From: an uncultured Anaerolineae bacterium
GTDB lineage: Bacteria > Chloroflexota > Anaerolineae > Anaerolineales > Villigracilaceae
Reading direction: 5' to 3'
DNA: 58,649 bases
Assembly: GCA_903846015.1 (NCBI GenBank)
Contig: CAIMZS010000630.1
Span: forward strand, 1 to 58,649
Both the position numbers and the translations under genes were made by a program. Below the pieces are notes generated by a model, which worked only from the letters and a program-made list of their open reading frames with translations, ran no database searches and had not been told where the DNA came from. This document shows, in pieces, positions 1 through 58,649 of this stretch (positions within the stretch are counted from its first letter, which is position 1; the number at the start of each line of letters is the position of its first letter).

Positions 1-3000
1 CATATCCGCGGCAATATGGGTGGTATCGTTGGGGAAATCGATCAGATGCCCGTGATTATTCTCAAAAATTTGGAATTGGAAACGGTCTTTTCCGTGGTGC
101 GATATCAGGATACCATAGACATGCTTGATGCGGCGACGGTCGCGATCGCTGTCGATGCTGGGACGCAGGAAAACGGTGATCAAGCGCGGAGGCAGACCGT
201 CATCGGCAGGCTCTGTCAACATGGGTGGAGCAATGGGCGGCATCGAAACCATCTGTCGTGGCGTTTCGCTTCCAACCAGTGACAGGTCATGCGCTGGGGC
301 TGAGGCAGCAGGTGCGGGTGTTGTCTGCGGGTTTTGTCGTTCCTCAATCAGCTCAAGATGTTCGAGCGAGAGAATATCATCCATCGGGGTGGCTGGGGCG
401 AATTGCGTTTTTTCTTGAGCGATGAGGTCTTCCCAATCTGGCGGGGCGTCCGGTTCTGGCGGCATATCGTCATCAAAACCAGGCTCGGATAATTCGGATG
501 TGTTATCGGGGACCGGTTGGGCGATCTTTTTTGGGGTGTTGGCAGTGGTGGGTGGGGCGGATGGTGGTCTTTGACTCGCCGCCGCAGATTGGGAGGGCGC
601 AGCCTTGATATAAGGTTCCCGTTTTGGATACTCGGGTGTTGGCAAAGATGCAAGCGGGTTTTCGAAGGCAGCTACCTTCACATCCACCTGGGTGCGAATA
701 TCATCAACCAGGATTTTGAAGGGCGTGCTGGTGGCATCGAGCTTGCCATCAGCGATCAATACTTTGCCATCTTCGCACAATGCGCGGACTTTGTCCCAGG
801 TCTTGGGGAATATCACCAATTCCAGGTTGCCATGCAGATCCTCGAGTGTGACGAAGCCCATCATTTTATCGGATTTTGTTTTGTAGGGGCGCACAGCAAC
901 GACCATGCCAGCCACTCGCACCCGCTCATCATTGCTGGCATCCAACAGGCTGGCCGCGTTATGACTGACAGCTGAAGTAAGCAGCTCAGCGTAGGCAGAT
1001 AACGGATGGTCTGACAGGTAAACGCCAATTAACTCGCGCTCCCAGCCTAGCGCTTCTTTGCGATCAACTTTGATGCCTGTGGGCAGCTGGATTGTTTCCG
1101 CCTGAACGCCAGTGCTGGCGCCAAATAACGAAAGCTGCCCGCTTTCTAACGAACGAAAGTGGCTGGCGCTGGCGGCGACAATGCGGTCAATGGATGCCAG
1201 CAGGGCAGCGCGATCGCCAAAACTATCCATGCCGCCTACTTTAATGAGACATTCCAGGGCCCGCTTTCCGCAGGTGCGCAGGTCAACGCGGCGGGCAAAA
1301 TCGTTGAGATCACTGAAAGGTTTGTTATCCCGGCCAGTCACAATTAAGTCGGCGGGACCCTGTCCAACATTCTTGACAGCACCCATGCCAAAGCGAATGG
1401 CAGCCCGCTTGCCCGGGTTTTTGCCTGTAGTGCTAATATGTTCTTCGATGGTGAAATCGTACCCTGAGTAGCAGATGTCTGGTTGAAGCACGTCGATGCC
1501 CATGGCGCGAGAATCAGAGATATAGAGGGCGATTTTGGCGGCATCATCCTTGAAGACTGACATCAGCGCACACAGATATTCGGCGGAATAATGCGTTTTA
1601 AGATAGCCTGTTTGCACCGAAATCAGGCCATAATCGGCGGCATGGGATTTGTTGAAGCCATAACGGGCAAATTTTTCCCAGTCTTCAAAGATGGCTGTGG
1701 CCGTCTCCTTATTCATGATCTTTTCAGAAGCGCCTTTGATAAATTTATCTTTGTGCTTGGCAATTTTGTCTGCCTGCTTTTTGGATATGGCTTTGCGCAG
1801 ATCATCAGATTCGGAGCGAGAGTAGCCAGCCAGGTCAACCGCGGCGCGCATGATTTGTTCCTGGTAGACCGGGATGCCGTAAGTATCGCTAAAGATCGGC
1901 TCCAGCGCGGGGTGACGGTATTCGATCATCTCCTCGCCGTGCATACGTTTGATATAGGATGGGATGAAATCCATTGGACCAGGGCGATACAGCGCCACCA
2001 TGGCAATGATGTTATCGAGATTCTTGGGTTTCATCTCCACCACCCAGCGCGTCATGCCGGTGCCTTCCAGTTGAAAGATGCCTGCGGTTTGGCCACGTCC
2101 CATCATCTTGAAGGTTTCGGGATCGTCTGTGGGGATATTGTCCAGCGTGAATACAATATCATGGCGTTGTTTGATCAGGTCACAGGCGCGCGCCATGACG
2201 GTCAGTGTGGAAAGCCCGAGGAAATCAACTTTCAGCATTCCCATACTGTCAAGAATGCCCATTTCGAACTGTGTAACGGTTTTTACCGGTGATTCTTCTG
2301 AGCCAGATGTAGGCCGGTGGATGGGCAAATATTCAGTGATCGGTTTATCTGCAATCACCAGCCCGGCGGCATGCGTACCGGCATTTCGAACAACACCTTC
2401 CATGTGAATGGCGGTATCGACCAGGTTCTTAACCTTTGGATCAGAGTTGTAGGCGGCTTTGAAATCAGGTACTTCAATCAGGGCCTCGGAAAGCGACATG
2501 GGCTTTCCAGGGATATTGGGGAGAAGTTTGGCAATCTTATCCACCTCTGGGATGGAGATGTCCATTACGCGGGCGACATCACGCAATGCGCCGCGCGCGG
2601 CCATCGTGCCGAAGGTGATGATCTGGGCTACCTTATCATCGCCATATTTGCGGGCGGTATATTCGAGCATTTCAGAGCGGCGATCATCGCGGAAGTCCAG
2701 GTCAATATCAGGCATTGAGATACGGCCAGGGTTGAGGAATCGTTCAAACAGCAGTTGATGTTGAATGGGGTCAACCAGGGTAATAAACAGGCTGTAAGCC
2801 ACCAGTGATCCAGCGGCAGAGCCGCGTGTGTTGTACCAAATCCCGTTTTCACTGGCGTAGCGGCATAGATCCCACACGATTAGGAAGTAAGCATCAAATC
2901 CCATCGTATGGATGACACTTAATTCAAAATCAAGGCGCTCCCGAATAACAGAATTGGTCTTTCGGTCCCCGTAACGTTTCTCGAGACCTTTCTCACACAG

Positions 3001-3903
3001 GTAAAGCAGGTAAGATTCGGCCGTGTAGCCTTCGGGTACGGCGAATTCGGGCAGGTGGTAGCCCTTGAAGCCCAAGTCTACCTGGCAGCGCTCGGCAATT
3101 TCAACGGTGTTGCTCAGCGCTGCGGGAATTTCAGCGAACAGGCGGCTCATCTCCTGTGGAGAGCGCAGGTAGAAAGTTTGTGAATCATAACGCATGCGAT
3201 CCGGGTCGCTGAGCAGCTTGCCAGTCTGAATTGCGAGCAGAATGTCCTGATATTGGGCATCACTGGCCTCTATATAATGGACATCATTGGTCGCGACAAA
3301 TTTGGCCGAATATTTGGCGCCCATTTCAACCAATTTTTTATTCAGCCCAACCAGCTCGGCGATATTGTGCTGCTGTAATTCAATGTAAAAACGATCCGGG
3401 CCAAAAACATCATAGTACCAGTTCATTTTGCGCACAGCTTCTTCCGGGTTTTCATCAAGCAGGGTGCGCGGGATTTCAGCCGACATACAACCGGAAGTGG
3501 CGATAAGCCCTTCGGCATGATCGGCGAGGAACTCATGGTCAATTCGGGGAAAATAGTAAAAACCGTTCATCTGGGCGGCAGAAGTAATCTTGAGCAGGTT
3601 TTTGTAGCCAATCTCATTCTCGGCCAGCAAGAGCAAATGGCTGGATTTTTTGTCCAGTTTCGAATCGCGATCTTGCATGCCGCGCGCCGCCATATATGTT
3701 TCCACGCCAATAATTGGTTTGATGCCTGCTTCCTGGGCTGCGTTGTAGAACTCCATCACGCCAAACATGGTACCGTGATCAGTAATGGCAAGCGCGGGCA
3801 TTTCCATTTCTTTGGCGCGTTTGACCAGCTTCTTGATGTTCGAAAAGCCATCGAGAAGGGAATAAACGGTGTGGGTATGAAGGTGCACGAAAGATTCAGG
3901 CAT
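1..3903 (-). CDS. dnaE: DNA polymerase III alpha subunit, 3' end beyond the left edge
   Basis: Catalytic subunit of the replicative DNA polymerase. The start is the ATG at 3903 (MPESFVHLHTHTVYSLLDG); 1301 codons are visible and no stop is reached before the window edge. In order: PHP domain (HLHTHT near residue 8), polymerase palm with the catalytic acidic motif PDIDLDFRDDR near residue 400, fingers and helix-hairpin-helix part, then an OB fold (VRVAGMVVAVRP, about 990). After the OB fold comes a long Pro/Ala/Asp-rich linker (about 1060-1230) and a final ordered block beginning LITVFLRPS near 1240, which is outside the standard DnaE core. The start is firm because the PHP motif is at the usual distance from Met1. 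The gene points away from its right-hand neighbour and seems to stand alone. Confidence 0.95.
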   Translation of the reverse strand, partial: MPESFVHLHTHTVYSLLDGFSNIKKLVKRAKEMEMPALAITDHGTMFGVMEFYNAAQEAGIKPIIGVETYMAARGMQDRDSKLDKKSSHLLLLAENEIGYKNLLKITSAAQMNGFYYFPRIDHEFLADHAEGLIATSGCMSAEIPRTLLDENPEEAVRKMNWYYDVFGPDRFYIELQQHNIAELVGLNKKLVEMGAKYSAKFVATNDVHYIEASDAQYQDILLAIQTGKLLSDPDRMRYDSQTFYLRSPQEMSRLFAEIPAALSNTVEIAERCQVDLGFKGYHLPEFAVPEGYTAESYLLYLCEKGLEKRYGDRKTNSVIRERLDFELSVIHTMGFDAYFLIVWDLCRYASENGIWYNTRGSAAGSLVAYSLFITLVDPIQHQLLFERFLNPGRISMPDIDLDFRDDRRSEMLEYTARKYGDDKVAQIITFGTMAARGALRDVARVMDISIPEVDKIAKLLPNIPGKPMSLSEALIEVPDFKAAYNSDPKVKNLVDTAIHMEGVVRNAGTHAAGLVIADKPITEYLPIHRPTSGSEESPVKTVTQFEMGILDSMGMLKVDFLGLSTLTVMARACDLIKQRHDIVFTLDNIPTDDPETFKMMGRGQTAGIFQLEGTGMTRWVVEMKPKNLDNIIAMVALYRPGPMDFIPSYIKRMHGEEMIEYRHPALEPIFSDTYGIPVYQEQIMRAAVDLAGYSRSESDDLRKAISKKQADKIAKHKDKFIKGASEKIMNKETATAIFEDWEKFARYGFNKSHAADYGLISVQTGYLKTHYSAEYLCALMSVFKDDAAKIALYISDSRAMGIDVLQPDICYSGYDFTIEEHISTTGKNPGKRAAIRFGMGAVKNVGQGPADLIVTGRDNKPFSDLNDFARRVDLRTCGKRALECLIKVGGMDSFGDRAALLASIDRIVAASASHFRSLESGQLSLFGASTGVQAETIQLPTGIKVDRKEALGWERELIGVYLSDHPLSAYAELLTSAVSHNAASLLDASNDERVRVAGMVVAVRPYKTKSDKMMGFVTLEDLHGNLELVIFPKTWDKVRALCEDGKVLIADGKLDATSTPFKILVDDIRTQVDVKVAAFENPLASLPTPEYPKREPYIKAAPSQSAAASQRPPSAPPTTANTPKKIAQPVPDNTSELSEPGFDDDMPPEPDAPPDWEDLIAQEKTQFAPATPMDDILSLEHLELIEERQNPQTTPAPAASAPAHDLSLVGSETPRQMVSMPPIAPPMLTEPADDGLPPRLITVFLRPSIDSDRDRRRIKHVYGILISHHGKDRFQFQIFENNHGHLIDFPNDTTHIAADM

Positions 3904-4117
3904 GACGAATTAGTCCGGGTTCTTGTGGATACAAAGATTTTTGACAATGTTGGGAACAAGAAAAGACAGGCATATTGGTAGGCACCATGGATTGTATCTA
4001 CCCTGTCTAGGTTGTATGTGCCTACTCATTTATTATAGCATCGCCATTGATAGCCTAACCTGACGATTGGCTTAAAATATCTCGAACAAAATTTCTCTTT
4101 TATATTGCCCCTGTCAT

Positions 4118-4155
4118 AAAATGCGGTTTTCTACTTCAGCCAAAAACCGCATTTT
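4118..4155 (-). terminator. Hairpin terminator downstream of the first Ser/Thr kinase gene
   Basis: A 13-bp perfect inverted repeat (AAAATGCGGTTTT and AAAACCGCATTTT) with a 12-nt loop lies just past the stop of the kinase gene that ends at 4174. A/T tracts flank both sides, so it could work in both directions. It also insulates dnaE from read-through. Confidence 0.7.
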
Positions 4156-4173
4156 TTTATGCATCGCGATGAA

Positions 4174-6276
4174 TTATTTCCCAGGACGCCAGACGGGGTC
4201 AAAATCTACCTGGCTGGATGTGGTTAACCTTTGGGGAGAACCATCTGGAAGTGAGGCGATGTATACGTCCTGGTTGATACCATCGGTAGTTTCATAAGCC
4301 ATCCACCTTCCATCGCTGGAAAAGCGAGCTTCGGCAACTGGCGGTTTAAAGGGAAGCCGTACCGTTTTGCCTGTGTTGAAAATGTAACTAAAAAGCGACG
4401 AGGGCGCGGTCAGTTCGTGGTTAGTTTCACTATACAGCATAGATAATCCATCTGGTGACCAGGCTGGCACATAATCCGAGAATGTTGAGCCAGTGCGCAT
4501 CAGTTGTTTTTTATTATTGCCATCTGCTGACATGCTCCAAATCTGCAGTAGACCAATTCGTAGCACGGTATATGCAATCTGGCTTGAATCTGGCGACCAC
4601 GCCGGGTAACGCGACTGCGGATTACTGCCTGGTGATGTCAGCTGTAATAGATTGGCATCGGCCAGGGTGTAAACATAGATTTGCATGGAGCCGTCACGAC
4701 TGGATGTGAATGCAATTTTGGCCCCATCCGGCGACCAGGCGGGCTCAAAATCTCCCCTGGCTTTAAATGGTAACGGGGTGGTTGCCCCGCTCTCAACATC
4801 AAGAATATACAATCCCGATGAAAGATATTTGGATGATTTTTCTGTACACGGTGAAACATAAACAATCTGTTTTCCATCTGGTGACCAATCAAAACTGCAA
4901 GCGCCATTGGGGTTGCTGGTTATTGCGCGCAGGCCAGTACCATCGGCATTAATCAGAAAGATTTGCGCAACTTTATCCTGGATGGATGCAAATGCGATCT
5001 GTCCCCAACCGCCCCCTTGTGGTGTAGACTCTGGGACGGGAACCAGACTGGCGGGAAGTTCAGTAAATGTTGGCTGAGGCGTAATCGTAACGGTTTCAGT
5101 AGCGGTTGCCACCGGGCTGGGTGGGTTGGTGGGGGCTGTGGTAGGCAATAGGGTGATTATTAATGTGGATGAAGGCTTTGGCTCACTCGTGAAAGTTGGG
5201 GATGGCAGAATTGTAGGCGCCAACACTGGGTCTGGGATATTTATTTTAGTGAGTGTAAGAGTGGCGGCTGGGAATATTTTTGCCTGGATCAGCCCCCGGT
5301 TGGCAGGGTTGATCAGGATAATGCTAGCAGCGATCAACAGCAGCAGCACGAAAGTACTAAGCAAACGCCAAAACGAAACAGCCCGGGTAGAGGTTTTTTT
5401 CGATGAAGGTTGGGCGGAGGAGATTGGCGCAGTGAATTGATCGGCAGGGGACACTGATATCTGATCTGTAGATGAATCTCCAAGTAATGCCGCCTTGAAG
5501 GCTTCGGCGGATTGGTACCGGTTGGCTGAAGCTGTTTCGAGGGCTTTCTCAATGACAGTTGCAAGCCGAAGGGATATGTCTGGACGATGATTGCGTAGTG
5601 GCGTGAGGGTGAGACCATCTATTGCGCGAGCGAGGCTGTCTTCAGGAATGGACCCTGTAAGGATAGCGTAAATGGTGGCGCCAAGCGAGTAGATATCAGA
5701 GCGGGCATCGGTGCGGGCTGACCCATATTGTTCTGGAGGCGAATATCCGGGTGTCATGGCACGCGCGCCAGTCATGGTTTCCTCATGTTCCCAACCCATT
5801 TTGGCAAGGCCAAAATCGACCAGGTAGACATGCCCATCGGGCGTAATTTTTATATTGCCAAGTTTAATATCGCGGTGCAGAATAGGTGGTTTGCGGGAAT
5901 GTAAATAGGCAAGTGCATCGCAGGCGGCGGCACCTATGTGAATTGCTTCTTGTTCTGAGACGGTACCGTTTTTTTCTATGATGTGACGCAAATCCTCACC
6001 CTCGATATAATCCATAATGAGGTATTGACCCATATCATCGATAACGAAATGATCGGTAACCCGTGGCAAATTAGGGTGACGGATGCCTGCTAAAATGATA
6101 GCTTCCATGCGGAATTGGCGGACATAATCGTCTGTTGTAAACAGATTCTCCTTAACCGCTACATCCACCCCCAAGCGTTCATCTGTGGCACGATAAACGG
6201 CCCCCATACCTCCGCGTCCAAGAATTTCTACCACGCGATAGCGGTTATAGAGTAAATTGCCTTCGCTCAGGGTCAT
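4174..6276 (-). CDS. Membrane Ser/Thr protein kinase with TolB-like extracellular domain (paralog 1)
   Basis: Predicted transmembrane eukaryotic-type Ser/Thr kinase of 700 aa. The kinase domain spans about 13-270, with Gly loop GRGGMG (20-25), ATP-binding Lys42, catalytic HRDIKLGN (Asp136), DFG (154-156) and a SPPEQYG activation-segment end, so it should be active. A low-complexity stretch precedes one membrane helix (about 302-323), then a Pro/Thr-rich stalk. The last 280 residues hold several TolB/PD40 blade motifs of the WSPDG type (for example FDWSPDGKQIVY and PAWSPDGAKIAF). By family, such propellers lie outside the membrane and may sense a ligand. It is a tandem duplicate of the next gene to the right, with which it shares domain order throughout. 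Substrates and ligand are unknown. Confidence 0.9.
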   Translation of the reverse strand: MTLSEGNLLYNRYRVVEILGRGGMGAVYRATDERLGVDVAVKENLFTTDDYVRQFRMEAIILAGIRHPNLPRVTDHFVIDDMGQYLIMDYIEGEDLRHIIEKNGTVSEQEAIHIGAAACDALAYLHSRKPPILHRDIKLGNIKITPDGHVYLVDFGLAKMGWEHEETMTGARAMTPGYSPPEQYGSARTDARSDIYSLGATIYAILTGSIPEDSLARAIDGLTLTPLRNHRPDISLRLATVIEKALETASANRYQSAEAFKAALLGDSSTDQISVSPADQFTAPISSAQPSSKKTSTRAVSFWRLLSTFVLLLLIAASIILINPANRGLIQAKIFPAATLTLTKINIPDPVLAPTILPSPTFTSEPKPSSTLIITLLPTTAPTNPPSPVATATETVTITPQPTFTELPASLVPVPESTPQGGGWGQIAFASIQDKVAQIFLINADGTGLRAITSNPNGACSFDWSPDGKQIVYVSPCTEKSSKYLSSGLYILDVESGATTPLPFKARGDFEPAWSPDGAKIAFTSSRDGSMQIYVYTLADANLLQLTSPGSNPQSRYPAWSPDSSQIAYTVLRIGLLQIWSMSADGNNKKQLMRTGSTFSDYVPAWSPDGLSMLYSETNHELTAPSSLFSYIFNTGKTVRLPFKPPVAEARFSSDGRWMAYETTDGINQDVYIASLPDGSPQRLTTSSQVDFDPVWRPGK

Positions 6277-6390
6277 TAATACACCAATCTACTTGTGAAA
6301 ATATTATTTTGGTCTGCTGAAGAGAAATTCAAAATAAGCGGCCTTTTTGCCAGGATAGCAGAACCAGCTTACCAGGAATAGATTAAAAAC

Positions 6391-6410
6391 AACCTCCCTG
6401 ATGGGAGGTT
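6391..6410 (-). terminator. Rho-independent terminator of the second Ser/Thr kinase gene
   Basis: An 8-bp perfect stem (AACCTCCC and GGGAGGTT) with loop TGAT is followed, in the leftward direction, by a T-rich run (GTTTTTAATC). It sits about 12 bp beyond the stop of the kinase gene ending at 6423. Confidence 0.8.
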
Positions 6411-6422
6411 GCTGCGGGCAGC

Positions 6423-8549
6423 TTATTTTTTAACCAATGGTCGCCAGACTGGATCAAAATCGGAGCCAGGGTCGGTTGTTAGTTGAAAGTGTGGCGATCC
6501 GGAAATGGGGGCAGAATAAATATCCTGATTTTCAGGTTTATCAATCCAGCTTTCAAATGCGATCAATTGACCGTCTGGCGAAATGCTGACATCAACAATC
6601 GAAAAAGTCCCATCCGTAATTTGAATTGCCTGCTTGGTAGCGCGGTTCTCGTAGCTAATGCCCATTAGCTTGGGTGGGGCAGTTCCTTCAAAATTGGTCT
6701 CAATAAAGTAAACCTTTTGCCCGTCAGGGGTCCATACAGGCAAAGTATCGAGCACCCTGTTGCCGCTCTGAACAAGCTGGGTATACTGTTTGCTCTGGTT
6801 GGCATCGCCATCCGTCGTAAACCAAATCTGTGAAACGCCTTGCCGCTTGAGAACATAAGCAATCTGTGAACCAAAGGAATTCCAGGCTGGCTGACGAGCG
6901 TAAACCCCGGTAAAAATATTCTGCGCCTTGGTAAGACGAGTTTCCTGTCGGGTATCCAGGTTAATCATGTATATTTCCATATAGCCGTCGCGCAATGAAG
7001 TAAACGCAATACGCTTACCGTCAGGTGCCCAAGCTGGCTCGAAATCGCCGCCAAGGCTGGGCGGCAGGGCTGTATTGGTATTGGTGGCTAAATCAACGAT
7101 ATACAAACTGGAGCCCTGATAGGTATCCTTTTTTTGAAGACACGGGGTAACATACACAATTTTCATACCATCTGGTGACCAGTCAGGTTGACAGGCACCT
7201 TCGGTCTGTTTTGTAACCTGGCGAACATTGCTGCCATCTGCGTTCATAATGTAAACTTGAGGATTACCTGTACGGGTCGAAACAAAAGCAAGTTCACCAG
7301 AGCCTCCCCCCATGGGCGTTGCTGTAGGGAGTACAGGCGTAGGCATTAAAGTAGGCAGCGGTGTAGCGGTATTTGTTTGTGTTGGAACAGGTGAAGGCGG
7401 AACATTGGTTTGTGTCGGTGTGAGTTCTGGAGCCTCGGTGGCAGCTGCGCCTGATGGAATTACGCTGCTCAGGAAGGTGCGAAAGGAGAGATTATTATTC
7501 CAGGCTAACCAGCCAAAGACCAGTGCCAAGATCAATGCAACCCAACTCCCTAATCCGGCGAAACGACGCATTCGTCGTCGGAAGCGAGTGGTGGCAGCGT
7601 TAAACACCTCAACAAGCGAATTCGCTGGCGCAACCGCAGCCTGCCTGGCGCTTGGGACTTGCGGCGTTGCCGGTTCTGCCGGTCCTTCAGGGGGTGGCTG
7701 AACGCTTATGTTTAAATCTAATTCGGTGAAACGCTGGGTTTTGGAGCTTGAATTAAGCAATCCTCGGCGGAACTCGTCAGCAACCTGGAAACGGTCGTCC
7801 GGGTAGGCCTCCATGGCTTTTTCTATGGCACTGGCAAGACGGCGCGAGATGTGAGCATTATGTTTTCGAATTGAGGTGAGTTGGACATTATCCATCACCC
7901 TTCCAAGGCCATCCTCAGGAATTACTCCTGTAAGTGCGGCGTATAAAGTGGCACCCAGAGAATAAATATCAGAGCGGGGATCGGTGCGAGCCGTGCCATA
8001 TTGTTCCGGTGGTGAATAACCAGGGGTCATTGCGCGCGCGCCAGTCGTAGTGGTTTGACTGCCGTGTACCAGCTTTGCCAGACCAAAATCGACCAGAAAA
8101 ACTTCCCCTTCGGGTGTAATTTTTATATTACCGGGCTTGATATCACGGTGTAAAACCGGCGGTTTGCGGGTATGCAAATAAGCAAGAGCATCGCAAACCG
8201 CCGCGCCGATCAAAATGGCGTCTTCTTCGGGGATGGTTCCCAGGCGCTCCATGCGTTGGCGTAGATCTTCCCCCTCAATATAGTCCATGGTAAGGTACTG
8301 CCCCTCGTCGCCCATGACAAAATGGTCTGTCACACGAGGCAGGTGTTGGTGACGAAGGCTCGCCAAAATTACAGCTTCAAGCCGGAACTGTCGAGAATAC
8401 TCATCCGTTGTAAATAAATTCTCTTTAATTGCGACTTCTATCCCCAAGTTCTCATCCAGGGCGCGATAAACAGAACCCATGCCTCCCTGGCCCAGGATAT
8501 CGATAATACGGTAACGCCCGTTTAAAAGGGTTCCTTGTTCAAGGGTCAT
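6423..8549 (-). CDS. Membrane Ser/Thr protein kinase with TolB-like extracellular domain (paralog 2)
   Basis: 708-aa paralog of the neighbouring kinase with the same architecture. Kinase domain about 13-275: GQGGMG loop, Lys42, HRDIKPGN (Asp136), DFG near 154 and SPPEQYG, all intact. A Pro/Ala-rich juxtamembrane segment precedes a membrane helix near 340-358, then a Pro/Thr stalk and a C-terminal TolB-like region with repeated WSPDG or WAPDG blades (PDWSPDGMKIVY, PAWAPDGKRIAF, PVWTPDGQKVYF). Each paralog has its own terminator, so the two are probably transcribed separately. The kinase halves look more alike than the stalks, which fits a conserved output and diverged input. Ligand and substrates cannot be told from sequence. 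Confidence 0.9.
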   Translation of the reverse strand: MTLEQGTLLNGRYRIIDILGQGGMGSVYRALDENLGIEVAIKENLFTTDEYSRQFRLEAVILASLRHQHLPRVTDHFVMGDEGQYLTMDYIEGEDLRQRMERLGTIPEEDAILIGAAVCDALAYLHTRKPPVLHRDIKPGNIKITPEGEVFLVDFGLAKLVHGSQTTTTGARAMTPGYSPPEQYGTARTDPRSDIYSLGATLYAALTGVIPEDGLGRVMDNVQLTSIRKHNAHISRRLASAIEKAMEAYPDDRFQVADEFRRGLLNSSSKTQRFTELDLNISVQPPPEGPAEPATPQVPSARQAAVAPANSLVEVFNAATTRFRRRMRRFAGLGSWVALILALVFGWLAWNNNLSFRTFLSSVIPSGAAATEAPELTPTQTNVPPSPVPTQTNTATPLPTLMPTPVLPTATPMGGGSGELAFVSTRTGNPQVYIMNADGSNVRQVTKQTEGACQPDWSPDGMKIVYVTPCLQKKDTYQGSSLYIVDLATNTNTALPPSLGGDFEPAWAPDGKRIAFTSLRDGYMEIYMINLDTRQETRLTKAQNIFTGVYARQPAWNSFGSQIAYVLKRQGVSQIWFTTDGDANQSKQYTQLVQSGNRVLDTLPVWTPDGQKVYFIETNFEGTAPPKLMGISYENRATKQAIQITDGTFSIVDVSISPDGQLIAFESWIDKPENQDIYSAPISGSPHFQLTTDPGSDFDPVWRPLVKK

Positions 8550-8712
8550 TTTTTATTCAGAGCCCAATACAGTAGGTGCAAATTCCAACCTTTCGATTAT
8601 ATCAAAGGATAAGAACAATCTATTAAGTGACGAGTGTTCAATAGCTGATATCAGGATGAAATAGTCCGGTTTTTTGCGGATGATTTTCATAACCTGTTGC
8701 GAATACGTGTCG

Positions 8713-9693
8713 CTATTTTTTTGCCAGGTTGAGTTTTTGGAACAGCCAGGGAGCGCCGGCCGAAATCCATAACCCGATCAGCGCATAGCGTACATAGCGC
8801 AGAAAATAGGGGATAAAGGCATTACCGCTCGGGGAGATGATACGTAATCCAATATAAAGGATGAGTACACCCAAAAGCCCGGGCACAAAACGGGCGCAGC
8901 GCTGCCAAAGCGTTCCGCTAGCCGTATAGCCTCCACGCGAATTTATCCAGGCCAGGCCAGCCAACATTCCAAACAACACTGCAGCGGATGTGACCGTACT
9001 TTCTAAAGTGACTGGCGCAGGAGGGGTGTTCGACCCGGCCTGCAAAGCGTTGGCCATCCATTCAGCAGGCAGTACCCAGCCACGCAAAGTTCCAAAAGCA
9101 AGTGAGCCAATAACGAGCATGATCATCGATAGAGCAAAAGCCAGGCCAATCTGTTGTCCAAGCGATTTATTTTTTGCCCACAGCGCAATGGCATCCCACC
9201 ACCGCAGGAATCCCCACAACACGAATGCGCCTATGGCCCAGCCAAGCAGGACATCATGCGGAAAGTGAACTGCCAGGTATAAGCGGGAAATTCCGATCAT
9301 GAAAATAACAAAAATAGCCACCCACCAGGCCCACCGGCGCTTGATCTGGGCTGCTGCCATGCCCCACAATCCAGTTGCGATCTGGGCATGACCGGAAGGA
9401 ACCCCAAAAGATGTCTCAGCTGCCAGTGCCTTTACCTGTGTGCTGACCCAATAGGGACGTGGTCCATGAAAAGTCAGTTTAAGGATGTCATTGATACCAC
9501 CGGTGAATAAAACGATAACGCCAATGCGCATGCCCATGCTGGCATCAACACACCAATAGACAAGTGGCAAAACAACCAGGAAGAATTCTTCGGAGCCGAG
9601 AAAAGTAAAAAATTTCATTGGCGCAACCAACCAGCTTCCCATCGCCTGAAGCCAGATGATAAAAGTGATACCGATATTCCAGATCGTTTCCAT
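8713..9693 (-). CDS. PAP2-superfamily membrane phosphatase
   Basis: 326-aa integral membrane protein of the type 2 phosphatidic acid phosphatase family, which removes phosphate from lipid phosphates such as phosphatidate or undecaprenyl diphosphate. All three signature motifs are present: KLTFHGPRP (motif 1), PSGHAQIATG (motif 2, catalytic His) and SRLYLAVHFPHD (motif 3, nucleophile His and Asp). Hydrophobic helices occur before and after them, and the C-terminal third adds several more membrane segments beyond the minimal family length. The start is supported by a GGAGG ribosome site 7 nt upstream. It is divergent from the transglutaminase-like gene. The substrate is not determined by sequence. 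Confidence 0.88.
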   Translation of the reverse strand: METIWNIGITFIIWLQAMGSWLVAPMKFFTFLGSEEFFLVVLPLVYWCVDASMGMRIGVIVLFTGGINDILKLTFHGPRPYWVSTQVKALAAETSFGVPSGHAQIATGLWGMAAAQIKRRWAWWVAIFVIFMIGISRLYLAVHFPHDVLLGWAIGAFVLWGFLRWWDAIALWAKNKSLGQQIGLAFALSMIMLVIGSLAFGTLRGWVLPAEWMANALQAGSNTPPAPVTLESTVTSAAVLFGMLAGLAWINSRGGYTASGTLWQRCARFVPGLLGVLILYIGLRIISPSGNAFIPYFLRYVRYALIGLWISAGAPWLFQKLNLAKK

Positions 9694-9873
9694 TTTTAAA
9701 CCTCCACAGTTATGATTGCCGCAGATATCATTTTATCAATTAGGGTTCGGTTAAAAAAAATAATCAAACGATAGCAAGGGTTGTTTGAAGAGAAATATCT
9801 GCCACTACCTCTTATTTGGAATATTTTCCATTTAAGAACACTTAGGATCTTCCCGAAATCGCGAGATTGTCAA

Positions 9874-9903
9874 TTGACGAGTAGAATACTAATATTGTAC
9901 ACT
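9874..9903 (+). promoter_or_regulatory. Candidate promoter giving a leaderless transglutaminase-like mRNA
   Basis: TTGACG (9874-9879) and TACACT (9898-9903) are separated by 18 bp. The start ATG at 9911 follows the -10 element by exactly 7 nt, so transcription would begin at or next to the start codon. No Shine-Dalgarno sequence is present upstream of this ATG. Confidence 0.45.
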
Positions 9904-9910
9904 CATTAGT

Positions 9911-12235
9911 ATGAAAGCTAATCTAAATTCCCGCTGGGATTGGCCAGCCGCTATATTATTGATCGTGATGGTATTTACCGCTGCTGCCCGGTTGATAACG
10001 ACCAATTGGACACCAGACTTGAGTTATGTGGGGTTGCTTACGGTAATTGGTTCTGTCTTGGGTCTGACTTTGGGTTACAGCAGGTTCAAGCGGGCAGCGC
10101 TTTTTGGGTTCGTTAGCGGATATTCACTGGTGATTATTCCGTTGCAATTGTCCAGGATGATTACCGGTGAGAATACAGCTATTGGTCAGCTTGCCAGTCT
10201 GGGGGGCAGGTTTACGGCATCCCTTGTTTTTTTATTCAGTGGCAAAGCAATCGAAGACCCTTTATTTTTCGTCACCTTGATGGCGATCTTGTTCTGGGCG
10301 ATCGGTATTTACAGTGGCTACCGTCTGGTTAGATACCCGGCTGTTTTGGCGGTTATGCTGCCATCCACCCTGCCGATTATGGTCATCCAATACTATGATA
10401 GTTATAAAGCAGAACGGATATGGGGGCTGGCCCTTTACTTTTTCGTGGCGCTGTTACTTACCGGACGGATGAACATGCTTAATGCGCGGCAGCGATGGCA
10501 AGAGCAAAACATTGCCGCAGGGAGTACCCCAGAATTTGATCTGAACAAGTATATTGTGATTGCATCCGCTGTCATCATCTTAATGGCATGGACGCTGCCG
10601 GCTCCAGCAACCATCTTGCCGGCCGCGGCGGGTGTATGGAAGAATTTAAATCAACCCTTTGAAGGTGTACGTCAGCGCATTAATGATATGTTGGCTGCAT
10701 TACATGGGGGTAGCAATCCCAACACAGCTTCAGAGTTATACGGGTCAACAATGGACCTGGGACGCACTGTTGGAAGCGGAACAAATGAATTGTTTAATGT
10801 GCATGTTCCGCAAAACAATTTACCGCGCTTGTATTGGCGTTTGAGAATCTATTCTATTTATCAAGATGGGAATTGGCAGGCTGCCAGCAGCGAGACCACC
10901 ATCTTTAACCCGGGTCAGGGTAGCATTGTACGAAATGACATCATGCAATCCCCCACTGGTGAGTTTACCTTTACATGGCAAGCCGACCGAAGTCGTCTTC
11001 TGGCAACTCCGTCGCTGCCGGTGTGGGTCAGCCGTACTGGTACGTTTCAAACTCCAATTAAAAAGGAAGCAGGGATTATTGACCCCTTGAGTTGGAATGT
11101 ATCGCCAGATATTCAAACTGGCGACCAATACAAGGTGCTTGCCCTGTTATTAAGCCCTTCACGTAAAGAACTGCGCAATGCCAGCGACGAATACCCACAA
11201 TGGATAAAAGATCAATATTTGCAAATCCCAGAAAGTATCTCGGCGGATTTCGCAAAACTTGCATCACAAATCACCAATGGGAAGGCAACTACTTTCGATA
11301 AAGCCGATGCCATTACCGAATATTTGCGCCAAAACATTAGTTACAGTGAAACAATCCCATCCCCACCCCCTGGCGTGGATCCGTTAAGCTGGTTCATCCT
11401 GGTCTGGAAAAGCGGTTTTTGCAATTACTATGCCAGTGCTGATGTATTATTGCTGCGCTCACAAGGTATACCTGCGCGTATGGTCGTTGGATATTCTCAG
11501 GGAAAAAGCGGTGACTTTGGAACTTATAGTGTGCGCGGAATGGACGCTCATGCCTGGCCTGAGGTCTATTTTCCAGGTATTGGTTGGGTGGAGTTTGAAC
11601 CTACCGTGACGCAGGATGCCCTGATCCGGCCTGACGGGGATGATGTTGCCCAGGAGCCATCCCAGCAGCATACGCTTGGTGGTGGCATTAACGGTGTCGA
11701 AAGAACAGGGCATGAACCTGTAGATCCGGAAGGTATTTCCAGTGCGAACGCAAATACATTTCTGGGGTTTGGGTTGGGAACATGGCTGTGGATTATCGTT
11801 TTTATGGTTTTCATAACCTCGGCGGTTTTTTGGGGTTGGAAATTACATAAGCGTCAATCGTTTAATCGAAGGCTGCCGCTTGCTGTCAAAGCTATTTACA
11901 ATCATTATCATCTTAAAAGCTCACCCTGGTTGGAAAACTGGTTGCGATGGGGCGAAGTTAGTAGCGTGGAACGCGCCTTTCACTCCATCAATCAATCATT
12001 GGCATGGCTGAATAAACCTCAACCGATCCATGCCACCCCGACAGAACGCGCACAACTCCTGAAAGACCTGGTACCAGATGCATCTCAGGAAATCGACAGG
12101 TTGATTACGGTGCTTGAGCAAACGGTGTTTGGTTCGCACCCGGAAAGCTCAGATACGACAAGTGCGCTGCGAATGGGATGGAAAATCAGATTTTTCACCC
12201 TGCGTGCGATCTTGCTAAGCAGATTTTATAAGTGA
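9911..12235 (+). CDS. Transglutaminase-like membrane protein (TgpA type)
   Basis: 774-aa membrane protein. The first 230 residues hold about seven hydrophobic helices. An extracytoplasmic region follows with a transglutaminase core: catalytic Cys in WKSGFCNYYASAD (about 504), His in GMDAHAWPEVYF (about 546) and an acidic partner in WVEFEPT (about 562). Another membrane helix near 620-645 leads to a cytoplasmic tail resembling the DUF4129 tails of TgpA proteins. Family members are thought to cross-link or hydrolyse envelope proteins; the reaction here is not known. TgpA genes often sit with a MoxR ATPase and a DUF58 gene, and neither is next to it here. It overlaps the region of the next gene's possible GTG start, which suggests joint transcription with the cyclase. 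Confidence 0.85.
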   Translation: MKANLNSRWDWPAAILLIVMVFTAAARLITTNWTPDLSYVGLLTVIGSVLGLTLGYSRFKRAALFGFVSGYSLVIIPLQLSRMITGENTAIGQLASLGGRFTASLVFLFSGKAIEDPLFFVTLMAILFWAIGIYSGYRLVRYPAVLAVMLPSTLPIMVIQYYDSYKAERIWGLALYFFVALLLTGRMNMLNARQRWQEQNIAAGSTPEFDLNKYIVIASAVIILMAWTLPAPATILPAAAGVWKNLNQPFEGVRQRINDMLAALHGGSNPNTASELYGSTMDLGRTVGSGTNELFNVHVPQNNLPRLYWRLRIYSIYQDGNWQAASSETTIFNPGQGSIVRNDIMQSPTGEFTFTWQADRSRLLATPSLPVWVSRTGTFQTPIKKEAGIIDPLSWNVSPDIQTGDQYKVLALLLSPSRKELRNASDEYPQWIKDQYLQIPESISADFAKLASQITNGKATTFDKADAITEYLRQNISYSETIPSPPPGVDPLSWFILVWKSGFCNYYASADVLLLRSQGIPARMVVGYSQGKSGDFGTYSVRGMDAHAWPEVYFPGIGWVEFEPTVTQDALIRPDGDDVAQEPSQQHTLGGGINGVERTGHEPVDPEGISSANANTFLGFGLGTWLWIIVFMVFITSAVFWGWKLHKRQSFNRRLPLAVKAIYNHYHLKSSPWLENWLRWGEVSSVERAFHSINQSLAWLNKPQPIHATPTERAQLLKDLVPDASQEIDRLITVLEQTVFGSHPESSDTTSALRMGWKIRFFTLRAILLSRFYK

Positions 12236-12255
12236 CCAAATGCGGAGAGATAACA

Positions 12256-13962
12256 ATGACCAATAACCTTTCTGTGAGTGTAGACCAGCAAATAAAATTA
12301 TTAGGTCAGACTGTTGCGCATATTCGTTCGTCGATTCTACCTGTGCGTGCTAGTTTGCCACCAAACACTTTGGAGGAGCTTTCGCAACTGGAAAACCGCC
12401 TGTTCAATGTGGCGCGCGAAGTTACGGCTTTCTCAGAAGAACGCAAAAATCTGATTGCATTGACCGAAATTGGACAGGTGATTAATTCATCATTGGAATT
12501 GGATGAAGTTCTGCGGATTGTGATGGACAACATTATCAAATTGACTGAGGCCGAGCGTGGTTTCTTGATGTTGCGCGACGAAAGCAACCGGATGTCTACC
12601 CGTGTTGCGCGCAACTGGGAACAAGAGTCGCTTAATCAAAGTGAATATGCTGTCAGCCGTACCGTAATCGAGCGCGTGATCGAGACCGGGGAATCAATTT
12701 TAACTACCAACGCTCAGCAGGATCCACGCTTTGGTGGGCATGAAAGCATTATCGCATTTAACCTGCGCTCCATTTTATGCGTACCACTTAAGGTGAAGAA
12801 CGATTTGATTGGGGTCATTTATACCGATAATCGCATCCGTTCTGGCATATTTACAGAATCGGAACGCGATTTGCTAGGCGCGTTCTCAAACCAGGCTGCC
12901 ATCGCCATCGACAATGCGCGGTTGTTTGCATCGCTGCGGCGTTCGCTGGCCGAAGTAACCGAACTAAAGAACTTGATGGATAATATTTTTGCGTCCATTG
13001 CTAGCGGCGTCATTACCGCAAATATCGAAGACATGGTAACGCTTTGCAACCGGGCAGCAGAAAACATCATTGGTCAGACCTCGCAGCAGATTATCGGGCA
13101 GAAGCTGGAGCATGTGCTGCCTTCGATTGCGGATAATATTCTGCCCCAGGTAGCCAACATTCGTGATCGTGACACCGCCATCACTGATTTGGAGATCAGC
13201 CACTCTCTTCCACTTCGCGGTTTGGTGGATTGGCGGCTTAATATGTCACCGCTCAAAGATGCCAACCAGACTACTCAGGGCGTAGCCATTGTTCTGGATG
13301 ACTTGACTGAGCGTAAACGCCTTGAGGCTCAACGTAAATTATTTGAGCGCATGGTTTCCCCTGCAGTTATCCAGCAATTAGACCCGAACAGTCTGGCCTT
13401 GGGCGGAAAACGGATTGACATCACGGTTTTATTTGCGGATATTCGCGGATTCACAAGCTACAGCGAGAATATGTCGCCAGAGCAATTGGTCTCGGTATTG
13501 AACCGATATCTCGCAGCTGGGGCAGAAGCTGTGCTGGATGAAGAGGGCACGGTGGATAAATTCATGGGCGATGCGGTCATGGCCTGGTTTAATGCTCCCT
13601 TGCCACAGGCAGATCATACCCTGCGGGCGGTTCGCGCCGCGCTGAGGCTGCGCGAAAGGGTTCAACAATTACATACCATTCTTCCACCAGAAGCGCAGTT
13701 GGCTTTTGGCGTCGGCATTCACTGTGGTGATGCGATTCTGGGACTGATTGGCACTGAGAAACGGTTGGAATATACCGCTATTGGCGACAGTGTTAATACC
13801 ACCAAGCGCTTGCAGGAAAACGCCGGAAAAAATCAGATTGTGATCAGTGGATTGGCTTATGAACGTGTAAAAGACTTGATTAATGTAGCCCCGATGGATG
13901 CGATGACGGTTAAAGGTAAACGCGATCCGATCCCCGTGTATGAAGTCTTGAGCTTGAAATAG
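12256..13962 (+). CDS. GAF/PAS-regulated class III adenylate cyclase
   Basis: 568-aa soluble protein predicted to make cAMP. An N-terminal helical segment is followed by a GAF domain (about 60-205), a PAS-like domain (about 225-345) and a class III cyclase domain (about 378-560). The cyclase has both metal-binding aspartates (LFADIRGFTSYSE and DKFMGDAVMAWFN) and the transition-state region GDSVNTTKRLQ. The Lys in VDKFMGD favours ATP over GTP as substrate. I chose the ATG at 12256 because GGAGAG lies 6 nt upstream. An in-frame GTG at 12232 would overlap the previous stop but has no ribosome site. The GAF/PAS part should sense a small ligand, redox state or light; which one cannot be seen. Confidence 0.88.
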   Translation: MTNNLSVSVDQQIKLLGQTVAHIRSSILPVRASLPPNTLEELSQLENRLFNVAREVTAFSEERKNLIALTEIGQVINSSLELDEVLRIVMDNIIKLTEAERGFLMLRDESNRMSTRVARNWEQESLNQSEYAVSRTVIERVIETGESILTTNAQQDPRFGGHESIIAFNLRSILCVPLKVKNDLIGVIYTDNRIRSGIFTESERDLLGAFSNQAAIAIDNARLFASLRRSLAEVTELKNLMDNIFASIASGVITANIEDMVTLCNRAAENIIGQTSQQIIGQKLEHVLPSIADNILPQVANIRDRDTAITDLEISHSLPLRGLVDWRLNMSPLKDANQTTQGVAIVLDDLTERKRLEAQRKLFERMVSPAVIQQLDPNSLALGGKRIDITVLFADIRGFTSYSENMSPEQLVSVLNRYLAAGAEAVLDEEGTVDKFMGDAVMAWFNAPLPQADHTLRAVRAALRLRERVQQLHTILPPEAQLAFGVGIHCGDAILGLIGTEKRLEYTAIGDSVNTTKRLQENAGKNQIVISGLAYERVKDLINVAPMDAMTVKGKRDPIPVYEVLSLK

Positions 13963-13971
13963 TTGTTTGGT

Positions 13972-14001
13972 AAAAAAAACGCCTTCACAGGCGTTTTTTT
14001 T
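13972..14001. terminator. Bidirectional terminator between cyclase and M20 peptidase genes
   Basis: A 13-bp stem (A-tract plus ACGCCT, then AGGCGT plus T-tract) with loop TCAC lies between two converging genes, with A/T runs on both sides. It can stop transcription from either direction. Confidence 0.85.
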
Positions 14002-14003
14002 TA

Positions 14004-15095
14004 TTACCAGATGCGGCTGATGAACTGCACGATGTGTTCAAGGCCGCGGTCAATCGGACCTGTTTCAATGAACTCGTGGGTGGTATGTGCCCCACCTCCG
14101 TTCGTCAGGCCAAGCACCAGGGCCGGATAACCTTTACTCAATGGGATATTCGCATCGGTTGAACCAACCGTCATAATTGGTTCAAAACCTTGTTCGCGCA
14201 GGCATGATCGCGCCAGGCGAAATATCGAATGGTCAGGAGATAACTCGCCTGCCGGACGCTGGCCGATAATCTCCATTTCGATAGTCACGCCTCGTTTTTC
14301 TGCCAAATCAAGTATGTTCTTTACCTGATGAACTAATTGTGAAAGCGATGCCTGTGCATCTGAGCGTAGATCGAGTTCCATCCATGCATCGGCAGCGATT
14401 GTGTTGATACTTGTTCCACCGCCAATGCGGCCAACATTGAAGGTCGTGTGCGCTTTGACGTCAACCAGTTGTATGGATGTAATGTTTTCGATCAAGGAGG
14501 CAAGCTCGTGAATGGCGGATGGACGACCAAAATCGATCCATGAGTGCCCGCCAGGACCGTGCACGGTGATCTTATAGCGCATCACACCAATAGCTCTGTA
14601 ATAAACGTGTCCAAGCGCCATACCTTCGATGACCAAATATGCCTTTGGCGCGGACCCGAAGCGTTCAACCACGGTTTTCATGCCGCGTAAATCGCCTAAT
14701 CCTTCTTCGCAGGTATTGGCGATGAACCACACATCGCCTGGCAGACTGCGGCCATGTTCTTGCAGGCGCCAAAACAGCCCTAGCAAACCCGCCACACCAA
14801 GCGAATTGTCACCGATGCCTGGGCCAAACACACGCGCGCCTTCACGGTGGCAGGTCAGATCGGTATTCAACGGAAAAACTGTATCAAGATGGGCAGAAAC
14901 GATCAACGGGGCCCCTGACCCATTTCCAGGTAAGCGCGCCAGTACATTGTTTGCAGAGTCTATGTGAATATCTGTCAGAAAATCGGATGCACCCCGAAAT
15001 AGGCTCTGAACAAATTCGGCCCGAGCGGTTTCTTCAAAGCTGGGGGCAGGGATCTGCTGAATTTGAATTGCAAGGTCAACAAGTCGATTGATCAT
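14004..15095 (-). CDS. M20-family metallopeptidase (peptidase T-like)
   Basis: 363-aa zinc aminopeptidase or related amidohydrolase. The metal site is recognisable: SAHLDTVFP (His and Asp), GIGDNSLGVAG (bridging Asp), NTCEEGLGD (catalytic Glu pair), and a late His in AHTTHEFIETG. The insert between these blocks matches the M20 dimerisation domain (VHGPGGHSWIDFG). The start is set at ATG 15095, where GGAG precedes the codon and MINRLVDLAIQIQQIPAPSFEE begins like other family members; upstream in-frame codons overlap the PfkB gene. It is the last gene of a leftward operon with the sensor kinase and the PfkB kinase, 14 bp after the latter. Substrate unknown. Confidence 0.85.
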   Translation of the reverse strand: MINRLVDLAIQIQQIPAPSFEETARAEFVQSLFRGASDFLTDIHIDSANNVLARLPGNGSGAPLIVSAHLDTVFPLNTDLTCHREGARVFGPGIGDNSLGVAGLLGLFWRLQEHGRSLPGDVWFIANTCEEGLGDLRGMKTVVERFGSAPKAYLVIEGMALGHVYYRAIGVMRYKITVHGPGGHSWIDFGRPSAIHELASLIENITSIQLVDVKAHTTFNVGRIGGGTSINTIAADAWMELDLRSDAQASLSQLVHQVKNILDLAEKRGVTIEMEIIGQRPAGELSPDHSIFRLARSCLREQGFEPIMTVGSTDANIPLSKGYPALVLGLTNGGGAHTTHEFIETGPIDRGLEHIVQFISRIW

Positions 15096-15109
15096 ATCTT
15101 GCTCCACGT

Positions 15110-16114
15110 TTATAGTTGGTGGACGAGATTTGCGAGCGATTGCAGGCGCGCTTGGGCCAGTCCTGGCATGGCGTCCAGTAAGTAGAAAGCACCAGAGCCC
15201 TCTATGCAAAACGAAGCTGAAATATTACCGTGCATGGTCGCGAACAATGGGTCGCGGGTAGCAGCGTACCCCACCAAAAAACCGCCGCAAAAAGCATCGC
15301 CCGCACCGGTGGGATCGACAAGCCGTGAGGGGTAGCCCGGTACTTCCCATTTCCTGCCACTGGAGCGCTCGTAAACAAACTGACCACGACCGCCGCGTTT
15401 GATCACGATTACATCACACCCAAAACTTGCCAGGGTGGCGGCCATTTCCCACAGGTCGTTGGTTCGCCCCCAAAAAAGATTGCGAATCTCTTCTTCAGAT
15501 GGCAAAAATGCGGTAATACCCTGTAAAAGTGAACGTAAGTCATCAATAAAGCTGGCGTTCATATAACTCGGACCGGGATCAATCGTGACAATGGGTACGC
15601 CAGCATGCCGGAATGCCGGAGCAAGTTGGGAATGGGTAAGCAGATCAAGTGGAGCGATATGTACTGCCTTGGCTACATAATATTCAGAAGGGATATCAGA
15701 CAGTTTGGGAGAATCTGGGTTTGACCGGGCGCGGTTGTCCTGGTCTGCCGATGGCTGCTGGTAACCGAGCAATCCCTTTGGAAACGGCAGGCCCATGCGC
15801 ACAAAATGAGATACAGGATTGGAGCGTTGGAAGTCCTGCGAATCGGTGTAGGCCATGAAGGTACGCAAATCTAGTGGGCCTGGAATGATCTTGATGCCCC
15901 TGGGGTCCAGCCCCTTTTGTTGAAATAGCTTGAGCCATTCGTGAGGATAATTCTCGCCAACACGTGCCAATAGACTGACAGCATCCACCCACAATCGTGC
16001 GCCGGATGCGGCATACAGCAAATTACCTCCGGGAGTATCCAATTGGGGGCGACCCTCAGGATGTAAAAGATATTGGCGACGCAACTGCCCGGCAAAAACA
16101 AGTGAGTAATCCAT
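15110..16114 (-). CDS. PfkB-family carbohydrate kinase
   Basis: 334-aa ribokinase-fold sugar or nucleoside kinase. The C-terminal PfkB signature DPTGAGDAFCGGFLVGY (about 270-286) carries the catalytic Asp and the anion hole. TPGGNLLYAASGARLW near residue 26 corresponds to the substrate-binding GG motif. Family members phosphorylate ribose, fructose, adenosine or similar compounds; the substrate here cannot be told. It lies 14 bp from the neighbours on both sides in the same orientation, so it is cotranscribed with the sensor kinase upstream and the M20 peptidase downstream. Confidence 0.85.
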   Translation of the reverse strand: MDYSLVFAGQLRRQYLLHPEGRPQLDTPGGNLLYAASGARLWVDAVSLLARVGENYPHEWLKLFQQKGLDPRGIKIIPGPLDLRTFMAYTDSQDFQRSNPVSHFVRMGLPFPKGLLGYQQPSADQDNRARSNPDSPKLSDIPSEYYVAKAVHIAPLDLLTHSQLAPAFRHAGVPIVTIDPGPSYMNASFIDDLRSLLQGITAFLPSEEEIRNLFWGRTNDLWEMAATLASFGCDVIVIKRGGRGQFVYERSSGRKWEVPGYPSRLVDPTGAGDAFCGGFLVGYAATRDPLFATMHGNISASFCIEGSGAFYLLDAMPGLAQARLQSLANLVHQL

Positions 16115-16128
16115 GGAATGTGGAAGGC

Positions 16129-17382
16129 CTATTCCGCAAAGATTTTTTCTGCTGCGGTTGCTTGCATTGAATCAAGGGGGAAGAATGTGGTGAAAATACT
16201 GCCTTTGCCTTCGGCGCTTTCGAGCCAAATACGTCCGCCATGCATTTCCACCATCATCTTGGCAACCGAGAGTCCCAGCCCCATGCCACCATGCTTACGG
16301 GTAAGGTGAGATTCCACCTGGTAGAAACGCTCGAAGATGTGAGGGATATCCTTGGTGGGTATACCGATACCATCATCGATAACCACCACCTTGACGTATC
16401 CAGGTACTTGCTCGGCCACCACAACGACATGCCCATCTTGATTGGTGAAGGTGATCGCGTTTTTGATGATATTAAAAATAGAAATCCCAATTTTTTCCGC
16501 ATCACCATCGACTATCAGATCAGATTCATCGATATCGAAATCCAGACTGATATTTTTCTTTTTGGCTTCAACGCGCAGAGTTTCAACAATCTCCAACACC
16601 AGGCGGCGCACTGAAACCGTTTTGCGGCGTACCACAGCCGTACCAGTTTGGGCATTATTAACACTGGACGTGTTTTCGATGATTTCTTTCAATCGCATGG
16701 CATTCTTAATGATTATATCGAGCTGCACGTAATATTTTTTGTCCACCATTTCGCGCAAAAAAAAGGAGTGACCCAAAATCAATCCTAAAGGTGTGCGCAA
16801 TTCGTGAGATGTGATGGCAATAAAATCATTCTTCATTTTATCGAGACGAATTGCTTCGTTTTGGGTTTTTTCAATCATAGTTTGCAAGCGAGCGTTTTGA
16901 ATAGCAAGGGCAGCTTGCCCGGCAAGTATCTCTAGGATTGTAGCGTCATCACCGTTATAATCAAGCATGCCTTTTTTATTGACTGCTTCTATAACGCCCA
17001 GCGCTTCACCACGGAACAAGATGGGGCAGGCTAGTAACGAGCGTGTCTTGTAACCAGTAACTTGATCTGTATTTTTGAAATGCTGATCAGATTCGGCAAC
17101 ATCCCGAATGGAAACGGTTTGTTTCTGACGAAAGGCCAACCCGGCGATACTGGCATCGATCGGCACAGGAATGGTGATTAGGATTTTCCTTTCCGGATGG
17201 CTGGCCAGAAAACGTAAATTTTGACTTCCATTTTCCAGTTCGAGGATGGATGCAGTTTCGGAATCGGTCAAATCAGTGACTGCTTTCAAGATGGACTGTG
17301 AAACAGAATACAGGTCAGCCGCACTGCTGAGCTCGCGGCTAATCTGGGTGAGATGTTCCAGGTGAAGTGATTGGTTGTCCAT
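16129..17382 (-). CDS. GAF-domain sensor histidine kinase
   Basis: 417-aa cytoplasmic sensor kinase without membrane helices. A GAF domain (about 25-170) is followed by a short coiled coil, HisKA with the phosphorylated His in AITSHELRTPLG, and an HATPase domain with N box (NIIKNAITFTNQ), G1 box (DDGIGIP) and G2 box (GGMGLGLSVAKMM). No response regulator lies next to it. The start is uncertain: Met at 17382 begins the conserved-looking part, while a TATAAT box at 17431-17426 makes the more upstream Met codons (17445, 17421) unlikely. First gene of an operon with PfkB and M20 peptidase genes. Confidence 0.83.
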   Translation of the reverse strand: MDNQSLHLEHLTQISRELSSAADLYSVSQSILKAVTDLTDSETASILELENGSQNLRFLASHPERKILITIPVPIDASIAGLAFRQKQTVSIRDVAESDQHFKNTDQVTGYKTRSLLACPILFRGEALGVIEAVNKKGMLDYNGDDATILEILAGQAALAIQNARLQTMIEKTQNEAIRLDKMKNDFIAITSHELRTPLGLILGHSFFLREMVDKKYYVQLDIIIKNAMRLKEIIENTSSVNNAQTGTAVVRRKTVSVRRLVLEIVETLRVEAKKKNISLDFDIDESDLIVDGDAEKIGISIFNIIKNAITFTNQDGHVVVVAEQVPGYVKVVVIDDGIGIPTKDIPHIFERFYQVESHLTRKHGGMGLGLSVAKMMVEMHGGRIWLESAEGKGSIFTTFFPLDSMQATAAEKIFAE

Positions 17383-17567
17383 ATCGATGAAAGTCGGATA
17401 GATTTGGATAGCAGAATGCATTAAGATTATACTGCCATTCAACAAAGACCCATGTTGTTACGGGAATTTCTCGATCGCTTGATACACTAATAATGATTAA
17501 GAGTTGTACGGTCCCGTGCAGGGACTGGGTCCGCAGTCTAATAAATTAATTGTCAGGAGAAAACGCA

Positions 17568-18653
17568 ATGAGTAAGAATAAAGTCCGAGTAGCGATTATA
17601 GGTGTTGGCAACTGTGCATCCTCGCTGGTACAGGGCCTGGAATTTTATAAGAACACCCCCGATAATGCCACCGTCCCTGGATTAATGCATGTTAATCTGG
17701 GTGGTTACCATATCAGCGATATCGAAATTACCATGGGTATCGATATTAACGTGACCAAAGTTGGCAAGGATATATCCGAAGCCATTTTTGCCGAACCCAA
17801 TAACACTTTCAAATTTACAGAAGTACCGAACATGAACGCCCCAGTTGTTCGCGGGATGACGCATGATGGGCTGGGAAAATATCTTTCGCAAGTAATTGTC
17901 AAAGCACCTGGCCCAACAGCTGATATCGTAAGGTTGCTTAAAGAAACCAAAACCGATGTGGTTGTTAGTTATTTGCCAGTCGGCTCGGAAATGGCGACCA
18001 AGTGGTATGTTGAACAGATCATCGAGGCAGGCTGTGCTTTTGTTAACGCTATCCCGGTCTTTATTGCTTCGTCTGAGTATTGGGGCAAGCGCTTCAAAGA
18101 GGCTGGGCTGCCAATCCTGGGTGATGATATCAAGAGTCAGGTTGGGGCGACCATTTTACACCGGGTGCTGACAAGCTTGTTTGTTGACCGTGGTGTGCGA
18201 ATTGACCGTACCTACCAGCTCAATTTCGGCGGCAACACCGACTTCATGAATATGCTTGAGCGCGAGCGGTTGGAAAGCAAAAAAATCTCGAAGACTGGTG
18301 CGGTGACCAGCATGATCCCGTATGATCTGGGCGCTAACAATATCCACGTTGGCCCTTCAGACTATGTGCCGTGGCTGACCGACCGGAAATGGTGCTATAT
18401 TCGCATGGAAGGCACCACCTTTGGCAATGTGCCGCTCAACCTGGAAGCCAAACTGGAAGTGTGGGACAGCCCCAACTCGGCAGGTGTGATCATCGATGCG
18501 GTGCGGTGCGCCAAATTGGCACTTGACCGCGGCATGAGCGGTCCAATTGTTGGCCCATCGTCTTATTTCTTCAAGACCCCTCCAAAACAATTTAAGGATA
18601 ACATCTGTCGCGATATGACCGAAGCTTTTATCAAAGGCGAGGATAGCAAGTAG
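17568..18653 (+). CDS. ino1: Myo-inositol-1-phosphate synthase
   Basis: 361-aa enzyme converting glucose 6-phosphate to 1L-myo-inositol 1-phosphate with NAD, the first step to inositol lipids or inositol solutes. The N-terminal Rossmann motif is [16 protein letters not shown]. The substrate-domain blocks [17 protein letters not shown] and [12 protein letters not shown] match the short prokaryotic form; the eukaryotic enzyme is over 500 aa. ATG 17568 is chosen because AGGAGA precedes it at good spacing; a TTG six codons upstream is in frame but includes the ribosome site. A strong terminator follows, so it is probably a single-gene unit. Confidence 0.92.
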
Positions 18654-18673
18654 GCAGTGATTAGTTTAGTGTA

Positions 18674-18715
18674 AAAACGTGTGGATGTTCGCCTCGGCGG
18701 GCATCCACACGTTTT
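18674..18715 (+). terminator. Terminator of the inositol phosphate synthase gene
   Basis: A 14-bp perfect stem (AAAACGTGTGGATG and CATCCACACGTTTT) with a 14-nt loop lies 20 bp after the stop codon and ends in a short T run. Confidence 0.82.
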
Positions 18716-18721
18716 ATAGGT

Positions 18722-18727
18722 TAAAAT
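18722..18727 (+). promoter_or_regulatory. Candidate -10 box giving a leaderless lipoprotein mRNA
   Basis: TAAAAT ends exactly 7 nt before the ATG at 18735, and there is no Shine-Dalgarno sequence. I see no good -35 box, since that position falls inside the preceding terminator hairpin. An extended or activator-dependent promoter is possible. Confidence 0.3.
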
Positions 18728-18734
18728 CAAAGAC

Positions 18735-19913
18735 ATGATCCGAAAAACTTTTTTCACGACCGTTGCGATAACCATCCTCATCGTACTATTAAGTGCCTGC
18801 GCATCTTCTGCCACCCCGCAGCCCACACCAGATATGAACGCTGCGCTCACACAGGCCGTTGCCACTATTTTCGCAGGTGGAACAGAAACCGCTCAGTTCG
18901 TTCCGCCAACGGCAGTTCCGAGTGAAACTCTCACACCAGCCCCAACGGCAGTGCGAACACCGCCTGCCCTGCCAGATGCGTTTGTCTCATCGAAGCTCAA
19001 TCCGCTCGATATACCACATGGCTACATTCAGGATACTTGCCAGGCGCTTAAATCCAAATGGGACCCAAATAACGCTGCGCCTGGCACGCTTATCATGCCG
19101 ATCATGTTCCACTCGATCACAAAGGGTGATGTGACCATCGCAAATCAAATCAGCATCAAAGAGTTTCGCTTGTTAATGAAGGATCTGCATGAAATGGGAT
19201 TCCAAGCCATCGATATGCAGCAGGCTGCCGATTTTCTGTATAAAAACGCAAAAATTCCCCAGCGCTCAGTGCTGCTGATTGTTGATGACCGCCATTATCG
19301 TCAGTATTTCGATACGACATTCAAAGATTTCTTTGATCAATGGGGTTGGAAAGTCATCAATGCCTGGATCAGTCATCCAGACACATTGCAGCAATTATGG
19401 GATGAAAATGCCGCGCTTGAAGCTGAAGGCTGGGTGGACCATCAGTCGCATGGTGTCATTCACAATATCAACATGAATGACGGCTCAAGTGACGAGTTTT
19501 TGAAGGGCGAACTGCAGGGTTCAATCGATGCGATAAAACTGCATTTCAATAAGACGCCCATCGCCATTATCTGGCCCGGGGGCGATTTTGGCTTGCGCCC
19601 GGTGCAGGCCGCCCGATCGTATGGCTACCAGGTAGGTTTTACCATTAACCCCCGCGGCCCAATTATGTTTAACTGGGTACCGCAATCCAACGGCGAAGAT
19701 GCAATGCGTCCAAGTTATATCGCCGAAGGTCCCGCTGGTGATCCTTTGATGACACTGCCGCGCTATTGGGACACCGATGCTCGCGCTCATCTCGATACCG
19801 TACGTACCATCGGGAACGAGGCCGGCGCCTATGCTCAAGAGAACAAGGCGACTGAGTTGGAATACTTCGATATTATGTGCGCACCAAAGTTCGGGCCATT
19901 GCCAACACCCTGA
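18735..19913 (+). CDS. Polysaccharide deacetylase-like lipoprotein
   Basis: 392-aa predicted lipoprotein. The signal peptide ends in a lipobox (LLSAC, Cys about 22), followed by a Thr/Pro-rich linker to about 80. The rest resembles a NodB/CE4 polysaccharide deacetylase: LLIVDDRHY corresponds to the catalytic TFDDG motif and DHQSHGVIHN supplies the His-x3-His metal site. Two usual positions differ: the first motif lacks the Gly after DD, and the RPPYG motif is replaced by WPGGDFG. It may therefore deacetylate an unusual cell-surface glycan, or have another activity. It stands between the inositol phosphate synthase terminator and the HIT gene. Confidence 0.75.
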   Translation: MIRKTFFTTVAITILIVLLSACASSATPQPTPDMNAALTQAVATIFAGGTETAQFVPPTAVPSETLTPAPTAVRTPPALPDAFVSSKLNPLDIPHGYIQDTCQALKSKWDPNNAAPGTLIMPIMFHSITKGDVTIANQISIKEFRLLMKDLHEMGFQAIDMQQAADFLYKNAKIPQRSVLLIVDDRHYRQYFDTTFKDFFDQWGWKVINAWISHPDTLQQLWDENAALEAEGWVDHQSHGVIHNINMNDGSSDEFLKGELQGSIDAIKLHFNKTPIAIIWPGGDFGLRPVQAARSYGYQVGFTINPRGPIMFNWVPQSNGEDAMRPSYIAEGPAGDPLMTLPRYWDTDARAHLDTVRTIGNEAGAYAQENKATELEYFDIMCAPKFGPLPTP

Positions 19914-19982
19914 ACACCTGGAATAATGATGAGTGCTCTGGCAACCCATATTTACTCGCGTCTATCTTTTTTAGGATATAAG

Positions 19983-20330
19983 ATGAATCCATCGTGTCTT
20001 TTCTGTAAAATCGCAGCCGGACAGGCGCAGGCCAATATCGTTTACCAGGATGAATTGGTTACCGCATTCAGAGATATTCATCCTGTGGCCCCCACGCACG
20101 TGCTGATCGTACCGAATAAGCATATCCAATCGGTGAATCAGGCCGAATTGGATGATGAGCACATCCTGGGTCATCTATTTACGACTGCGCGTAAAATTGC
20201 TGAAATAGATGGAATTTCTAATGGTGGTTACCGCGCCATCGTCAATACAGGTGTAGATGGCGGGCAGACAGTTTTTCACCTGCATATGCATGTAATCGGC
20301 GGGCAACGCATGCAGCACCCGATGGGATGA
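19983..20330 (+). CDS. HIT-family nucleotide-binding hydrolase
   Basis: 115-aa histidine-triad protein, a nucleoside phosphoramidate or dinucleotide hydrolase. The N terminus MNPSCLFCKIAAGQ and the active-site motif HLHMHVIGG are typical of the Hint branch, and the length is normal. The ATG at 19983 is chosen over one 19 codons upstream because the family begins directly with the CxFCKI motif and AGGAT precedes this start. Its stop overlaps the start of elp3 (ATGA), so the two are translationally coupled. Confidence 0.9.
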   Translation: MNPSCLFCKIAAGQAQANIVYQDELVTAFRDIHPVAPTHVLIVPNKHIQSVNQAELDDEHILGHLFTTARKIAEIDGISNGGYRAIVNTGVDGGQTVFHLHMHVIGGQRMQHPMG

Positions 20331-22012
20331 CAATGGCAATTTCTGAACGGCAAAAACGTTGGAAGCACGATAATACCCTGACTCCTGAAAAAATTATCCT
20401 GGCGCGCCTGGTGCTTCAGGATGTGCGCCAGGGCAAAGCTGTGCTGGATGCTTTACGTGGCTATCCACAACCCGGGGGTGGCGTCTTGAGCAAAGCGGCG
20501 CTGGTGGCAGCTTATAACGAGATGATAGCTGCTGGCGAGATGGCAGTGGACACAGCCTTGTTGGAAAAAATTCGTATGAAGCCGGTTCGAACATTATCGG
20601 GCGTGACGACAGTCACAGTGCTTACCAAACCCTATCCCTGCCCTGGTAAGTGTATTTTTTGCCCAACCGATGTTCGTATGCCTAAATCTTACCTGCCAGA
20701 TGAACCTGGAGCAATGCGCGCATTGCAACATAATTTTGACCCGTTTACACAAGTACAATCGCGCATTATTGCCCTTGAATCGCTTGGCCATCCAACTGAT
20801 AAGATCGAGTTGCTTATCCTGGGAGGTACATGGAGCGCATACCGCCGGGATTACCAGGAATGGTTTGTCAAGCGTTGTTTTGATGCAATGAACGAAACAG
20901 ATCCCGTGCAGAAGGATTTTTTGCAAAGGGATGAAGTCGTAAACCCAGGTGAGCTTGCAAAAGCCCAGGCGCTCAATGAAAATACAGCGCATCGTAATGT
21001 GGGGCTGGTTATCGAAACCCGTCCGGATGAGATCACTGCCGGTGAGTTGGCATGGTTGCGCTACCTGGGGGTCACAAAGGTGCAGATGGGTGCTCAAAGT
21101 TTGGATGACCGTGTCCTGGAAATGAACAAACGTGGGCATACTGTCGCTGCAACGCGTAAAGCCGTGGCGCTGCTGCGCGTGGCCGGATTCAAGATTGTGT
21201 TGCATTGGATGCCCAATCTGTATGGGGCGACACCTGCAAGCGACCGGGTAGACTTTTCCCGGCTGTGGGATGGCATTTGCCCTGACGAGATCAAAATTTA
21301 CCCCAACCAACTGCTTGCCAACGCCGAGCTTTACCAGGTCTGGCAGCGCGGCGACTATACGCCCTACACTACTGAGCAACTCATCGAGCTGATCGTTGAT
21401 GTCAAGCCCGGCATACCTCGTTATTGCCGGGTAAACCGGGTTATCCGTGATATTCCATCGACCAATGTTGTTGAAGGTAACAAGCGCACCAGCTTGCGCA
21501 TGGATGTGCATGCCGAATTGAAGCGGCGCGGAACAAAGTGTAACTGTATTCGCTGCCGTGAAGTGCGTGGCAGTAATGTGGATCCATCCCGCTTACGGTT
21601 GGACGATCTGGTTTATGCCGTGGGCGCTGCCGATGAGCATTTTCTTTCCTACGTTACGCCGGATGACAGTATCGCCGGGTTCCTGAGGTTATGTCTGCCT
21701 TCTCAGACGGAAGCGGATGCTTTCAACTTCTTCCCCACTGAAAGCGAATTGAGCGAATTGGCGGGAGCCGCTCTGATCCGTGAAGTGCATGTTTACGGGC
21801 AATCACTGCCAGTGGGCAGTGATACAACCGGTGCGACACAACATACTGGCATCGGGACAAAACTGCTCTTAGAAGCTGAAAACATTGCGCGCGCAAATGG
21901 CTTCAAAAAAATGGCTGTCATCTCCGCGATTGGCACGAGAAAATACTATCTCGAGCGCGGTTTTGAGCGCGGAAATCTGTATCTCATCAAGCAGCTGCCC
22001 ACGGGTGATTAA
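20327..22012 (+). CDS. elp3: Elp3-type tRNA wobble-uridine modification enzyme
   Basis: 561-aa radical SAM/acetyltransferase fusion that installs the carboxymethyl-type group on U34 of tRNA. The radical SAM cluster motif is CPGKCIFCP (about residues 104-112; C-x3-C-x2-C), followed by the conserved LGGTWSAYRRDYQ block and METRPDEIT-like VIETRPDEIT. The C-terminal GNAT domain has HTGIGTKLLLEAE (acetyl-CoA loop) and RKYYLERGFE. Another Cys-rich piece, KCNCIRCREV near 405-412, is also typical of the family. It starts inside the stop of the HIT gene. Stand-alone Elp3 is sporadic in bacteria and common in Chloroflexota and archaea. Confidence 0.93.
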   Translation: MTMAISERQKRWKHDNTLTPEKIILARLVLQDVRQGKAVLDALRGYPQPGGGVLSKAALVAAYNEMIAAGEMAVDTALLEKIRMKPVRTLSGVTTVTVLTKPYPCPGKCIFCPTDVRMPKSYLPDEPGAMRALQHNFDPFTQVQSRIIALESLGHPTDKIELLILGGTWSAYRRDYQEWFVKRCFDAMNETDPVQKDFLQRDEVVNPGELAKAQALNENTAHRNVGLVIETRPDEITAGELAWLRYLGVTKVQMGAQSLDDRVLEMNKRGHTVAATRKAVALLRVAGFKIVLHWMPNLYGATPASDRVDFSRLWDGICPDEIKIYPNQLLANAELYQVWQRGDYTPYTTEQLIELIVDVKPGIPRYCRVNRVIRDIPSTNVVEGNKRTSLRMDVHAELKRRGTKCNCIRCREVRGSNVDPSRLRLDDLVYAVGAADEHFLSYVTPDDSIAGFLRLCLPSQTEADAFNFFPTESELSELAGAALIREVHVYGQSLPVGSDTTGATQHTGIGTKLLLEAENIARANGFKKMAVISAIGTRKYYLERGFERGNLYLIKQLPTGD

Positions 22013-22531
22013 TTGGATAAGTTGCTGCTTCTTTTTTGGACTTTTCTGAAAATAAACCTGCTGAGCACATCCGGTCCTGCCTCAGTAGGGCTATTGTACA
22101 AAGAGGCGGTGGGGCATTTCTTAACAGAGCAGCAATATATTCAGGCAGTCGGTTTTTCCACACTTCTACCGGGGTCCGATGCGCTTCAGTTAGCTATGTT
22201 CGTAGGGTTTACCGTGGCAGGCGTCCCAGGTGGTACCGTGGCTTTGATTGGCGCAATCCTACCCCCAACCATCCTGATGTTCGGGGTTGTTTCCATGTTG
22301 CACCGTATTCGGCGTGAAGCATGGGTGGGTAGTTTCGTGGAAGGTCTGACACCGGCCGTGGCTGTATTAATGTTGTTTGTAGCCTGGAAAATATTCAAAG
22401 GTGGTAGTAGCGATTTGGGTTGGCAAACTTTACTGATTGGCGGTATAAGCCTGGCGGCATTATTGTTCGAGGTGCCAGCTCCGTTGGTTATCCTGGCAGC
22501 CGGTTTGATTGGAATGTTCGTTTATCGGTGA
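22013..22531 (+). CDS. Half-size chromate transporter, subunit 1
   Basis: 172-aa membrane protein with one CHR domain of the chromate ion transporter family. Signature positions are visible: LLSTSGPASVGLLYKEAVG near the N terminus and LLPGSDALQLAMFVGFTVAG after it, then hydrophobic helices. It starts with TTG directly after the elp3 stop; no ATG occurs before the conserved block, and its paralog begins at the equivalent place. It pairs with the next gene. By family knowledge, two short CHR proteins act together in opposite orientation as one transporter. Confidence 0.85.
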   Translation: MDKLLLLFWTFLKINLLSTSGPASVGLLYKEAVGHFLTEQQYIQAVGFSTLLPGSDALQLAMFVGFTVAGVPGGTVALIGAILPPTILMFGVVSMLHRIRREAWVGSFVEGLTPAVAVLMLFVAWKIFKGGSSDLGWQTLLIGGISLAALLFEVPAPLVILAAGLIGMFVYR

Positions 22532-22539
22532 GACAATCT

Positions 22540-23067
22540 ATGAAATTTTCAGTTTGGCTGAAACTGTTTTGGATGTTCCTTAAGGTAAACTTGCTGACTA
22601 CATCTGGCCCGGCATCTGTAGGATTGCTCTATAAAGAATCGGTCGGAACAATCATGAGCGAGTCGCAATTTGTGGAAGCGGTTGGTTTGTCTAATGTACT
22701 GCCTGGTAGCGAAGCGCTTAAACTGGCTATGTTCGTAGGCTTTGCGGCTGGAGGACTGCCAGGTGTCATCACTGCTATCTTCGGGGCTGTGCTGCCTCCC
22801 ACTGTCATCATGCTGACGGTGGTTTCGCTCTTGCAGCAATTCCAGGGCCAGGAGTGGATGGACCATTTTATAAAGGGGATGTCGCCTTCGGTGGGTGTTT
22901 TAATTGCGCTCGTATCCTGGAAAATATTCCGTTCAGATGCCAGTAAATCGATTGGCCGGCGGGCACTTACGATTGCGACACTTGCTTTTATTGCGCTATG
23001 GTTTGACTTGCCATCTCCGCTGGTGTTGTTCGCGGCGGGATTACTTGGAGTGATATTATTCAGATGA
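22540..23067 (+). CDS. Half-size chromate transporter, subunit 2
   Basis: 175-aa CHR-domain protein, clearly paralogous to the preceding gene (LLTTSGPASVGLLYKESVG and VLPGSEALKLAMFVGFAAGG). The ATG at 22540 aligns with the start of the paralog; more upstream in-frame codons overlap the previous gene. Only 8 bp separate it from its partner, and its stop overlaps the next start (ATGA). The two proteins probably make up one split chromate or sulfate-like anion transporter. Confidence 0.87.
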   Translation: MKFSVWLKLFWMFLKVNLLTTSGPASVGLLYKESVGTIMSESQFVEAVGLSNVLPGSEALKLAMFVGFAAGGLPGVITAIFGAVLPPTVIMLTVVSLLQQFQGQEWMDHFIKGMSPSVGVLIALVSWKIFRSDASKSIGRRALTIATLAFIALWFDLPSPLVLFAAGLLGVILFR

Positions 23068-23933
23068 AACCAAACCTGATTATCTTTACCAATGGCTATG
23101 AAGGCACCTGGCCTTCAATCGAATATGGGGCCTGGATTGCACAAAACATGCGTACCAGCCTGACTCTGGTGGGGGTGGTCGAATCTAACGATGCAGAACA
23201 CCCGGTGGAAGAAATCTTTAGCCAGGCTGTCTCCTTATTTCAGGAAAACCAGATCGATTATTCTCTTGAACTTGAAAAGGGGCCAGCTGAAGCAGTCATC
23301 ATCCAAAAATCTGACCGCGATGCCGGACAAATGCAGATCTTTGGTCCTTTTGGTAGGCCGCCGATCCGGCGCATCATGGTTGGAAATTCATTCCGCCATT
23401 TGATGGCGGCAGTTAAGGCGCCCATTTTGTATGTGCCAGTGATGCGTATGCCGATCAAAAAGGTGCTGATTTGCATGGGTGGCCTGGGTTATACGATCAC
23501 AGCCGAACACCTTGGTTTACGGGTGGCACAGATGGCCGGGGCAGCCGTTACTCTGTTGACAGTTGTTCCCCCCATCAGTCTGGATTATCCTGAAGCCCGA
23601 AAAATTCGAGATAACTGGAAAGACCTCGCGAATACGGATACATTAACTGGGCGCAGCCTGCGTGAGGGTATCGAAAATGCTCAGAAGACAGGTCAGGAGG
23701 CCAGGGTTATAGTACGTCATGGAAATATTGTTGAACAAATACTGGCAGAGGCAAAACGAGAAAGCTATGATTTGATCTGCATGGGTTCGCAGTACTCAGC
23801 TCATGGTCTGCGACAGTTATACACCCCCAATGTGACTGCTGATGTGGCAGAGACCAGCCAGTGCCCGATTTTAACGGCGCGATATATGCAGCCTGAGCAA
23901 GGTCAGCCAGAGCATTTTGGCCGTGCAACATGA
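23064..23933 (+). CDS. Tandem universal stress protein (UspA type)
   Basis: 289-aa soluble protein with two UspA-like halves. The first half ends in GPFG, nine residues, then GNS (about 94-109), matching the G-2x-G-9x-G(S/T) ATP-binding pattern. The second half (about 130-280) has the LLTVVPPISL strand and a final MGSQYSAHGLRQLY region in which that pattern is degraded, so only one half may bind ATP. It overlaps the second chromate transporter gene by 4 bp, which suggests it monitors or regulates the transporter. Confidence 0.82.
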   Translation: MKPNLIIFTNGYEGTWPSIEYGAWIAQNMRTSLTLVGVVESNDAEHPVEEIFSQAVSLFQENQIDYSLELEKGPAEAVIIQKSDRDAGQMQIFGPFGRPPIRRIMVGNSFRHLMAAVKAPILYVPVMRMPIKKVLICMGGLGYTITAEHLGLRVAQMAGAAVTLLTVVPPISLDYPEARKIRDNWKDLANTDTLTGRSLREGIENAQKTGQEARVIVRHGNIVEQILAEAKRESYDLICMGSQYSAHGLRQLYTPNVTADVAETSQCPILTARYMQPEQGQPEHFGRAT

Positions 23934-23996
23934 TGACTGCTTTACCCGGTGATGAAACTGGTTACCAAATCCCAATTGCCCGCGCAAACAAGGTGG

Positions 23997-24728
23997 TTAG
24001 CGCTTTTTGTCCCAATCGGCAATTGCGGCCTTTATAACCGATCGGATTTCTATGTCTGGAACAGAATCGACCCCAGCGTAACTGGTAGAGCCGACAAATA
24101 CAATTACTTCTCCCAAGACGCCTTCTTCCAAGCGAACACTTTTCGTGATATGTGGCATCGTAAGTAGGCGAGCCTGCAGAACTTCGTCAATGAGTGCAAC
24201 AATACTAACGCTTTTTATGGCACCTGGAGTTTTTATATCACCTTTTAAAAGGCTGCGAAACCCGCGCATTGCATCGATCTTTGGGGGAGCAGTATTGGCG
24301 GTGGGGGGCACTGGATGGACAAGGGGGCTGATGGGTTTAGGAGAAGAAGACTCAACTATGCGAGGCTGAAAATCCAGAACTGGTACAGAATCAGAAGTAC
24401 CCGTTTCGGGTTTACCTTCCAGCCAGGGTCGTATCTGAACGACAACATCGGTCAGTCGCTGGCGCTGTTTATGGGAAAGCGAGTCCAGATCTTCCAGACG
24501 GATATCATCGAGTTCCAGGTACCACTTGAGTGTGGCATCGATGGTGACCTTTAAGACAGTATGCTCGCCTGAGCGGTTCTTTTCTGTGGCAGCCTTTTCC
24601 GCGATAGGGGCGGATGCATCTTCGACTTTTTTACTCAGAGATGACGTTAATCGACTGTCGACAATACCAATAACATAACCAGCTATGGCAGCTACTACGA
24701 TCAGGATAATCGCGGGAATAATTTCCAT
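23997..24728 (-). CDS. Membrane-anchored protein of unknown function
   Basis: 243-aa protein that I do not recognise. Residues 4-24 form a membrane helix (IIPAIILIVVAAIAGYVIGIV). A helical segment, then a TLKWYLELDDIRLEDLDSLS block, a Pro-rich linker (about 105-150) and a compact C-terminal part (RSLLKGDIKTPGAIKSVSIVALIDEVLQ) follow. The last residues contain EGVLGEVIVFVGSTSYAGVDSVPD, which resembles a small beta-rich domain. It starts 3 bp after the mutM stop and is the last gene of the prs-mutM group. It converges on the Usp gene with 63 bp between them. Confidence 0.7.
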   Translation of the reverse strand: MEIIPAIILIVVAAIAGYVIGIVDSRLTSSLSKKVEDASAPIAEKAATEKNRSGEHTVLKVTIDATLKWYLELDDIRLEDLDSLSHKQRQRLTDVVVQIRPWLEGKPETGTSDSVPVLDFQPRIVESSSPKPISPLVHPVPPTANTAPPKIDAMRGFRSLLKGDIKTPGAIKSVSIVALIDEVLQARLLTMPHITKSVRLEEGVLGEVIVFVGSTSYAGVDSVPDIEIRSVIKAAIADWDKKR

Positions 24729-24731
24729 CTG

Positions 24732-25532
24732 TTACCTTACCTGACAATTTGGACAGAAGTGAGTGCCTCGTTGACCGACCGTTATTTTTTGAACCGGCGT
24801 GCCGCAAACGGGACAGGGCTGGTTCTCGCGACCATAAACGCGGAAATAATTTTGGAAATTCCCGCCGCGATAAACCCAATCAAAACTGGCTCCATTATGC
24901 TGAATACCTGCAAGCAATACGGTCTGGATTGCTGCGTGAAGTCGTTCAACTTCCTGAAATGATATTGTATCTGAAATTCGTTGTGGGTGCAGGCTGGATA
25001 AATGCAATGCTTCATCTGTATAAATATTTCCCAGACCAGCAAGGAATGCCTGATCGAGTAGAAGCGGTTTTACCTGGCGGTGGCGTTTGTGCAATCTGGC
25101 ATGCAGGAGTAGTGGAGTAAAAGCCGGGTCTAGTGGCTCAGGGCCGAGTTCTGAAATGACATCTTGTGGGTGTGCAGTCAGCCACACCCGCCCGAATTTA
25201 CGTGGATCACTGAAAACCAGCTGACGAGCGTCTGATAAGTGCAGGATTAAACGGTCGTGTTTTTGAGGCTGGCTGGCAGCAGATCTCATTTCCAAATCCC
25301 CACTCATACGAAGATGAATGAACAAGTGGTAGTTTACGAGTTGAATGTTAAGGTATTTTGCGCGGCGAGAAACATCCAGGATGCGTTGACCAATCATTTG
25401 TTCCGTAAACAGTTCTGGGGAAGGTGATGCCAGGGTTCGCGGCCACAATAAGGTAACCGAAACAATATCTCGTCCGGTTAATTCCGGGCGTAGGTTGCAT
25501 GCAATCGTTTCAACTTCTGGAAGTTCGGGCAT
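24732..25532 (-). CDS. mutM: Formamidopyrimidine-DNA glycosylase
   Basis: 266-aa base-excision repair enzyme that removes 8-oxoguanine and formamidopyrimidines and cleaves the abasic site. The N terminus MPELPEVETI carries the catalytic Pro (after Met removal) and Glu, which fixes the start at 25532. The C-terminal zinc finger CPVCGTPV to HFCPNC is complete, and the helix-two-turn-helix stretch precedes it (FLAGLGNIYTDEALH). Length is normal. It lies 10 bp after prs and 3 bp before the membrane-anchored gene. Confidence 0.95.
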   Translation of the reverse strand: MPELPEVETIACNLRPELTGRDIVSVTLLWPRTLASPSPELFTEQMIGQRILDVSRRAKYLNIQLVNYHLFIHLRMSGDLEMRSAASQPQKHDRLILHLSDARQLVFSDPRKFGRVWLTAHPQDVISELGPEPLDPAFTPLLLHARLHKRHRQVKPLLLDQAFLAGLGNIYTDEALHLSSLHPQRISDTISFQEVERLHAAIQTVLLAGIQHNGASFDWVYRGGNFQNYFRVYGRENQPCPVCGTPVQKITVGQRGTHFCPNCQVR

Positions 25533-25542
25533 ATTAATTTTT

Positions 25543-26526
25543 TTATTCGTTAAACATTTCACCAACACTGCGGCCTTCGTGGGCGCGCAGGATGACTTCT
25601 CCGATAAGCGGTGCTATTGAGAGAATAGTCAATCGATCTTTGAATAATGTAATCTTTTCTGGCGAAATCGGAACCGTATCGGTGGTAACAAATTGTTTTA
25701 CCGGTAAGTTTATCAGCCGGTCAACTGCATTTGATGAAAAAATCGGGTGGATGCAGATAACGTATACATCGCGCGCGCCTTTTTCTTTGACCAGGTTAAC
25801 AGCTTGGGCAATTGAGCCACCAGTGTCGATTTCGTCATCAACCAGCACCACATCACGGTTTTCCACGTCACCGATCACAGTTAGCGCCTGAGCTCTGGCA
25901 TCATTGGCTACGCGGCGTTTTTCGATAAACGCAATGGGAGCATCGATCTCTGCAGCCACATTGCGGCCTTTTTTTGCAAACCCGAGGTCCACGGTTACTA
26001 CAACAGGATCAGTCATTTGTGGGCGTAGGAAGCGCAAATGGCCAGCAATAAGGTGAAAACCAGTTAGAACATCTCCGGGAATGGAGAAAAATCCCTGTAC
26101 TTGTCCAGCATGCGGGTCAAGCACCATGTAACGGTCGGCTCCTGCAACCTCGATCATATCAGCCACCAGGCGGGCAGTAATAGGTACGCGCGGCTGGTCT
26201 TTTTTGTCGGAACGTCCGTAAGCCAGATAGGGCAATACCGCTGTGATGCGCGCGGCAGAATCTAACTTAAGTGTCTGGATGAGGATAAGCATTTCCATTA
26301 AATTTCTATGAACCGGTGTTGATGTAGTCTGGATGAGATATACATCTTGTCCGCGAACGCTGGAATGTAATTTGATAAATAGGTTTTCATTAGGGAACTG
26401 AATAATATCGCGTCCCCCCAGCGGTGCATTGACATAATCGGCCACTTTTTGTGATAGCTCTGGAGAACCAGTGCCCGCGTACAATTTGATACCGCCATAT
26501 ACTTCTAGGTTACGATGATGAGTCAT
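25543..26526 (-). CDS. prs: Ribose-phosphate pyrophosphokinase
   Basis: 327-aa enzyme making PRPP from ribose 5-phosphate and ATP for nucleotide, His and Trp synthesis. Visible motifs: the flexible-loop region ALPYLAYGRSDKKDQPR, the DPHAGQVQGFF block, and the PRPP-binding signature VLVDDEIDTGGSIAQAV. The DPHAGQ block continues FFSIPGDVLTG, whereas FF-x-IPVDNL is typical, so it belongs to a divergent branch. AGGA precedes the ATG. It is the first gene of the prs-mutM group. Confidence 0.93.
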   Translation of the reverse strand: MTHHRNLEVYGGIKLYAGTGSPELSQKVADYVNAPLGGRDIIQFPNENLFIKLHSSVRGQDVYLIQTTSTPVHRNLMEMLILIQTLKLDSAARITAVLPYLAYGRSDKKDQPRVPITARLVADMIEVAGADRYMVLDPHAGQVQGFFSIPGDVLTGFHLIAGHLRFLRPQMTDPVVVTVDLGFAKKGRNVAAEIDAPIAFIEKRRVANDARAQALTVIGDVENRDVVLVDDEIDTGGSIAQAVNLVKEKGARDVYVICIHPIFSSNAVDRLINLPVKQFVTTDTVPISPEKITLFKDRLTILSIAPLIGEVILRAHEGRSVGEMFNE

Positions 26527-26731
26527 AATTTCCTTCCGGTTGATGGTAGATCGCTCCCTGTTTCATGCAATATCTCAGGCACCGAACACTTACCATCAGA
26601 GTATTGATTAACATCAATGAGCCAATTGATGTTCTTGCGGCAACCAAATTTTACCAATTCTGGATGGTATGCAAGATGATTTTAACTAAATAGAGATAAT
26701 TTCGTTTCAGTTCAATCATTCAAAACAGTTG

Positions 26732-27739
26732 CTATAAATCACTGCCATTTAATAACACATTTACGGCTTCGCGGGGTGAAATCTTTCGTTTTTGTATGGA
26801 ATCCATGATCAAATCGATTCGTACGGATGGAATTCTAGCGTGGAAACGGTCGACTAATGTTTTTTGGATAAATAGATCAAACTCAGCCGAAAGCCTGGCT
26901 CGTTCACGAATATACCAGTCACCCGTGTTGTGCAAATGGGCTGCGTGAGCCAGGATCATCGTCAGCAGATCTGGTACCCCGCTGCCATCGGTTGCCACTG
27001 TGCGCAAAATGGGCGGTATCCACAGCGCGGCATCTTGTGGACCAGCAGCGTGCGGGGTATCCATCAAGATTTGGCCGTGATGCGGAAAGTTTTTTGGCAC
27101 AGGATGGGCAAGATCAAGCATTGATTTTAACGCACGTTCGGTGCTTTCCACACCCGGACGGTCAGCCTTATTAATAACCAGGATATCGGCGATTTCGAGA
27201 ATGCCAGCTTTGATGGCCTGGATTTCATCGCCCATACCGGGTGCTTCAACCACAATGGTGGTATGCGCCAGACGGGCAATGTCCACTTCGCTTTGCCCCG
27301 CGCCAACCGTTTCAATTAAGATTACCTCAAATCCGGCAGCATCAAATACCTGTACCACTGCGGCGGTAGCCTGAGCCAGTCCACCTAATGAGCCGCGTGA
27401 GGCCATTGAACGGATAAACACGCCCGTGTCACCAGAAAGATCGCGCATGCGCACACGGTCACCAAGCACGGCCCCACCTGTAAATGGGCTGGAAGGATCG
27501 ATAGCGACAATCGCCACGCGGTGACCCAGTTTTCGGTAAGAGAGTGCAATCTGGTTGACAAGAGATGATTTTCCTGAACCAGGCGCACCTGTAATGCCGA
27601 TAAGGTGGGCTTTTCCAGTATATGCAAAAAGAACATCCAGGGACTCGCGGCCCTCCGGGGTTTCATTTTCTACGCGTGTTAATAAACGAGCCAAGGAAAG
27701 GCGGTCGCCTGCAAGAACCGCTTGGGCAAGAGAAGGCAT
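26732..27739 (-). CDS. meaB: MeaB/ArgK-type GTPase chaperone of a B12-dependent mutase
   Basis: 335-aa G3E GTPase that protects and reloads methylmalonyl-CoA mutase-type enzymes with adenosylcobalamin. Walker A is GITGAPGSGKSSLV, Walker B and switch regions include VAIDPSSPFTGGAVLGDRVRM and ETVGAGQSEVD, and the base-recognition motif is NKAD. It lies 62 bp downstream of a stand-alone B12-binding mutase subunit on the same strand, which fits their joint action. The large catalytic mutase subunit is not in the window. Confidence 0.93.
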   Translation of the reverse strand: MPSLAQAVLAGDRLSLARLLTRVENETPEGRESLDVLFAYTGKAHLIGITGAPGSGKSSLVNQIALSYRKLGHRVAIVAIDPSSPFTGGAVLGDRVRMRDLSGDTGVFIRSMASRGSLGGLAQATAAVVQVFDAAGFEVILIETVGAGQSEVDIARLAHTTIVVEAPGMGDEIQAIKAGILEIADILVINKADRPGVESTERALKSMLDLAHPVPKNFPHHGQILMDTPHAAGPQDAALWIPPILRTVATDGSGVPDLLTMILAHAAHLHNTGDWYIRERARLSAEFDLFIQKTLVDRFHARIPSVRIDLIMDSIQKRKISPREAVNVLLNGSDL

Positions 27740-27801
27740 ATATGATTAAATTTTCCGGTTTGCTGTATTCTATTTTTAAGCGATGAGTATGTACGCCTGG
27801 A

Positions 27802-28209
27802 TCAAGTGGCAATTCCCGAAACCGCCTGGCGAATATCGGTAATGATTTGTTCAGTGGATGAACCCGGACCGTAAACGCCCGTGATACCCATATTTATTAA
27901 GCGAGGTACGTCTTCATCAGGAATGATACCACCAATAAAAACTTTCACATGCGCCTGTCCATTAGAGTTTAGAAGCCCAAGAATGCGTGGAGCGAGTGCC
28001 ATGTGTGCGCCGGATAAAATCGACAATCCGACCACGTCGACATCTTCCTGTAGGGCGGCTTCTGCGATCATATCTGGCGTTTGGCGTAAGCCGGTATAGA
28101 TTACTTCCATCCCGGCGTCTCGTAAAGCGCGGGCTACCACCTTTGCCCCGCGGTCATGTCCATCTAAACCGGGCTTGGCGACAAGTACTCGGATCTTTTG
28201 TTCGGTCAT
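27802..28209 (-). CDS. Stand-alone B12-binding subunit of methylmalonyl-CoA mutase type
   Basis: 135-aa cobalamin-binding domain. The motif [12 protein letters not shown] contains the D-x-H-x-x-G lower-ligand His; [11 protein letters not shown] and [11 protein letters not shown] complete the fold. Length equals the small subunit of two-part acyl-CoA mutases. GGAGG precedes the ATG. It is followed by meaB. The catalytic partner must lie elsewhere; partners can include methylmalonyl-, isobutyryl- or ethylmalonyl-CoA mutases, and sequence alone does not decide. Confidence 0.92.
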
Positions 28210-28419
28210 TTGGCCTCCAAAGAATAATCTCTGTGATTATACTATTGATGCATTGTGCAGCCGTTTTTATGAATGCAGCTAATTTGGCGCTATCTCATCT
28301 CAGTGAGATATTAATGGGAAATAGATCTGTGCAATCGGTGTTTTTTGTATGCTTTCCCGTATAATTTCTGTTTTACTCAACACTGACTCTTACCTGTAAT
28401 ACACACATTCTGCAATCGT

Positions 28420-28450
28420 GTGACGCCCGTTCTATAATTTATGCTATACT
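28420..28450 (+). promoter_or_regulatory. Candidate promoter of the eight-gene operon (leaderless start)
   Basis: A GTGACG -35-like box (28420-28425) and TATACT (28445-28450) are 19 bp apart. The first ATG of the operon (28458) follows the -10 box by 7 nt and lacks a Shine-Dalgarno sequence, so the mRNA is probably leaderless. Confidence 0.4.
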
Positions 28451-28457
28451 TTTATGA

Positions 28458-28709
28458 ATGACGGATTCGCCGCGCGCCTATTGGCCATTATGGATTGATT
28501 CTCTGCGTAAACAGGGGTTGACGGAATTGGCCGCCTGGTTTCTTGAAGCCGCCGGACCCTTGAACATCCTGGGGGCACAAGTGCTTTATCTTGGGCAACC
28601 GTTTATTTCATCCACTGCTTATCGTGGATGGCAGGCGCTGGCTAACTTATTAGAGCAGGAAGATGAAGCAAGGGCTTTTGCTACTTTGCTGAAAGGAAAT
28701 CCAAAGTGA
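28458..28709 (+). CDS. Small protein of unknown function, first gene of the eight-gene operon
   Basis: 83-aa protein that I do not recognise. It is helical and Trp/Leu/Ala-rich (PLWIDSLRKQGLTELAAWFLEAAG), with no signal peptide or clear membrane helix. It overlaps the next start by 4 bp. Because its start codon coincides with the predicted transcription start, it heads the operon. A role as a small subunit of the membrane complex encoded downstream is only inference. Confidence 0.65.
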   Translation: MTDSPRAYWPLWIDSLRKQGLTELAAWFLEAAGPLNILGAQVLYLGQPFISSTAYRGWQALANLLEQEDEARAFATLLKGNPK

Positions 28710-29452
28710 CTGCCACAGGTTTTTCCGGATTAGGGTTCGTTGCATTGGCTGCCATTCTCATGGTTCTGTTTGCCTTTATCTACCGGCGATCCCCATTTTC
28801 ATTTCGTAGTATTCAGGCTCTTTCGCGCATCCGCCGTTCCGCCAGCATGGTTGTGGAGGATGGTACCCGGCTGCATGTTTCATTGGGGAATGAAAGCCTG
28901 CTGACGCCAGCTGGCGCATCCGCTTTGGCCGGGCTGACGCTGGTGCGCAAACTGGGAGAGATCACATCGCTTAGCGATCGACCACCTGTGACTACCACTG
29001 GCAACGGACTGCTTAATTTATTGGCACAGGATACGTTGCGTGGCGCTCATCATTCAGTGGCTGTAGATCAGGCTTTTGATATAAATAATGCTCGTTTGAC
29101 TGGTTTTACGCCGCTTTCGTATGCGGCCGGGGTAATGCCTTCAATCCGAGATGAAAGTATTTCGGCCAATGTTTTGATCGGTAATTTTGGCCCTGAAGTG
29201 GGGCTGCTGACCGAAGCTGCCGATCGGCAAAATGCTGCCGTGGTTGCCGCAAGCGACAGCCTGACAGCACAAGCAGTACTTTATGCAACATCTTCTGAGA
29301 CCCTGATCGGTGAGGAGTTATTCGCGGCTGGAGCGTATCTGCAAGCCGGGTCAACACATTCCGCTAGTTTGCTGGTGCAGGATATCCTGCGTTGGCTGAT
29401 CATCGTTGCGCTGTTGGCTGGTGCAGGGATGAAAATGGCAGGTCTGCTGTGA
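28706..29452 (+). CDS. Membrane protein of unknown function with two terminal helices
   Basis: 248-aa protein starting with GTG inside the previous stop. Residues 5-27 and about 225-247 are membrane helices (LGFVALAAILMVLFAFIY and ILRWLIIVALLAGAGMKM). Between them is a soluble alpha/beta-looking region of about 190 residues, rich in Ala/Ser, with DGTRLHVSLGNESLLTPAG and a string of small-residue helices. I cannot name the family with certainty. It is coupled by 4-bp overlaps to genes on both sides, implying fixed stoichiometry with its neighbours. Confidence 0.75.
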   Translation: MTATGFSGLGFVALAAILMVLFAFIYRRSPFSFRSIQALSRIRRSASMVVEDGTRLHVSLGNESLLTPAGASALAGLTLVRKLGEITSLSDRPPVTTTGNGLLNLLAQDTLRGAHHSVAVDQAFDINNARLTGFTPLSYAAGVMPSIRDESISANVLIGNFGPEVGLLTEAADRQNAAVVAASDSLTAQAVLYATSSETLIGEELFAAGAYLQAGSTHSASLLVQDILRWLIIVALLAGAGMKMAGLL

Positions 29453-30081
29453 AACGCATATTTGCAAGCATAAACACGGTTATCGCTATAAGCGCTGGGG
29501 TTATTGTCCTGCTCGGTTATTTTATTGATCTGCCAACTGTAAGTGGCTTCCGTTTCATCCTGTTGCAATGGGCGGTCATCCTGGCAGGGGTCGCTTTGCT
29601 GGTGGGTGTGTGGAATCTATTCTCGGTGCATATCCAAAAAATTCATGAGCACCGGCCTGGCTCAATGGGCAGTGTAGTCTTGCTCTTCTTTTTGTTATTG
29701 ACTGCTATCGTTAGCATTGCGCCAGATCTGCAGCCGTTGCAAAGCGTGATGCTGAATGGCATTATGATCCCATCCGAAATTAGCCTGATAGCAGTATTGT
29801 CTGTCACACTTATTTATGCAAGTGTGCGGCTTTTACGTTTGAGAGGAGATTTGACCGCGATTCTGTTTCTGGCAACTGCGTTGATTATTTTGCTGGGCAC
29901 AGGACCATTCCCCGGGATTGGACAGCTCCCTGTTATCAGCGATTGGCTGCGTCCTTTCATTTCCCATGCACTGGCAACCGGAGGCGCGCGAGGTATTCTG
30001 ATCGGTGTGGCCTTGGGTACCCTCACGACCGGTCTGCGCATCCTCTTCGGAGTTGACCGACCGTATGGGGGCGAATCATGA
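29449..30081 (+). CDS. Polytopic membrane protein of unknown function
   Basis: 210-aa protein with about six or seven membrane helices and almost no soluble part (VIAISAGVIVLLGYFIDL, FILLQWAVILAGVALLVG, VVLLFFLLLTAIVS and others). I place the start at the GTG at 29449, which overlaps the previous stop by 4 bp; in-frame codons further up would lie inside that gene. Its stop overlaps the following ATG (ATGA). No family recognised. Confidence 0.75.
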   Translation: MKRIFASINTVIAISAGVIVLLGYFIDLPTVSGFRFILLQWAVILAGVALLVGVWNLFSVHIQKIHEHRPGSMGSVVLLFFLLLTAIVSIAPDLQPLQSVMLNGIMIPSEISLIAVLSVTLIYASVRLLRLRGDLTAILFLATALIILLGTGPFPGIGQLPVISDWLRPFISHALATGGARGILIGVALGTLTTGLRILFGVDRPYGGES

Positions 30082-32924
30082 ACGATGTAATTTGCATCTC
30101 CTGCGGAAAACCAAATACTGACAAAGTGGCTATTTGTCAGTATTGCGGTACGGCACTAAAGCAAAGCGCCACTGAGCCCCTGGCCCCAATCCGTACAGGT
30201 GATATGCCAGTCAAGATGAAAACATCTGATCTTGAAGGAACACTGCCTGGTTGGTTGAGAGATGCTCGCAAAGCCTCGGGTGAAAAAGATTCTAATCCGG
30301 CTGCGAAAGTACCAGCCGTCAAAAAGGTCGCGCCAGCTTCACCGATTGATTTCTTGACTGGGCTTTCACAGGTTGGCGAAGAAGAAGAAGAAGCACCTGA
30401 TTGGCTTAAGAGCCTGCAAAACAGTATGCCAGCACCGGTCGAAAGCATTTTGCCAGCAAAAGCAGAGCCGGTTGAAGAGCAAAAGGCACCTGTTGAAGAA
30501 CCTGGGCCTGATCAAACCCAGGCCAACTGGGGATTTGGCGCTGATCCGTCTGCATTTGCGTTTGACGAAGATTCAGAACCTGGCGAGCAAGCCGAGCAAG
30601 AAACCCCGGGTTGGATGAATGCGCTTAATGAGCAAAAGGAACAGGCTCGGCCAGAGCCTATGAGAAAAGTACCGGCTGAGCAGCCAAAGGGAGACCCGGC
30701 CATATTCGAGGATCTTCCAGATTGGCTGGCTGCCCTGACAGAGTCCAGCGCAGTACCACCAATTCCGCCAGCCAGGTCTGACCCGACAAAACAACAAGAT
30801 GATAATCCTGATTGGCTTTCTGGTTTGGGTGGTGATTTTACGCCCGATGACGGCAGCCAGGCAGCTGAAACTGACCCGACAGAGACATTGGATTGGTTGG
30901 CAAGAGCGAACCAGGAACCATCGATAGTATCGGATCCCGGCCCAACCATTGCTGAAAAACCAGGCGTAACAGACAACCAGGATTGGCTGGCCGAGCTTAC
31001 CTCTGGTGCGCAGCCAGTAGAAACTTCATTGCCAGCCACACAAAAAGCCGATCCTTCATTGCAGGTTGATTCTAATATGCCTGATTGGTTGAGCAATTTG
31101 CAAGATTCCGGCCAGATCCCCGATGCAACCAGCGGAAAGACATCTGCCACACAGCTTAATGACCCCGTGGAAACAACTCCAGACTGGATGGCCAGTCTGC
31201 CGCAAGCGTCTGTTGAGCCACAACCTTCCGCAATGCCTGGCACAGATTTGCCTTCCTGGCTGGCGGATGCAATGAATGCGTTGCCATCTCAAGATGCTGC
31301 CGTTGCCTCCAAGCCTTTTAGTTCCGGCTCGTTTGAAGAAATCGAGGGGATCAACAAAAATGGTGAGTTGCCTTCCTGGATGGCCAGCCTGGGTCAGCCA
31401 GAAAGCGAGCCAGAAAGACAACATCCACCCAGTATTGAAACCAGCGCTGCGATTGAAACACCCGTTAGTTCAGCTCCTTTTCTTCAGCCCAGTGTGGATT
31501 TGCCTGATTGGTTGAATAATCTACCCGCGATTGATAACCGGATGACGACTGGTGCTGTAGATACCAACCCGGTAGTGCAACCGAAAGCCGTTGACATATC
31601 AGCCTCAAAAGCGCCAGTCACCCCCCTGATACCGCCATCAGTTGATGATCAAAACATAGATTCAATTCTATCCATGGATATGCCGGATTGGCTTACAGGT
31701 TTTACAGGCCCTGAAAAAGAACAAAAAACAGCACAGGTCACTGAAAACCATCACGAAGATGCCAATCTACTTCCAGCGGAGCTGCCATCATGGGTGCAAT
31801 CCATGCGTCCGATGGAATCTGTAATGGCGGGTACCCGGGACAGCCGCGATGAGCAGGAAATTGAGGATAACGGCCCATTAGCCGGATTGCAGAGCATCTT
31901 GCCAGTTCAATCTGGTTTGATGGAGACGCGTAAGGCCAAAACGTATTCAATAAAATTGCTGGCAACCGATACTCAAAGGGCCCAAGCTCTGTTGTTAGAA
32001 AACCTTGTCAACTCGGAAAGCGAGCCTCAGCAAGTCCCTAAAAGCGCTAAAACATTAATTATTCGACCGCTTCGGTGGTTGATCGCAGCTGTATTGCTGA
32101 TTGCGACTATCCTACCCGCAATTCTCGGCACAAAGATCTTCCCCTCTCCAGTACTCTCAACACAGCCGAGCGCACTGGGAGCCTTTATCCAAACCACTAC
32201 AAATTTACCGGATGGATCTGTTGTATTGGTGGTGGTCGATTACCAGCCGGGTTATGCCGCAGAGATGGAAGCCATTTCTGTACCGCTGATAGAGCAGTTG
32301 AAGACCAAGAATATTCGGCTGGCATTTATTTCTACGTCTCCTGTGGGCCCATTTATGGCAGATCGCCTGGTCCAAAAATCTGGAAATGCAAATATCTATC
32401 AGATTGGCACCCAATATATTAATCTAGGTTATCTGCCAGGTGGTGCGGGAGGTATTAAAATCTTTGCTGAACTACCACGTTATACGGTAGGGCAAGATTC
32501 TTTGCTCGGAAATATGTGGGATGCTCCGGCGCTTGCGGATGTCACCGTCAACGGTGTAACCAACCTGGCTAACTTTGCAGCTGTTTTTGTCCTGACGGAT
32601 AATCCGGATACTGGGCGGCTGTGGATTGAACAGGCTCAGCCATTGATGGAAGCAAAACCGTTCCTCTTGGTGGTAAGCGCCCAGGCAGAGCCAATGGTGC
32701 GTCCATACATGCTTTCGGGTCAGGTCGTTGGGATTCTGGCGGGGCTGGAAGGCGGCGCGATGCTTGAAAATGCGCTTGGAAAAGATGGTTTGGCGCGAGC
32801 AGATTGGGACGCATTTGGGGCGGCAATGCTGACTGCCGAATTGCTTATCAGTATAGGTGGGGTTTGGGGGCTGGTTGTTGGCCTGCGTGCCCGCCGCATT
32901 AACGCAAAACAGGACGAGGCTTAA
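30078..32924 (+). CDS. Zinc-ribbon membrane scaffold with 14 Pro-x-Trp-Leu motifs
   Basis: 948-aa protein. Residues 5-26 form a zinc ribbon (CISCGKPN to CQYCG). Residues about 55-620 are acidic, Pro/Ser-rich and probably disordered, but are studded with short hydrophobic motifs: LPGWL, APDWL, TPGWM, LPDWL, NPDWL, TLDWL, NQDWL, MPDWL, TPDWM, LPSWL, LPSWM, LPDWL, MPDWL and LPSWV, each followed two or three residues later by Leu, Ala, Phe or Met. A membrane helix lies near 664-684, then an extracytoplasmic alpha/beta domain (about 700-905) and a second helix near 910-932. The motif array looks like a multivalent docking platform in the cytoplasm. Translationally coupled upstream; the next gene begins at the very next base. 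Confidence 0.8.
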   Translation: MNDVICISCGKPNTDKVAICQYCGTALKQSATEPLAPIRTGDMPVKMKTSDLEGTLPGWLRDARKASGEKDSNPAAKVPAVKKVAPASPIDFLTGLSQVGEEEEEAPDWLKSLQNSMPAPVESILPAKAEPVEEQKAPVEEPGPDQTQANWGFGADPSAFAFDEDSEPGEQAEQETPGWMNALNEQKEQARPEPMRKVPAEQPKGDPAIFEDLPDWLAALTESSAVPPIPPARSDPTKQQDDNPDWLSGLGGDFTPDDGSQAAETDPTETLDWLARANQEPSIVSDPGPTIAEKPGVTDNQDWLAELTSGAQPVETSLPATQKADPSLQVDSNMPDWLSNLQDSGQIPDATSGKTSATQLNDPVETTPDWMASLPQASVEPQPSAMPGTDLPSWLADAMNALPSQDAAVASKPFSSGSFEEIEGINKNGELPSWMASLGQPESEPERQHPPSIETSAAIETPVSSAPFLQPSVDLPDWLNNLPAIDNRMTTGAVDTNPVVQPKAVDISASKAPVTPLIPPSVDDQNIDSILSMDMPDWLTGFTGPEKEQKTAQVTENHHEDANLLPAELPSWVQSMRPMESVMAGTRDSRDEQEIEDNGPLAGLQSILPVQSGLMETRKAKTYSIKLLATDTQRAQALLLENLVNSESEPQQVPKSAKTLIIRPLRWLIAAVLLIATILPAILGTKIFPSPVLSTQPSALGAFIQTTTNLPDGSVVLVVVDYQPGYAAEMEAISVPLIEQLKTKNIRLAFISTSPVGPFMADRLVQKSGNANIYQIGTQYINLGYLPGGAGGIKIFAELPRYTVGQDSLLGNMWDAPALADVTVNGVTNLANFAAVFVLTDNPDTGRLWIEQAQPLMEAKPFLLVVSAQAEPMVRPYMLSGQVVGILAGLEGGAMLENALGKDGLARADWDAFGAAMLTAELLISIGGVWGLVVGLRARRINAKQDEA

Positions 32925-33626
32925 ATGCCGGGCATATTGCAAATTGATCTGATCACGGGTTTTTTGAGTTTCCTGTTTACTGTGCTCATTTTGAGTTATA
33001 TTGTGGGCGACAACCCTGCTTTCCGGCTGGCTATCCATGCTTTTGTGGGTGTCTCCGCAGGTTACGTAGCGGTAGCCATCTTCCGGCAAGTAATCGTGGA
33101 CAAGATGTTTCTGCCTATGGTAAATGGGACAATTCAGGAGAGAATTTTATTATCTTTTCCGCTGGTAATGAGCTTGTTCCTAATGGGGAAAATGTCGCCA
33201 CGGACCGAATGGATGGGGCGTCCGGTCGTAGCTCTGTTGGTCGGTATAGGCACAGCATCCACAATCGCCGGTGCGATTATAGGAACGCTCTTTCCACAAA
33301 TGTTTGCCGCAATTGCCTTGTTTGACTTGCACAATAATTCAAACCTGAGCACAGTGGCAGGCAATTTATTAACCGGCGTGTTTGCCCTGACGGGAACTAT
33401 AGCCACACTGGCCTACTTCCAGTTCACTATTCGCAAAACGGATACTTCTGGTGCCAGTAGAGGCTGGTTTGTGGGTTTTTTCGCCCTGCTTGGGCAGGTG
33501 TTTATAGCCATTACATTGGGGACGATTTTTGCCGGTGTGTTGGCAGCAGCACTGACTGCATTGGTGGAACGTATGCAATCGATCGTGCTGTTCATTGAAA
33601 CAATATTTAATCAATTCATTCACTAA
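32925..33626 (+). CDS. Polytopic membrane protein of unknown function
   Basis: 233-aa protein with about six hydrophobic helices (LITGFLSFLFTVLILSYIV, IHAFVGVSAGYVAVAIF, ILLSFPLVMSLFLMG, VVALLVGIGTASTIAGAII, NLLTGVFALTGTIATLAYF, GWFVGFFALLGQVFIAITLG). I recognise no family. It starts on the base after the stop of the scaffold gene and is followed 6 bp later by the MutL-like ATPase gene. The predicted topology and position suggest the membrane core of the complex. Confidence 0.75.
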   Translation: MPGILQIDLITGFLSFLFTVLILSYIVGDNPAFRLAIHAFVGVSAGYVAVAIFRQVIVDKMFLPMVNGTIQERILLSFPLVMSLFLMGKMSPRTEWMGRPVVALLVGIGTASTIAGAIIGTLFPQMFAAIALFDLHNNSNLSTVAGNLLTGVFALTGTIATLAYFQFTIRKTDTSGASRGWFVGFFALLGQVFIAITLGTIFAGVLAAALTALVERMQSIVLFIETIFNQFIH

Positions 33627-33632
33627 GCCATT

Positions 33633-35384
33633 ATGCCTACTTCACTTGTTGAAGGTAATTCCCTGTTAGCAATCGATATCGGCGCAGTCAACACACGCGC
33701 CGCCTTTTTTGATGTTGTGGAGGGCCGCTACCGGTTTATCGGTATGGGCCAGTCCCCAACTACATCCAATGCGCCTGTGCGCAACGCCATGTTCGGTGTG
33801 CAGCTTGCAATCGAAAACCTGCAAACGATGATTGGTAGATCTTTGATGGATGATGAAGGGCAACTGACCATTCCATCTAATCCGGATGGCTCAGGAGTGG
33901 ACAGCATGGTAACCACCCTGTCGCTTGGGCCGATCATCAAAACGCTTATTGTTGGATTGCTTCCTGATGTTTCGCTCAAGTCGATTGAAAGCCTGGCGCA
34001 GACTACTTATACGCGTATTGTGGATAGCATCAAACTAAATGACTCCCGAAACACAGGTGAACAGGTGGATGCAATTGTGCGCTACAGCCCGGAACTGGTG
34101 CTTATTGCCGGGGGGGTAGATGGTGGCGCTACTCACTCCATCCAAAAAATTCTTGAGATTATTGGCCTGGGAGCATATTTGCTGCCGGAAAGCAAGCGAC
34201 CGGTAGTTCTTTATGCCGGGAATAAACAATTGGCACACGCCGTGGAAACATCGCTAAGCAATATCGCCTCTGGGGTCAATATCAGTCCGAATATTCGCCC
34301 ATCGTTGGATACGGAAGACTTGCTCCCAGCCCAGCGCGAACTCGCCAACCTGGTGGTCAATATTCGTCAAAGACAAATGCCCGAATTGGAAGAAGTTCGT
34401 ACGCTCTCTGGTGGGATTATCCTGCCGTCATCGTATGCCCAGGGGCGCATGGTACGCTTTCTTTCAAGCTATTTTGGTTCGGCAAAGGGTGTTTTGAGCA
34501 TTGATGTTGGTGCCTCGGCAATATCCCTGGCCGCTTCTTTTGGGGGTGACCTGCATCTGAACGTATTCCCACAACTTGGGCTTGGTGAAGCGCTGGCTAA
34601 TTTGCTCAAACTTTCAACTGTGGATGATATCGCCCGCTGGTTGGCACGCGATATCCCCATGGATACCTTGCGCGATTACCTTTATCAGAAATCAGTTTAT
34701 CCTGGTGTGATCCCGGCTACCAAGGATGATCTCGCCATCGAACAGGCCATCGTTCGGCAAAATCTGATCATCGCCACACGTTTGATGTTGCAGCGCTTGC
34801 CCAGTCACCTGCGCTTGCGCAGTGGCTTGCTCCCAGCATTTGAGCCTATCCTGGCTGGAGGCGCGGCCATTACCGGCGCAAGCAGTTCAGCTCAGAAGCT
34901 GCTCATGCTGCTGGATGGTTTGCAACCGGCAGGTATCGCCACGTTGGCGCTAGACAACAACAACCTTATGTCCATGTTGGGGGCGAGCGCTGAAGTAAAT
35001 AGCCTGCTGCCAGTGCAGGTGATCGATTCAGGTGCCCTGGCTTACCTGGCTACCGTAATTTCTCCGGTGAGCAGTGCCGTTTACGGTACACCGATCGTAC
35101 GTGCAAAACTAATCCGTGATGATGGCAGCGAAATAATCAGCGAAGTAAAGATGGGCAGCCTGCAAATGTTGCAATTGGAAATTGGGCAAACAGCCCGGCT
35201 GCAACTACACCCACTTCAACGCGCAGATGTAGGCCTTGGCCCGGGTCGCGCTGGTGAAGTGGAAGTGACTGGCTCATCTTTGGGTGTGGTGATTGATGCG
35301 CGTGGACGCCCCCTGCGTCTGCCATCTGATGCTATCCAGCGCCGCGATCTGGCTAAAAAATGGCTCACCACCTTGGGAGATTGA
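33633..35384 (+). CDS. MutL/GlmL-like actin-fold ATPase with C-terminal extension
   Basis: 583-aa protein. The first phosphate motif is LLAIDIGAVNTRAAFFD (11-27), a second one is VLSIDVGASAISLAAS near 288-303, and an adenosine-type glycine patch is EPILAGGAAITGA near 408; together they give an actin/ASKHA fold. The nearest family I can name is MutL, the chaperone-like partner of B12-dependent glutamate mutase. After about residue 490 there is an added region (MLQLEIGQTARLQLHPLQ, then DVGLGPGRAGEVEV) that looks beta-rich. No glutamate mutase genes are nearby. Embedded in a membrane-protein operon, it may energise or assemble that complex rather than a mutase. Confidence 0.78.
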   Translation: MPTSLVEGNSLLAIDIGAVNTRAAFFDVVEGRYRFIGMGQSPTTSNAPVRNAMFGVQLAIENLQTMIGRSLMDDEGQLTIPSNPDGSGVDSMVTTLSLGPIIKTLIVGLLPDVSLKSIESLAQTTYTRIVDSIKLNDSRNTGEQVDAIVRYSPELVLIAGGVDGGATHSIQKILEIIGLGAYLLPESKRPVVLYAGNKQLAHAVETSLSNIASGVNISPNIRPSLDTEDLLPAQRELANLVVNIRQRQMPELEEVRTLSGGIILPSSYAQGRMVRFLSSYFGSAKGVLSIDVGASAISLAASFGGDLHLNVFPQLGLGEALANLLKLSTVDDIARWLARDIPMDTLRDYLYQKSVYPGVIPATKDDLAIEQAIVRQNLIIATRLMLQRLPSHLRLRSGLLPAFEPILAGGAAITGASSSAQKLLMLLDGLQPAGIATLALDNNNLMSMLGASAEVNSLLPVQVIDSGALAYLATVISPVSSAVYGTPIVRAKLIRDDGSEIISEVKMGSLQMLQLEIGQTARLQLHPLQRADVGLGPGRAGEVEVTGSSLGVVIDARGRPLRLPSDAIQRRDLAKKWLTTLGD

Positions 35385-35385
35385 G

Positions 35386-36441
35386 ATGTTGGCATCCATT
35401 ACACATATCCTGCCTTTGACAACCGTTGTGCGTAAGCGTCTTCTCCCTGTTGAAGGGCGGGTGCTTGCTAAACTCGGACAAAAGGTCACCCCTACTGATG
35501 TTGTAGCTGATGCTACGCTGGGGCGAAAGCATCTCATCATCGATATTGCCGAGTTGCTTCGTATTCCTTCGCAAAATGCGGCTGCTTATACAAAAATCAA
35601 GAAGGGTCAAAAAATAAGTAAGGATGATGTCATTGCAGAAACCACCGGCTTGTTTGCACGCGAAGCAAAATCTCCGGTTGATGGGCGTGTGGTAGCTATG
35701 GGTGGTGGTAAAGTCATTCTGGAGACAGGTGGCAGCACATTTGAACTGGTGGCTGGCCTACCCGGGGTAGTCTCTGATGTTATCGCTGATCGAGGTGTGG
35801 TTATCCGTGCCACAGGAGCAGTTATCCAGGGTCTGTGGGGTAATGGGCGATTGGAAACCGGATTGCTTGTAAGCTTGATGGAGAACCTGGACGATGTGTT
35901 CGATGCCAACCGGCTGGATGTGAGCATCCGCGGCTCCATCATTCTGGGTGGATATGTTGAGAATCCTGCGGTGCTCAAAAACGCCAGTGATCTGCCCGTT
36001 CGCGGACTGATTCTTTCCAGTATGTCGCCTGCACTGCTTTCGTTGGCAAGCCAGGCAGCTTTTCCGATCATCGTAATCGATGGCTTTGGTCGCCGGCCGA
36101 TGAGTTCTACTGCTTATAAATTACTCAGCACGAATATAAAGCGTGAAGCAGCGCTAAACGCGGAAATTTACGATCGCTTGACTGGTGCACGCCCGGAAGT
36201 CTTTATTCCCTTGCCTGCATCTCAGGAACCAGCTGAGCCTCGCGAGGTGGAAACTTTTGCGCCTGGTCAAACTGTGCGTGTTATTAACATGACACGCCCA
36301 TCACAGCTAGGCACATTGGTTCAGTTACGTATCAATCCAGTTAATTTACCCAATGGCTTGAAAGCTAAAGTTGCGGAAATTCGTCTGGAAAATGGGGATC
36401 AAATCCTTGTTCCACTAACCAATCTGGAAGTGCTAGGGTAA
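35386..36441 (+). CDS. Barrel-sandwich/KOW-like protein of unknown function
   Basis: 351-aa soluble protein. Near the N terminus two repeats (LPVEGRVLAKLGQKVTPTDVV and SPVDGRVVAMGGGKVILETGG) have the GxVxxxxGxxV spacing of barrel-sandwich hybrid folds, as in lipoyl domains or RnfC. The middle has an alpha/beta region (VRGLILSSMSPALLSLAS, PIIVIDGFGRRPMSS). The end (FAPGQTVRVINMTRPSQLG, then AEIRLENGDQILVPLTNLEVL) resembles a KOW-type beta barrel. The start is ATG 35386, one base after the MutL-like stop; upstream in-frame codons lie inside that gene. No lysine for biotin or lipoate is evident. Function unknown. Confidence 0.72.
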   Translation: MLASITHILPLTTVVRKRLLPVEGRVLAKLGQKVTPTDVVADATLGRKHLIIDIAELLRIPSQNAAAYTKIKKGQKISKDDVIAETTGLFAREAKSPVDGRVVAMGGGKVILETGGSTFELVAGLPGVVSDVIADRGVVIRATGAVIQGLWGNGRLETGLLVSLMENLDDVFDANRLDVSIRGSIILGGYVENPAVLKNASDLPVRGLILSSMSPALLSLASQAAFPIIVIDGFGRRPMSSTAYKLLSTNIKREAALNAEIYDRLTGARPEVFIPLPASQEPAEPREVETFAPGQTVRVINMTRPSQLGTLVQLRINPVNLPNGLKAKVAEIRLENGDQILVPLTNLEVLG

Positions 36442-36473
36442 AATAGTATCACTCAAGCGAGGAGAATGAAACC

Positions 36474-37130
36474 ATGGCCAATACATTTGTTTTTGACGAT
36501 GATGAACCCCAACCTGATGCGGGTATGCCTCCACAGGATATGAACCCGCAAGGACCTGCCCAACCCGAAGGTGGTGAAGGCAACAACCGAACCTTCCTGA
36601 TCGCTGCCATCATCCTGGGTGGGATCGTGTTGCTTTCGTTGATATGCATGGCTGTTTATGCTCTGCTGATTTTGCCGGGTCAAAAAGCCAGTGCCCAGGC
36701 CACCTCAGCCGCAAATTCGTTTGCATTGACTCAGGTAGCCGATGCTCAATTGCAAACAGAAGTTGCAGTTCAGTTTACCGCTACACTTCCACCAAGCGAA
36801 ACGCCCGCCCCACTTCCAACCGAAACACTGGTGGTGGTCTTTGCCACATCAACGCCCAGCGCAGTTCCCACGAACGATCCGGCAACGGCAACAGTGGAGG
36901 CGCTGCAAACAACGCTTGCAGAAGCTCAGGCAACCAGTGGCGTGAAGGCTGGCGTACAAACGGGTGGTACTCCCGGCACGCCTGGCACACCAGGAACACC
37001 TAACCCGAATATGCCCAAAAGCGGTTTCGCGGACGAGGTGGGGCTGCCTGGTTTATTTATCCTTTCAATTATCCTGGTAGCAGTGATCTTGTTAGCGCGC
37101 CGGCTTCGCCAGGCTCCGCTCGGGCACTGA
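36474..37130 (+). CDS. Two-helix surface protein with sortase-like tail
   Basis: 218-aa protein, last gene of the eight-gene operon; GGAG precedes the start. The acidic N terminus is followed by a membrane helix (about 40-62), a long Thr/Ala/Pro-rich extracytoplasmic stalk ending in a GTPGTPGTP run, and a C-terminal tripartite signal: MPKSGF, a hydrophobic helix (LPGLFILSIILVAVILLA) and RRLRQ. This matches the layout of LPxTG-type sorting signals, although no sortase is in the window and the motif is not canonical. A simple second membrane anchor is the alternative. Confidence 0.7.
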   Translation: MANTFVFDDDEPQPDAGMPPQDMNPQGPAQPEGGEGNNRTFLIAAIILGGIVLLSLICMAVYALLILPGQKASAQATSAANSFALTQVADAQLQTEVAVQFTATLPPSETPAPLPTETLVVVFATSTPSAVPTNDPATATVEALQTTLAEAQATSGVKAGVQTGGTPGTPGTPGTPNPNMPKSGFADEVGLPGLFILSIILVAVILLARRLRQAPLGH

Positions 37131-37146
37131 TCTCTCCCGTGCAAAC

Positions 37147-37191
37147 AATCAACGTGCCCGAATGGGAGTATCCCATTCGGGCACGTTGATT
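37147..37191. terminator. Strong bidirectional terminator ending the eight-gene operon
   Basis: A 21-bp perfect inverted repeat with a 3-nt loop (GTA) lies between the converging operon and phosphohexomutase genes. The core is CAACGTGCCCGAATGGGA with its exact complement. A T-rich run follows on the rightward side and A/T-rich sequence on the other. Confidence 0.85.
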
Positions 37192-37211
37192 TGATTTTAA
37201 CTCTTAGGTGT

Positions 37212-38666
37212 TTACACTACACTTTTGGCAACCTGTTGTCCGTACCCAAGAAGATCCTTAACTATCTGCATTGAGCGCCCTTCGGCATAAACGCGTAAGA
37301 CAGGCTCGGTGCCGGATGGGCGAATAAGCAGCCAGGAGTCATCATCCAGGATGTATTTGACCCCATCCAGGCAGGAAATCTGTGTAATTTTGCCATTACC
37401 AATTCTGCTAGGGGCGTTTTTAAGCAGTAAATCAGTCATTTCCTGCTTGGCAATTGGGCGCCCAAGGCGTAGATCTGCTCGTTCGTAAAACGCAGGTCCA
37501 ACATCTTCCAGTAAGTCAGAAACCAATTCACCAAGTGTCTTTTTAGCCTGGGCTATGATTTCCACCAGGAGTAAGCCCATTATGGGGCCATCGCCTTCAG
37601 GAATGTGACCTTTAAAGGAGATGCCCCCAGATTCTTCGCCGCCAATAAGTACATCCTGAGACATCATATAGTCGGCGATGTGGTTAAAGCCAACCGGGGT
37701 TTCGTACACGGTCAGACCATAGCGGTTGGCGAGCCGGTCGATCATCCTTGTAGTTGAGACTGTGCGCACTACTGCGCCGGTCCAGCCGCGTTTTTCAACC
37801 AGGTAGCGGAGGGCGAGCGCCATAATTTTGTGTGGATCGATGAATTGGCCGCGTTCATCCATTGCGCCAATACGATCAGCATCGCCATCCGTGGCAAGAC
37901 CAAAACTGCCCAAGCCTGCACCCAGGGCGCCGGTAAGTGCGCCCAGATTCTTAGCGATTGGTTCTGGATGGACACCCCCAAAGCCAGGGTTCATTTCACC
38001 ACGTACTTCCGAAATCTCGCACCCAGTGCCTTGTAGAAATGCGCGCATAACCCCACGCCCAGAGCCATACATCGAGTCAATTACGAAACGCTGTGGGTTA
38101 TCGGCGATGGCATCCGTGTCGATTAATGTACGCAAATGGTCAAAATAGGCAGGCAGGGGATTGAATTTCTGGATGAGACCAGCTTGCTTGGCCTGGTTGT
38201 AATCCATCAAATTGGGACCGCGCGACTGCTCCTCATTGTCATTGATATAGACTTCCACGCGGCGGCATTGCTCGGGCAGCGCAGAACCGCCGTAAGCAGC
38301 CTTAAGCTTGACTCCATTATAGCGGGGGGCATTGTGCGATGCGGTGATCATAATTCCGCCCGCCGCTTTATGATGTTTAACGGAATAAGAAATTGCTGGT
38401 GTAGGTGCATCGGCTTGAGCAAGCAGAACGCTAAATCCGTTCGCCGCCAGCACACGAGCCACCTCGGCGGCGTAACGATCAGACAAAAAGCGTGTATCAA
38501 AACCGACAATAAACTTTTTAGGATTTACTTCTGGTATGGAGCTGGTGTCCCAATGTTCGGATGCTGCCGCATCAGCGATAGCCTGCGCCACCATGCGCAG
38601 GTTTCCAAAGGTGAACGTTTCTGAGATGACGGCGCGCCAGCCGTCTGTGCCAAAATGAATGGGCAT
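37212..38666 (-). CDS. Phosphoglucomutase/phosphomannomutase
   Basis: 484-aa alpha-D-phosphohexomutase that interconverts hexose 1- and 6-phosphates. The four family motifs are visible: phosphoserine loop MITASHNAPRYNG, metal loop DGDADRIG, sugar-binding GGEESGG and phosphate-binding RPSGTEPVLRVYAE. The FGTDGWR N terminus is typical. GGAGAA precedes the ATG. It could feed glycan synthesis or, with the inositol phosphate synthase, glucose 6-phosphate use. Glucose versus mannose preference cannot be decided from these motifs. Confidence 0.92.
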   Translation of the reverse strand: MPIHFGTDGWRAVISETFTFGNLRMVAQAIADAAASEHWDTSSIPEVNPKKFIVGFDTRFLSDRYAAEVARVLAANGFSVLLAQADAPTPAISYSVKHHKAAGGIMITASHNAPRYNGVKLKAAYGGSALPEQCRRVEVYINDNEEQSRGPNLMDYNQAKQAGLIQKFNPLPAYFDHLRTLIDTDAIADNPQRFVIDSMYGSGRGVMRAFLQGTGCEISEVRGEMNPGFGGVHPEPIAKNLGALTGALGAGLGSFGLATDGDADRIGAMDERGQFIDPHKIMALALRYLVEKRGWTGAVVRTVSTTRMIDRLANRYGLTVYETPVGFNHIADYMMSQDVLIGGEESGGISFKGHIPEGDGPIMGLLLVEIIAQAKKTLGELVSDLLEDVGPAFYERADLRLGRPIAKQEMTDLLLKNAPSRIGNGKITQISCLDGVKYILDDDSWLLIRPSGTEPVLRVYAEGRSMQIVKDLLGYGQQVAKSVV

Positions 38667-38726
38667 GCAAATTCTCCAAATTGAAATATATGCAGGAGCT
38701 GAAGTCTCCGCCCCCCCCCATTTAAA

Positions 38727-40232
38727 TTACGGTGAGCCGGACGGGGTGGCCGTGATAATTAAGCTAAGAAGTACCCAACCATCGATATCACGTATGGGTG
38801 TCTTGATCAGAACATGGACCCATGTAAATCCATCAATGATTACGGGTTTGTCGCTCAGGAATTCAACCAAATAACCGTTTTGAACGGTTGTAATGCTCCC
38901 ACCTGCGGGTTTGACGCGCACCATGACTCCCCCGGATGGTGAAAATATGCGACCGTAAACAGGGGTAGGGAGTAAGGTTAAGCTGGGGCCTGCTGTTATA
39001 ACCAGGGTGGCGCTAGGTTTGGGTATCGCGACTTCCGATGCTGTGGGTGGTGGAAGAGTTATGCTTGGAGAGGGTGCCAGCAAAACTGATGGGATAAGCG
39101 TCGAAGTAGGCGGGGATTGGGTTGAGCTGGCCACAGGCAAAGGCGTCTCTGTGGCTGTAGAAATAAGCGTGGCTGCCGCCGCTGTGACCTGGTCTCCGCG
39201 AACATTGATCAAGCTGCCGATACCGGCAAACCCGGCTATGATTACCAGGCTTGCCAGGATGATGCTGGCTGTAAGCAGGTAACCGATGGGGGACTGCGGT
39301 CGGAATCCCATATAATAAAAAACAACCAGGCCAACTATAAGTGATAAGGCCAGGTGGATGATAAAAACCAGACCTGCCTCGGGCCACAACCCTTTTACTG
39401 CTGAGCCTGAACCCAGGCCAAACCCGGCAGCGCTAATTGGCAGGTAGAACTGATAGGCTACCATCAGGCTTGCCAGGACCGGTTTTTCATTGGATTGAAT
39501 AAAAGCGAGTACGAGCACAATGGTGCCGATGACAAGCATGAGAAGATCAGGCCACCACAAGCGCGCATGGTAAAAGGCCTGTGACGTTGTGAGCGGCTGA
39601 AAGATGCGCGAGGCAAACCCTGCAAGAAGGCCAATGGCGAACACTAATCCCAATGCAGTAAGCAAGCCACCTAGTGTTTGTCCAAAGAAACGCACCTCGC
39701 CAGTGGCAGCAGAAAGTGTTACACCCACCCAGGTCGCCAGCAAAGGAGCAACCAGGATGCCGATAAGTAGGATGGCAGGGGCGTCCAGAATATAGCCAAT
39801 CGCGAGAATACAGCCGCATAAAATGGAAAAAACAAAGAAGTCAAAACTTGGCGATGCGCGTTGGATGATGGAAGCGAACCGTTCGTCCAGCTCGCGGCCA
39901 TCCAGGCGTTCAACAAGTCTTTGAGAACGGCGACGGCGGCGGAGGGGGGGCTGTTCAGCCTGCGCGGTGGTGACAGGGTTATCCTCAATCACGCGGTGCG
40001 GGGTTACGAATTGGCGTTCTTCTAGCTGGCGTCGAAAGGCGGCGACATCATCTTCCAGGCTTGGAAATTCAAAATCCCCCGTCTCTTCTCCACTAATTGG
40101 CAAAGGGGGTAATTGTCGTGTCGCAAACGATGCTTGTTGGTCATATGGTTCATTCTGAGAAAATGAATCAGGTTGGCCTTCGTAAGGTTGCTCATCATTG
40201 CTATAAGAATTTTTATCTTCTGGTAAGGTCAT
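38727..40232 (-). CDS. DUF389 membrane protein with SH3-like C-terminal domain
   Basis: 501-aa protein. The N-terminal 125 residues are polar. Residues about 128-340 form a six- or seven-helix DUF389 core (SPSFDFFVFSILCGCILAIG, ILVAPLLATWVGVTLSAATG, FGQTLGGLLTALGLVFAIG). A Ser/Thr/Pro-rich extracytoplasmic linker (about 350-420) leads to a bacterial SH3-like domain (FSPSGGVMVRVKPAGGSI to GWVLLSLI). DUF389 proteins have no agreed function. The SH3-like domain suggests attachment to the cell wall or a glycan. The 5' region of this gene carries three tandem copies of the 24-nt module. Confidence 0.8.
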   Translation of the reverse strand: MTLPEDKNSYSNDEQPYEGQPDSFSQNEPYDQQASFATRQLPPLPISGEETGDFEFPSLEDDVAAFRRQLEERQFVTPHRVIEDNPVTTAQAEQPPLRRRRRSQRLVERLDGRELDERFASIIQRASPSFDFFVFSILCGCILAIGYILDAPAILLIGILVAPLLATWVGVTLSAATGEVRFFGQTLGGLLTALGLVFAIGLLAGFASRIFQPLTTSQAFYHARLWWPDLLMLVIGTIVLVLAFIQSNEKPVLASLMVAYQFYLPISAAGFGLGSGSAVKGLWPEAGLVFIIHLALSLIVGLVVFYYMGFRPQSPIGYLLTASIILASLVIIAGFAGIGSLINVRGDQVTAAAATLISTATETPLPVASSTQSPPTSTLIPSVLLAPSPSITLPPPTASEVAIPKPSATLVITAGPSLTLLPTPVYGRIFSPSGGVMVRVKPAGGSITTVQNGYLVEFLSDKPVIIDGFTWVHVLIKTPIRDIDGWVLLSLIITATPSGSP

Positions 40233-40337
40233 TTGCGCAAACTCGCAATCAAACGCAATGGTTTCTCGAATAAGTTGGAATGGTCAAATAAAGCTTGGAC
40301 AAAAGCAAACCAAATTGGACGCGGACGAGCGTCCCTA

Positions 40338-40409
40338 GCCCTGCTAGAACGGGCACTATCGGCCCTGCTAGAACGGGCACTATCGGCCCTGCTAGAACGG
40401 GCACTATCG
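40338..40409 (+). repeat. Three tandem copies of the 24-nt module (GCCC/GGGC stem variant)
   Basis: Three identical head-to-tail 24-mers, each GCCCTG followed by CTAGAACGGGCACTATCG. The hairpin here is GCCC/GGGC around TGCTAGAAC. The array lies in the 5' region of the leftward DUF389 gene, about 105 bp before its start. Confidence 0.95.
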
Positions 40410-40490
40410 TGGAAAACGCGGATAAGACCTTTAGTATACCATCCACCTGACAGGGTGCCATTTACTTCTAGCACAAGATGTTCGATGCCC

Positions 40491-40541
40491 GTGGCCGTGG
40501 CCGTGCTAGAACCGGCACTATCGCAGAACCGGGTACCATTG
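40491..40541 (+). repeat. Composite module: GTGGCC run, 18-mer A, 18-mer variant
   Basis: GTGGCCGTGGCCGTG is followed by CTAGAACCGGCACTATCG and then CAGAACCGGGTACCATTG. The last 18-mer reappears nearly unchanged at 41168-41185, on the other side of hypA. Confidence 0.9.
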
Positions 40542-40696
40542 TATTTCCAATTATAAAGGGGAAGGAAACAAGCGGAAGGGTAGTAACCGTTGATAGAGGC
40601 TGTTAATATAAACTCCCCGGCACAAATCTGCGATTATTGGCCGGGTTGCGCATTCTCATTCATAATAAATTTGAGGTTCAAGTGGCTAAGGAAACG

Positions 40697-41041
40697 TCAC
40701 GTTTCAATGTCGATGCTCTCCACCCTTAATTCATCGCCCTTGCTGACGCGAACACGCGCGCTTCCACAAGCCGGGCAGGAAAAGGTACGCTCATCTGGCT
40801 CAAAAACATGACCACAGTCAAAGCAGCGCATCTCGGTTGGAATACGTTCGAAGTGTAAGATTGCCCCCTCGGCGATGCTTCCTTCCGCGATCATACTCCA
40901 ATAGAATTGGATCGAATCATCCACTGCAGTTGCCAGCCTGCCGATAACAAGGTTGATGCCGGTTACTCGTTTAGCGCCGGAACTTTCGGCGTTGCGAAGG
41001 GCGATTTCAAGAATACTTTGGGCGATGGGGAGTTCATGCAT
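40697..41041 (-). CDS. hypA: Hydrogenase nickel-insertion protein HypA
   Basis: 114-aa metallochaperone that delivers nickel to the large subunit of [NiFe] hydrogenase. The N terminus MHELPIA has the Ni-binding His2, and the zinc site is CFDCG to CPACG (about 74-95). Length is normal. It lies upstream of and divergent to the hydrogenase operon; hypB, C, D, E and F are not in the window. Module copies lie on both sides of the gene. The ATG sits only 6 nt after a TAGTCT sequence and has no clear ribosome site. Confidence 0.93.
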   Translation of the reverse strand: MHELPIAQSILEIALRNAESSGAKRVTGINLVIGRLATAVDDSIQFYWSMIAEGSIAEGAILHFERIPTEMRCFDCGHVFEPDERTFSCPACGSARVRVSKGDELRVESIDIET

Positions 41042-41160
41042 GGGTTAAGACTACCAACTTTGTGCGAATTTTCCAATAGTGAAAAGTCACTAGCTGGCAT
41101 GACTTTCATCCACCATTTTGATTGCCCGGTTCTATACGAAGTTACTTCAGACGTTTTTAT

Positions 41161-41185
41161 GCCCGTGCAGAACCGGGTACCATGA
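41161..41185 (+). repeat. Partial module (CCCG/CGGG stem variant)
   Basis: GCCCGTG followed by CAGAACCGGGTACCATGA. Arms CCCG and CGGG surround TGCAGAAC. A reversed copy of the CAGAACCGGG part (CCCGGTTCT, 41125-41133) lies 35 bp to the left, making a 9-bp inverted pair. Confidence 0.75.
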
Positions 41186-41265
41186 AAAATCTATAATCAT
41201 CAGGAAAAGTGCGAACAATATTTCGGAAAAAGACAGTTTTATAAAAAATCCCTACCTATGTTAAA

Positions 41266-41398
41266 TAACGTCAATAATGGATAAGGATTTTCAACCTAAA
41301 AAATTCGTTTACAGCACTAAAATTCGCTGTAAATGAGCATTTTTAAGCCAAAAATCTGGCTTTTTGAAGCACAATTTGCTTATCCATTATTCACGTTA
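41266..41398. repeat. 133-bp inverted-repeat element upstream of hybO
   Basis: Arms of 20 bp (41266-41285 and 41379-41398) pair with one mismatch; their inner 13 bp AATAATGGATAAG are perfect. Inside are two smaller hairpins: TTTACAGC/GCTGTAAA and AGCC/GGCT. The element is AT-rich and non-coding. It could be a MITE-like insertion or a folded regulatory segment of the hydrogenase promoter region. I see no clear target duplication. Confidence 0.6.
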
Positions 41399-41421
41399 AA
41401 TATTGTAAGTTGGAAAACGAG

Positions 41422-41446
41422 TTTGTCATAAATATTTAGTGACAAA
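41422..41446. promoter_or_regulatory. Operator-like dyad upstream of the hydrogenase operon
   Basis: TTTGTCA and TGACAAA are perfect complements 11 bp apart around an AT-rich centre (TAAATATTTAG), about 137 bp before the hybO start. Spacing and AT core resemble binding sites of dimeric redox or CRP-family regulators, but it matches neither the FNR nor the Rex consensus exactly. Confidence 0.4.
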
Positions 41447-41582
41447 TAGCATAATTGAATCGTTTTTAGTTAATGCTACATTAATCTATGCATATTTTCA
41501 TTAGTTTTTCTTTTGGAAAAGCTTTTCAGTATCAAATCCAATAATAGTAATATCCAATTCAACCGTTCGGGAGGAGGTAATT

Positions 41583-42704
41583 ATGAGCGATTCCAGCTTA
41601 GAGCAAGCCGTTAGAGAGCGTGGAATTTCGCGAAGGAGTTTCCTGAAGTTTTGCGCAGTGATGGCGGGGACGCTGGCCTTGAGTTCATCTTATGGAACCA
41701 GGATAGCCAAGGCGCTGGCAGCTCCAAAGCGCACACCACTGGTATGGCTTGAATTTCAGGATTGCGCAGGCAATACAGAAGCTCTCCTGCGTTCATCCAG
41801 GCCCACAGTTGGCGAAATTGTGCTGGATGTCCTCTCCGTGGACTACCACGAAACGATCATGGCCGCAGCAGGAACTCAAGCGGAAAAATCTAAGAAAGAT
41901 GCCATTGCTGCTGGCGGTTACCTGCTGGTAGTGGAAGGCTCGATCCCTACTGCCGATGGTGGGGTATATTGCACGATCGGCGGGCGCACAGCCATGGATA
42001 TTCTCAGCGAAGCGGCTGCGAATGCCATTGCAGTGGTCGCGATTGGCTCATGCGCCGCCTTTGGCGGTTTGCCCAAAGCCAACCCCAACCCGACCGGTGC
42101 TAAGTCTGTCATGGAGCTGGTTACCAATAAACCGGTCATCAACCTGCCGGGCTGCCCGTGTAATGCTGTCAATTTGACTGCCACGGTTGTACATTTCCTG
42201 ACTTTCGGTGAACTGCCCAAAATGGATAGCCAGAACCGGCCGCTCTTTGCTTATGGCGCCCGCATCCACGATAACTGCCCACGCCGTGGGCACTTTGACC
42301 GCGGCGAGTTTGTGCGCGCTTGGGACGATGATGGTCATCGCAAAGGCTGGTGCCTCTATCAGATGGGTTGCAAGGGTCCGGTTACCTTCCACAACTGTCC
42401 GGCGGTGGGATACAACGATAATACCAGTTGGCCGATCAAGGCGGGGCATGGCTGTATTGCCTGTTCTGAGGCGGGCTTCTGGGAATTGGGTCTTTATAAC
42501 AAGGCCAAGCTGCAGGAGTTCGCGCCGCCATCTACCTATGCGCCTGTTCAAATGCCAGTCCAATCACTTTCCCCCACTACCACCGCTATTGTCGGTGGTG
42601 CGGCCGGTCTGGCAGTCGGTGCGGCCGGGGCGGCAGCTTATATTCAGCTTTCTAAACCCGATAAAATGGAAGTACCCGAAAGTGCCCAGGCTGAAAAGAA
42701 GTAG
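41583..42704 (+). CDS. hybO: [NiFe] hydrogenase small subunit, Tat-exported
   Basis: 373-aa Fe-S subunit that relays electrons from the NiFe site. A Tat signal (SRRSFLKF, Arg17-Arg18) and a hydrophobic stretch open the protein, and a C-terminal membrane helix (about 330-352, AIVGGAAGLAVGAAGAAAY) anchors it. Cluster ligands are visible: proximal CAGN (Cys61), IGSC and PGCPC; distal His and Cys in IHDNCPRR plus WCLYQMGC; medial HNCPAV and CIACSE. The proximal C-x-x-C is changed to C-x-x-N (Asn64), while an extra Cys appears in PGCPC instead of the usual PGCPP. First gene of hybOABCD, so its role is periplasm-facing hydrogen oxidation linked to the quinone pool. Confidence 0.94.
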   Translation: MSDSSLEQAVRERGISRRSFLKFCAVMAGTLALSSSYGTRIAKALAAPKRTPLVWLEFQDCAGNTEALLRSSRPTVGEIVLDVLSVDYHETIMAAAGTQAEKSKKDAIAAGGYLLVVEGSIPTADGGVYCTIGGRTAMDILSEAAANAIAVVAIGSCAAFGGLPKANPNPTGAKSVMELVTNKPVINLPGCPCNAVNLTATVVHFLTFGELPKMDSQNRPLFAYGARIHDNCPRRGHFDRGEFVRAWDDDGHRKGWCLYQMGCKGPVTFHNCPAVGYNDNTSWPIKAGHGCIACSEAGFWELGLYNKAKLQEFAPPSTYAPVQMPVQSLSPTTTAIVGGAAGLAVGAAGAAAYIQLSKPDKMEVPESAQAEKK

Positions 42705-42713
42705 GAGGCTGTC

Positions 42714-43601
42714 ATGTCACCCATGAGCCGAAGGAATTTCCTAAAAGTTGTCGGTGCCAGTCTCGCAGCTGGTGCTTCGCTTTCTGTTCTGCCGAATGTA
42801 AGTGCTCGTTCGGCTGCCGAAGATGCCGACAATTATGTGGCCATGCTCTATGATGCCACCATATGCGTTGGTTGCAATGCCTGCACAAATGCCTGCCGGC
42901 AGTGGAACAAAACCAAGGTGGAGGTGGACCCAACCGGGCTCTACGATGCACCCCAAGAACTCTCAGCCGATACGTGGACGCTTATCCAGCTCTACCAGCC
43001 CACAGATAGCGCTGAAGGGAGTGAATATTCTTTCGTAAAGCGCCAGTGTATGCATTGCGTTGACCCGGCTTGCGTCAGCGGATGTCCCGTGCACGCCCTA
43101 CAGAAATCAGCCAATGGTCCGGTTACTTATGACAAGGATCGCTGCATTGGCTGCCGTTACTGCATGTACACTTGTCCTTACCATGTTCCGCGCTTCCAGT
43201 GGGATCAGGTTATCCCGGTGGTGACCAAATGCACCCTGTGTTCTGATCGTCTTGCGGATGGTAAGGGACCGGCATGTGCGGAGCGCTGTCCAACCGGTGC
43301 GTTGACGTGGGGTCGCCGCGGCGATTTGATCGCTGAAGCCGAAAAACGCCTGGCTAACGAACCCGGCCGTTATGTAAATCACATATTTGGCAAGGATGAC
43401 GCGGGCGGTACTTCGGTTTTGTATCTTTCCCACGTTCCATTTGACAAGCTTGGTTTCCCAAATCTAAAATCTGAGCCTGTGCCTCAGTTAAGCGAGCGCA
43501 CCAGCGACATCTTCCTGCCTGGTATTGTAGTAGGCGGTACATGCGCATTGGCGGCGGTTAGCTGGGTGGTCAAAAAAGGCGGATTGGAGGATGAGGCATG
43601 A
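42714..43601 (+). CDS. hybA: Hydrogenase four-cluster ferredoxin subunit, Tat-exported
   Basis: 295-aa electron-transfer subunit. The Tat signal is SRRNFLKV near the N terminus. Sixteen cysteines form four [4Fe-4S] motifs: CVGCNACTNAC, CMHCVDPACVSGC, CIGCRYCMYTC and CTLCSDRLADGKGPACAERC. A C-terminal helix (IFLPGIVVGGTCALAAVSWVV) probably anchors it. AGGAGG precedes the ATG, 9 bp after hybO. Its stop overlaps the start of hybB. It passes electrons from the small subunit to the membrane subunit. Confidence 0.93.
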   Translation: MSPMSRRNFLKVVGASLAAGASLSVLPNVSARSAAEDADNYVAMLYDATICVGCNACTNACRQWNKTKVEVDPTGLYDAPQELSADTWTLIQLYQPTDSAEGSEYSFVKRQCMHCVDPACVSGCPVHALQKSANGPVTYDKDRCIGCRYCMYTCPYHVPRFQWDQVIPVVTKCTLCSDRLADGKGPACAERCPTGALTWGRRGDLIAEAEKRLANEPGRYVNHIFGKDDAGGTSVLYLSHVPFDKLGFPNLKSEPVPQLSERTSDIFLPGIVVGGTCALAAVSWVVKKGGLEDEA

Positions 43602-44731
43602 AAGCCGTGACGAAACTCAAGAAGCCAATTCCTACCAGTTTTTACCCCCTGGCCTTGCTGGCTCTTTTAGCGGTCGGATTATCCATTTACCGGCTCGTGG
43701 CCGGGCTTGGCGCCACCACCAATATGAACGATCACTATCCGTGGGGTATATGGATCACCATTGACTTGTTCCTGATCCCCGTTGCTGGCGCTGCTTTTAC
43801 CATTTCCCTGATCACCTATTTCTTTGGGCGTGGAAGATACCACTCCGTCATTCGCCCGGCAGTACTGGCAGGGTTTTTAGGCTATGGCATTGTCGGTGTT
43901 TTGTTGTTCCTGGATATCGGGCGTTGGCCGCAGTTTTACAATATCCTTGTTCCGGGTTTTATCAATCTACATTCCTTCCTGGAAGAAGTCAGCCTGTGCA
44001 TTACGCTCTATACGGTCATCCTGGTGTTGGAGATTGCCCCTGTTTTTCTTGAAAAATACAATATTAAGGCGCCAATCGGTTGGATCAATTCATCGATTTA
44101 CTGGATCGCCGGCATTGGTATTGTGCTCTCCACCCTGCATCAATCATCACTTGGTTCAATGTTCCTACTGATGCCCTACAAACTCCATCCGCTCTGGTGG
44201 ACACCTGCTTTGCCAGTGCTCTTTTTCTTGCAAGCGGTTTATACCGGGCTGGGCACGACCGCCATCGCCATTAACCTGGTCTGGCGCGCGATGGGACTTC
44301 CCATCGACCGTCAGTTGTTCAAGCGCATCGGGCAGGCCATGAGCCTGATGTTGGCGCTTTACCTGGCAGTTAAAGTTGGCGATTGGATGGGAGCTGGTGA
44401 AGTTGACCTGCTGCTCAAACCGGATGCCTTCGGTGTGCTGGCATGGATCGAGATCATTCTCGGCGTTGCCATTCCGCTGATTATCCTGTATTCCCGCCTG
44501 GGATCCCATTCGCAGGGTCCCTTCTGGGCAGGCGTTTTTGTCCTGATTGGAACTTTTATCAACCGGCTGATCGTTAGTTGGATTGGTCTGGCTGAACCGT
44601 CTCATGTGCCCTACACTCCTTCCTGGATAGAGATCATGATCACGGTCGGGTTGATGGCTGGTGGCGTCCTGGTTTATAGTATAGTGGCACGTTCTTTTCA
44701 GCTCTTTCCTGAAGAGCATTCTGGATCATGA
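43598..44731 (+). CDS. hybB: Hydrogenase NrfD-type membrane subunit
   Basis: 377-aa integral membrane protein of the NrfD/PsrC/HybB family with about ten helices and no haem-binding pattern. DHYPWGIWI near residue 45 and helix-rich blocks (FINLHSFLEEVSLCITLYTVI, LSTLHQSSLGSMFLLMP) are family hallmarks. It exchanges electrons and protons with menaquinone. It overlaps hybA by 4 bp. The 198-bp gap to hybC, filled with repeats, is the only large gap in the operon. Confidence 0.93.
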   Translation: MKAVTKLKKPIPTSFYPLALLALLAVGLSIYRLVAGLGATTNMNDHYPWGIWITIDLFLIPVAGAAFTISLITYFFGRGRYHSVIRPAVLAGFLGYGIVGVLLFLDIGRWPQFYNILVPGFINLHSFLEEVSLCITLYTVILVLEIAPVFLEKYNIKAPIGWINSSIYWIAGIGIVLSTLHQSSLGSMFLLMPYKLHPLWWTPALPVLFFLQAVYTGLGTTAIAINLVWRAMGLPIDRQLFKRIGQAMSLMLALYLAVKVGDWMGAGEVDLLLKPDAFGVLAWIEIILGVAIPLIILYSRLGSHSQGPFWAGVFVLIGTFINRLIVSWIGLAEPSHVPYTPSWIEIMITVGLMAGGVLVYSIVARSFQLFPEEHSGS

Positions 44732-44890
44732 GATTGCCACGCCGCAAAGAACGCGCTCGGCCCTGCTAGGACGGGTACTATCGCAATGAAAATGTAGACC
44801 AGATTGCCACGCCGTAAAGAACGCGGCTCGCAATGACAATATAGACCAGATTGCCATGCCGTAAAGAACGCGGCTCGCAATGACAATATA
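44731..44890 (+). repeat. Three tandem 47-nt REP-like repeats, the first interrupted
   Basis: Units start AGATTGCCACGCCG and end CTCGCAATGACAATATAGACC; they can fold through ATTGC/GCAAT and GCCG/CGGC arms. Copies lie at 44731-44800, 44801-44847 and 44848-44890. Without its 24-nt insert the first copy is 46 nt, one G short. Similar REP-like hairpins are common between bacterial genes. Confidence 0.9.
44760..44783 (+). repeat. 24-nt module inserted inside a REP-like repeat
   Basis: GCCCTG followed by CTAGGACGGGTACTATCG splits the first 47-nt repeat exactly between CTCG and CAATG, with a CG on each side of the join. The two intact copies next to it show the uninterrupted sequence. Confidence 0.93.
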
Positions 44891-44897
44891 TAAATAT

Positions 44898-44914
44898 CCC
44901 GGCTCTAGCACGGG
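44898..44914 (-). repeat. Module core in reverse orientation before hybC
   Basis: Read leftward this is CCCGTGCTAGAGCCGGG: arms CCCG/CGGG around TGCTAGAGC, a third compensated stem variant. It lies directly before the GGAGG ribosome site of hybC and is the only clearly reversed copy. Confidence 0.75.
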
Positions 44915-44929
44915 ATTGGAGGTTACACA

Positions 44930-46666
44930 ATGCCAAAGATAGCGATTGATCCAATTACTCGTATTGAGGGCCATTTACGCATCGAGGTTCAGGTAGAGGA
45001 TGGTGCAGTTAAGGATGCCTGGGCGTCCAGCACCATGTTCCGCGGTGTTGAACTGATTCTCAAGGGTCGCGACCCTCGCGAAGCCTGGGCCATTACGCAG
45101 CGTTTCTGCGGCGTCTGTACCACTGTCCATGCTTTTAGCTCTGTACGCGCAGTGGAAGATGCCCTGAAAATCACAATCCCGAACAACGCCCGTATACTCC
45201 GAAACATTATTGAAGGTATCCAGTTCGTTCAGGATCATGTCGTTCATTTCTATCACCTGCATGCGCTCGACTGGGTGGATGTGGTCAGTGCTCTGAGCGC
45301 TGATCCGGCGGCAACATCCAAGCTGGCCCAATCGATCTCCGATTGGCCTAAATCAAGCGAGAGCTATTTTAAAGGTGTTAAGGATAAACTGACGGTCTAT
45401 GTTCAAAGCGGGCAATTAGGCCCATTTGCCAACGCATACTGGGGTCACCCGGCTTACAAACTGCCTCCCGAAGCCAATCTGATGGCTGTGGCGCATTACC
45501 TTGAAGCGCTCGATTGGCAGCGGGATGTTATCCGGGCACACGCCATCCTGGGAAGCAAAAATCCACACCTGCAGACGTATCTGGTGGGTGGCATGGCGAC
45601 TCCGATCGACCCAACCAGCCAGGCAGCCATCAACGCGGATTCAATCGCCATGCTGCAAGGCTTATTCAAAACTGCCAAAGATTTCGTGGATAAGGTCTAT
45701 CTGCCCGATCTTCTTGCCATTGCGCCGTTCTACCTTGATTGGGCCGGCATTGGTGGCGGGGTGGGTAACTTCCTGGCATACGGTGAGTACCCCGATAAGG
45801 ATGGCAACCTGTATTTCCCGCAGGGCTTCATCCTGAACAAGGATCTTACTAAAGTTTACCCTGTCGATCACAGCAAGATCAACGAACATGTTTCGCACTC
45901 ATGGTATGAGTACAATGATGAAAGCAAGGGTCTGCACCCGTGGGAAGGTGAAACAAGACCCAAGTTTACTGGTCCTCAGCCGCCCTTTGATTTCCTGGAG
46001 ACTGACAAGAAATACACCTGGATGAAGGCGCCGCGTCTTGATGAGCATCCAATGGAAGTAGGCCCGCTGGCGCGTATGCTGATTGGCTATGCCAGTGGTC
46101 AGAAAGACATCGTCGACACCGTTAATTTTGTGCTGAAAAAACTTGGCGCGGGTCCCGAAGCGCTCTTCTCCACGCTCGGACGCACAGCCGCCCGCTGCAT
46201 CGAAACTGTTTTGCTTGCAAACAAGCTTCAGGAATGGGTTGGTGAACTAGCCGCGAACATCAAGGCTGGTGACGTCGATGTTCACGAGGGCAAACTGTGG
46301 GACCCCGAAACCTGGCCTGCAGAAGCCAAAGGCTGGGGCCACATCGAAGCGCCGCGCGGTGCCTTGGGTCACTGGATCCACATCAAGGATAAGAAAATCT
46401 TCAATTATCAGGCGGTCGTACCCAGCACATGGAACGCTTCGCCGCGCGATGCCAAGGGCCAGATGGGGCCGTACGAATCTGCCCTAATTGGCACCCCGAT
46501 CGCCGATCCGAACATGCCGCTTGAGGTTCTGCGCACGATCCATTCATTTGATCCGTGTATTGCTTGTGGTGTGCACCTGTTGGATGCGGATGGGCATGAG
46601 CTTTACCAGGTATCGGTGGATGCCCCCATCGGTTTCACCAGCCCGCTGCTAAAGTTTAGAGCCTAG
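44930..46666 (+). CDS. hybC: [NiFe] hydrogenase large (catalytic) subunit
   Basis: 578-aa catalytic subunit that splits hydrogen at a NiFe(CN)2CO site. The L1 motif is RIEGHLRIEV with FCGVCTTVH (two nickel Cys, about 61 and 64) and the C-terminal motif is DPCIACGVH (about 541-549). The 29 residues after the final His (starting LLDADGHELYQ) are the tail removed during maturation; they are longer than the 15-residue tail of E. coli HybC. GGAGG precedes the ATG. Operon position and motifs place it in group 1, with the protein exported by riding on the HybO Tat signal. Confidence 0.96.
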   Translation: MPKIAIDPITRIEGHLRIEVQVEDGAVKDAWASSTMFRGVELILKGRDPREAWAITQRFCGVCTTVHAFSSVRAVEDALKITIPNNARILRNIIEGIQFVQDHVVHFYHLHALDWVDVVSALSADPAATSKLAQSISDWPKSSESYFKGVKDKLTVYVQSGQLGPFANAYWGHPAYKLPPEANLMAVAHYLEALDWQRDVIRAHAILGSKNPHLQTYLVGGMATPIDPTSQAAINADSIAMLQGLFKTAKDFVDKVYLPDLLAIAPFYLDWAGIGGGVGNFLAYGEYPDKDGNLYFPQGFILNKDLTKVYPVDHSKINEHVSHSWYEYNDESKGLHPWEGETRPKFTGPQPPFDFLETDKKYTWMKAPRLDEHPMEVGPLARMLIGYASGQKDIVDTVNFVLKKLGAGPEALFSTLGRTAARCIETVLLANKLQEWVGELAANIKAGDVDVHEGKLWDPETWPAEAKGWGHIEAPRGALGHWIHIKDKKIFNYQAVVPSTWNASPRDAKGQMGPYESALIGTPIADPNMPLEVLRTIHSFDPCIACGVHLLDADGHELYQVSVDAPIGFTSPLLKFRA

Positions 46667-46674
46667 GACAGCCT

Positions 46675-47190
46675 GTGTTTCAAGATCCTTCCCATACGAC
46701 TCTTGTCATCGGTGTAGGCAACCGTATCCTTTCCGATGAAGGTGTCGGGGTGCATGTGATCGAACGCCTGTTTGCTGCTTACAAAATACCAGAGGAGGTC
46801 CTGATCCTGGATGGGGGTACGCTGGGATTGGACCTCCTTTATTACCTTAAAGGGGTGGAAAACTTGCTGCTGATTGATGCGGTTGAGCTGCGCAAGGACC
46901 CGGGCAGCCTGGTTCGTATGGTGAATGATGAAGTGCCAGCATTTCTTTCACTGAAGATGTCACCTCACCAGGTCGGTATCCCGGATATGCTGGCGGTCGC
47001 CAAGCTCAAGGATCTGTATCCCAACAATGTGATTTTGTGGGGAGTGCAGCCTGATTCACTGGAACTGGGTTTGGATCTTTCCGCCACGATCGAGGCAAAA
47101 ATGCCCCTCCTGATCGACGAGGTTATCAAGCAGTTGGCAGCCTGGGGGCATATCCTCATCCCAATTCCCGGTGATAAATCACCGGGCTAG
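46675..47190 (+). CDS. hybD: Hydrogenase maturation endopeptidase
   Basis: 171-aa protease that trims the C-terminal tail of the large subunit after nickel insertion. VIGVGNRILSDEGVGVHV carries the Ni-sensing Glu; DGGTLGLDLL (Asp) and the MSPHQVGIPDML block (His) supply the other ligands. It starts with GTG, with AGGA overlapping the hybC stop at good spacing. A 9-bp hairpin formed by the last codons (PGDKSPG) may define the mRNA end. Confidence 0.93.
   Translation: MFQDPSHTTLVIGVGNRILSDEGVGVHVIERLFAAYKIPEEVLILDGGTLGLDLLYYLKGVENLLLIDAVELRKDPGSLVRMVNDEVPAFLSLKMSPHQVGIPDMLAVAKLKDLYPNNVILWGVQPDSLELGLDLSATIEAKMPLLIDEVIKQLAAWGHILIPIPGDKSPG
47167..47186 (+). other. Hairpin at the 3' end of hybD
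   Basis: CCCGGTGAT and ATCACCGGG are perfect complements separated by AA and lie within the last codons of hybD. No T run follows, so it is more likely a stability or 3'-end structure than an intrinsic terminator. Confidence 0.4.
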
Positions 47191-47231
47191 TTCGCCCAAT
47201 CGTTGCACGGATCAGCGTCCGTAATCATCTC

Positions 47232-47294
47232 GTGGCCGTGCTAGAACCGGCACTATCGCTAGAATCGGGACTAACGCGGGAACCGGGACTAACG
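47232..47294 (+). repeat. Module array: GTGGCCGTG plus three 18-mers
   Basis: GTGGCCGTG is followed by CTAGAACCGGCACTATCG (form A), CTAGAATCGGGACTAACG (intermediate) and CGGGAACCGGGACTAACG (form B). It shows that the 18-nt part alone can be tandemly multiplied. It lies after hybD. Confidence 0.92.
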
Positions 47295-47327
47295 TCGTAA
47301 GGATCGCCCGCATAATGATTCTGAAAA

Positions 47328-47567
47328 TCATTGTGCAGCGATGAAAGCTGTCAATAGAACCAGGCTGACCGCCAGGAATAACACGGATGTGCCGCAGCCT
47401 TTTGTGGTGCGGTTGTAGATCCGGTTATAGGCTGCTTTTCTGGGGTTTGTCAGCCAACCCATCCCGCGCGGAGCCTTCAGCCCCAGGCTGTTTTGCACGA
47501 TACGCTTTATGGAAGTTCGGGCGGCAATTCGTTTCCTGATCGATGGTATTCGTATTCCAATTTTCAT
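47328..47567 (-). CDS. Small basic protein with C-terminal membrane helix
   Basis: 79-aa protein that I do not recognise. The first 55 residues are very basic (KIGIRIPSIRKRIAARTSIKR, then NPRKAAYNRIYNRTTKG); the last 20 form a membrane helix (VLFLAVSLVLLTAFIAAQ). A strong AAAGGGAG ribosome site lies 6 nt before the ATG, which argues that it is a real gene despite its size. The YNRIYNRTT stretch looks like a conserved motif. A tail-anchored nucleic-acid- or lipid-binding peptide is possible. Confidence 0.55.
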   Translation of the reverse strand: MKIGIRIPSIRKRIAARTSIKRIVQNSLGLKAPRGMGWLTNPRKAAYNRIYNRTTKGCGTSVLFLAVSLVLLTAFIAAQ

Positions 47568-47776
47568 ACAATACTCCCTTTAGACGCTGGAATAATCCCA
47601 CGTGGACACAGTCCCATTTTGTGTTGGACAGCTTTCTGGTCAGAACATCTCTGATGTCAGAATCGGCTTCGCTCTCTGTTTAATAATTTTACTCACAAAA
47701 GTTGATACTGCTCATTCGTTTCGACATTGGGAAGAGGCAGTATTGGACACAAAAAGCCGCGAAACATTTATCGAAC

Positions 47777-48259
47777 TTAAAAAGTTATTCCTGGAAAGTT
47801 CATGGCCCACATAAAACCCATTCCCAGGATTCCTCCCAGCAGCATGACCCCAAAAAGAAGTTTAATCTGGAGTGGGGAGTTGATCTCGGCGTTCAGTGCT
47901 CCAGGGTGCCGGACGATAAACTCGGCGCCTCCTTTAAAGTAAATCCACCGAACGCTGAGAATCCACAGGATAACAATGGATGCATGAAAAGCCAGCACAA
48001 ATAGATTGCCCTGTCGGGGTGTGAAAAAACTGAAGATGTTTGGCAGCTTGCCAACCAGCATCCCGAAACCCATCACCAACCAGGGGATATTCATATAAAC
48101 CAGGTAACCCCTGAAAAGCTGTTCATAACCCGCGCGTAAATCTGGCTTTCGGGCGATTGTTTTCTGTGAGCGCGCCTTCAGCATAAAAGCATTCAGCACC
48201 GTGAAAACAATAAACACTACCCAGCCGTTGAGAAAAATAAATTGGAAGATAGGTGCCAT
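47777..48259 (-). CDS. Four-helix membrane protein of unknown function
   Basis: 160-aa protein with four hydrophobic helices (FLNGWVVFIVFTVLNAFML, IPWLVMGFGMLVGKLP, LFVLAFHASIVILWILSVRWIYF, LLFGVMLLGGILGMGFMWAM). Not recognised. I set the start at Met 48259 (MAPIFQFIFLNGW); the reading frame is open further upstream only because it runs through the composite module at 48279-48317, which is unlikely to be translated. AGGAT precedes the chosen start. Confidence 0.7.
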   Translation of the reverse strand: MAPIFQFIFLNGWVVFIVFTVLNAFMLKARSQKTIARKPDLRAGYEQLFRGYLVYMNIPWLVMGFGMLVGKLPNIFSFFTPRQGNLFVLAFHASIVILWILSVRWIYFKGGAEFIVRHPGALNAEINSPLQIKLLFGVMLLGGILGMGFMWAMNFPGITF

Positions 48260-48278
48260 TGATTTTATCCTGTGTCTC

Positions 48279-48317
48279 GTGGCTGTGGCCGAGGCCGTGC
48301 TGGAACCGGCACTATCG
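48279..48317 (+). repeat. Composite module with three GTGGCY-type hexamers
   Basis: GTGGCTGTGGCCGAGGCC plus GTG is followed by CTGGAACCGGCACTATCG. It lies in the 5' leader of the leftward membrane-protein gene and keeps that frame open. Confidence 0.88.
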
Positions 48318-48433
48318 GAATGGGATCGAAAAAAGGAAGGCGCGGGATAAATCGCCGTTTCCGAAAATACCAAGGGTGGATATCAATCCATCTGATTGTG
48401 CATCACTTTTTCTCTTTTAGCAACCCCATTGTT

Positions 48434-48460
48434 TTGATGCCGTTCGTCATCCTCTATAAT
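48434..48460 (+). promoter_or_regulatory. Candidate promoter of the P1 peptidase gene
   Basis: TTGATG and TATAAT are 15 bp apart, ending 29 bp before the ATG at 48490. A CGGAGG ribosome site follows at normal distance. Confidence 0.5.
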
Positions 48461-48489
48461 CCAATATTCCAATTGCCTGACGGAGGTCT

Positions 48490-49551
48490 ATGCAATCCGA
48501 ACCGTTACCTCGATGTCGTTTCCGTGATCTGGGTCTTACGCCCGGGGTACTTCCGCCCGGCAAGTTAAATGCCATCACCGATGTTTCCGGTGTTCAGGTT
48601 GGACACTTCACCCTGGTGGAAGGCGATGATATTCGCACCGGCGCAACAGCCATCCTGCCTCACGGTGGCAACCTTTTCCAGGAAAAAGTCCCCGCCGGTC
48701 TTGCGGTCGGCAATGGCTTTGGCAAAATGATGGGAAGCACGCAGATCATCGAACTGGGCGAAATCGAAACGCCCATTGTGCTGACCAACACCCTGTCGGT
48801 CTCGCGCGCGGCGGATGCCATTCTGGATTGGACACTTTCCCGCTCAGGCAATGAAACCATAAGCTCGATCAATGCTGTTGTGGGAGAGACCAACGATGGC
48901 TGGCTGAACAACATCCGTGCCCGCAAGCTGCAGGCTGAACATGCCCGCGCCGCCATTGAGAACGCCGCCGAGGGGGATGTGCGTGAAGGTGCTCTGGGCG
49001 CAGGTGCAGGCACGATCGCCTTTGGTTGGAAGGGCGGGATTGGAAGCAGTTCAAGAAAGCTGCCGGAAGCTTTCGGCGGATACACCCTGGGTGCGCTGGT
49101 GCAGTCCAATTTTGGAGGTGTGCTGCAAATGACCGGTATCCCGGTGGGACAGGCGCTCGGACAGTACTATCTAAAAGATGCTCTGGAAACCGGCTCAGCC
49201 GATGGATCGATCATGATCATCCTGGCTACAGATGCGCCGCTTTCAGATCGAAACCTGTCACGCCTGGCGCGGCGAGCCTTTGCCGGGCTTGCCCGGACAG
49301 GCGCTGCCATGTCGGATGGCTCGGGCGATTATTCAATTGCCTTTTCCACGGTGGAAAACCTGCGCCGGGGTCGCAGCCTGGCTCATTTTGAACTACAGAA
49401 TATGCAGATGTCGCCATTATTCGAGGCCGCCATTGAAGCCACTGAAGAGGCTATTTATAACTCTCTCTGCATGGCAACGACCACCAGCGGATACCATGGC
49501 ACGATCCACGCCCTGCCGCTTGACCGGGTGCGCGCCTTGTTGACGGATTAA
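48490..49551 (+). CDS. P1-family (DmpA-type) aminopeptidase
   Basis: 353-aa self-processing N-terminal nucleophile hydrolase. Conserved family blocks are present: ITDVSGVQVGHFTL near residue 30, PAGLAVGNGFGKMMGSTQ, VGETNDGWLN, and DGSGDYSIAFST near 280. Members release L- or D-amino acids, or cleave beta-peptides, after autocatalytic cleavage into two chains. Strong ribosome site CGGAGG. The gene converges on the E1 beta gene with a 4-bp overlap of coding ends. Substrate preference is not evident. Confidence 0.88.
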   Translation: MQSEPLPRCRFRDLGLTPGVLPPGKLNAITDVSGVQVGHFTLVEGDDIRTGATAILPHGGNLFQEKVPAGLAVGNGFGKMMGSTQIIELGEIETPIVLTNTLSVSRAADAILDWTLSRSGNETISSINAVVGETNDGWLNNIRARKLQAEHARAAIENAAEGDVREGALGAGAGTIAFGWKGGIGSSSRKLPEAFGGYTLGALVQSNFGGVLQMTGIPVGQALGQYYLKDALETGSADGSIMIILATDAPLSDRNLSRLARRAFAGLARTGAAMSDGSGDYSIAFSTVENLRRGRSLAHFELQNMQMSPLFEAAIEATEEAIYNSLCMATTTSGYHGTIHALPLDRVRALLTD

Positions 49552-50567
49552 GAACCTTTTCCTACCAGCCGCTCGCACGCCTTGATGATTCGTTCCACAT
49601 TCGGTAGCGTTGCATCTTCCAGGGCACGCGCAAATGGAATGCTGGTCTGTGTGCACACGCGCGCAAACTGGAAGTTCAGGCCCGCCTCCAGCGCCACAGC
49701 CGCAAGTTCGCCGGAAAGACCAAAACCCTCGTAATCTTCATCCACGACCACCAGCCTGCCGGTGCGGCTGACTTCTTTGCAGACAGCCGCCTTGTCCAGC
49801 GGCGATACGCTGCGCAGGTCGAGCACGCCGATTGAGATGCCGCGCTTTTCCAAAAGGGTGGCTGCTTGCAAGGCGCGGTGAACCCCCACCCCAAGTGTTG
49901 CGATCGTTATATCGGATCCATTTCTCACCAGCGCTGCTGTGCCAATCGGCAGCGGCTGCCATACCAGCGGTGCAGGACCGCGCACTCCCGATGCGGGAAC
50001 ATCGAAGCGCACTGTATCGCGCCCTCCCGAGCCAACAAAATCCAACCACAGCGGTGAGAGCAGTTTGTGTTCCATGAAAACTACTGGTGAACCCAGTCCC
50101 AGAGCGGCCAGCATTAACCCGCCCGCATCTGCCGGGTTGGACGGGACCACTACGCTCAACCCGGGGATGTGCGCCAGCCAGCCCCACAGGCTCTGCTCGT
50201 GCTGGCCGCCGTCCCCATAACCGCCGCCGCAGGTCGTCCGAACCACCAGTGGCACCTGCCAGCGCCCGCCGGAAAACGCATCCAGCTTGGCGGCATGGTT
50301 GAGCAGCGCATCTATTCCTACGCCGATGAAATCCACCAGCATCACCTCAGCAACTGGGCGCAAACCAGCCATCGCTGCTGCAACAGACGCGCCCAGGAAA
50401 GCTGCTTCACTGATCGGCGTGTTGCGTACCCGTTCGCGCCCAAAACGCATGAACAGGCCACCGTGCTGCCCTTGCACATCCTCGCCCAGCAGGATGACGC
50501 GCGGGTCCGCAGCCATTGCCTGTCCCAGCGCATCATCGATTGCATCTGAAAAGTTGATTTGTCTCAT
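49548..50567 (-). CDS. 2-Oxoacid dehydrogenase E1 beta subunit (acetoin/pyruvate type)
   Basis: 339-aa beta subunit of a thiamine-diphosphate-dependent E1. Typical blocks: ILLGEDVQGQHGGLF, TPISEAAFLGASVAAAMAGLRPVAE, GGGYGDGGQHEQSLWGW and VVPSNPADAGGLM. The C-terminal half has the transketolase C domain (VVVDEDYEGFGLSGELAA). Its start overlaps the E1 alpha stop by 4 bp. No E2 or E3 gene is in the window, so it either shares them or works without a classical complex. Confidence 0.88.
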   Translation of the reverse strand: MRQINFSDAIDDALGQAMAADPRVILLGEDVQGQHGGLFMRFGRERVRNTPISEAAFLGASVAAAMAGLRPVAEVMLVDFIGVGIDALLNHAAKLDAFSGGRWQVPLVVRTTCGGGYGDGGQHEQSLWGWLAHIPGLSVVVPSNPADAGGLMLAALGLGSPVVFMEHKLLSPLWLDFVGSGGRDTVRFDVPASGVRGPAPLVWQPLPIGTAALVRNGSDITIATLGVGVHRALQAATLLEKRGISIGVLDLRSVSPLDKAAVCKEVSRTGRLVVVDEDYEGFGLSGELAAVALEAGLNFQFARVCTQTSIPFARALEDATLPNVERIIKACERLVGKGS

Positions 50568-51595
50568 ATTTCACTTCCACGTGCTTGGAGTGACGTTGCC
50601 ATGATTTGCCCGGTTTCATGGCGGATGGCGTTTTCCAGCTCACCCAGCCGGGTTGGGTTTTCTGTCATCAAGGCAGGTCGGGTGCGCGCGAGAGGATCAT
50701 TTTGCCGGGCTGTTTGAGCTTGCGCCACGACCACATAACCCAGAATTTGTCTCAGCGAGGCCAGGCGCTCGTTCCAGGGGGCGCCGCCTCTTCGGAAAAA
50801 ACCCTTCATCATTGGCCAGATGCGCTTGCGGAAGGAATAAAGCGGCCGCCGCAGCATATCCAGCAGTCCATCGCCCAGAAAATGGCCCTCGAGATGGATG
50901 CAGTGGGCCCACAGGAAAACAGGTCCACCTCCGCCGCGGGCGTGGCGCAGCGCAGCCTCACTCGCTAACCAGACCGCCGCCACATCCGCGCCATCCACTT
51001 CAAAGGCCTTCATCCCAAAGGCCTGGGCGCGTGCTAGCAGGTCTCCACCCACGGCCATATATGCTGGCGTGGTGATCCCGATGGCATTATCCTTGCATAC
51101 AAAGATGACCGGCAGCTTCCATACCACCGCCAGGTTCATCGATTCCATCAACATGCCCTGGCTGGTGGCGCTCTCCCCAAAGAAGGCCACCGAGACCGTA
51201 CCCGGACGCAGCATCTGTCCGGCCAGTGCAAAACCGACCGCTGCCGGCCCGGAGGCGCCGACGATACCCGAGGATGCCGCCAATTTTTCTGGCGCAAAAA
51301 GGTGCATGTGTCCGCCCATGCCACCACATAGCCCATCTGGCTGCCCCATGAATTCGCGCAGCAGCGCGACTGGATCAACACCCCGCATCAACATGGGCGG
51401 CGTGCCTCGATGTTCGAGTGCCAGCGCATCGCCTTCGATCAGTTGCGAAACTATCCCGGCGGCGATGGCTTCCTCGCCCATGCCCAGGTGCATCTCCCCT
51501 GATATTTGGCCGTCTTTCCATATCTGCCGAACAGCTTCTTCAAAGCAGCGGCTTTTGAACATCATTGCATACAAATTCCACATATCAGGGGGCAT
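50564..51595 (-). CDS. 2-Oxoacid dehydrogenase E1 alpha subunit, altered TPP motif
   Basis: 343-aa alpha subunit with the usual blocks EEAVRQIWKDGQISGEMHLGMGEEA (N terminus), HRGTPPMLMRG, GGMGGHMHLF and KLPVIFVCKDN. The thiamine-binding motif reads GESATSQG to KDN; the family norm is GDG to ENN, so the Mg-binding Asp is Glu and the following Gly is Ser. It may use a different metal geometry or have altered activity. It is coupled to E1 beta and lies 21 bp after a small membrane-protein gene. Confidence 0.85.
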   Translation of the reverse strand: MPPDMWNLYAMMFKSRCFEEAVRQIWKDGQISGEMHLGMGEEAIAAGIVSQLIEGDALALEHRGTPPMLMRGVDPVALLREFMGQPDGLCGGMGGHMHLFAPEKLAASSGIVGASGPAAVGFALAGQMLRPGTVSVAFFGESATSQGMLMESMNLAVVWKLPVIFVCKDNAIGITTPAYMAVGGDLLARAQAFGMKAFEVDGADVAAVWLASEAALRHARGGGGPVFLWAHCIHLEGHFLGDGLLDMLRRPLYSFRKRIWPMMKGFFRRGGAPWNERLASLRQILGYVVVAQAQTARQNDPLARTRPALMTENPTRLGELENAIRHETGQIMATSLQARGSEI

Positions 51596-51616
51596 GATGG
51601 ATTCCTTGGCGCAGCT

Positions 51617-52054
51617 CTACCGGATGAATTCCCGTCGGTGTCTCCACAGTAGGAGCACCAATACCGGCCCAAGTGACATGAGCATTAGCACGATGATCAG
51701 TTCGATTGCTCCCGCCTGATTGAGTGGCACAAACATGGCATGCTGCAAGTCGAATAGTAAATCCTCCAGTCCCAGGAAGATCGCGCCGCCAGCCGCAAGC
51801 AGCGTGGACAAAAATCCCCAATCACGCATCTTCCACAGTCCGACTATCCCCACTAATGTGGCTATCGTCACAAAGGCATCCGGCAGGATGAAAGCCTCTT
51901 CATAACCCACGTACACGGCATAATCCGGGTCGCCGGGTACGCGCGCCTGAACAACATCCGGAGCCAGAAACCAGGCGTACCAGTAGGCGCTGAATGCAAA
52001 AATAGCAAAAATTCCGATTCCAATTGAAGCATTGATGCCGGTAGGACGTTTCAT
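51617..52054 (-). CDS. Four-helix membrane protein upstream of the E1 genes
   Basis: 145-aa protein with about four helices (SIGIGIFAIFAFSAYWYAWF, AFVTIATLVGIVGLWKM, LLAAGGAIFLGLEDLLF, IELIIVLMLMSLGPVLVLL) and an extracytoplasmic loop DPDYAVYVGYEEAFILPD. Not recognised. Two ATG codons are two codons apart; the second (52054) is preferred because AAGGAG lies 8 nt upstream of it but only 2 nt before the first. It is probably cotranscribed with the E1 genes. Confidence 0.7.
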   Translation of the reverse strand: MKRPTGINASIGIGIFAIFAFSAYWYAWFLAPDVVQARVPGDPDYAVYVGYEEAFILPDAFVTIATLVGIVGLWKMRDWGFLSTLLAAGGAIFLGLEDLLFDLQHAMFVPLNQAGAIELIIVLMLMSLGPVLVLLLWRHRREFIR

Positions 52055-52191
52055 AGGCATTTCTCCTTGGGGGTAATTTATTGCATAATAATAGCGCAAA
52101 ATCTACCTCTGTGGATCCTCTTATTTGTCCAATTCACGGCAATTGTGTATTGAACAGGAGTATATCGGACAACAAGCCCAGGACACATCCC

Positions 52192-52219
52192 TTGCAAGAC
52201 ACAAAGCTGGCAGTATAAT
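52192..52219 (+). promoter_or_regulatory. Candidate promoter of the first M24-fold gene
   Basis: TTGCAA and TATAAT are separated by 16 bp. Transcription would start near 52226, leaving a leader of about 140 nt that contains one module copy (52247-52270). The rest of this 309-bp intergenic space shows nothing else I can name. Confidence 0.5.
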
Positions 52220-52246
52220 TTCGCTCGCATGCTGGATATTAACAGC

Positions 52247-52270
52247 CTCGTGCGGGAATCGGGACTACCG
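52247..52270 (+). repeat. Module form B in an mRNA leader
   Basis: CTCGTG followed by CGGGAATCGGGACTACCG, a B-form 18-mer without an A-form copy. It lies in the predicted leader of the M24-fold gene. Confidence 0.75.
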
Positions 52271-52363
52271 CCTCGATGGTTTGCGTCATGGAATGAGTAT
52301 TTAATCTGGCATTGTCTCGGCAGATACAAAATAAAATTATTCAGGCAGTAAGCAAGAGGAAAA

Positions 52364-53551
52364 ATGATGACACCCCAACAACCCCATCCAGCAATCCCGG
52401 TTTCAGAATATCCGCAGCGCTGGCAAAGAGTTCAGGCCGCGATGGTTGAACATGAACTTGATTTTTTGGTGGCATACGCCGATGACCGCGCCACCTTTGG
52501 CCCGGCGCATGCCCGCTGGCTAGCAAACTTCCCGGTTCATTTTGAACCGGTCTGCATTCTGCTATCCAGGTACGGCGATCCGGTCATGCTGGTTGGGCCG
52601 GAAAGCGACCAGTATGCGCTGCTGGTTGGGCAGATCAGCGATGTGAGAGTCTTGCGGGAGTTTACCCATCCAAACGAGGATTATCCTTTTTCCAGGATAC
52701 AGAGCCTGAAGGAAGTCATGGCCGAAATGGGACAGGATACCCAATCTGCGCGGCGCGTTGGCTTGGCCGGGCGCGGTTTGATCGGGGCTGATGTGATCGC
52801 CGCCTGGCAAACTGCCCTGCCCAACCTGGTTTGGGTGGATATGGAAAATAGTCTGTGTGATATCCGATCCCAAAAATCAGCTTCCGAAATTGAAGTGATC
52901 CGTTATGCTTATAAAATTGCCGATGCGGGTTTTCAGGCCGCGGTTGATACGATCCAACCCGGTGTGACGGAACGCCAGGTTGCGGCCGAAATTGATGCAG
53001 CCATGCGCCGGGCCGGATCTGAAGGCACCGGGATTGATACAATTGTTGCATCCGGCCCTAATACCCGCCCCATTCTGGCTCGTTCCACTTTTCGCCCCAT
53101 TGCTGCCAATGACCTGGTATTGCTGACGATTGCCCCGCGCTATGAAGGTTATCATGCCGCCATTGGGCGGGTTGTCATGGTGGGCAACCCTGATCCTGAG
53201 ATCCGGCGGGCCCTGGATGTTGCCATTCAGGCTCAATTGGCCTGTTCCATTGCGCTGCGCCCTGGTATTGAAGGCCGCCAGGTTGAATCGATTGGCAGAC
53301 AGGTCGTAGCTGCGGGCAACCTGGGGCAATATTTTCTGTATTCAGGCGTGCACAGCCTGGGGGTGATTGAATTTGAAGCTCCCATTTTTGGACCAAGCAG
53401 CCCGGCGGTTTTGAAGAAGGGTATGATCATTTCCATTGATATCCCCATGTTCAATGCTCCTTGGGGTGGTCTGCGAATTGAAAATGGCTACTTGATTACC
53501 GCTGACGGTGCAGAGCCGCTTCACGATACTCCCTACCTGATTCAAAAATAG
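52364..53551 (+). CDS. Creatinase/M24-fold protein lacking metal aspartates (1)
   Basis: 395-aa pita-bread-fold protein with an N-terminal creatinase-like domain (to about 165) and a C-terminal M24 domain. Aminopeptidase P relatives have two Asp ligands in this region; here the matching stretch reads LVLLTIAPRYEGYHAAIGRVVMVG, with Thr and Ala at those positions. The catalytic-type His (SGVHSLGVIEFEAP) and the last Glu (LRIENGYLIT) remain, and the other Glu is Asp (ISIDIPMF). Like creatinase it probably does not need a two-metal site. Substrate unknown; a small amidine or amide compound is possible. Confidence 0.8.
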   Translation: MMTPQQPHPAIPVSEYPQRWQRVQAAMVEHELDFLVAYADDRATFGPAHARWLANFPVHFEPVCILLSRYGDPVMLVGPESDQYALLVGQISDVRVLREFTHPNEDYPFSRIQSLKEVMAEMGQDTQSARRVGLAGRGLIGADVIAAWQTALPNLVWVDMENSLCDIRSQKSASEIEVIRYAYKIADAGFQAAVDTIQPGVTERQVAAEIDAAMRRAGSEGTGIDTIVASGPNTRPILARSTFRPIAANDLVLLTIAPRYEGYHAAIGRVVMVGNPDPEIRRALDVAIQAQLACSIALRPGIEGRQVESIGRQVVAAGNLGQYFLYSGVHSLGVIEFEAPIFGPSSPAVLKKGMIISIDIPMFNAPWGGLRIENGYLITADGAEPLHDTPYLIQK

Positions 53552-53562
53552 CCAGCGTTCTC

Positions 53563-53613
53563 GTGGCCGTGGCCGTGCTAGAACCGGCACTATCGCGGGA
53601 AACGGGACTACCG
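53563..53613 (+). repeat. Composite module abutting the cutC stop codon
   Basis: GTGGCCGTGGCCGTG, CTAGAACCGGCACTATCG and CGGGAAACGGGACTACCG run in series and end on the base before the cutC stop. It fills nearly the whole gap between the M24-fold gene and cutC. Confidence 0.93.
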
Positions 53614-54357
53614 TCATCCGGGCACATCTGCCGCTCGAATTATTTTCTCGATACTCTCAACATTCGTTTCCTTGCGAATGTATTCATCTGGTTCGTAGGC
53701 TTTACCCATAAAAACGTGCCGGTTGCGAAAGATCATTGGGCTGTCAACCTTCTTGCGAGCCGCGAAGTGTGCTTCTTTCACCCTGGTCTGCGCTAAGATG
53801 GCGGCAATATTGCCTGCATTGATCCCGCCTCCTGCCAGGATGATTGTTCGTCCGGCGGCTTTCTGCACCAGGCTGGCGATGCTGGCTGCGCCTTGTAGCG
53901 CGGTCGGCATTTGTCCGGATGTCAGGATGCGCTCGATACCCAGTCCGCAGATCGCTTCCAGCGCTTCGTGTGGGTTACGGCACAGGTCGAAGGCCCGGTG
54001 AAAAGTCACGCTCATCGGGCGCGCTGTTTCCACCAGGGCGCGTGTCTTCTCCGCATCAACACTGCCATCCGGGTTGAGCAGGCCAATCACCACGCCGCTG
54101 GCACCGGCATCCCTGGCCGCCAGGATATCCCGGTGCATCACCTCAACTTCCAGCTTGCTGTAACAAAAATCCCCCCCACGCGGGCGGATGATGACGTTAA
54201 CATCGATCGAGACCGATTGGCAGGCAAGTTGGATCATGCCCAGGCTGGGGGTCGTGCCGCCTTCCACCAGGTTGTCGCACAGTTCAATACGCTGTGCCCC
54301 GGCCGCCTGCGCCGCCAACGCCCCTTCCACTGAATCAACACATACTTCAAATATCAT
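53614..54357 (-). CDS. cutC: Copper homeostasis protein CutC family
   Basis: 247-aa TIM-barrel protein. N terminus IFEVCVDSVEGALAAQAAGAQRIELC, then GGTTPSLGMI, IRPRGGDFCYS and the block TFHRAFDLCRNPHEALE are diagnostic of CutC. Originally linked to copper tolerance in E. coli; the molecular activity is still debated. The C-terminal 12 residues (EKIIRAADVPG) run right up to the module. Another module fills the gap upstream. Confidence 0.92.
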   Translation of the reverse strand: MIFEVCVDSVEGALAAQAAGAQRIELCDNLVEGGTTPSLGMIQLACQSVSIDVNVIIRPRGGDFCYSKLEVEVMHRDILAARDAGASGVVIGLLNPDGSVDAEKTRALVETARPMSVTFHRAFDLCRNPHEALEAICGLGIERILTSGQMPTALQGAASIASLVQKAAGRTIILAGGGINAGNIAAILAQTRVKEAHFAARKKVDSPMIFRNRHVFMGKAYEPDEYIRKETNVESIEKIIRAADVPG

Positions 54358-54371
54358 TTCACATCCATTTT

Positions 54372-54418
54372 GTGGCCGTGCTCTAGAACCGGCACTGTCG
54401 CGGGAACCAGGATTATCG
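54372..54418 (+). repeat. Composite module filling the gap between cutC and the isoaspartyl peptidase
   Basis: GTGGCCGTG, CTCTAGAACCGGCACTGTCG (A form with two extra bases) and CGGGAACCAGGATTATCG. The 63-bp intergenic space consists almost only of this element, ending 2 bp before the stop codon of the next gene. Confidence 0.9.
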
Positions 54419-54420
54419 TC

Positions 54421-55356
54421 TTAATCCCGAATCCACATCTCTTTGCCGCCTGAAATACAGGCATGCACCATGTGGCTTGTGTTGAATGCGCTCCCTACCT
54501 CACCGGCCGGGTTGATCAACACAATCCCGCCCTGGCTGGGGCCAGTTCGCCGCTCCAGCAGGCGCAGCACTTGTTCGGCAGCCTGTTGCGGACTCATCCC
54601 GCTGCCCATCAGGTCGCAGGCGGTTTTACTGAACATGACCTTCATCAGCGCCTCACCGCTTCCGGTGGCCGCTGCCGCACCCAATTCGTTATCCGCGTAC
54701 CCGCCGCAGCCAATGATCGGGCTGTCTCCCACCCGGCCCGGCATCTTCCCGGCTGTGCCTCCAGTTGAGACCGCCACCGCCAGCAGCCCGCTGGCATCCA
54801 TCGCGATCGCCCCGACCGTGTCCCCGGTCTGGCTGGCCTGTCCACCGACCGTGGCCGTGTTGGATCCGGCACTATCGCTAGAACAGGCACTATCGAAAAT
54901 CCGGTCTTCCGGGCGCAGTAGGTGGATGCTGCTGCCGGCGACCAGTTCTTCCATCGGGCAGACCGGCACGCCCATTGAGCGGGCAAATTGCTCGGCTCCC
55001 GCGCCTACAAAGATGGAATGCCGCGAACGCTCCATTACCAGGCGCGCCGTGCTGACCGGGTTGCTGACTCGCTGGATGCCCGCTACAGCACCGTAACCCA
55101 GCCTTGCGCCTTCCATTACCATCGCATCCATTTCCACTTCATTGTTGGCATTCAAGAACGAACCATGCCCTGCGTCAAAATTCGGGTCGTCTTCCATCAC
55201 CCGCACCGCCGCCTCCACCGCGTCCAGCGCCGAACCGCCCCGCAGCAACACATCCCAGCCTGCGTGGGTAGCCTGCTCAACCCCGGCGCGGAATTCCGCC
55301 ACGCGCTCGTCAAAATCGTTCCCGGCACCGCCATGCACCACAATGACAGGTTCCAC
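54421..55356 (-). CDS. Isoaspartyl peptidase/L-asparaginase with module insertion
   Basis: 311-aa N-terminal nucleophile hydrolase that cleaves isoaspartyl peptides and asparagine after self-cleavage into two chains. VIVVHGGAG opens the protein, the catalytic Thr is in TGDTVGAIAMD, and STGGTAGKMPGRVGDSPIIGCGGYAD gives the substrate site. It starts with GTG, whose first base is the last base of the preceding stop, with GAGGAG upstream. Residues about 155-168 (DSACSSDSAGSNTA) are encoded by a two-unit module inserted in frame, in the flexible linker just before the self-cleavage site. That linker is normally variable, so activity is probably kept. Confidence 0.88.
   Translation of the reverse strand: MEPVIVVHGGAGNDFDERVAEFRAGVEQATHAGWDVLLRGGSALDAVEAAVRVMEDDPNFDAGHGSFLNANNEVEMDAMVMEGARLGYGAVAGIQRVSNPVSTARLVMERSRHSIFVGAGAEQFARSMGVPVCPMEELVAGSSIHLLRPEDRIFDSACSSDSAGSNTATVGGQASQTGDTVGAIAMDASGLLAVAVSTGGTAGKMPGRVGDSPIIGCGGYADNELGAAAATGSGEALMKVMFSKTACDLMGSGMSPQQAAEQVLRLLERRTGPSQGGIVLINPAGEVGSAFNTSHMVHACISGGKEMWIRD
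54851..54895 (+). repeat. Two-unit module inside the isoaspartyl peptidase gene
   Basis: GTGGCCGTG, TTGGATCCGGCACTATCG and CTAGAACAGGCACTATCG. The 24-plus-18 part is 42 nt, or 14 codons, and keeps the reading frame of the leftward gene. Confidence 0.9.
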
Positions 55357-56750
55357 TACGACTCCTCGGAAACTGCGCAAACCAGTTCGTTGGCCAGCCA
55401 GAACGGCGGCAGGTAGGCTGTGCCATCGGTTAGCGGCAGCAGTTCTTCCGCCAGGGTAATGCCCAGCGCCTCGCTCATTAACTGCCGCCTGCCCTGTGCG
55501 CGTGCCCACAACCCTGGGTGGCGCGCTTTCAGTTCAGCTCGTAGCGAAGCGTCTGCCAGCGCCACGGTGTCTTCACAGTTCATCAACCATCCCGCCTTGA
55601 GCGGTGTGGGAATGATATCGCTCTGAAAAACCATCCCTGATCGTACTTTTTCATTGCTGTCAGGCCGGATCGGCGAGCTGATCCATTCCTCATAAGATGT
55701 CAGGTGACCTGGGTTGAGTGCCGGGTGCATTCCGCTGCCTTCAAATGCGCCCATCACCGCCTGGAATACATCCCGGCCCGTTGCGCCGATGCGCATGGTT
55801 TGGTGCCAGGTGGCGACTACCTTGAAATATGGTGCAGCGATCTGATTGAAGAAGCTCTCATCTGGTTGGCCAAGCATCATCCCAGCCCGGCAGGACAGGC
55901 TTCCCCAGTAACCCAACCCGGTCGAGACCCCATCGCCATACTCAATGATCTTGTTGCTTGCGCTGCGCAGCCCGTTGATTTCACCCTTGCCCGAAACAAA
56001 AATCGGATGCATCGTCATAGGCTGCCCGGCGTAGCGCATCAATTGGATGGCCTGCATTTCGCTCATACCTGGGCGCGTGCCCCTCAGGATGTTGAACACC
56101 GCGGCAGATGCACTGCGCGCTGCCCATTCAAAAGCAGCGATTTGGTCAGCCGAATTCAGGCTGCGCAGCCCATTTTCGGGGTGCATTAACAGCGCTGTCC
56201 CATCGCTCATTTTTCCGCTTGGCCCGATCAGCCCACGCACTACATCCACAAAAAAAGCTGGCACAAAGGCCGGCGCGTTTGGGGTGTCGCCCTCGTAAAC
56301 TTCCAGATACTTCCAGCCCACCAGGTTGACCGACTGCCCGGCGCCCAGGCCGATCTTTGCCAGCACAGCCTTCAGGCTGGGAGCCGTGGTGCGAGGCTGC
56401 GAATTCAGGCTGAAGGTCTGGCACAGTTCTACGTCGACCGGCACCGGTACGATTGGGATGTAACCCATGCCTTCGTTGCCCACGATCAACGTGCGCTGTC
56501 CGCTGCGCCCCAGCGCCAGGAGAGCCTCCTCAAAGCGTGGATCAAAATTAACCAGCCAGGTCAGGTTGGCGTAATGCTCACGATCGGCGTACACCAATAC
56601 CCAGTCGCAACCCGCCGCCGCGATCAGGGCCGAAAGCCTGCGTTCGTATTCTTCAGCCGGGACGGACGGGATCACTTCCGGCCGTGCTAGATCCGGCACT
56701 ACCGGAAATTGAAACTCGGGCATTGGAATTTGTTTTAAATTGATTTTCAT
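55356..56750 (-). CDS. Creatinase/M24-fold protein lacking a complete metal site (2), with module insertion
   Basis: 464-aa pita-bread-fold protein. The N-terminal domain (to about 190) has VLVYADREHYANLTWLVNF. In the C-terminal domain the first metal Asp may be kept (EYGDGVSTGLG) but the second is replaced (GSLSCRAGMM). His in NPGHLTSYEEW is present; one Glu is Asp (FQSDIIPTP) and the other is kept (MNCEDTVALAD). A two-metal peptidase is unlikely; a creatinase-like hydrolase fits better. Residues 17-24 (VVPDLARP) are encoded by one 24-nt module. The stop overlaps the GTG of the isoaspartyl peptidase gene, so they are cotranscribed. Confidence 0.8.
   Translation of the reverse strand: MKINLKQIPMPEFQFPVVPDLARPEVIPSVPAEEYERRLSALIAAAGCDWVLVYADREHYANLTWLVNFDPRFEEALLALGRSGQRTLIVGNEGMGYIPIVPVPVDVELCQTFSLNSQPRTTAPSLKAVLAKIGLGAGQSVNLVGWKYLEVYEGDTPNAPAFVPAFFVDVVRGLIGPSGKMSDGTALLMHPENGLRSLNSADQIAAFEWAARSASAAVFNILRGTRPGMSEMQAIQLMRYAGQPMTMHPIFVSGKGEINGLRSASNKIIEYGDGVSTGLGYWGSLSCRAGMMLGQPDESFFNQIAAPYFKVVATWHQTMRIGATGRDVFQAVMGAFEGSGMHPALNPGHLTSYEEWISSPIRPDSNEKVRSGMVFQSDIIPTPLKAGWLMNCEDTVALADASLRAELKARHPGLWARAQGRRQLMSEALGITLAEELLPLTDGTAYLPPFWLANELVCAVSEES
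56678..56701 (+). repeat. 24-nt module inside the second M24-fold gene, flanked by CCGG
   Basis: CCGGCCGTGCTAGATC plus CGGCACTA, followed again by CCGG (56702-56705). Removing 24 nt restores ACTTCCGGAAATTG and keeps the frame. This is the cleanest insertion footprint in the window. Confidence 0.92.
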
Positions 56751-56769
56751 ATAGCCTCCAAATATAAGG

Positions 56770-56916
56770 TCAAGGATTTCTCACCGCGTGGAACCTGAAA
56801 TCATAACGATCTCCGCGGTAGTAAGTGATAACGTATTCCACCGGCTGATCGTTTTCCAAAAAAGCCGGGCCTTCCACCAGCATCAGCGCGCTGCCATCCG
56901 GGACTACCGTCAGTTC
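56770..56916 (-). pseudogene. Remnant of a GntR/UTRA-type regulator (C-terminal end)
   Basis: The reading frame ending at 56770 encodes ELTVVPDGSALMLVEGPAFL, then ENDQPVEYVITYYRGDRYDF and RFHAVRNP. This matches the end of UTRA effector domains (last strands with Pro-x-Glu-Tyr and YYRGDRY). No DNA-binding domain or earlier UTRA part is present; the frame runs into the 3' end of the uroporphyrinogen-decarboxylase-family gene. It looks like the leftover of a regulator that once controlled this catabolic cluster, truncated by a deletion. A functional 64-aa peptide starting at 56964 is unlikely. Confidence 0.6.
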
Positions 56917-58028
56917 CCGAAAACGCGCTGCAAATGCTCGGCATAATATTGCACATTTTCCCACTTTGCGTCTGGGGCAATGCGATGGTCAAAACAGGGC
57001 AGATAGCCACCCAGTTCCACTAACGGGCGCAAACGTTCGATTTCTGCCTTCACATCAGCACGCTCCCTTGCCAGGACAACCTTGTTTACTCCACCCACTC
57101 CGCGTAATCCCTTGCCGAACTGAGCGCGCCAGGGTGCGATGTTAGCACCCCAGACGCCCACTTCGATCGGAAACATGGTATTGACGCCATTCTCAAACCA
57201 GGTAGGGATCAGTTTGTCAATCTTGCCGTCACAATCCAGAGACACAATCTGAATACCATGAGAATTGACAAGTTCGGTGATTCGGCGGTAGTATGGCCCG
57301 ACCCTGGTGTGGAAAAACAGCGGGTTGATCAGCGGCCCAGCCCGGTAGCAGATATCTTCCCAAAAGTGGGCAAAATCGAACCCATCGTATTGTTCGAGGA
57401 TTGCCTTTGTTCCCTGGTAACAAACTTCAGACGTGGTTTCCAATATCTCATCTACCAGGCTGGAATCGTCAGCCATCAGATAACTCAACCCGACCAGACC
57501 GGCGATATCGCGGATGCGTCCCCACAGGCTGCCGCAATGCAGGCCGATGGGATGGGTGCGTTCTTCGCGGGGAGGTATTTTCTTCAGGGCGTTCCAGTCG
57601 ATCCGTTCCTGTGACCACTGCATTTTGGGTAGATAATGTAACTCCCAGGATTTACGATCCTTTAGCAAATGCTCGACCTCAGTGGGGATCGACCCGGCAT
57701 CGTCCTTCTCAACGACAATGACTCCGTCTACATTCATCACTTCACGGCTGCCGTTGGAATTTTGGCGTACCAGGTGCGGTTCAAAACTCGGTTTGAGCAT
57801 GCTGTCCCAATGGAAGCAGGAATACCAGTTGAAATCGAAACCCAGTTTGCGGGTAATACTCAAATCAGCCTGGTTGCCATCCGCCCAACTGGAGGCCTCA
57901 TCCTGGGTCAAGTGGCCCTCGTCAGCCCATTTCTGCAGGGTTTCGGTCCAAAAACCGAAGTGAACCACTGGCATCTGGTCATAGGATTGGTAATTTAAAA
58001 TAGACAAAGCTCTTTCGCGATTGTTCAT
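56910..58028 (-). CDS. Uroporphyrinogen decarboxylase-family protein
   Basis: 372-aa TIM-barrel protein of the URO-D superfamily. N terminus NNRERALSILNYQSYDQMPVVHFGFW, mid blocks RTHPIGLHCGSLWGRIRDIAGL and FDFAHFWEDICYRAGPLINP, and the late GIQIVSLDCDGKIDKLIP fit the branch of corrinoid methyltransferases and related proteins found outside haem synthesis. No haem gene and no corrinoid protein gene is adjacent. The context (peptidases, creatinase-like proteins and a regulator remnant) suggests a catabolic or demethylating role. Substrate unknown. Confidence 0.83.
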   Translation of the reverse strand: MNNRERALSILNYQSYDQMPVVHFGFWTETLQKWADEGHLTQDEASSWADGNQADLSITRKLGFDFNWYSCFHWDSMLKPSFEPHLVRQNSNGSREVMNVDGVIVVEKDDAGSIPTEVEHLLKDRKSWELHYLPKMQWSQERIDWNALKKIPPREERTHPIGLHCGSLWGRIRDIAGLVGLSYLMADDSSLVDEILETTSEVCYQGTKAILEQYDGFDFAHFWEDICYRAGPLINPLFFHTRVGPYYRRITELVNSHGIQIVSLDCDGKIDKLIPTWFENGVNTMFPIEVGVWGANIAPWRAQFGKGLRGVGGVNKVVLARERADVKAEIERLRPLVELGGYLPCFDHRIAPDAKWENVQYYAEHLQRVFGN

Positions 58029-58578
58029 GGATTTGTTTTGTTGCCTCTTTGTCCAGTGCTGGAGTCAGGATTATGTCAAAATTGTGAGGCGGTGCTTGAA
58101 TGGGGTGGAATAATCATATCAGAAAATAGGCAGAATTCGTCTCGGCCTGTGCTCATACTGCAATGATGAGCATAGCTCGAAAAAAAATGATATTGATGTC
58201 CTCCCGCCATTGGATGTCAACTTTTGCAGATTGGATGGATTTCAGCGATAATAATATAGTGTGGCACGAAAAATACATGATAAAGAGTGGTATATGTCTT
58301 ATTTTCTACGATTTATGTCAAGAAGCTGATCGGAGAAAACAAAGGTTTTTGACAGCTATTGCTAAAAACATACCTGACGATCGTCAGTCTTTTCAAAACC
58401 AATATGTCACAGTACACTTTGTCCTACAAGAACCAGGACTACTTTGCCCTTAAAAACATGGCAGTATAGTTGTCCAGAAAAGTTTTTTCCACAGTCTGAA
58501 CCGTCCCAGCTATACTGACCACGGTCACAAATTGCGGATTTAATTCACAGATTTTTGGTAATTTGATAATATTGTCAG
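58029..58578. other. Gene-free stretch before the right-edge transposase
   Basis: 550 bp of AT-richer sequence without a convincing gene. A 96-codon frame (58163-58453) has no ribosome site or recognisable domain. An 8-bp inverted repeat, CAGTATAG (58462-58469) and CTATACTG (58510-58517), lies about 60 bp before the next start and might belong to the end of an insertion sequence. Confidence 0.4.
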
Positions 58579-58649
58579 ATGACCATCCAACTCGAACTTA
58601 CTCAAGAAATTCTGCAAGAAACTCACTATCATCGTTACAACCATCCAGC
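58579..58649 (+). CDS. Possible IS630-type transposase, N terminus only
   Basis: The last 71 bases encode MTIQLELTQEILQETHYHRY followed by NHP, open to the window edge. A helical N terminus leading to a Tyr-x-Arg-Tyr-x-His-Pro type sequence recalls the DNA-binding N terminus of IS630-family transposases. Too little is visible to be sure; any helix-turn-helix protein remains possible. Confidence 0.35.
   Translation, partial: MTIQLELTQEILQETHYHRYNHP

Follow-up and report, generated by a model that had tools for sequence, protein, structure and literature searches.

A 24-nt hairpin unit is spread in hundreds of copies through the host genome of the 58,649-nt stretch of DNA analysed here (the window), and its complete copies insert as whole units, mostly after (C/T)G and often with C as the next base. 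In our view, the unit is probably a non-autonomous mobile element of very small size, 24 nt long in the host and 27 nt in related genomes. A 24-base hairpin of this kind appears to rank among the smallest mobile DNA elements known and, to our knowledge, mobile elements of less than 30 nt have barely been recorded.

A search of the window using CTAGAACCGGCACTATCG, with up to 3 mismatches allowed, identified 13 matches, all on the + strand and all right of 40.3 kb; the shuffled window gave a mean of 0.03 matches and a maximum of 1. If one also counts 41161-41183 and 52247-52270, where related units lie, the loci total eleven (Table 1), in agreement with the initial annotation, which had noted at least ten loci in this region and none in the first 40 kb, where we also find no copy at this threshold. 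Given that the copies are overdispersed over the stretches of DNA sampled (variance/mean 2.0), no meaning is attached to the empty first 40 kb.

Table 1. Units of the hairpin family in the window (position, strand, unit, remarks)
40338..40409	+	three tandem 24-nt units, GCCC/GGGC (C-form)	identified by CTAGAACCGGCACTATCG search and layout
40487..40539	+	G-form unit (40500-40523) with extra GCCGTG (40494-40499), splitting a CCCG/CGGG unit at its loop	halves of the interrupted unit: 40487-40493 and 40524-40539
41161..41183	+	intact CCCG/CGGG unit GCCCGTGCAGAACCGGGTACCAT	uninterrupted form of the unit split at 40487-40539
44760..44783	+	diverged C-form unit within a CTCG^CAATGA repeat	uninterrupted copies of the repeat lie just downstream
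47229..47294	+	B-type unit holding a nested G-form unit (47235-47258)	host halves 47229-47234 and 47259-47276; ends with an additional 3' half, 47277-47294
48276..48317	+	G-form unit (48294-48317) after three hexamers, two of them diverged	within a mechanically called ORF on the opposite strand
52247..52270	+	B-type unit CTCGTGCGGGAATCGGGACTACCG, uninterrupted	
53560..53613	+	G-form unit (53572-53595), nested	CTCGTG and GCCGTG before; B-type 3' half (53596-53613) after
54372..54418	+	diverged G-form core with one 3' half	
54854..54895	+	24-nt unit with 18-nt 3' half	within the isoaspartyl peptidase/asparaginase gene, in frame (gene on -); ortholog region shorter by >42 nt
56681..56704	+	single 24-nt unit	close to the start of ORF 55356-56750 (on -), whose frame it keeps

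The 24-nt unit of the host starts with GCC and ends with TATCG, and comprises a 5' hairpin, with a stem of 4-5 bp and a 9-nt loop (TGCTRGAAC), followed by a 3' tail of 7-8 nt whose last bases are CG. All three arm versions reported earlier could be recovered in the window: GCCG/CGGC and GCCC/GGGC arms enclose the 9-nt loop, and CCCG/CGGG arms enclose one of 8 nt (TGCAGAAC). The CCCG/CGGG family forms 58 clusters in the DNA sampled. Among 62 distinct cores, picked without reference to the arms, 80% of the arm pair cells are formed, where shuffles give 65% (maximum 71%). The covariation score, a statistic that ignores kinship, is 0.31 with a shuffle maximum of 0.16. Thus, the proposal of a dispersed hairpin family whose stem substitutions are paired beyond expectation holds. 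The compensation, however, traces back to a small number of subfamily founders (GCCG, GCCC, CTCG and CCCG arms), not to many independent events. The predicted DNA stem is weak (for both A forms, -3.2 to -3.6 kcal/mol with z near -1.4), and folding prediction does not give the arm pairing of the CTCG/CGGG form. Rfam covariance models, searched against window positions 40000-58649, returned 0 matches up to E = 1.

The family is not confined to the few copies of the window. The 18-mer has 581 matches in the 6.5-Mb host assembly, which its named relatives place in the Anaerolineae, compared to 7 for a reversed control, and these are divided between the strands as 305 and 276; in 60 relatives searched with the same 18-mer, counts stay near the control level. 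Tandem arrays with a period of 24 sit at several contig ends of the host assembly, from which it follows that the element probably breaks assemblies. Viral carriers were rejected, IMG/VR having 0 exact matches to either of the two 24-mer forms. Long transposons were also rejected, the best 60 repeat pairs by length in the DNA sampled having an identity of at most 86.6%.

The exact length of the inserted unit is evident from empty sites. When exactly 24 nt are removed, 29 of 186 copies yield a sequence that also occurs as an empty site at another place, whereas removal of 21-23 nt gave 0-2 and of 26 nt gave 0; this count leaves out tandem neighbours and same-locus matches, and keeping them raises the 24-nt figure to 75/232. 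Matches were found for 6-7 of the 186 copies upon removal of 25 nt, for up to 5 upon removal of 30 nt, and for 23 upon removal of 18 nt from the right part, the last of which the self-similarity of the family can yield. For the copy at 56681-56704, exactly 24 nt are missing from the orthologs in two relatives (G008 and G010). Ortholog comparisons at three other loci (L049, L050 and L064) show inserts exceeding one unit or ambiguous gaps and were left out of the clean empty sites, and the protein L043:9123-10298, with no match in PDB or in ten relatives, is unusable as an ortholog test. At 43 target sites, position -1 is G in 36, -2 is C or T in 38, +1 is C in 24 and -6 is C in 25. The net insertion is 24 nt and any target duplication is at most 1 nt, with that base being ambiguous. 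The target preference also resembles the element's own end, CTATCG. A target in folded DNA was considered and dropped, as unpaired bases are predicted to be no commoner at the targets than at random YG sites (p = 0.59).

In related assemblies the element occurs as a 27-nt version, which shares the hairpin, nests likewise and is also inserted in open frames. One of these assemblies, G061, has 244 copies, and G062 is also rich in copies. The empty site of a 27-nt unit, GGGTACTGCG^TAAATATTTGAAC, has 7 matches at up to 2 mismatches, and four filled sites are found at the same junction, one of them diverged. CGTC precedes the stem in part of the 27-nt copies only, where a target CG meets a unit starting with T. 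There are no cyanobacterial records among the matches listed in an exact-pattern scan (59 stretches). An origin without mobile machinery, in which 24-bp arrays grow by slippage and fragments of them are dispersed through gene conversion or microhomology-driven template switching, would fit the period-24 tandem arrays and the extra hexamers that lack matching 3' halves; we judge it to be very unlikely given the fixed ends, the exact net length at unrelated sites, the fixed position of the target and the same pattern in 27-nt units of other assemblies.

Nesting accounts for much of the more complex architecture. The initial annotation described modules of a 24-mer and an 18-mer, with hexamers in front and further 18-mers behind; these layouts largely come from nested insertions and are not a grammar of their own. 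In the window, the extra 5' hexamers, some of them diverged, occupy 40487-40499, 48276-48293 and 53560-53571, and the extra 18-mers behind units occupy 47259-47294, 53596-53613, 54401-54418 and 54878-54895. Among the copies compared, extra 5' and 3' halves co-occur (42/48/11/138, odds ratio 11), although 48 copies have extra 5' halves and no 3' halves, so that slippage or loss must also act. Using an orientation-blind test, 43 of 50 nested cases are in the same direction (35 with exactly 24 nt) and 7 are opposite. A frequent target is GTG^C within the loop of an earlier unit, and same-direction entry at this junction leads to nested stacks. The opposite cases use another loop position and involve a CCCGTGCGRGAGCC-type unit, and they contradict the idea that nesting is always in the same direction; a test limited to GTG^C junctions gave a single candidate, possibly a B unit of opposite direction that has diverged.

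The copies of the window had been described as all but one pointing the same way regardless of gene direction. The common direction within the window is borne out and the exception is not, since 13/13 matches are on the + strand; nor is it a rule of the genome, as the near-even division between strands makes the one-way pointing of the window local, and same-direction runs in the host genome extend over about 4-8 kb. Copy direction does not follow that of the genes (agreement with gene strand in 92/200) and has no link with GC skew (108/200), and a replication-direction rule was dropped on these grounds. Several other small repeats of the host genome appear to have same-direction runs of 4-8 kb too.

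Completeness of the copies bears on whether they moved through RNA, a route in which a hairpin RNA would be joined into a strand of DNA before a reverse transcriptase copies it, and which was reportedly proposed earlier for the small dispersed repeats (SDRs) of cyanobacteria. Target-primed copying typically gives 5' truncations. Among 157 perfect 5' 13-mers, 149 are complete, with the remaining 11 nt at 0-1 mismatch; the 5' rest shows at least 5 mismatches in 37 of the 214 perfect 3' ends (GGCACTATCG), a set that pools halves left by nesting with possible truncations. The structured core, conserved loop and compensated arms, the mostly one-directional nesting and the reverse transcriptase genes of the host (5 RVT_1 matches) are compatible with this route. 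However, G061, in an assembly of unstated completeness, has no RVT_1 match despite its 244 copies, so that reverse transcriptase was rejected as a common factor, and we regard the RNA route as unlikely.

Movement as a REP-like element by a RAYT (Y1) transposase, since lost or absent from the assembly, also seems improbable to us. It would agree with a hairpin in the 20-40 nt range lacking clear target duplication, and with PF01797 matches in short uninterrupted frames of G062 (161 aa) and G008 (135 aa). Set against this, a constant GTAG or CGTC tag is absent, and G065 and G067 have only long-frame or weak matches, as judged by frame length and score. No intact RAYT/Y1 was found in the host, both of its two PF01797 matches being degenerate, without HUH motif and catalytic tyrosine upon reading, though a gene could be missing from an assembly that is 97.4% complete. 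With long-frame matches in many relatives too, RAYT/Y1 was rejected as the resident enzyme. Across the genomes compared, copy number follows neither the Y1 matches nor those to reverse transcriptase.

For the mobile element that we favor, the cutting would be done by a single-strand enzyme provided in trans, such as an HUH-type nuclease; it would act after YG and also at the 3' end of the element, which ends alike, and would join the hairpin-marked strand. Each new copy would create a further target at its downstream junction (TCG^C), so that tandem arrays could build up, and several insertions within one exposed stretch of strand could produce the same-direction runs. A more specific version, which we hold only tentatively and think rather doubtful, is that of a 24-27 nt element tuned to codon multiples that moves in bursts along one strand of several temporarily single-stranded kilobases by means of an enzyme of this bacterial family, the single strand being exposed by gap repair or DNA uptake; if true, the 4-8 kb runs would be scars of single insertion episodes. 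Near-identical complete copies, empty sites, a target rule, the comparison of 24- and 27-nt versions, insertions within proteins and direction runs make the mechanism testable.

The suggestion that no described element has this layout was too strong. The SDRs of Nostoc punctiforme and relatives, reportedly described by Elhai et al. in 2008, are said to be hairpins of 21-27 nt with compensatory changes, nested self-insertions and presence within tandem repeats. Similarly, the present element is dispersed in many copies at a length within that range (24 nt for the host and 27 nt elsewhere), has a predicted structure with compensatory changes (here from few founders, with kinship uncorrected), nests in its own copies and inserts exactly into other repeats. 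By these features, it is of the same kind as the cyanobacterial SDRs, the closest of the known systems considered. It differs in the phylum of its host, in its many open-frame insertions, in its 24- and 27-nt versions and in its 4-8 kb runs. A search of open-licence literature found no description of this 24-nt element. Mitochondrial GC clusters and double-hairpin elements are tiny hairpins that have fixed targets and nest in each other; by description, they are alike in these respects but belong to organelle genomes. MITEs differ in that our unit has no terminal inverted repeats, its hairpin stopping short of the 3' end, and no target-site duplication (at most 1 nt). As to target, SDR5 enters HIP1 at a precise position, between its nt 3 and nt 4 (PMC4390886), whereas the target here is YG^C. 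REP/REPIN sequences with RAYT are short high-copy hairpins, taken as non-autonomous and sometimes located within genes, features shared by our unit, and GTAG REPs are reported from Chloroflexi (PMC3116915, PMC3733652); unlike GTAG/CGTC REPs, the 24-nt unit (GCC...TATCG) has neither tag at either end and no intact linked RAYT in the host. Rickettsia palindromic elements (RPEs) are described as palindromic, in frame in unrelated genes and about 150 bp long, with short RPE-4 and RPE-6 being CGTC-tagged (PMC10969869, PMC3733652); our element is likewise palindromic and inserted in frame, but is 24-27 nt long with no constant CGTC tag.

Within mechanically called ORFs lie 57 of 200 clusters, and 122 of the 200 are outside ORFs, compared to 442 of 4930 random places. 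This excess could point to a functional host signal under selection, such as a terminator or a protein-binding site, though depletion in genes is expected of any insertion; a signal that is not common to relatives, is not fixed in direction relative to genes and occurs within ORFs as peptide-coding inserts is, in our assessment, extremely improbable. Of its six frames, the 24-mer has four without stops which, together with a net length that is a multiple of 3, means that insertions within genes can be tolerated. The ORF insertions encode peptides by which ordinary proteins gain 8-9 residues, and annotated proteins of these environmental genomes thus probably contain short peptides contributed by the element.

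Allowing up to 3 mismatches, the 18-mer, the 3' half of the 24-nt hairpin unit, is matched 13 times in the window, always on the plus strand, against an expectation of 0.03, and the layout described in the initial annotation, with hexamers before the cores and 18-mers after, is seen in the window sequence. The repeat is not confined to a few copies, as the host genome (G000; 6,508,203 bases in 662 contigs) contains 305 and 276 matches on its two strands, against 1 and 6 for the reversed-pattern control. We counted 239 24-nt units in 1.20 Mb of fetched host DNA (80 stretches, of which 8 are all N, plus the window), position 4 being G in 161, C in 72 and another base in 6.

For the hairpin, 332 cores were selected without using the arms and reduced to 62 distinct 17-mers. 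Full pairing is observed in 178 of 214 host cores, 16 of 17 from relatives and 96 of 101 others. Over the distinct cores, 79.8% of pair cells are formed versus 64.8% in shuffles (maximum 71.4%), and the covariation score is 0.31 versus 0.10 (maximum 0.16), with slid controls lower and kinship ignored in both comparisons; stem changes are thus paired beyond expectation, as had been proposed. The predicted stability of the hairpin is modest, and for the G-form (GCCG/CGGC arms) as RNA a GTGC/GCAC pairing is favoured by predicted minimum energy.

That the complete 24-nt unit moves is well supported, and we consider it highly probable. When exactly 24 nt are removed and the flanks joined (up to 4 mismatches in 36 allowed), the joined sequence is present elsewhere for 75 of 232 copies, tandem copies hitting their own array included, and for 29 of 186 once tandem neighbours, and matches no more than 150 nt away, are set aside. 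With the same 186 copies, removal of 21, 22 or 23 nt gives 0-2 matches, 26 nt none and 27 nt one, while 25 nt gives 6-7, the right-hand 18 nt 23, and 30 nt 0 or 5. Examples include 24-mers that interrupt CAGATTT repeats, the unit CCCGTG^CAGAACC, or B-type units, a related repeat type. At one window copy, a net 24 nt is absent from the genes of the relatives G008 and G010, and the alignments of G010 and a further relative, G001, stop at 56681; at another, the linker is shorter and variable in orthologs and PDB relatives, the length difference of more than 42 nt making this not a clean test.

Split at the loop, a recipient unit yields a 5' half of 6 nt (GCCGTG) and a 3' half of 18 nt, and an insertion into an existing loop, at GTG^C, therefore leaves a hexamer before and an 18-mer after. 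Such extra halves co-occur (both 42, 5' only 48, 3' only 11, neither 138; odds ratio 11, p = 2.7e-12). In an orientation-blind test of 232 A and B units, removal restores a unit in 50. The nesting is in the same direction in 43 of these (recipient CCCG/CGGG 22, G-form 12, B 9; exactly 24 nt in 35) and opposite in 7, each of which involves a CCC(/T)GTGCGRGAGCC-type unit, a different loop position and 25 nt removed. Nesting thus explains the hexamer/18-mer arrangement and, through insertion of A in B, the order 'form A then form B' reported initially, and leaves the surplus hexamers unexplained. The opposite composite, a CCCGTGCGRGAGCCGGGACTATCG unit within an A unit at a constant loop position, occurs at the sites listed in the table and at two more, and represents either repeated insertion or a single composite that spread whole.

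Target composition was read from 43 sites whose flanks lack repeat words (19 flagged inside ORFs), a filter that could bias the flanks; the sites are partly dependent, as a few contexts recur and some are tandem. Position -1 is G in 36, -2 is C in 24 and T in 14, +1 is C in 24 and -6 is C in 25, the background frequency of YG being 0.139, and the consensus is similar to the element's own 3' end, CTATCG. Against ORFs of at least 100 aa, called mechanically and some of them bound to be spurious, 57 of 200 clusters lie inside and 122 outside, with the other 21 at edges; of 4930 random places, 4103 are inside. Translations of the 24-nt inserts include AVLEPALS, RARTGTI, DSAGSSTA and IVPVLARP. Pfam matches were found in eight of nine insert-bearing ORFs scanned, the families being NAD kinase, epimerase, E2 acyltransferase, cytochrome b, penicillin-binding protein, ABC transporter ATPase, asparaginase family and FemAB-like.

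The family, spread throughout the host, is near control level in 60 relatives and has a 27-nt version in other assemblies. Those relatives (10 of the same genus, 26 of the same family, 24 of the same order) have 0-6 18-mer matches each, near their own controls, and G008 alone, a member of the same genus, has an exact copy plus another with 1 mismatch. Of 36 relatives, 5 carry the B-type pattern, each 1-11 times (control 0-1), mostly as CCCG-TGCTGGAAC-CGGG hairpins. A scan with SCCSTGCTRGAACSGGSACTA (one genome per species, host excluded) found at least 59 stretches, and among the matches listed all are titled Chloroflexi or Anaerolineae/-ales/-aceae. CCCGTGCTGGAACCGGGACTA (up to 2 mismatches; control 0) is counted 135 times in the host and, in other assemblies, 244 times in G061, 99 in G062, 16 in G065, 15 in G067, 10 in G068, 5 each in G063 and G066, and 3 in G064. 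The unit in G061 and G062 is typically 27 nt, YCCCG-TGCTGGAAC-CGGGA-CTACCACG, a 25-nt period being found too, in places with CCCCGTG heptamers before and matching 3' halves after; the 27-nt unit has 7 empty-site matches. In related assemblies (eight sources pooled), 35 of 61 clusters lie in stop-free frames of at least 150 codons, and an order-wide sample has matches in 7 of 301 genomes, all of the host's family, the host counted. In fetched stretches of different assemblies, 27-nt units share a position in same-looking genes with a GLLGHEWAV-type start (L129, L196, L199) and in a same-looking VETGTLRGSPGSSTG gene (L192, L197), and therefore some 27-nt copies look inherited.

Copy direction, for which mapping against replication had been suggested, is unrelated to GC skew, and the direction runs in the host have no link to gene strand either. 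Pairs from 271 A/B clusters on 52 contigs, which are not independent, are co-directional in 214 of 291 cases when less than 4 kb apart, in 135 of 207 when 4-8 kb apart and in 211 of 423 at greater distances. Besides the A/B clusters, three small host repeats appear to have such runs, and the CCCG/CGGG family has them only weakly; the repeats that tend to be co-directional within about 4-8 kb (e.g. stretches L046 and L050) and random beyond include A, B, CAGATTT and CTCGCAATGACA. Assembly error is unlikely to have produced the runs, since the all-minus run in L050 sits in a stretch collinear with G008.

The 24-nt element is strongly alike in kind to the small dispersed repeats of cyanobacteria. 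IMG/VR gave zero exact matches to both 24-mer forms, and Rfam zero in window positions 40000-58649. Our leading, still tentative, guess for the mover is a trans-acting single-strand nuclease, the HUH type (REP-associated Y1 transposases included) being given somewhat less than even odds; an RNA route ranks next. Host stretches L111 and L112 contain Y1-transposase-like domains without catalytic motifs, and many relatives carry long frames (500-670 aa) with weak matches to PF01797, the Y1 transposase domain, possibly a domesticated family.

Other dispersed repeats of the host (L031-L110) are GTCTGAACCGCAGATTTACGCAGATT, with 77 matches in the host and, among 36 relatives, one copy in G001 (3 mismatches), CACGGCGATAAATCGCCGTG, and tracts of the AACCACTGAGAACACGGAG kind.

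Positions of repeat copies and other features in the window and in fetched host stretches
Sequence	Position	Strand	Feature
Window	4448-8486		Repeated blocks, spacing about 2.27-2.29 kb, 70-76% alike; perhaps duplicated genes
Window	37147-37191		Perfect inverted repeat, 21 nt, 3-nt spacer
Window	40344-56704	+	Extent of 18-mer matches
Window	40697-47190		HypA-like, small subunit, ferredoxin, membrane subunit, large subunit, maturation protease (read from translations); looks like a NiFe hydrogenase operon
Window	44731-44874		Three close copies of dispersed repeat AGATTGCCACGCCG..AAGAACGCG..CTCGCAATGACA; the 24-mer interrupts one of them
Window	54854-54895		Copy in variable linker
Window	55356-56750		ORF scanned, no Pfam match
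Window	56681-56704		Copy compared with relatives' genes
L031	5564	-	Opposite composite
L038	5061		Opposite composite
L053	7474		Opposite composite
L079	5149		Opposite composite
L080	787	-	Opposite composite
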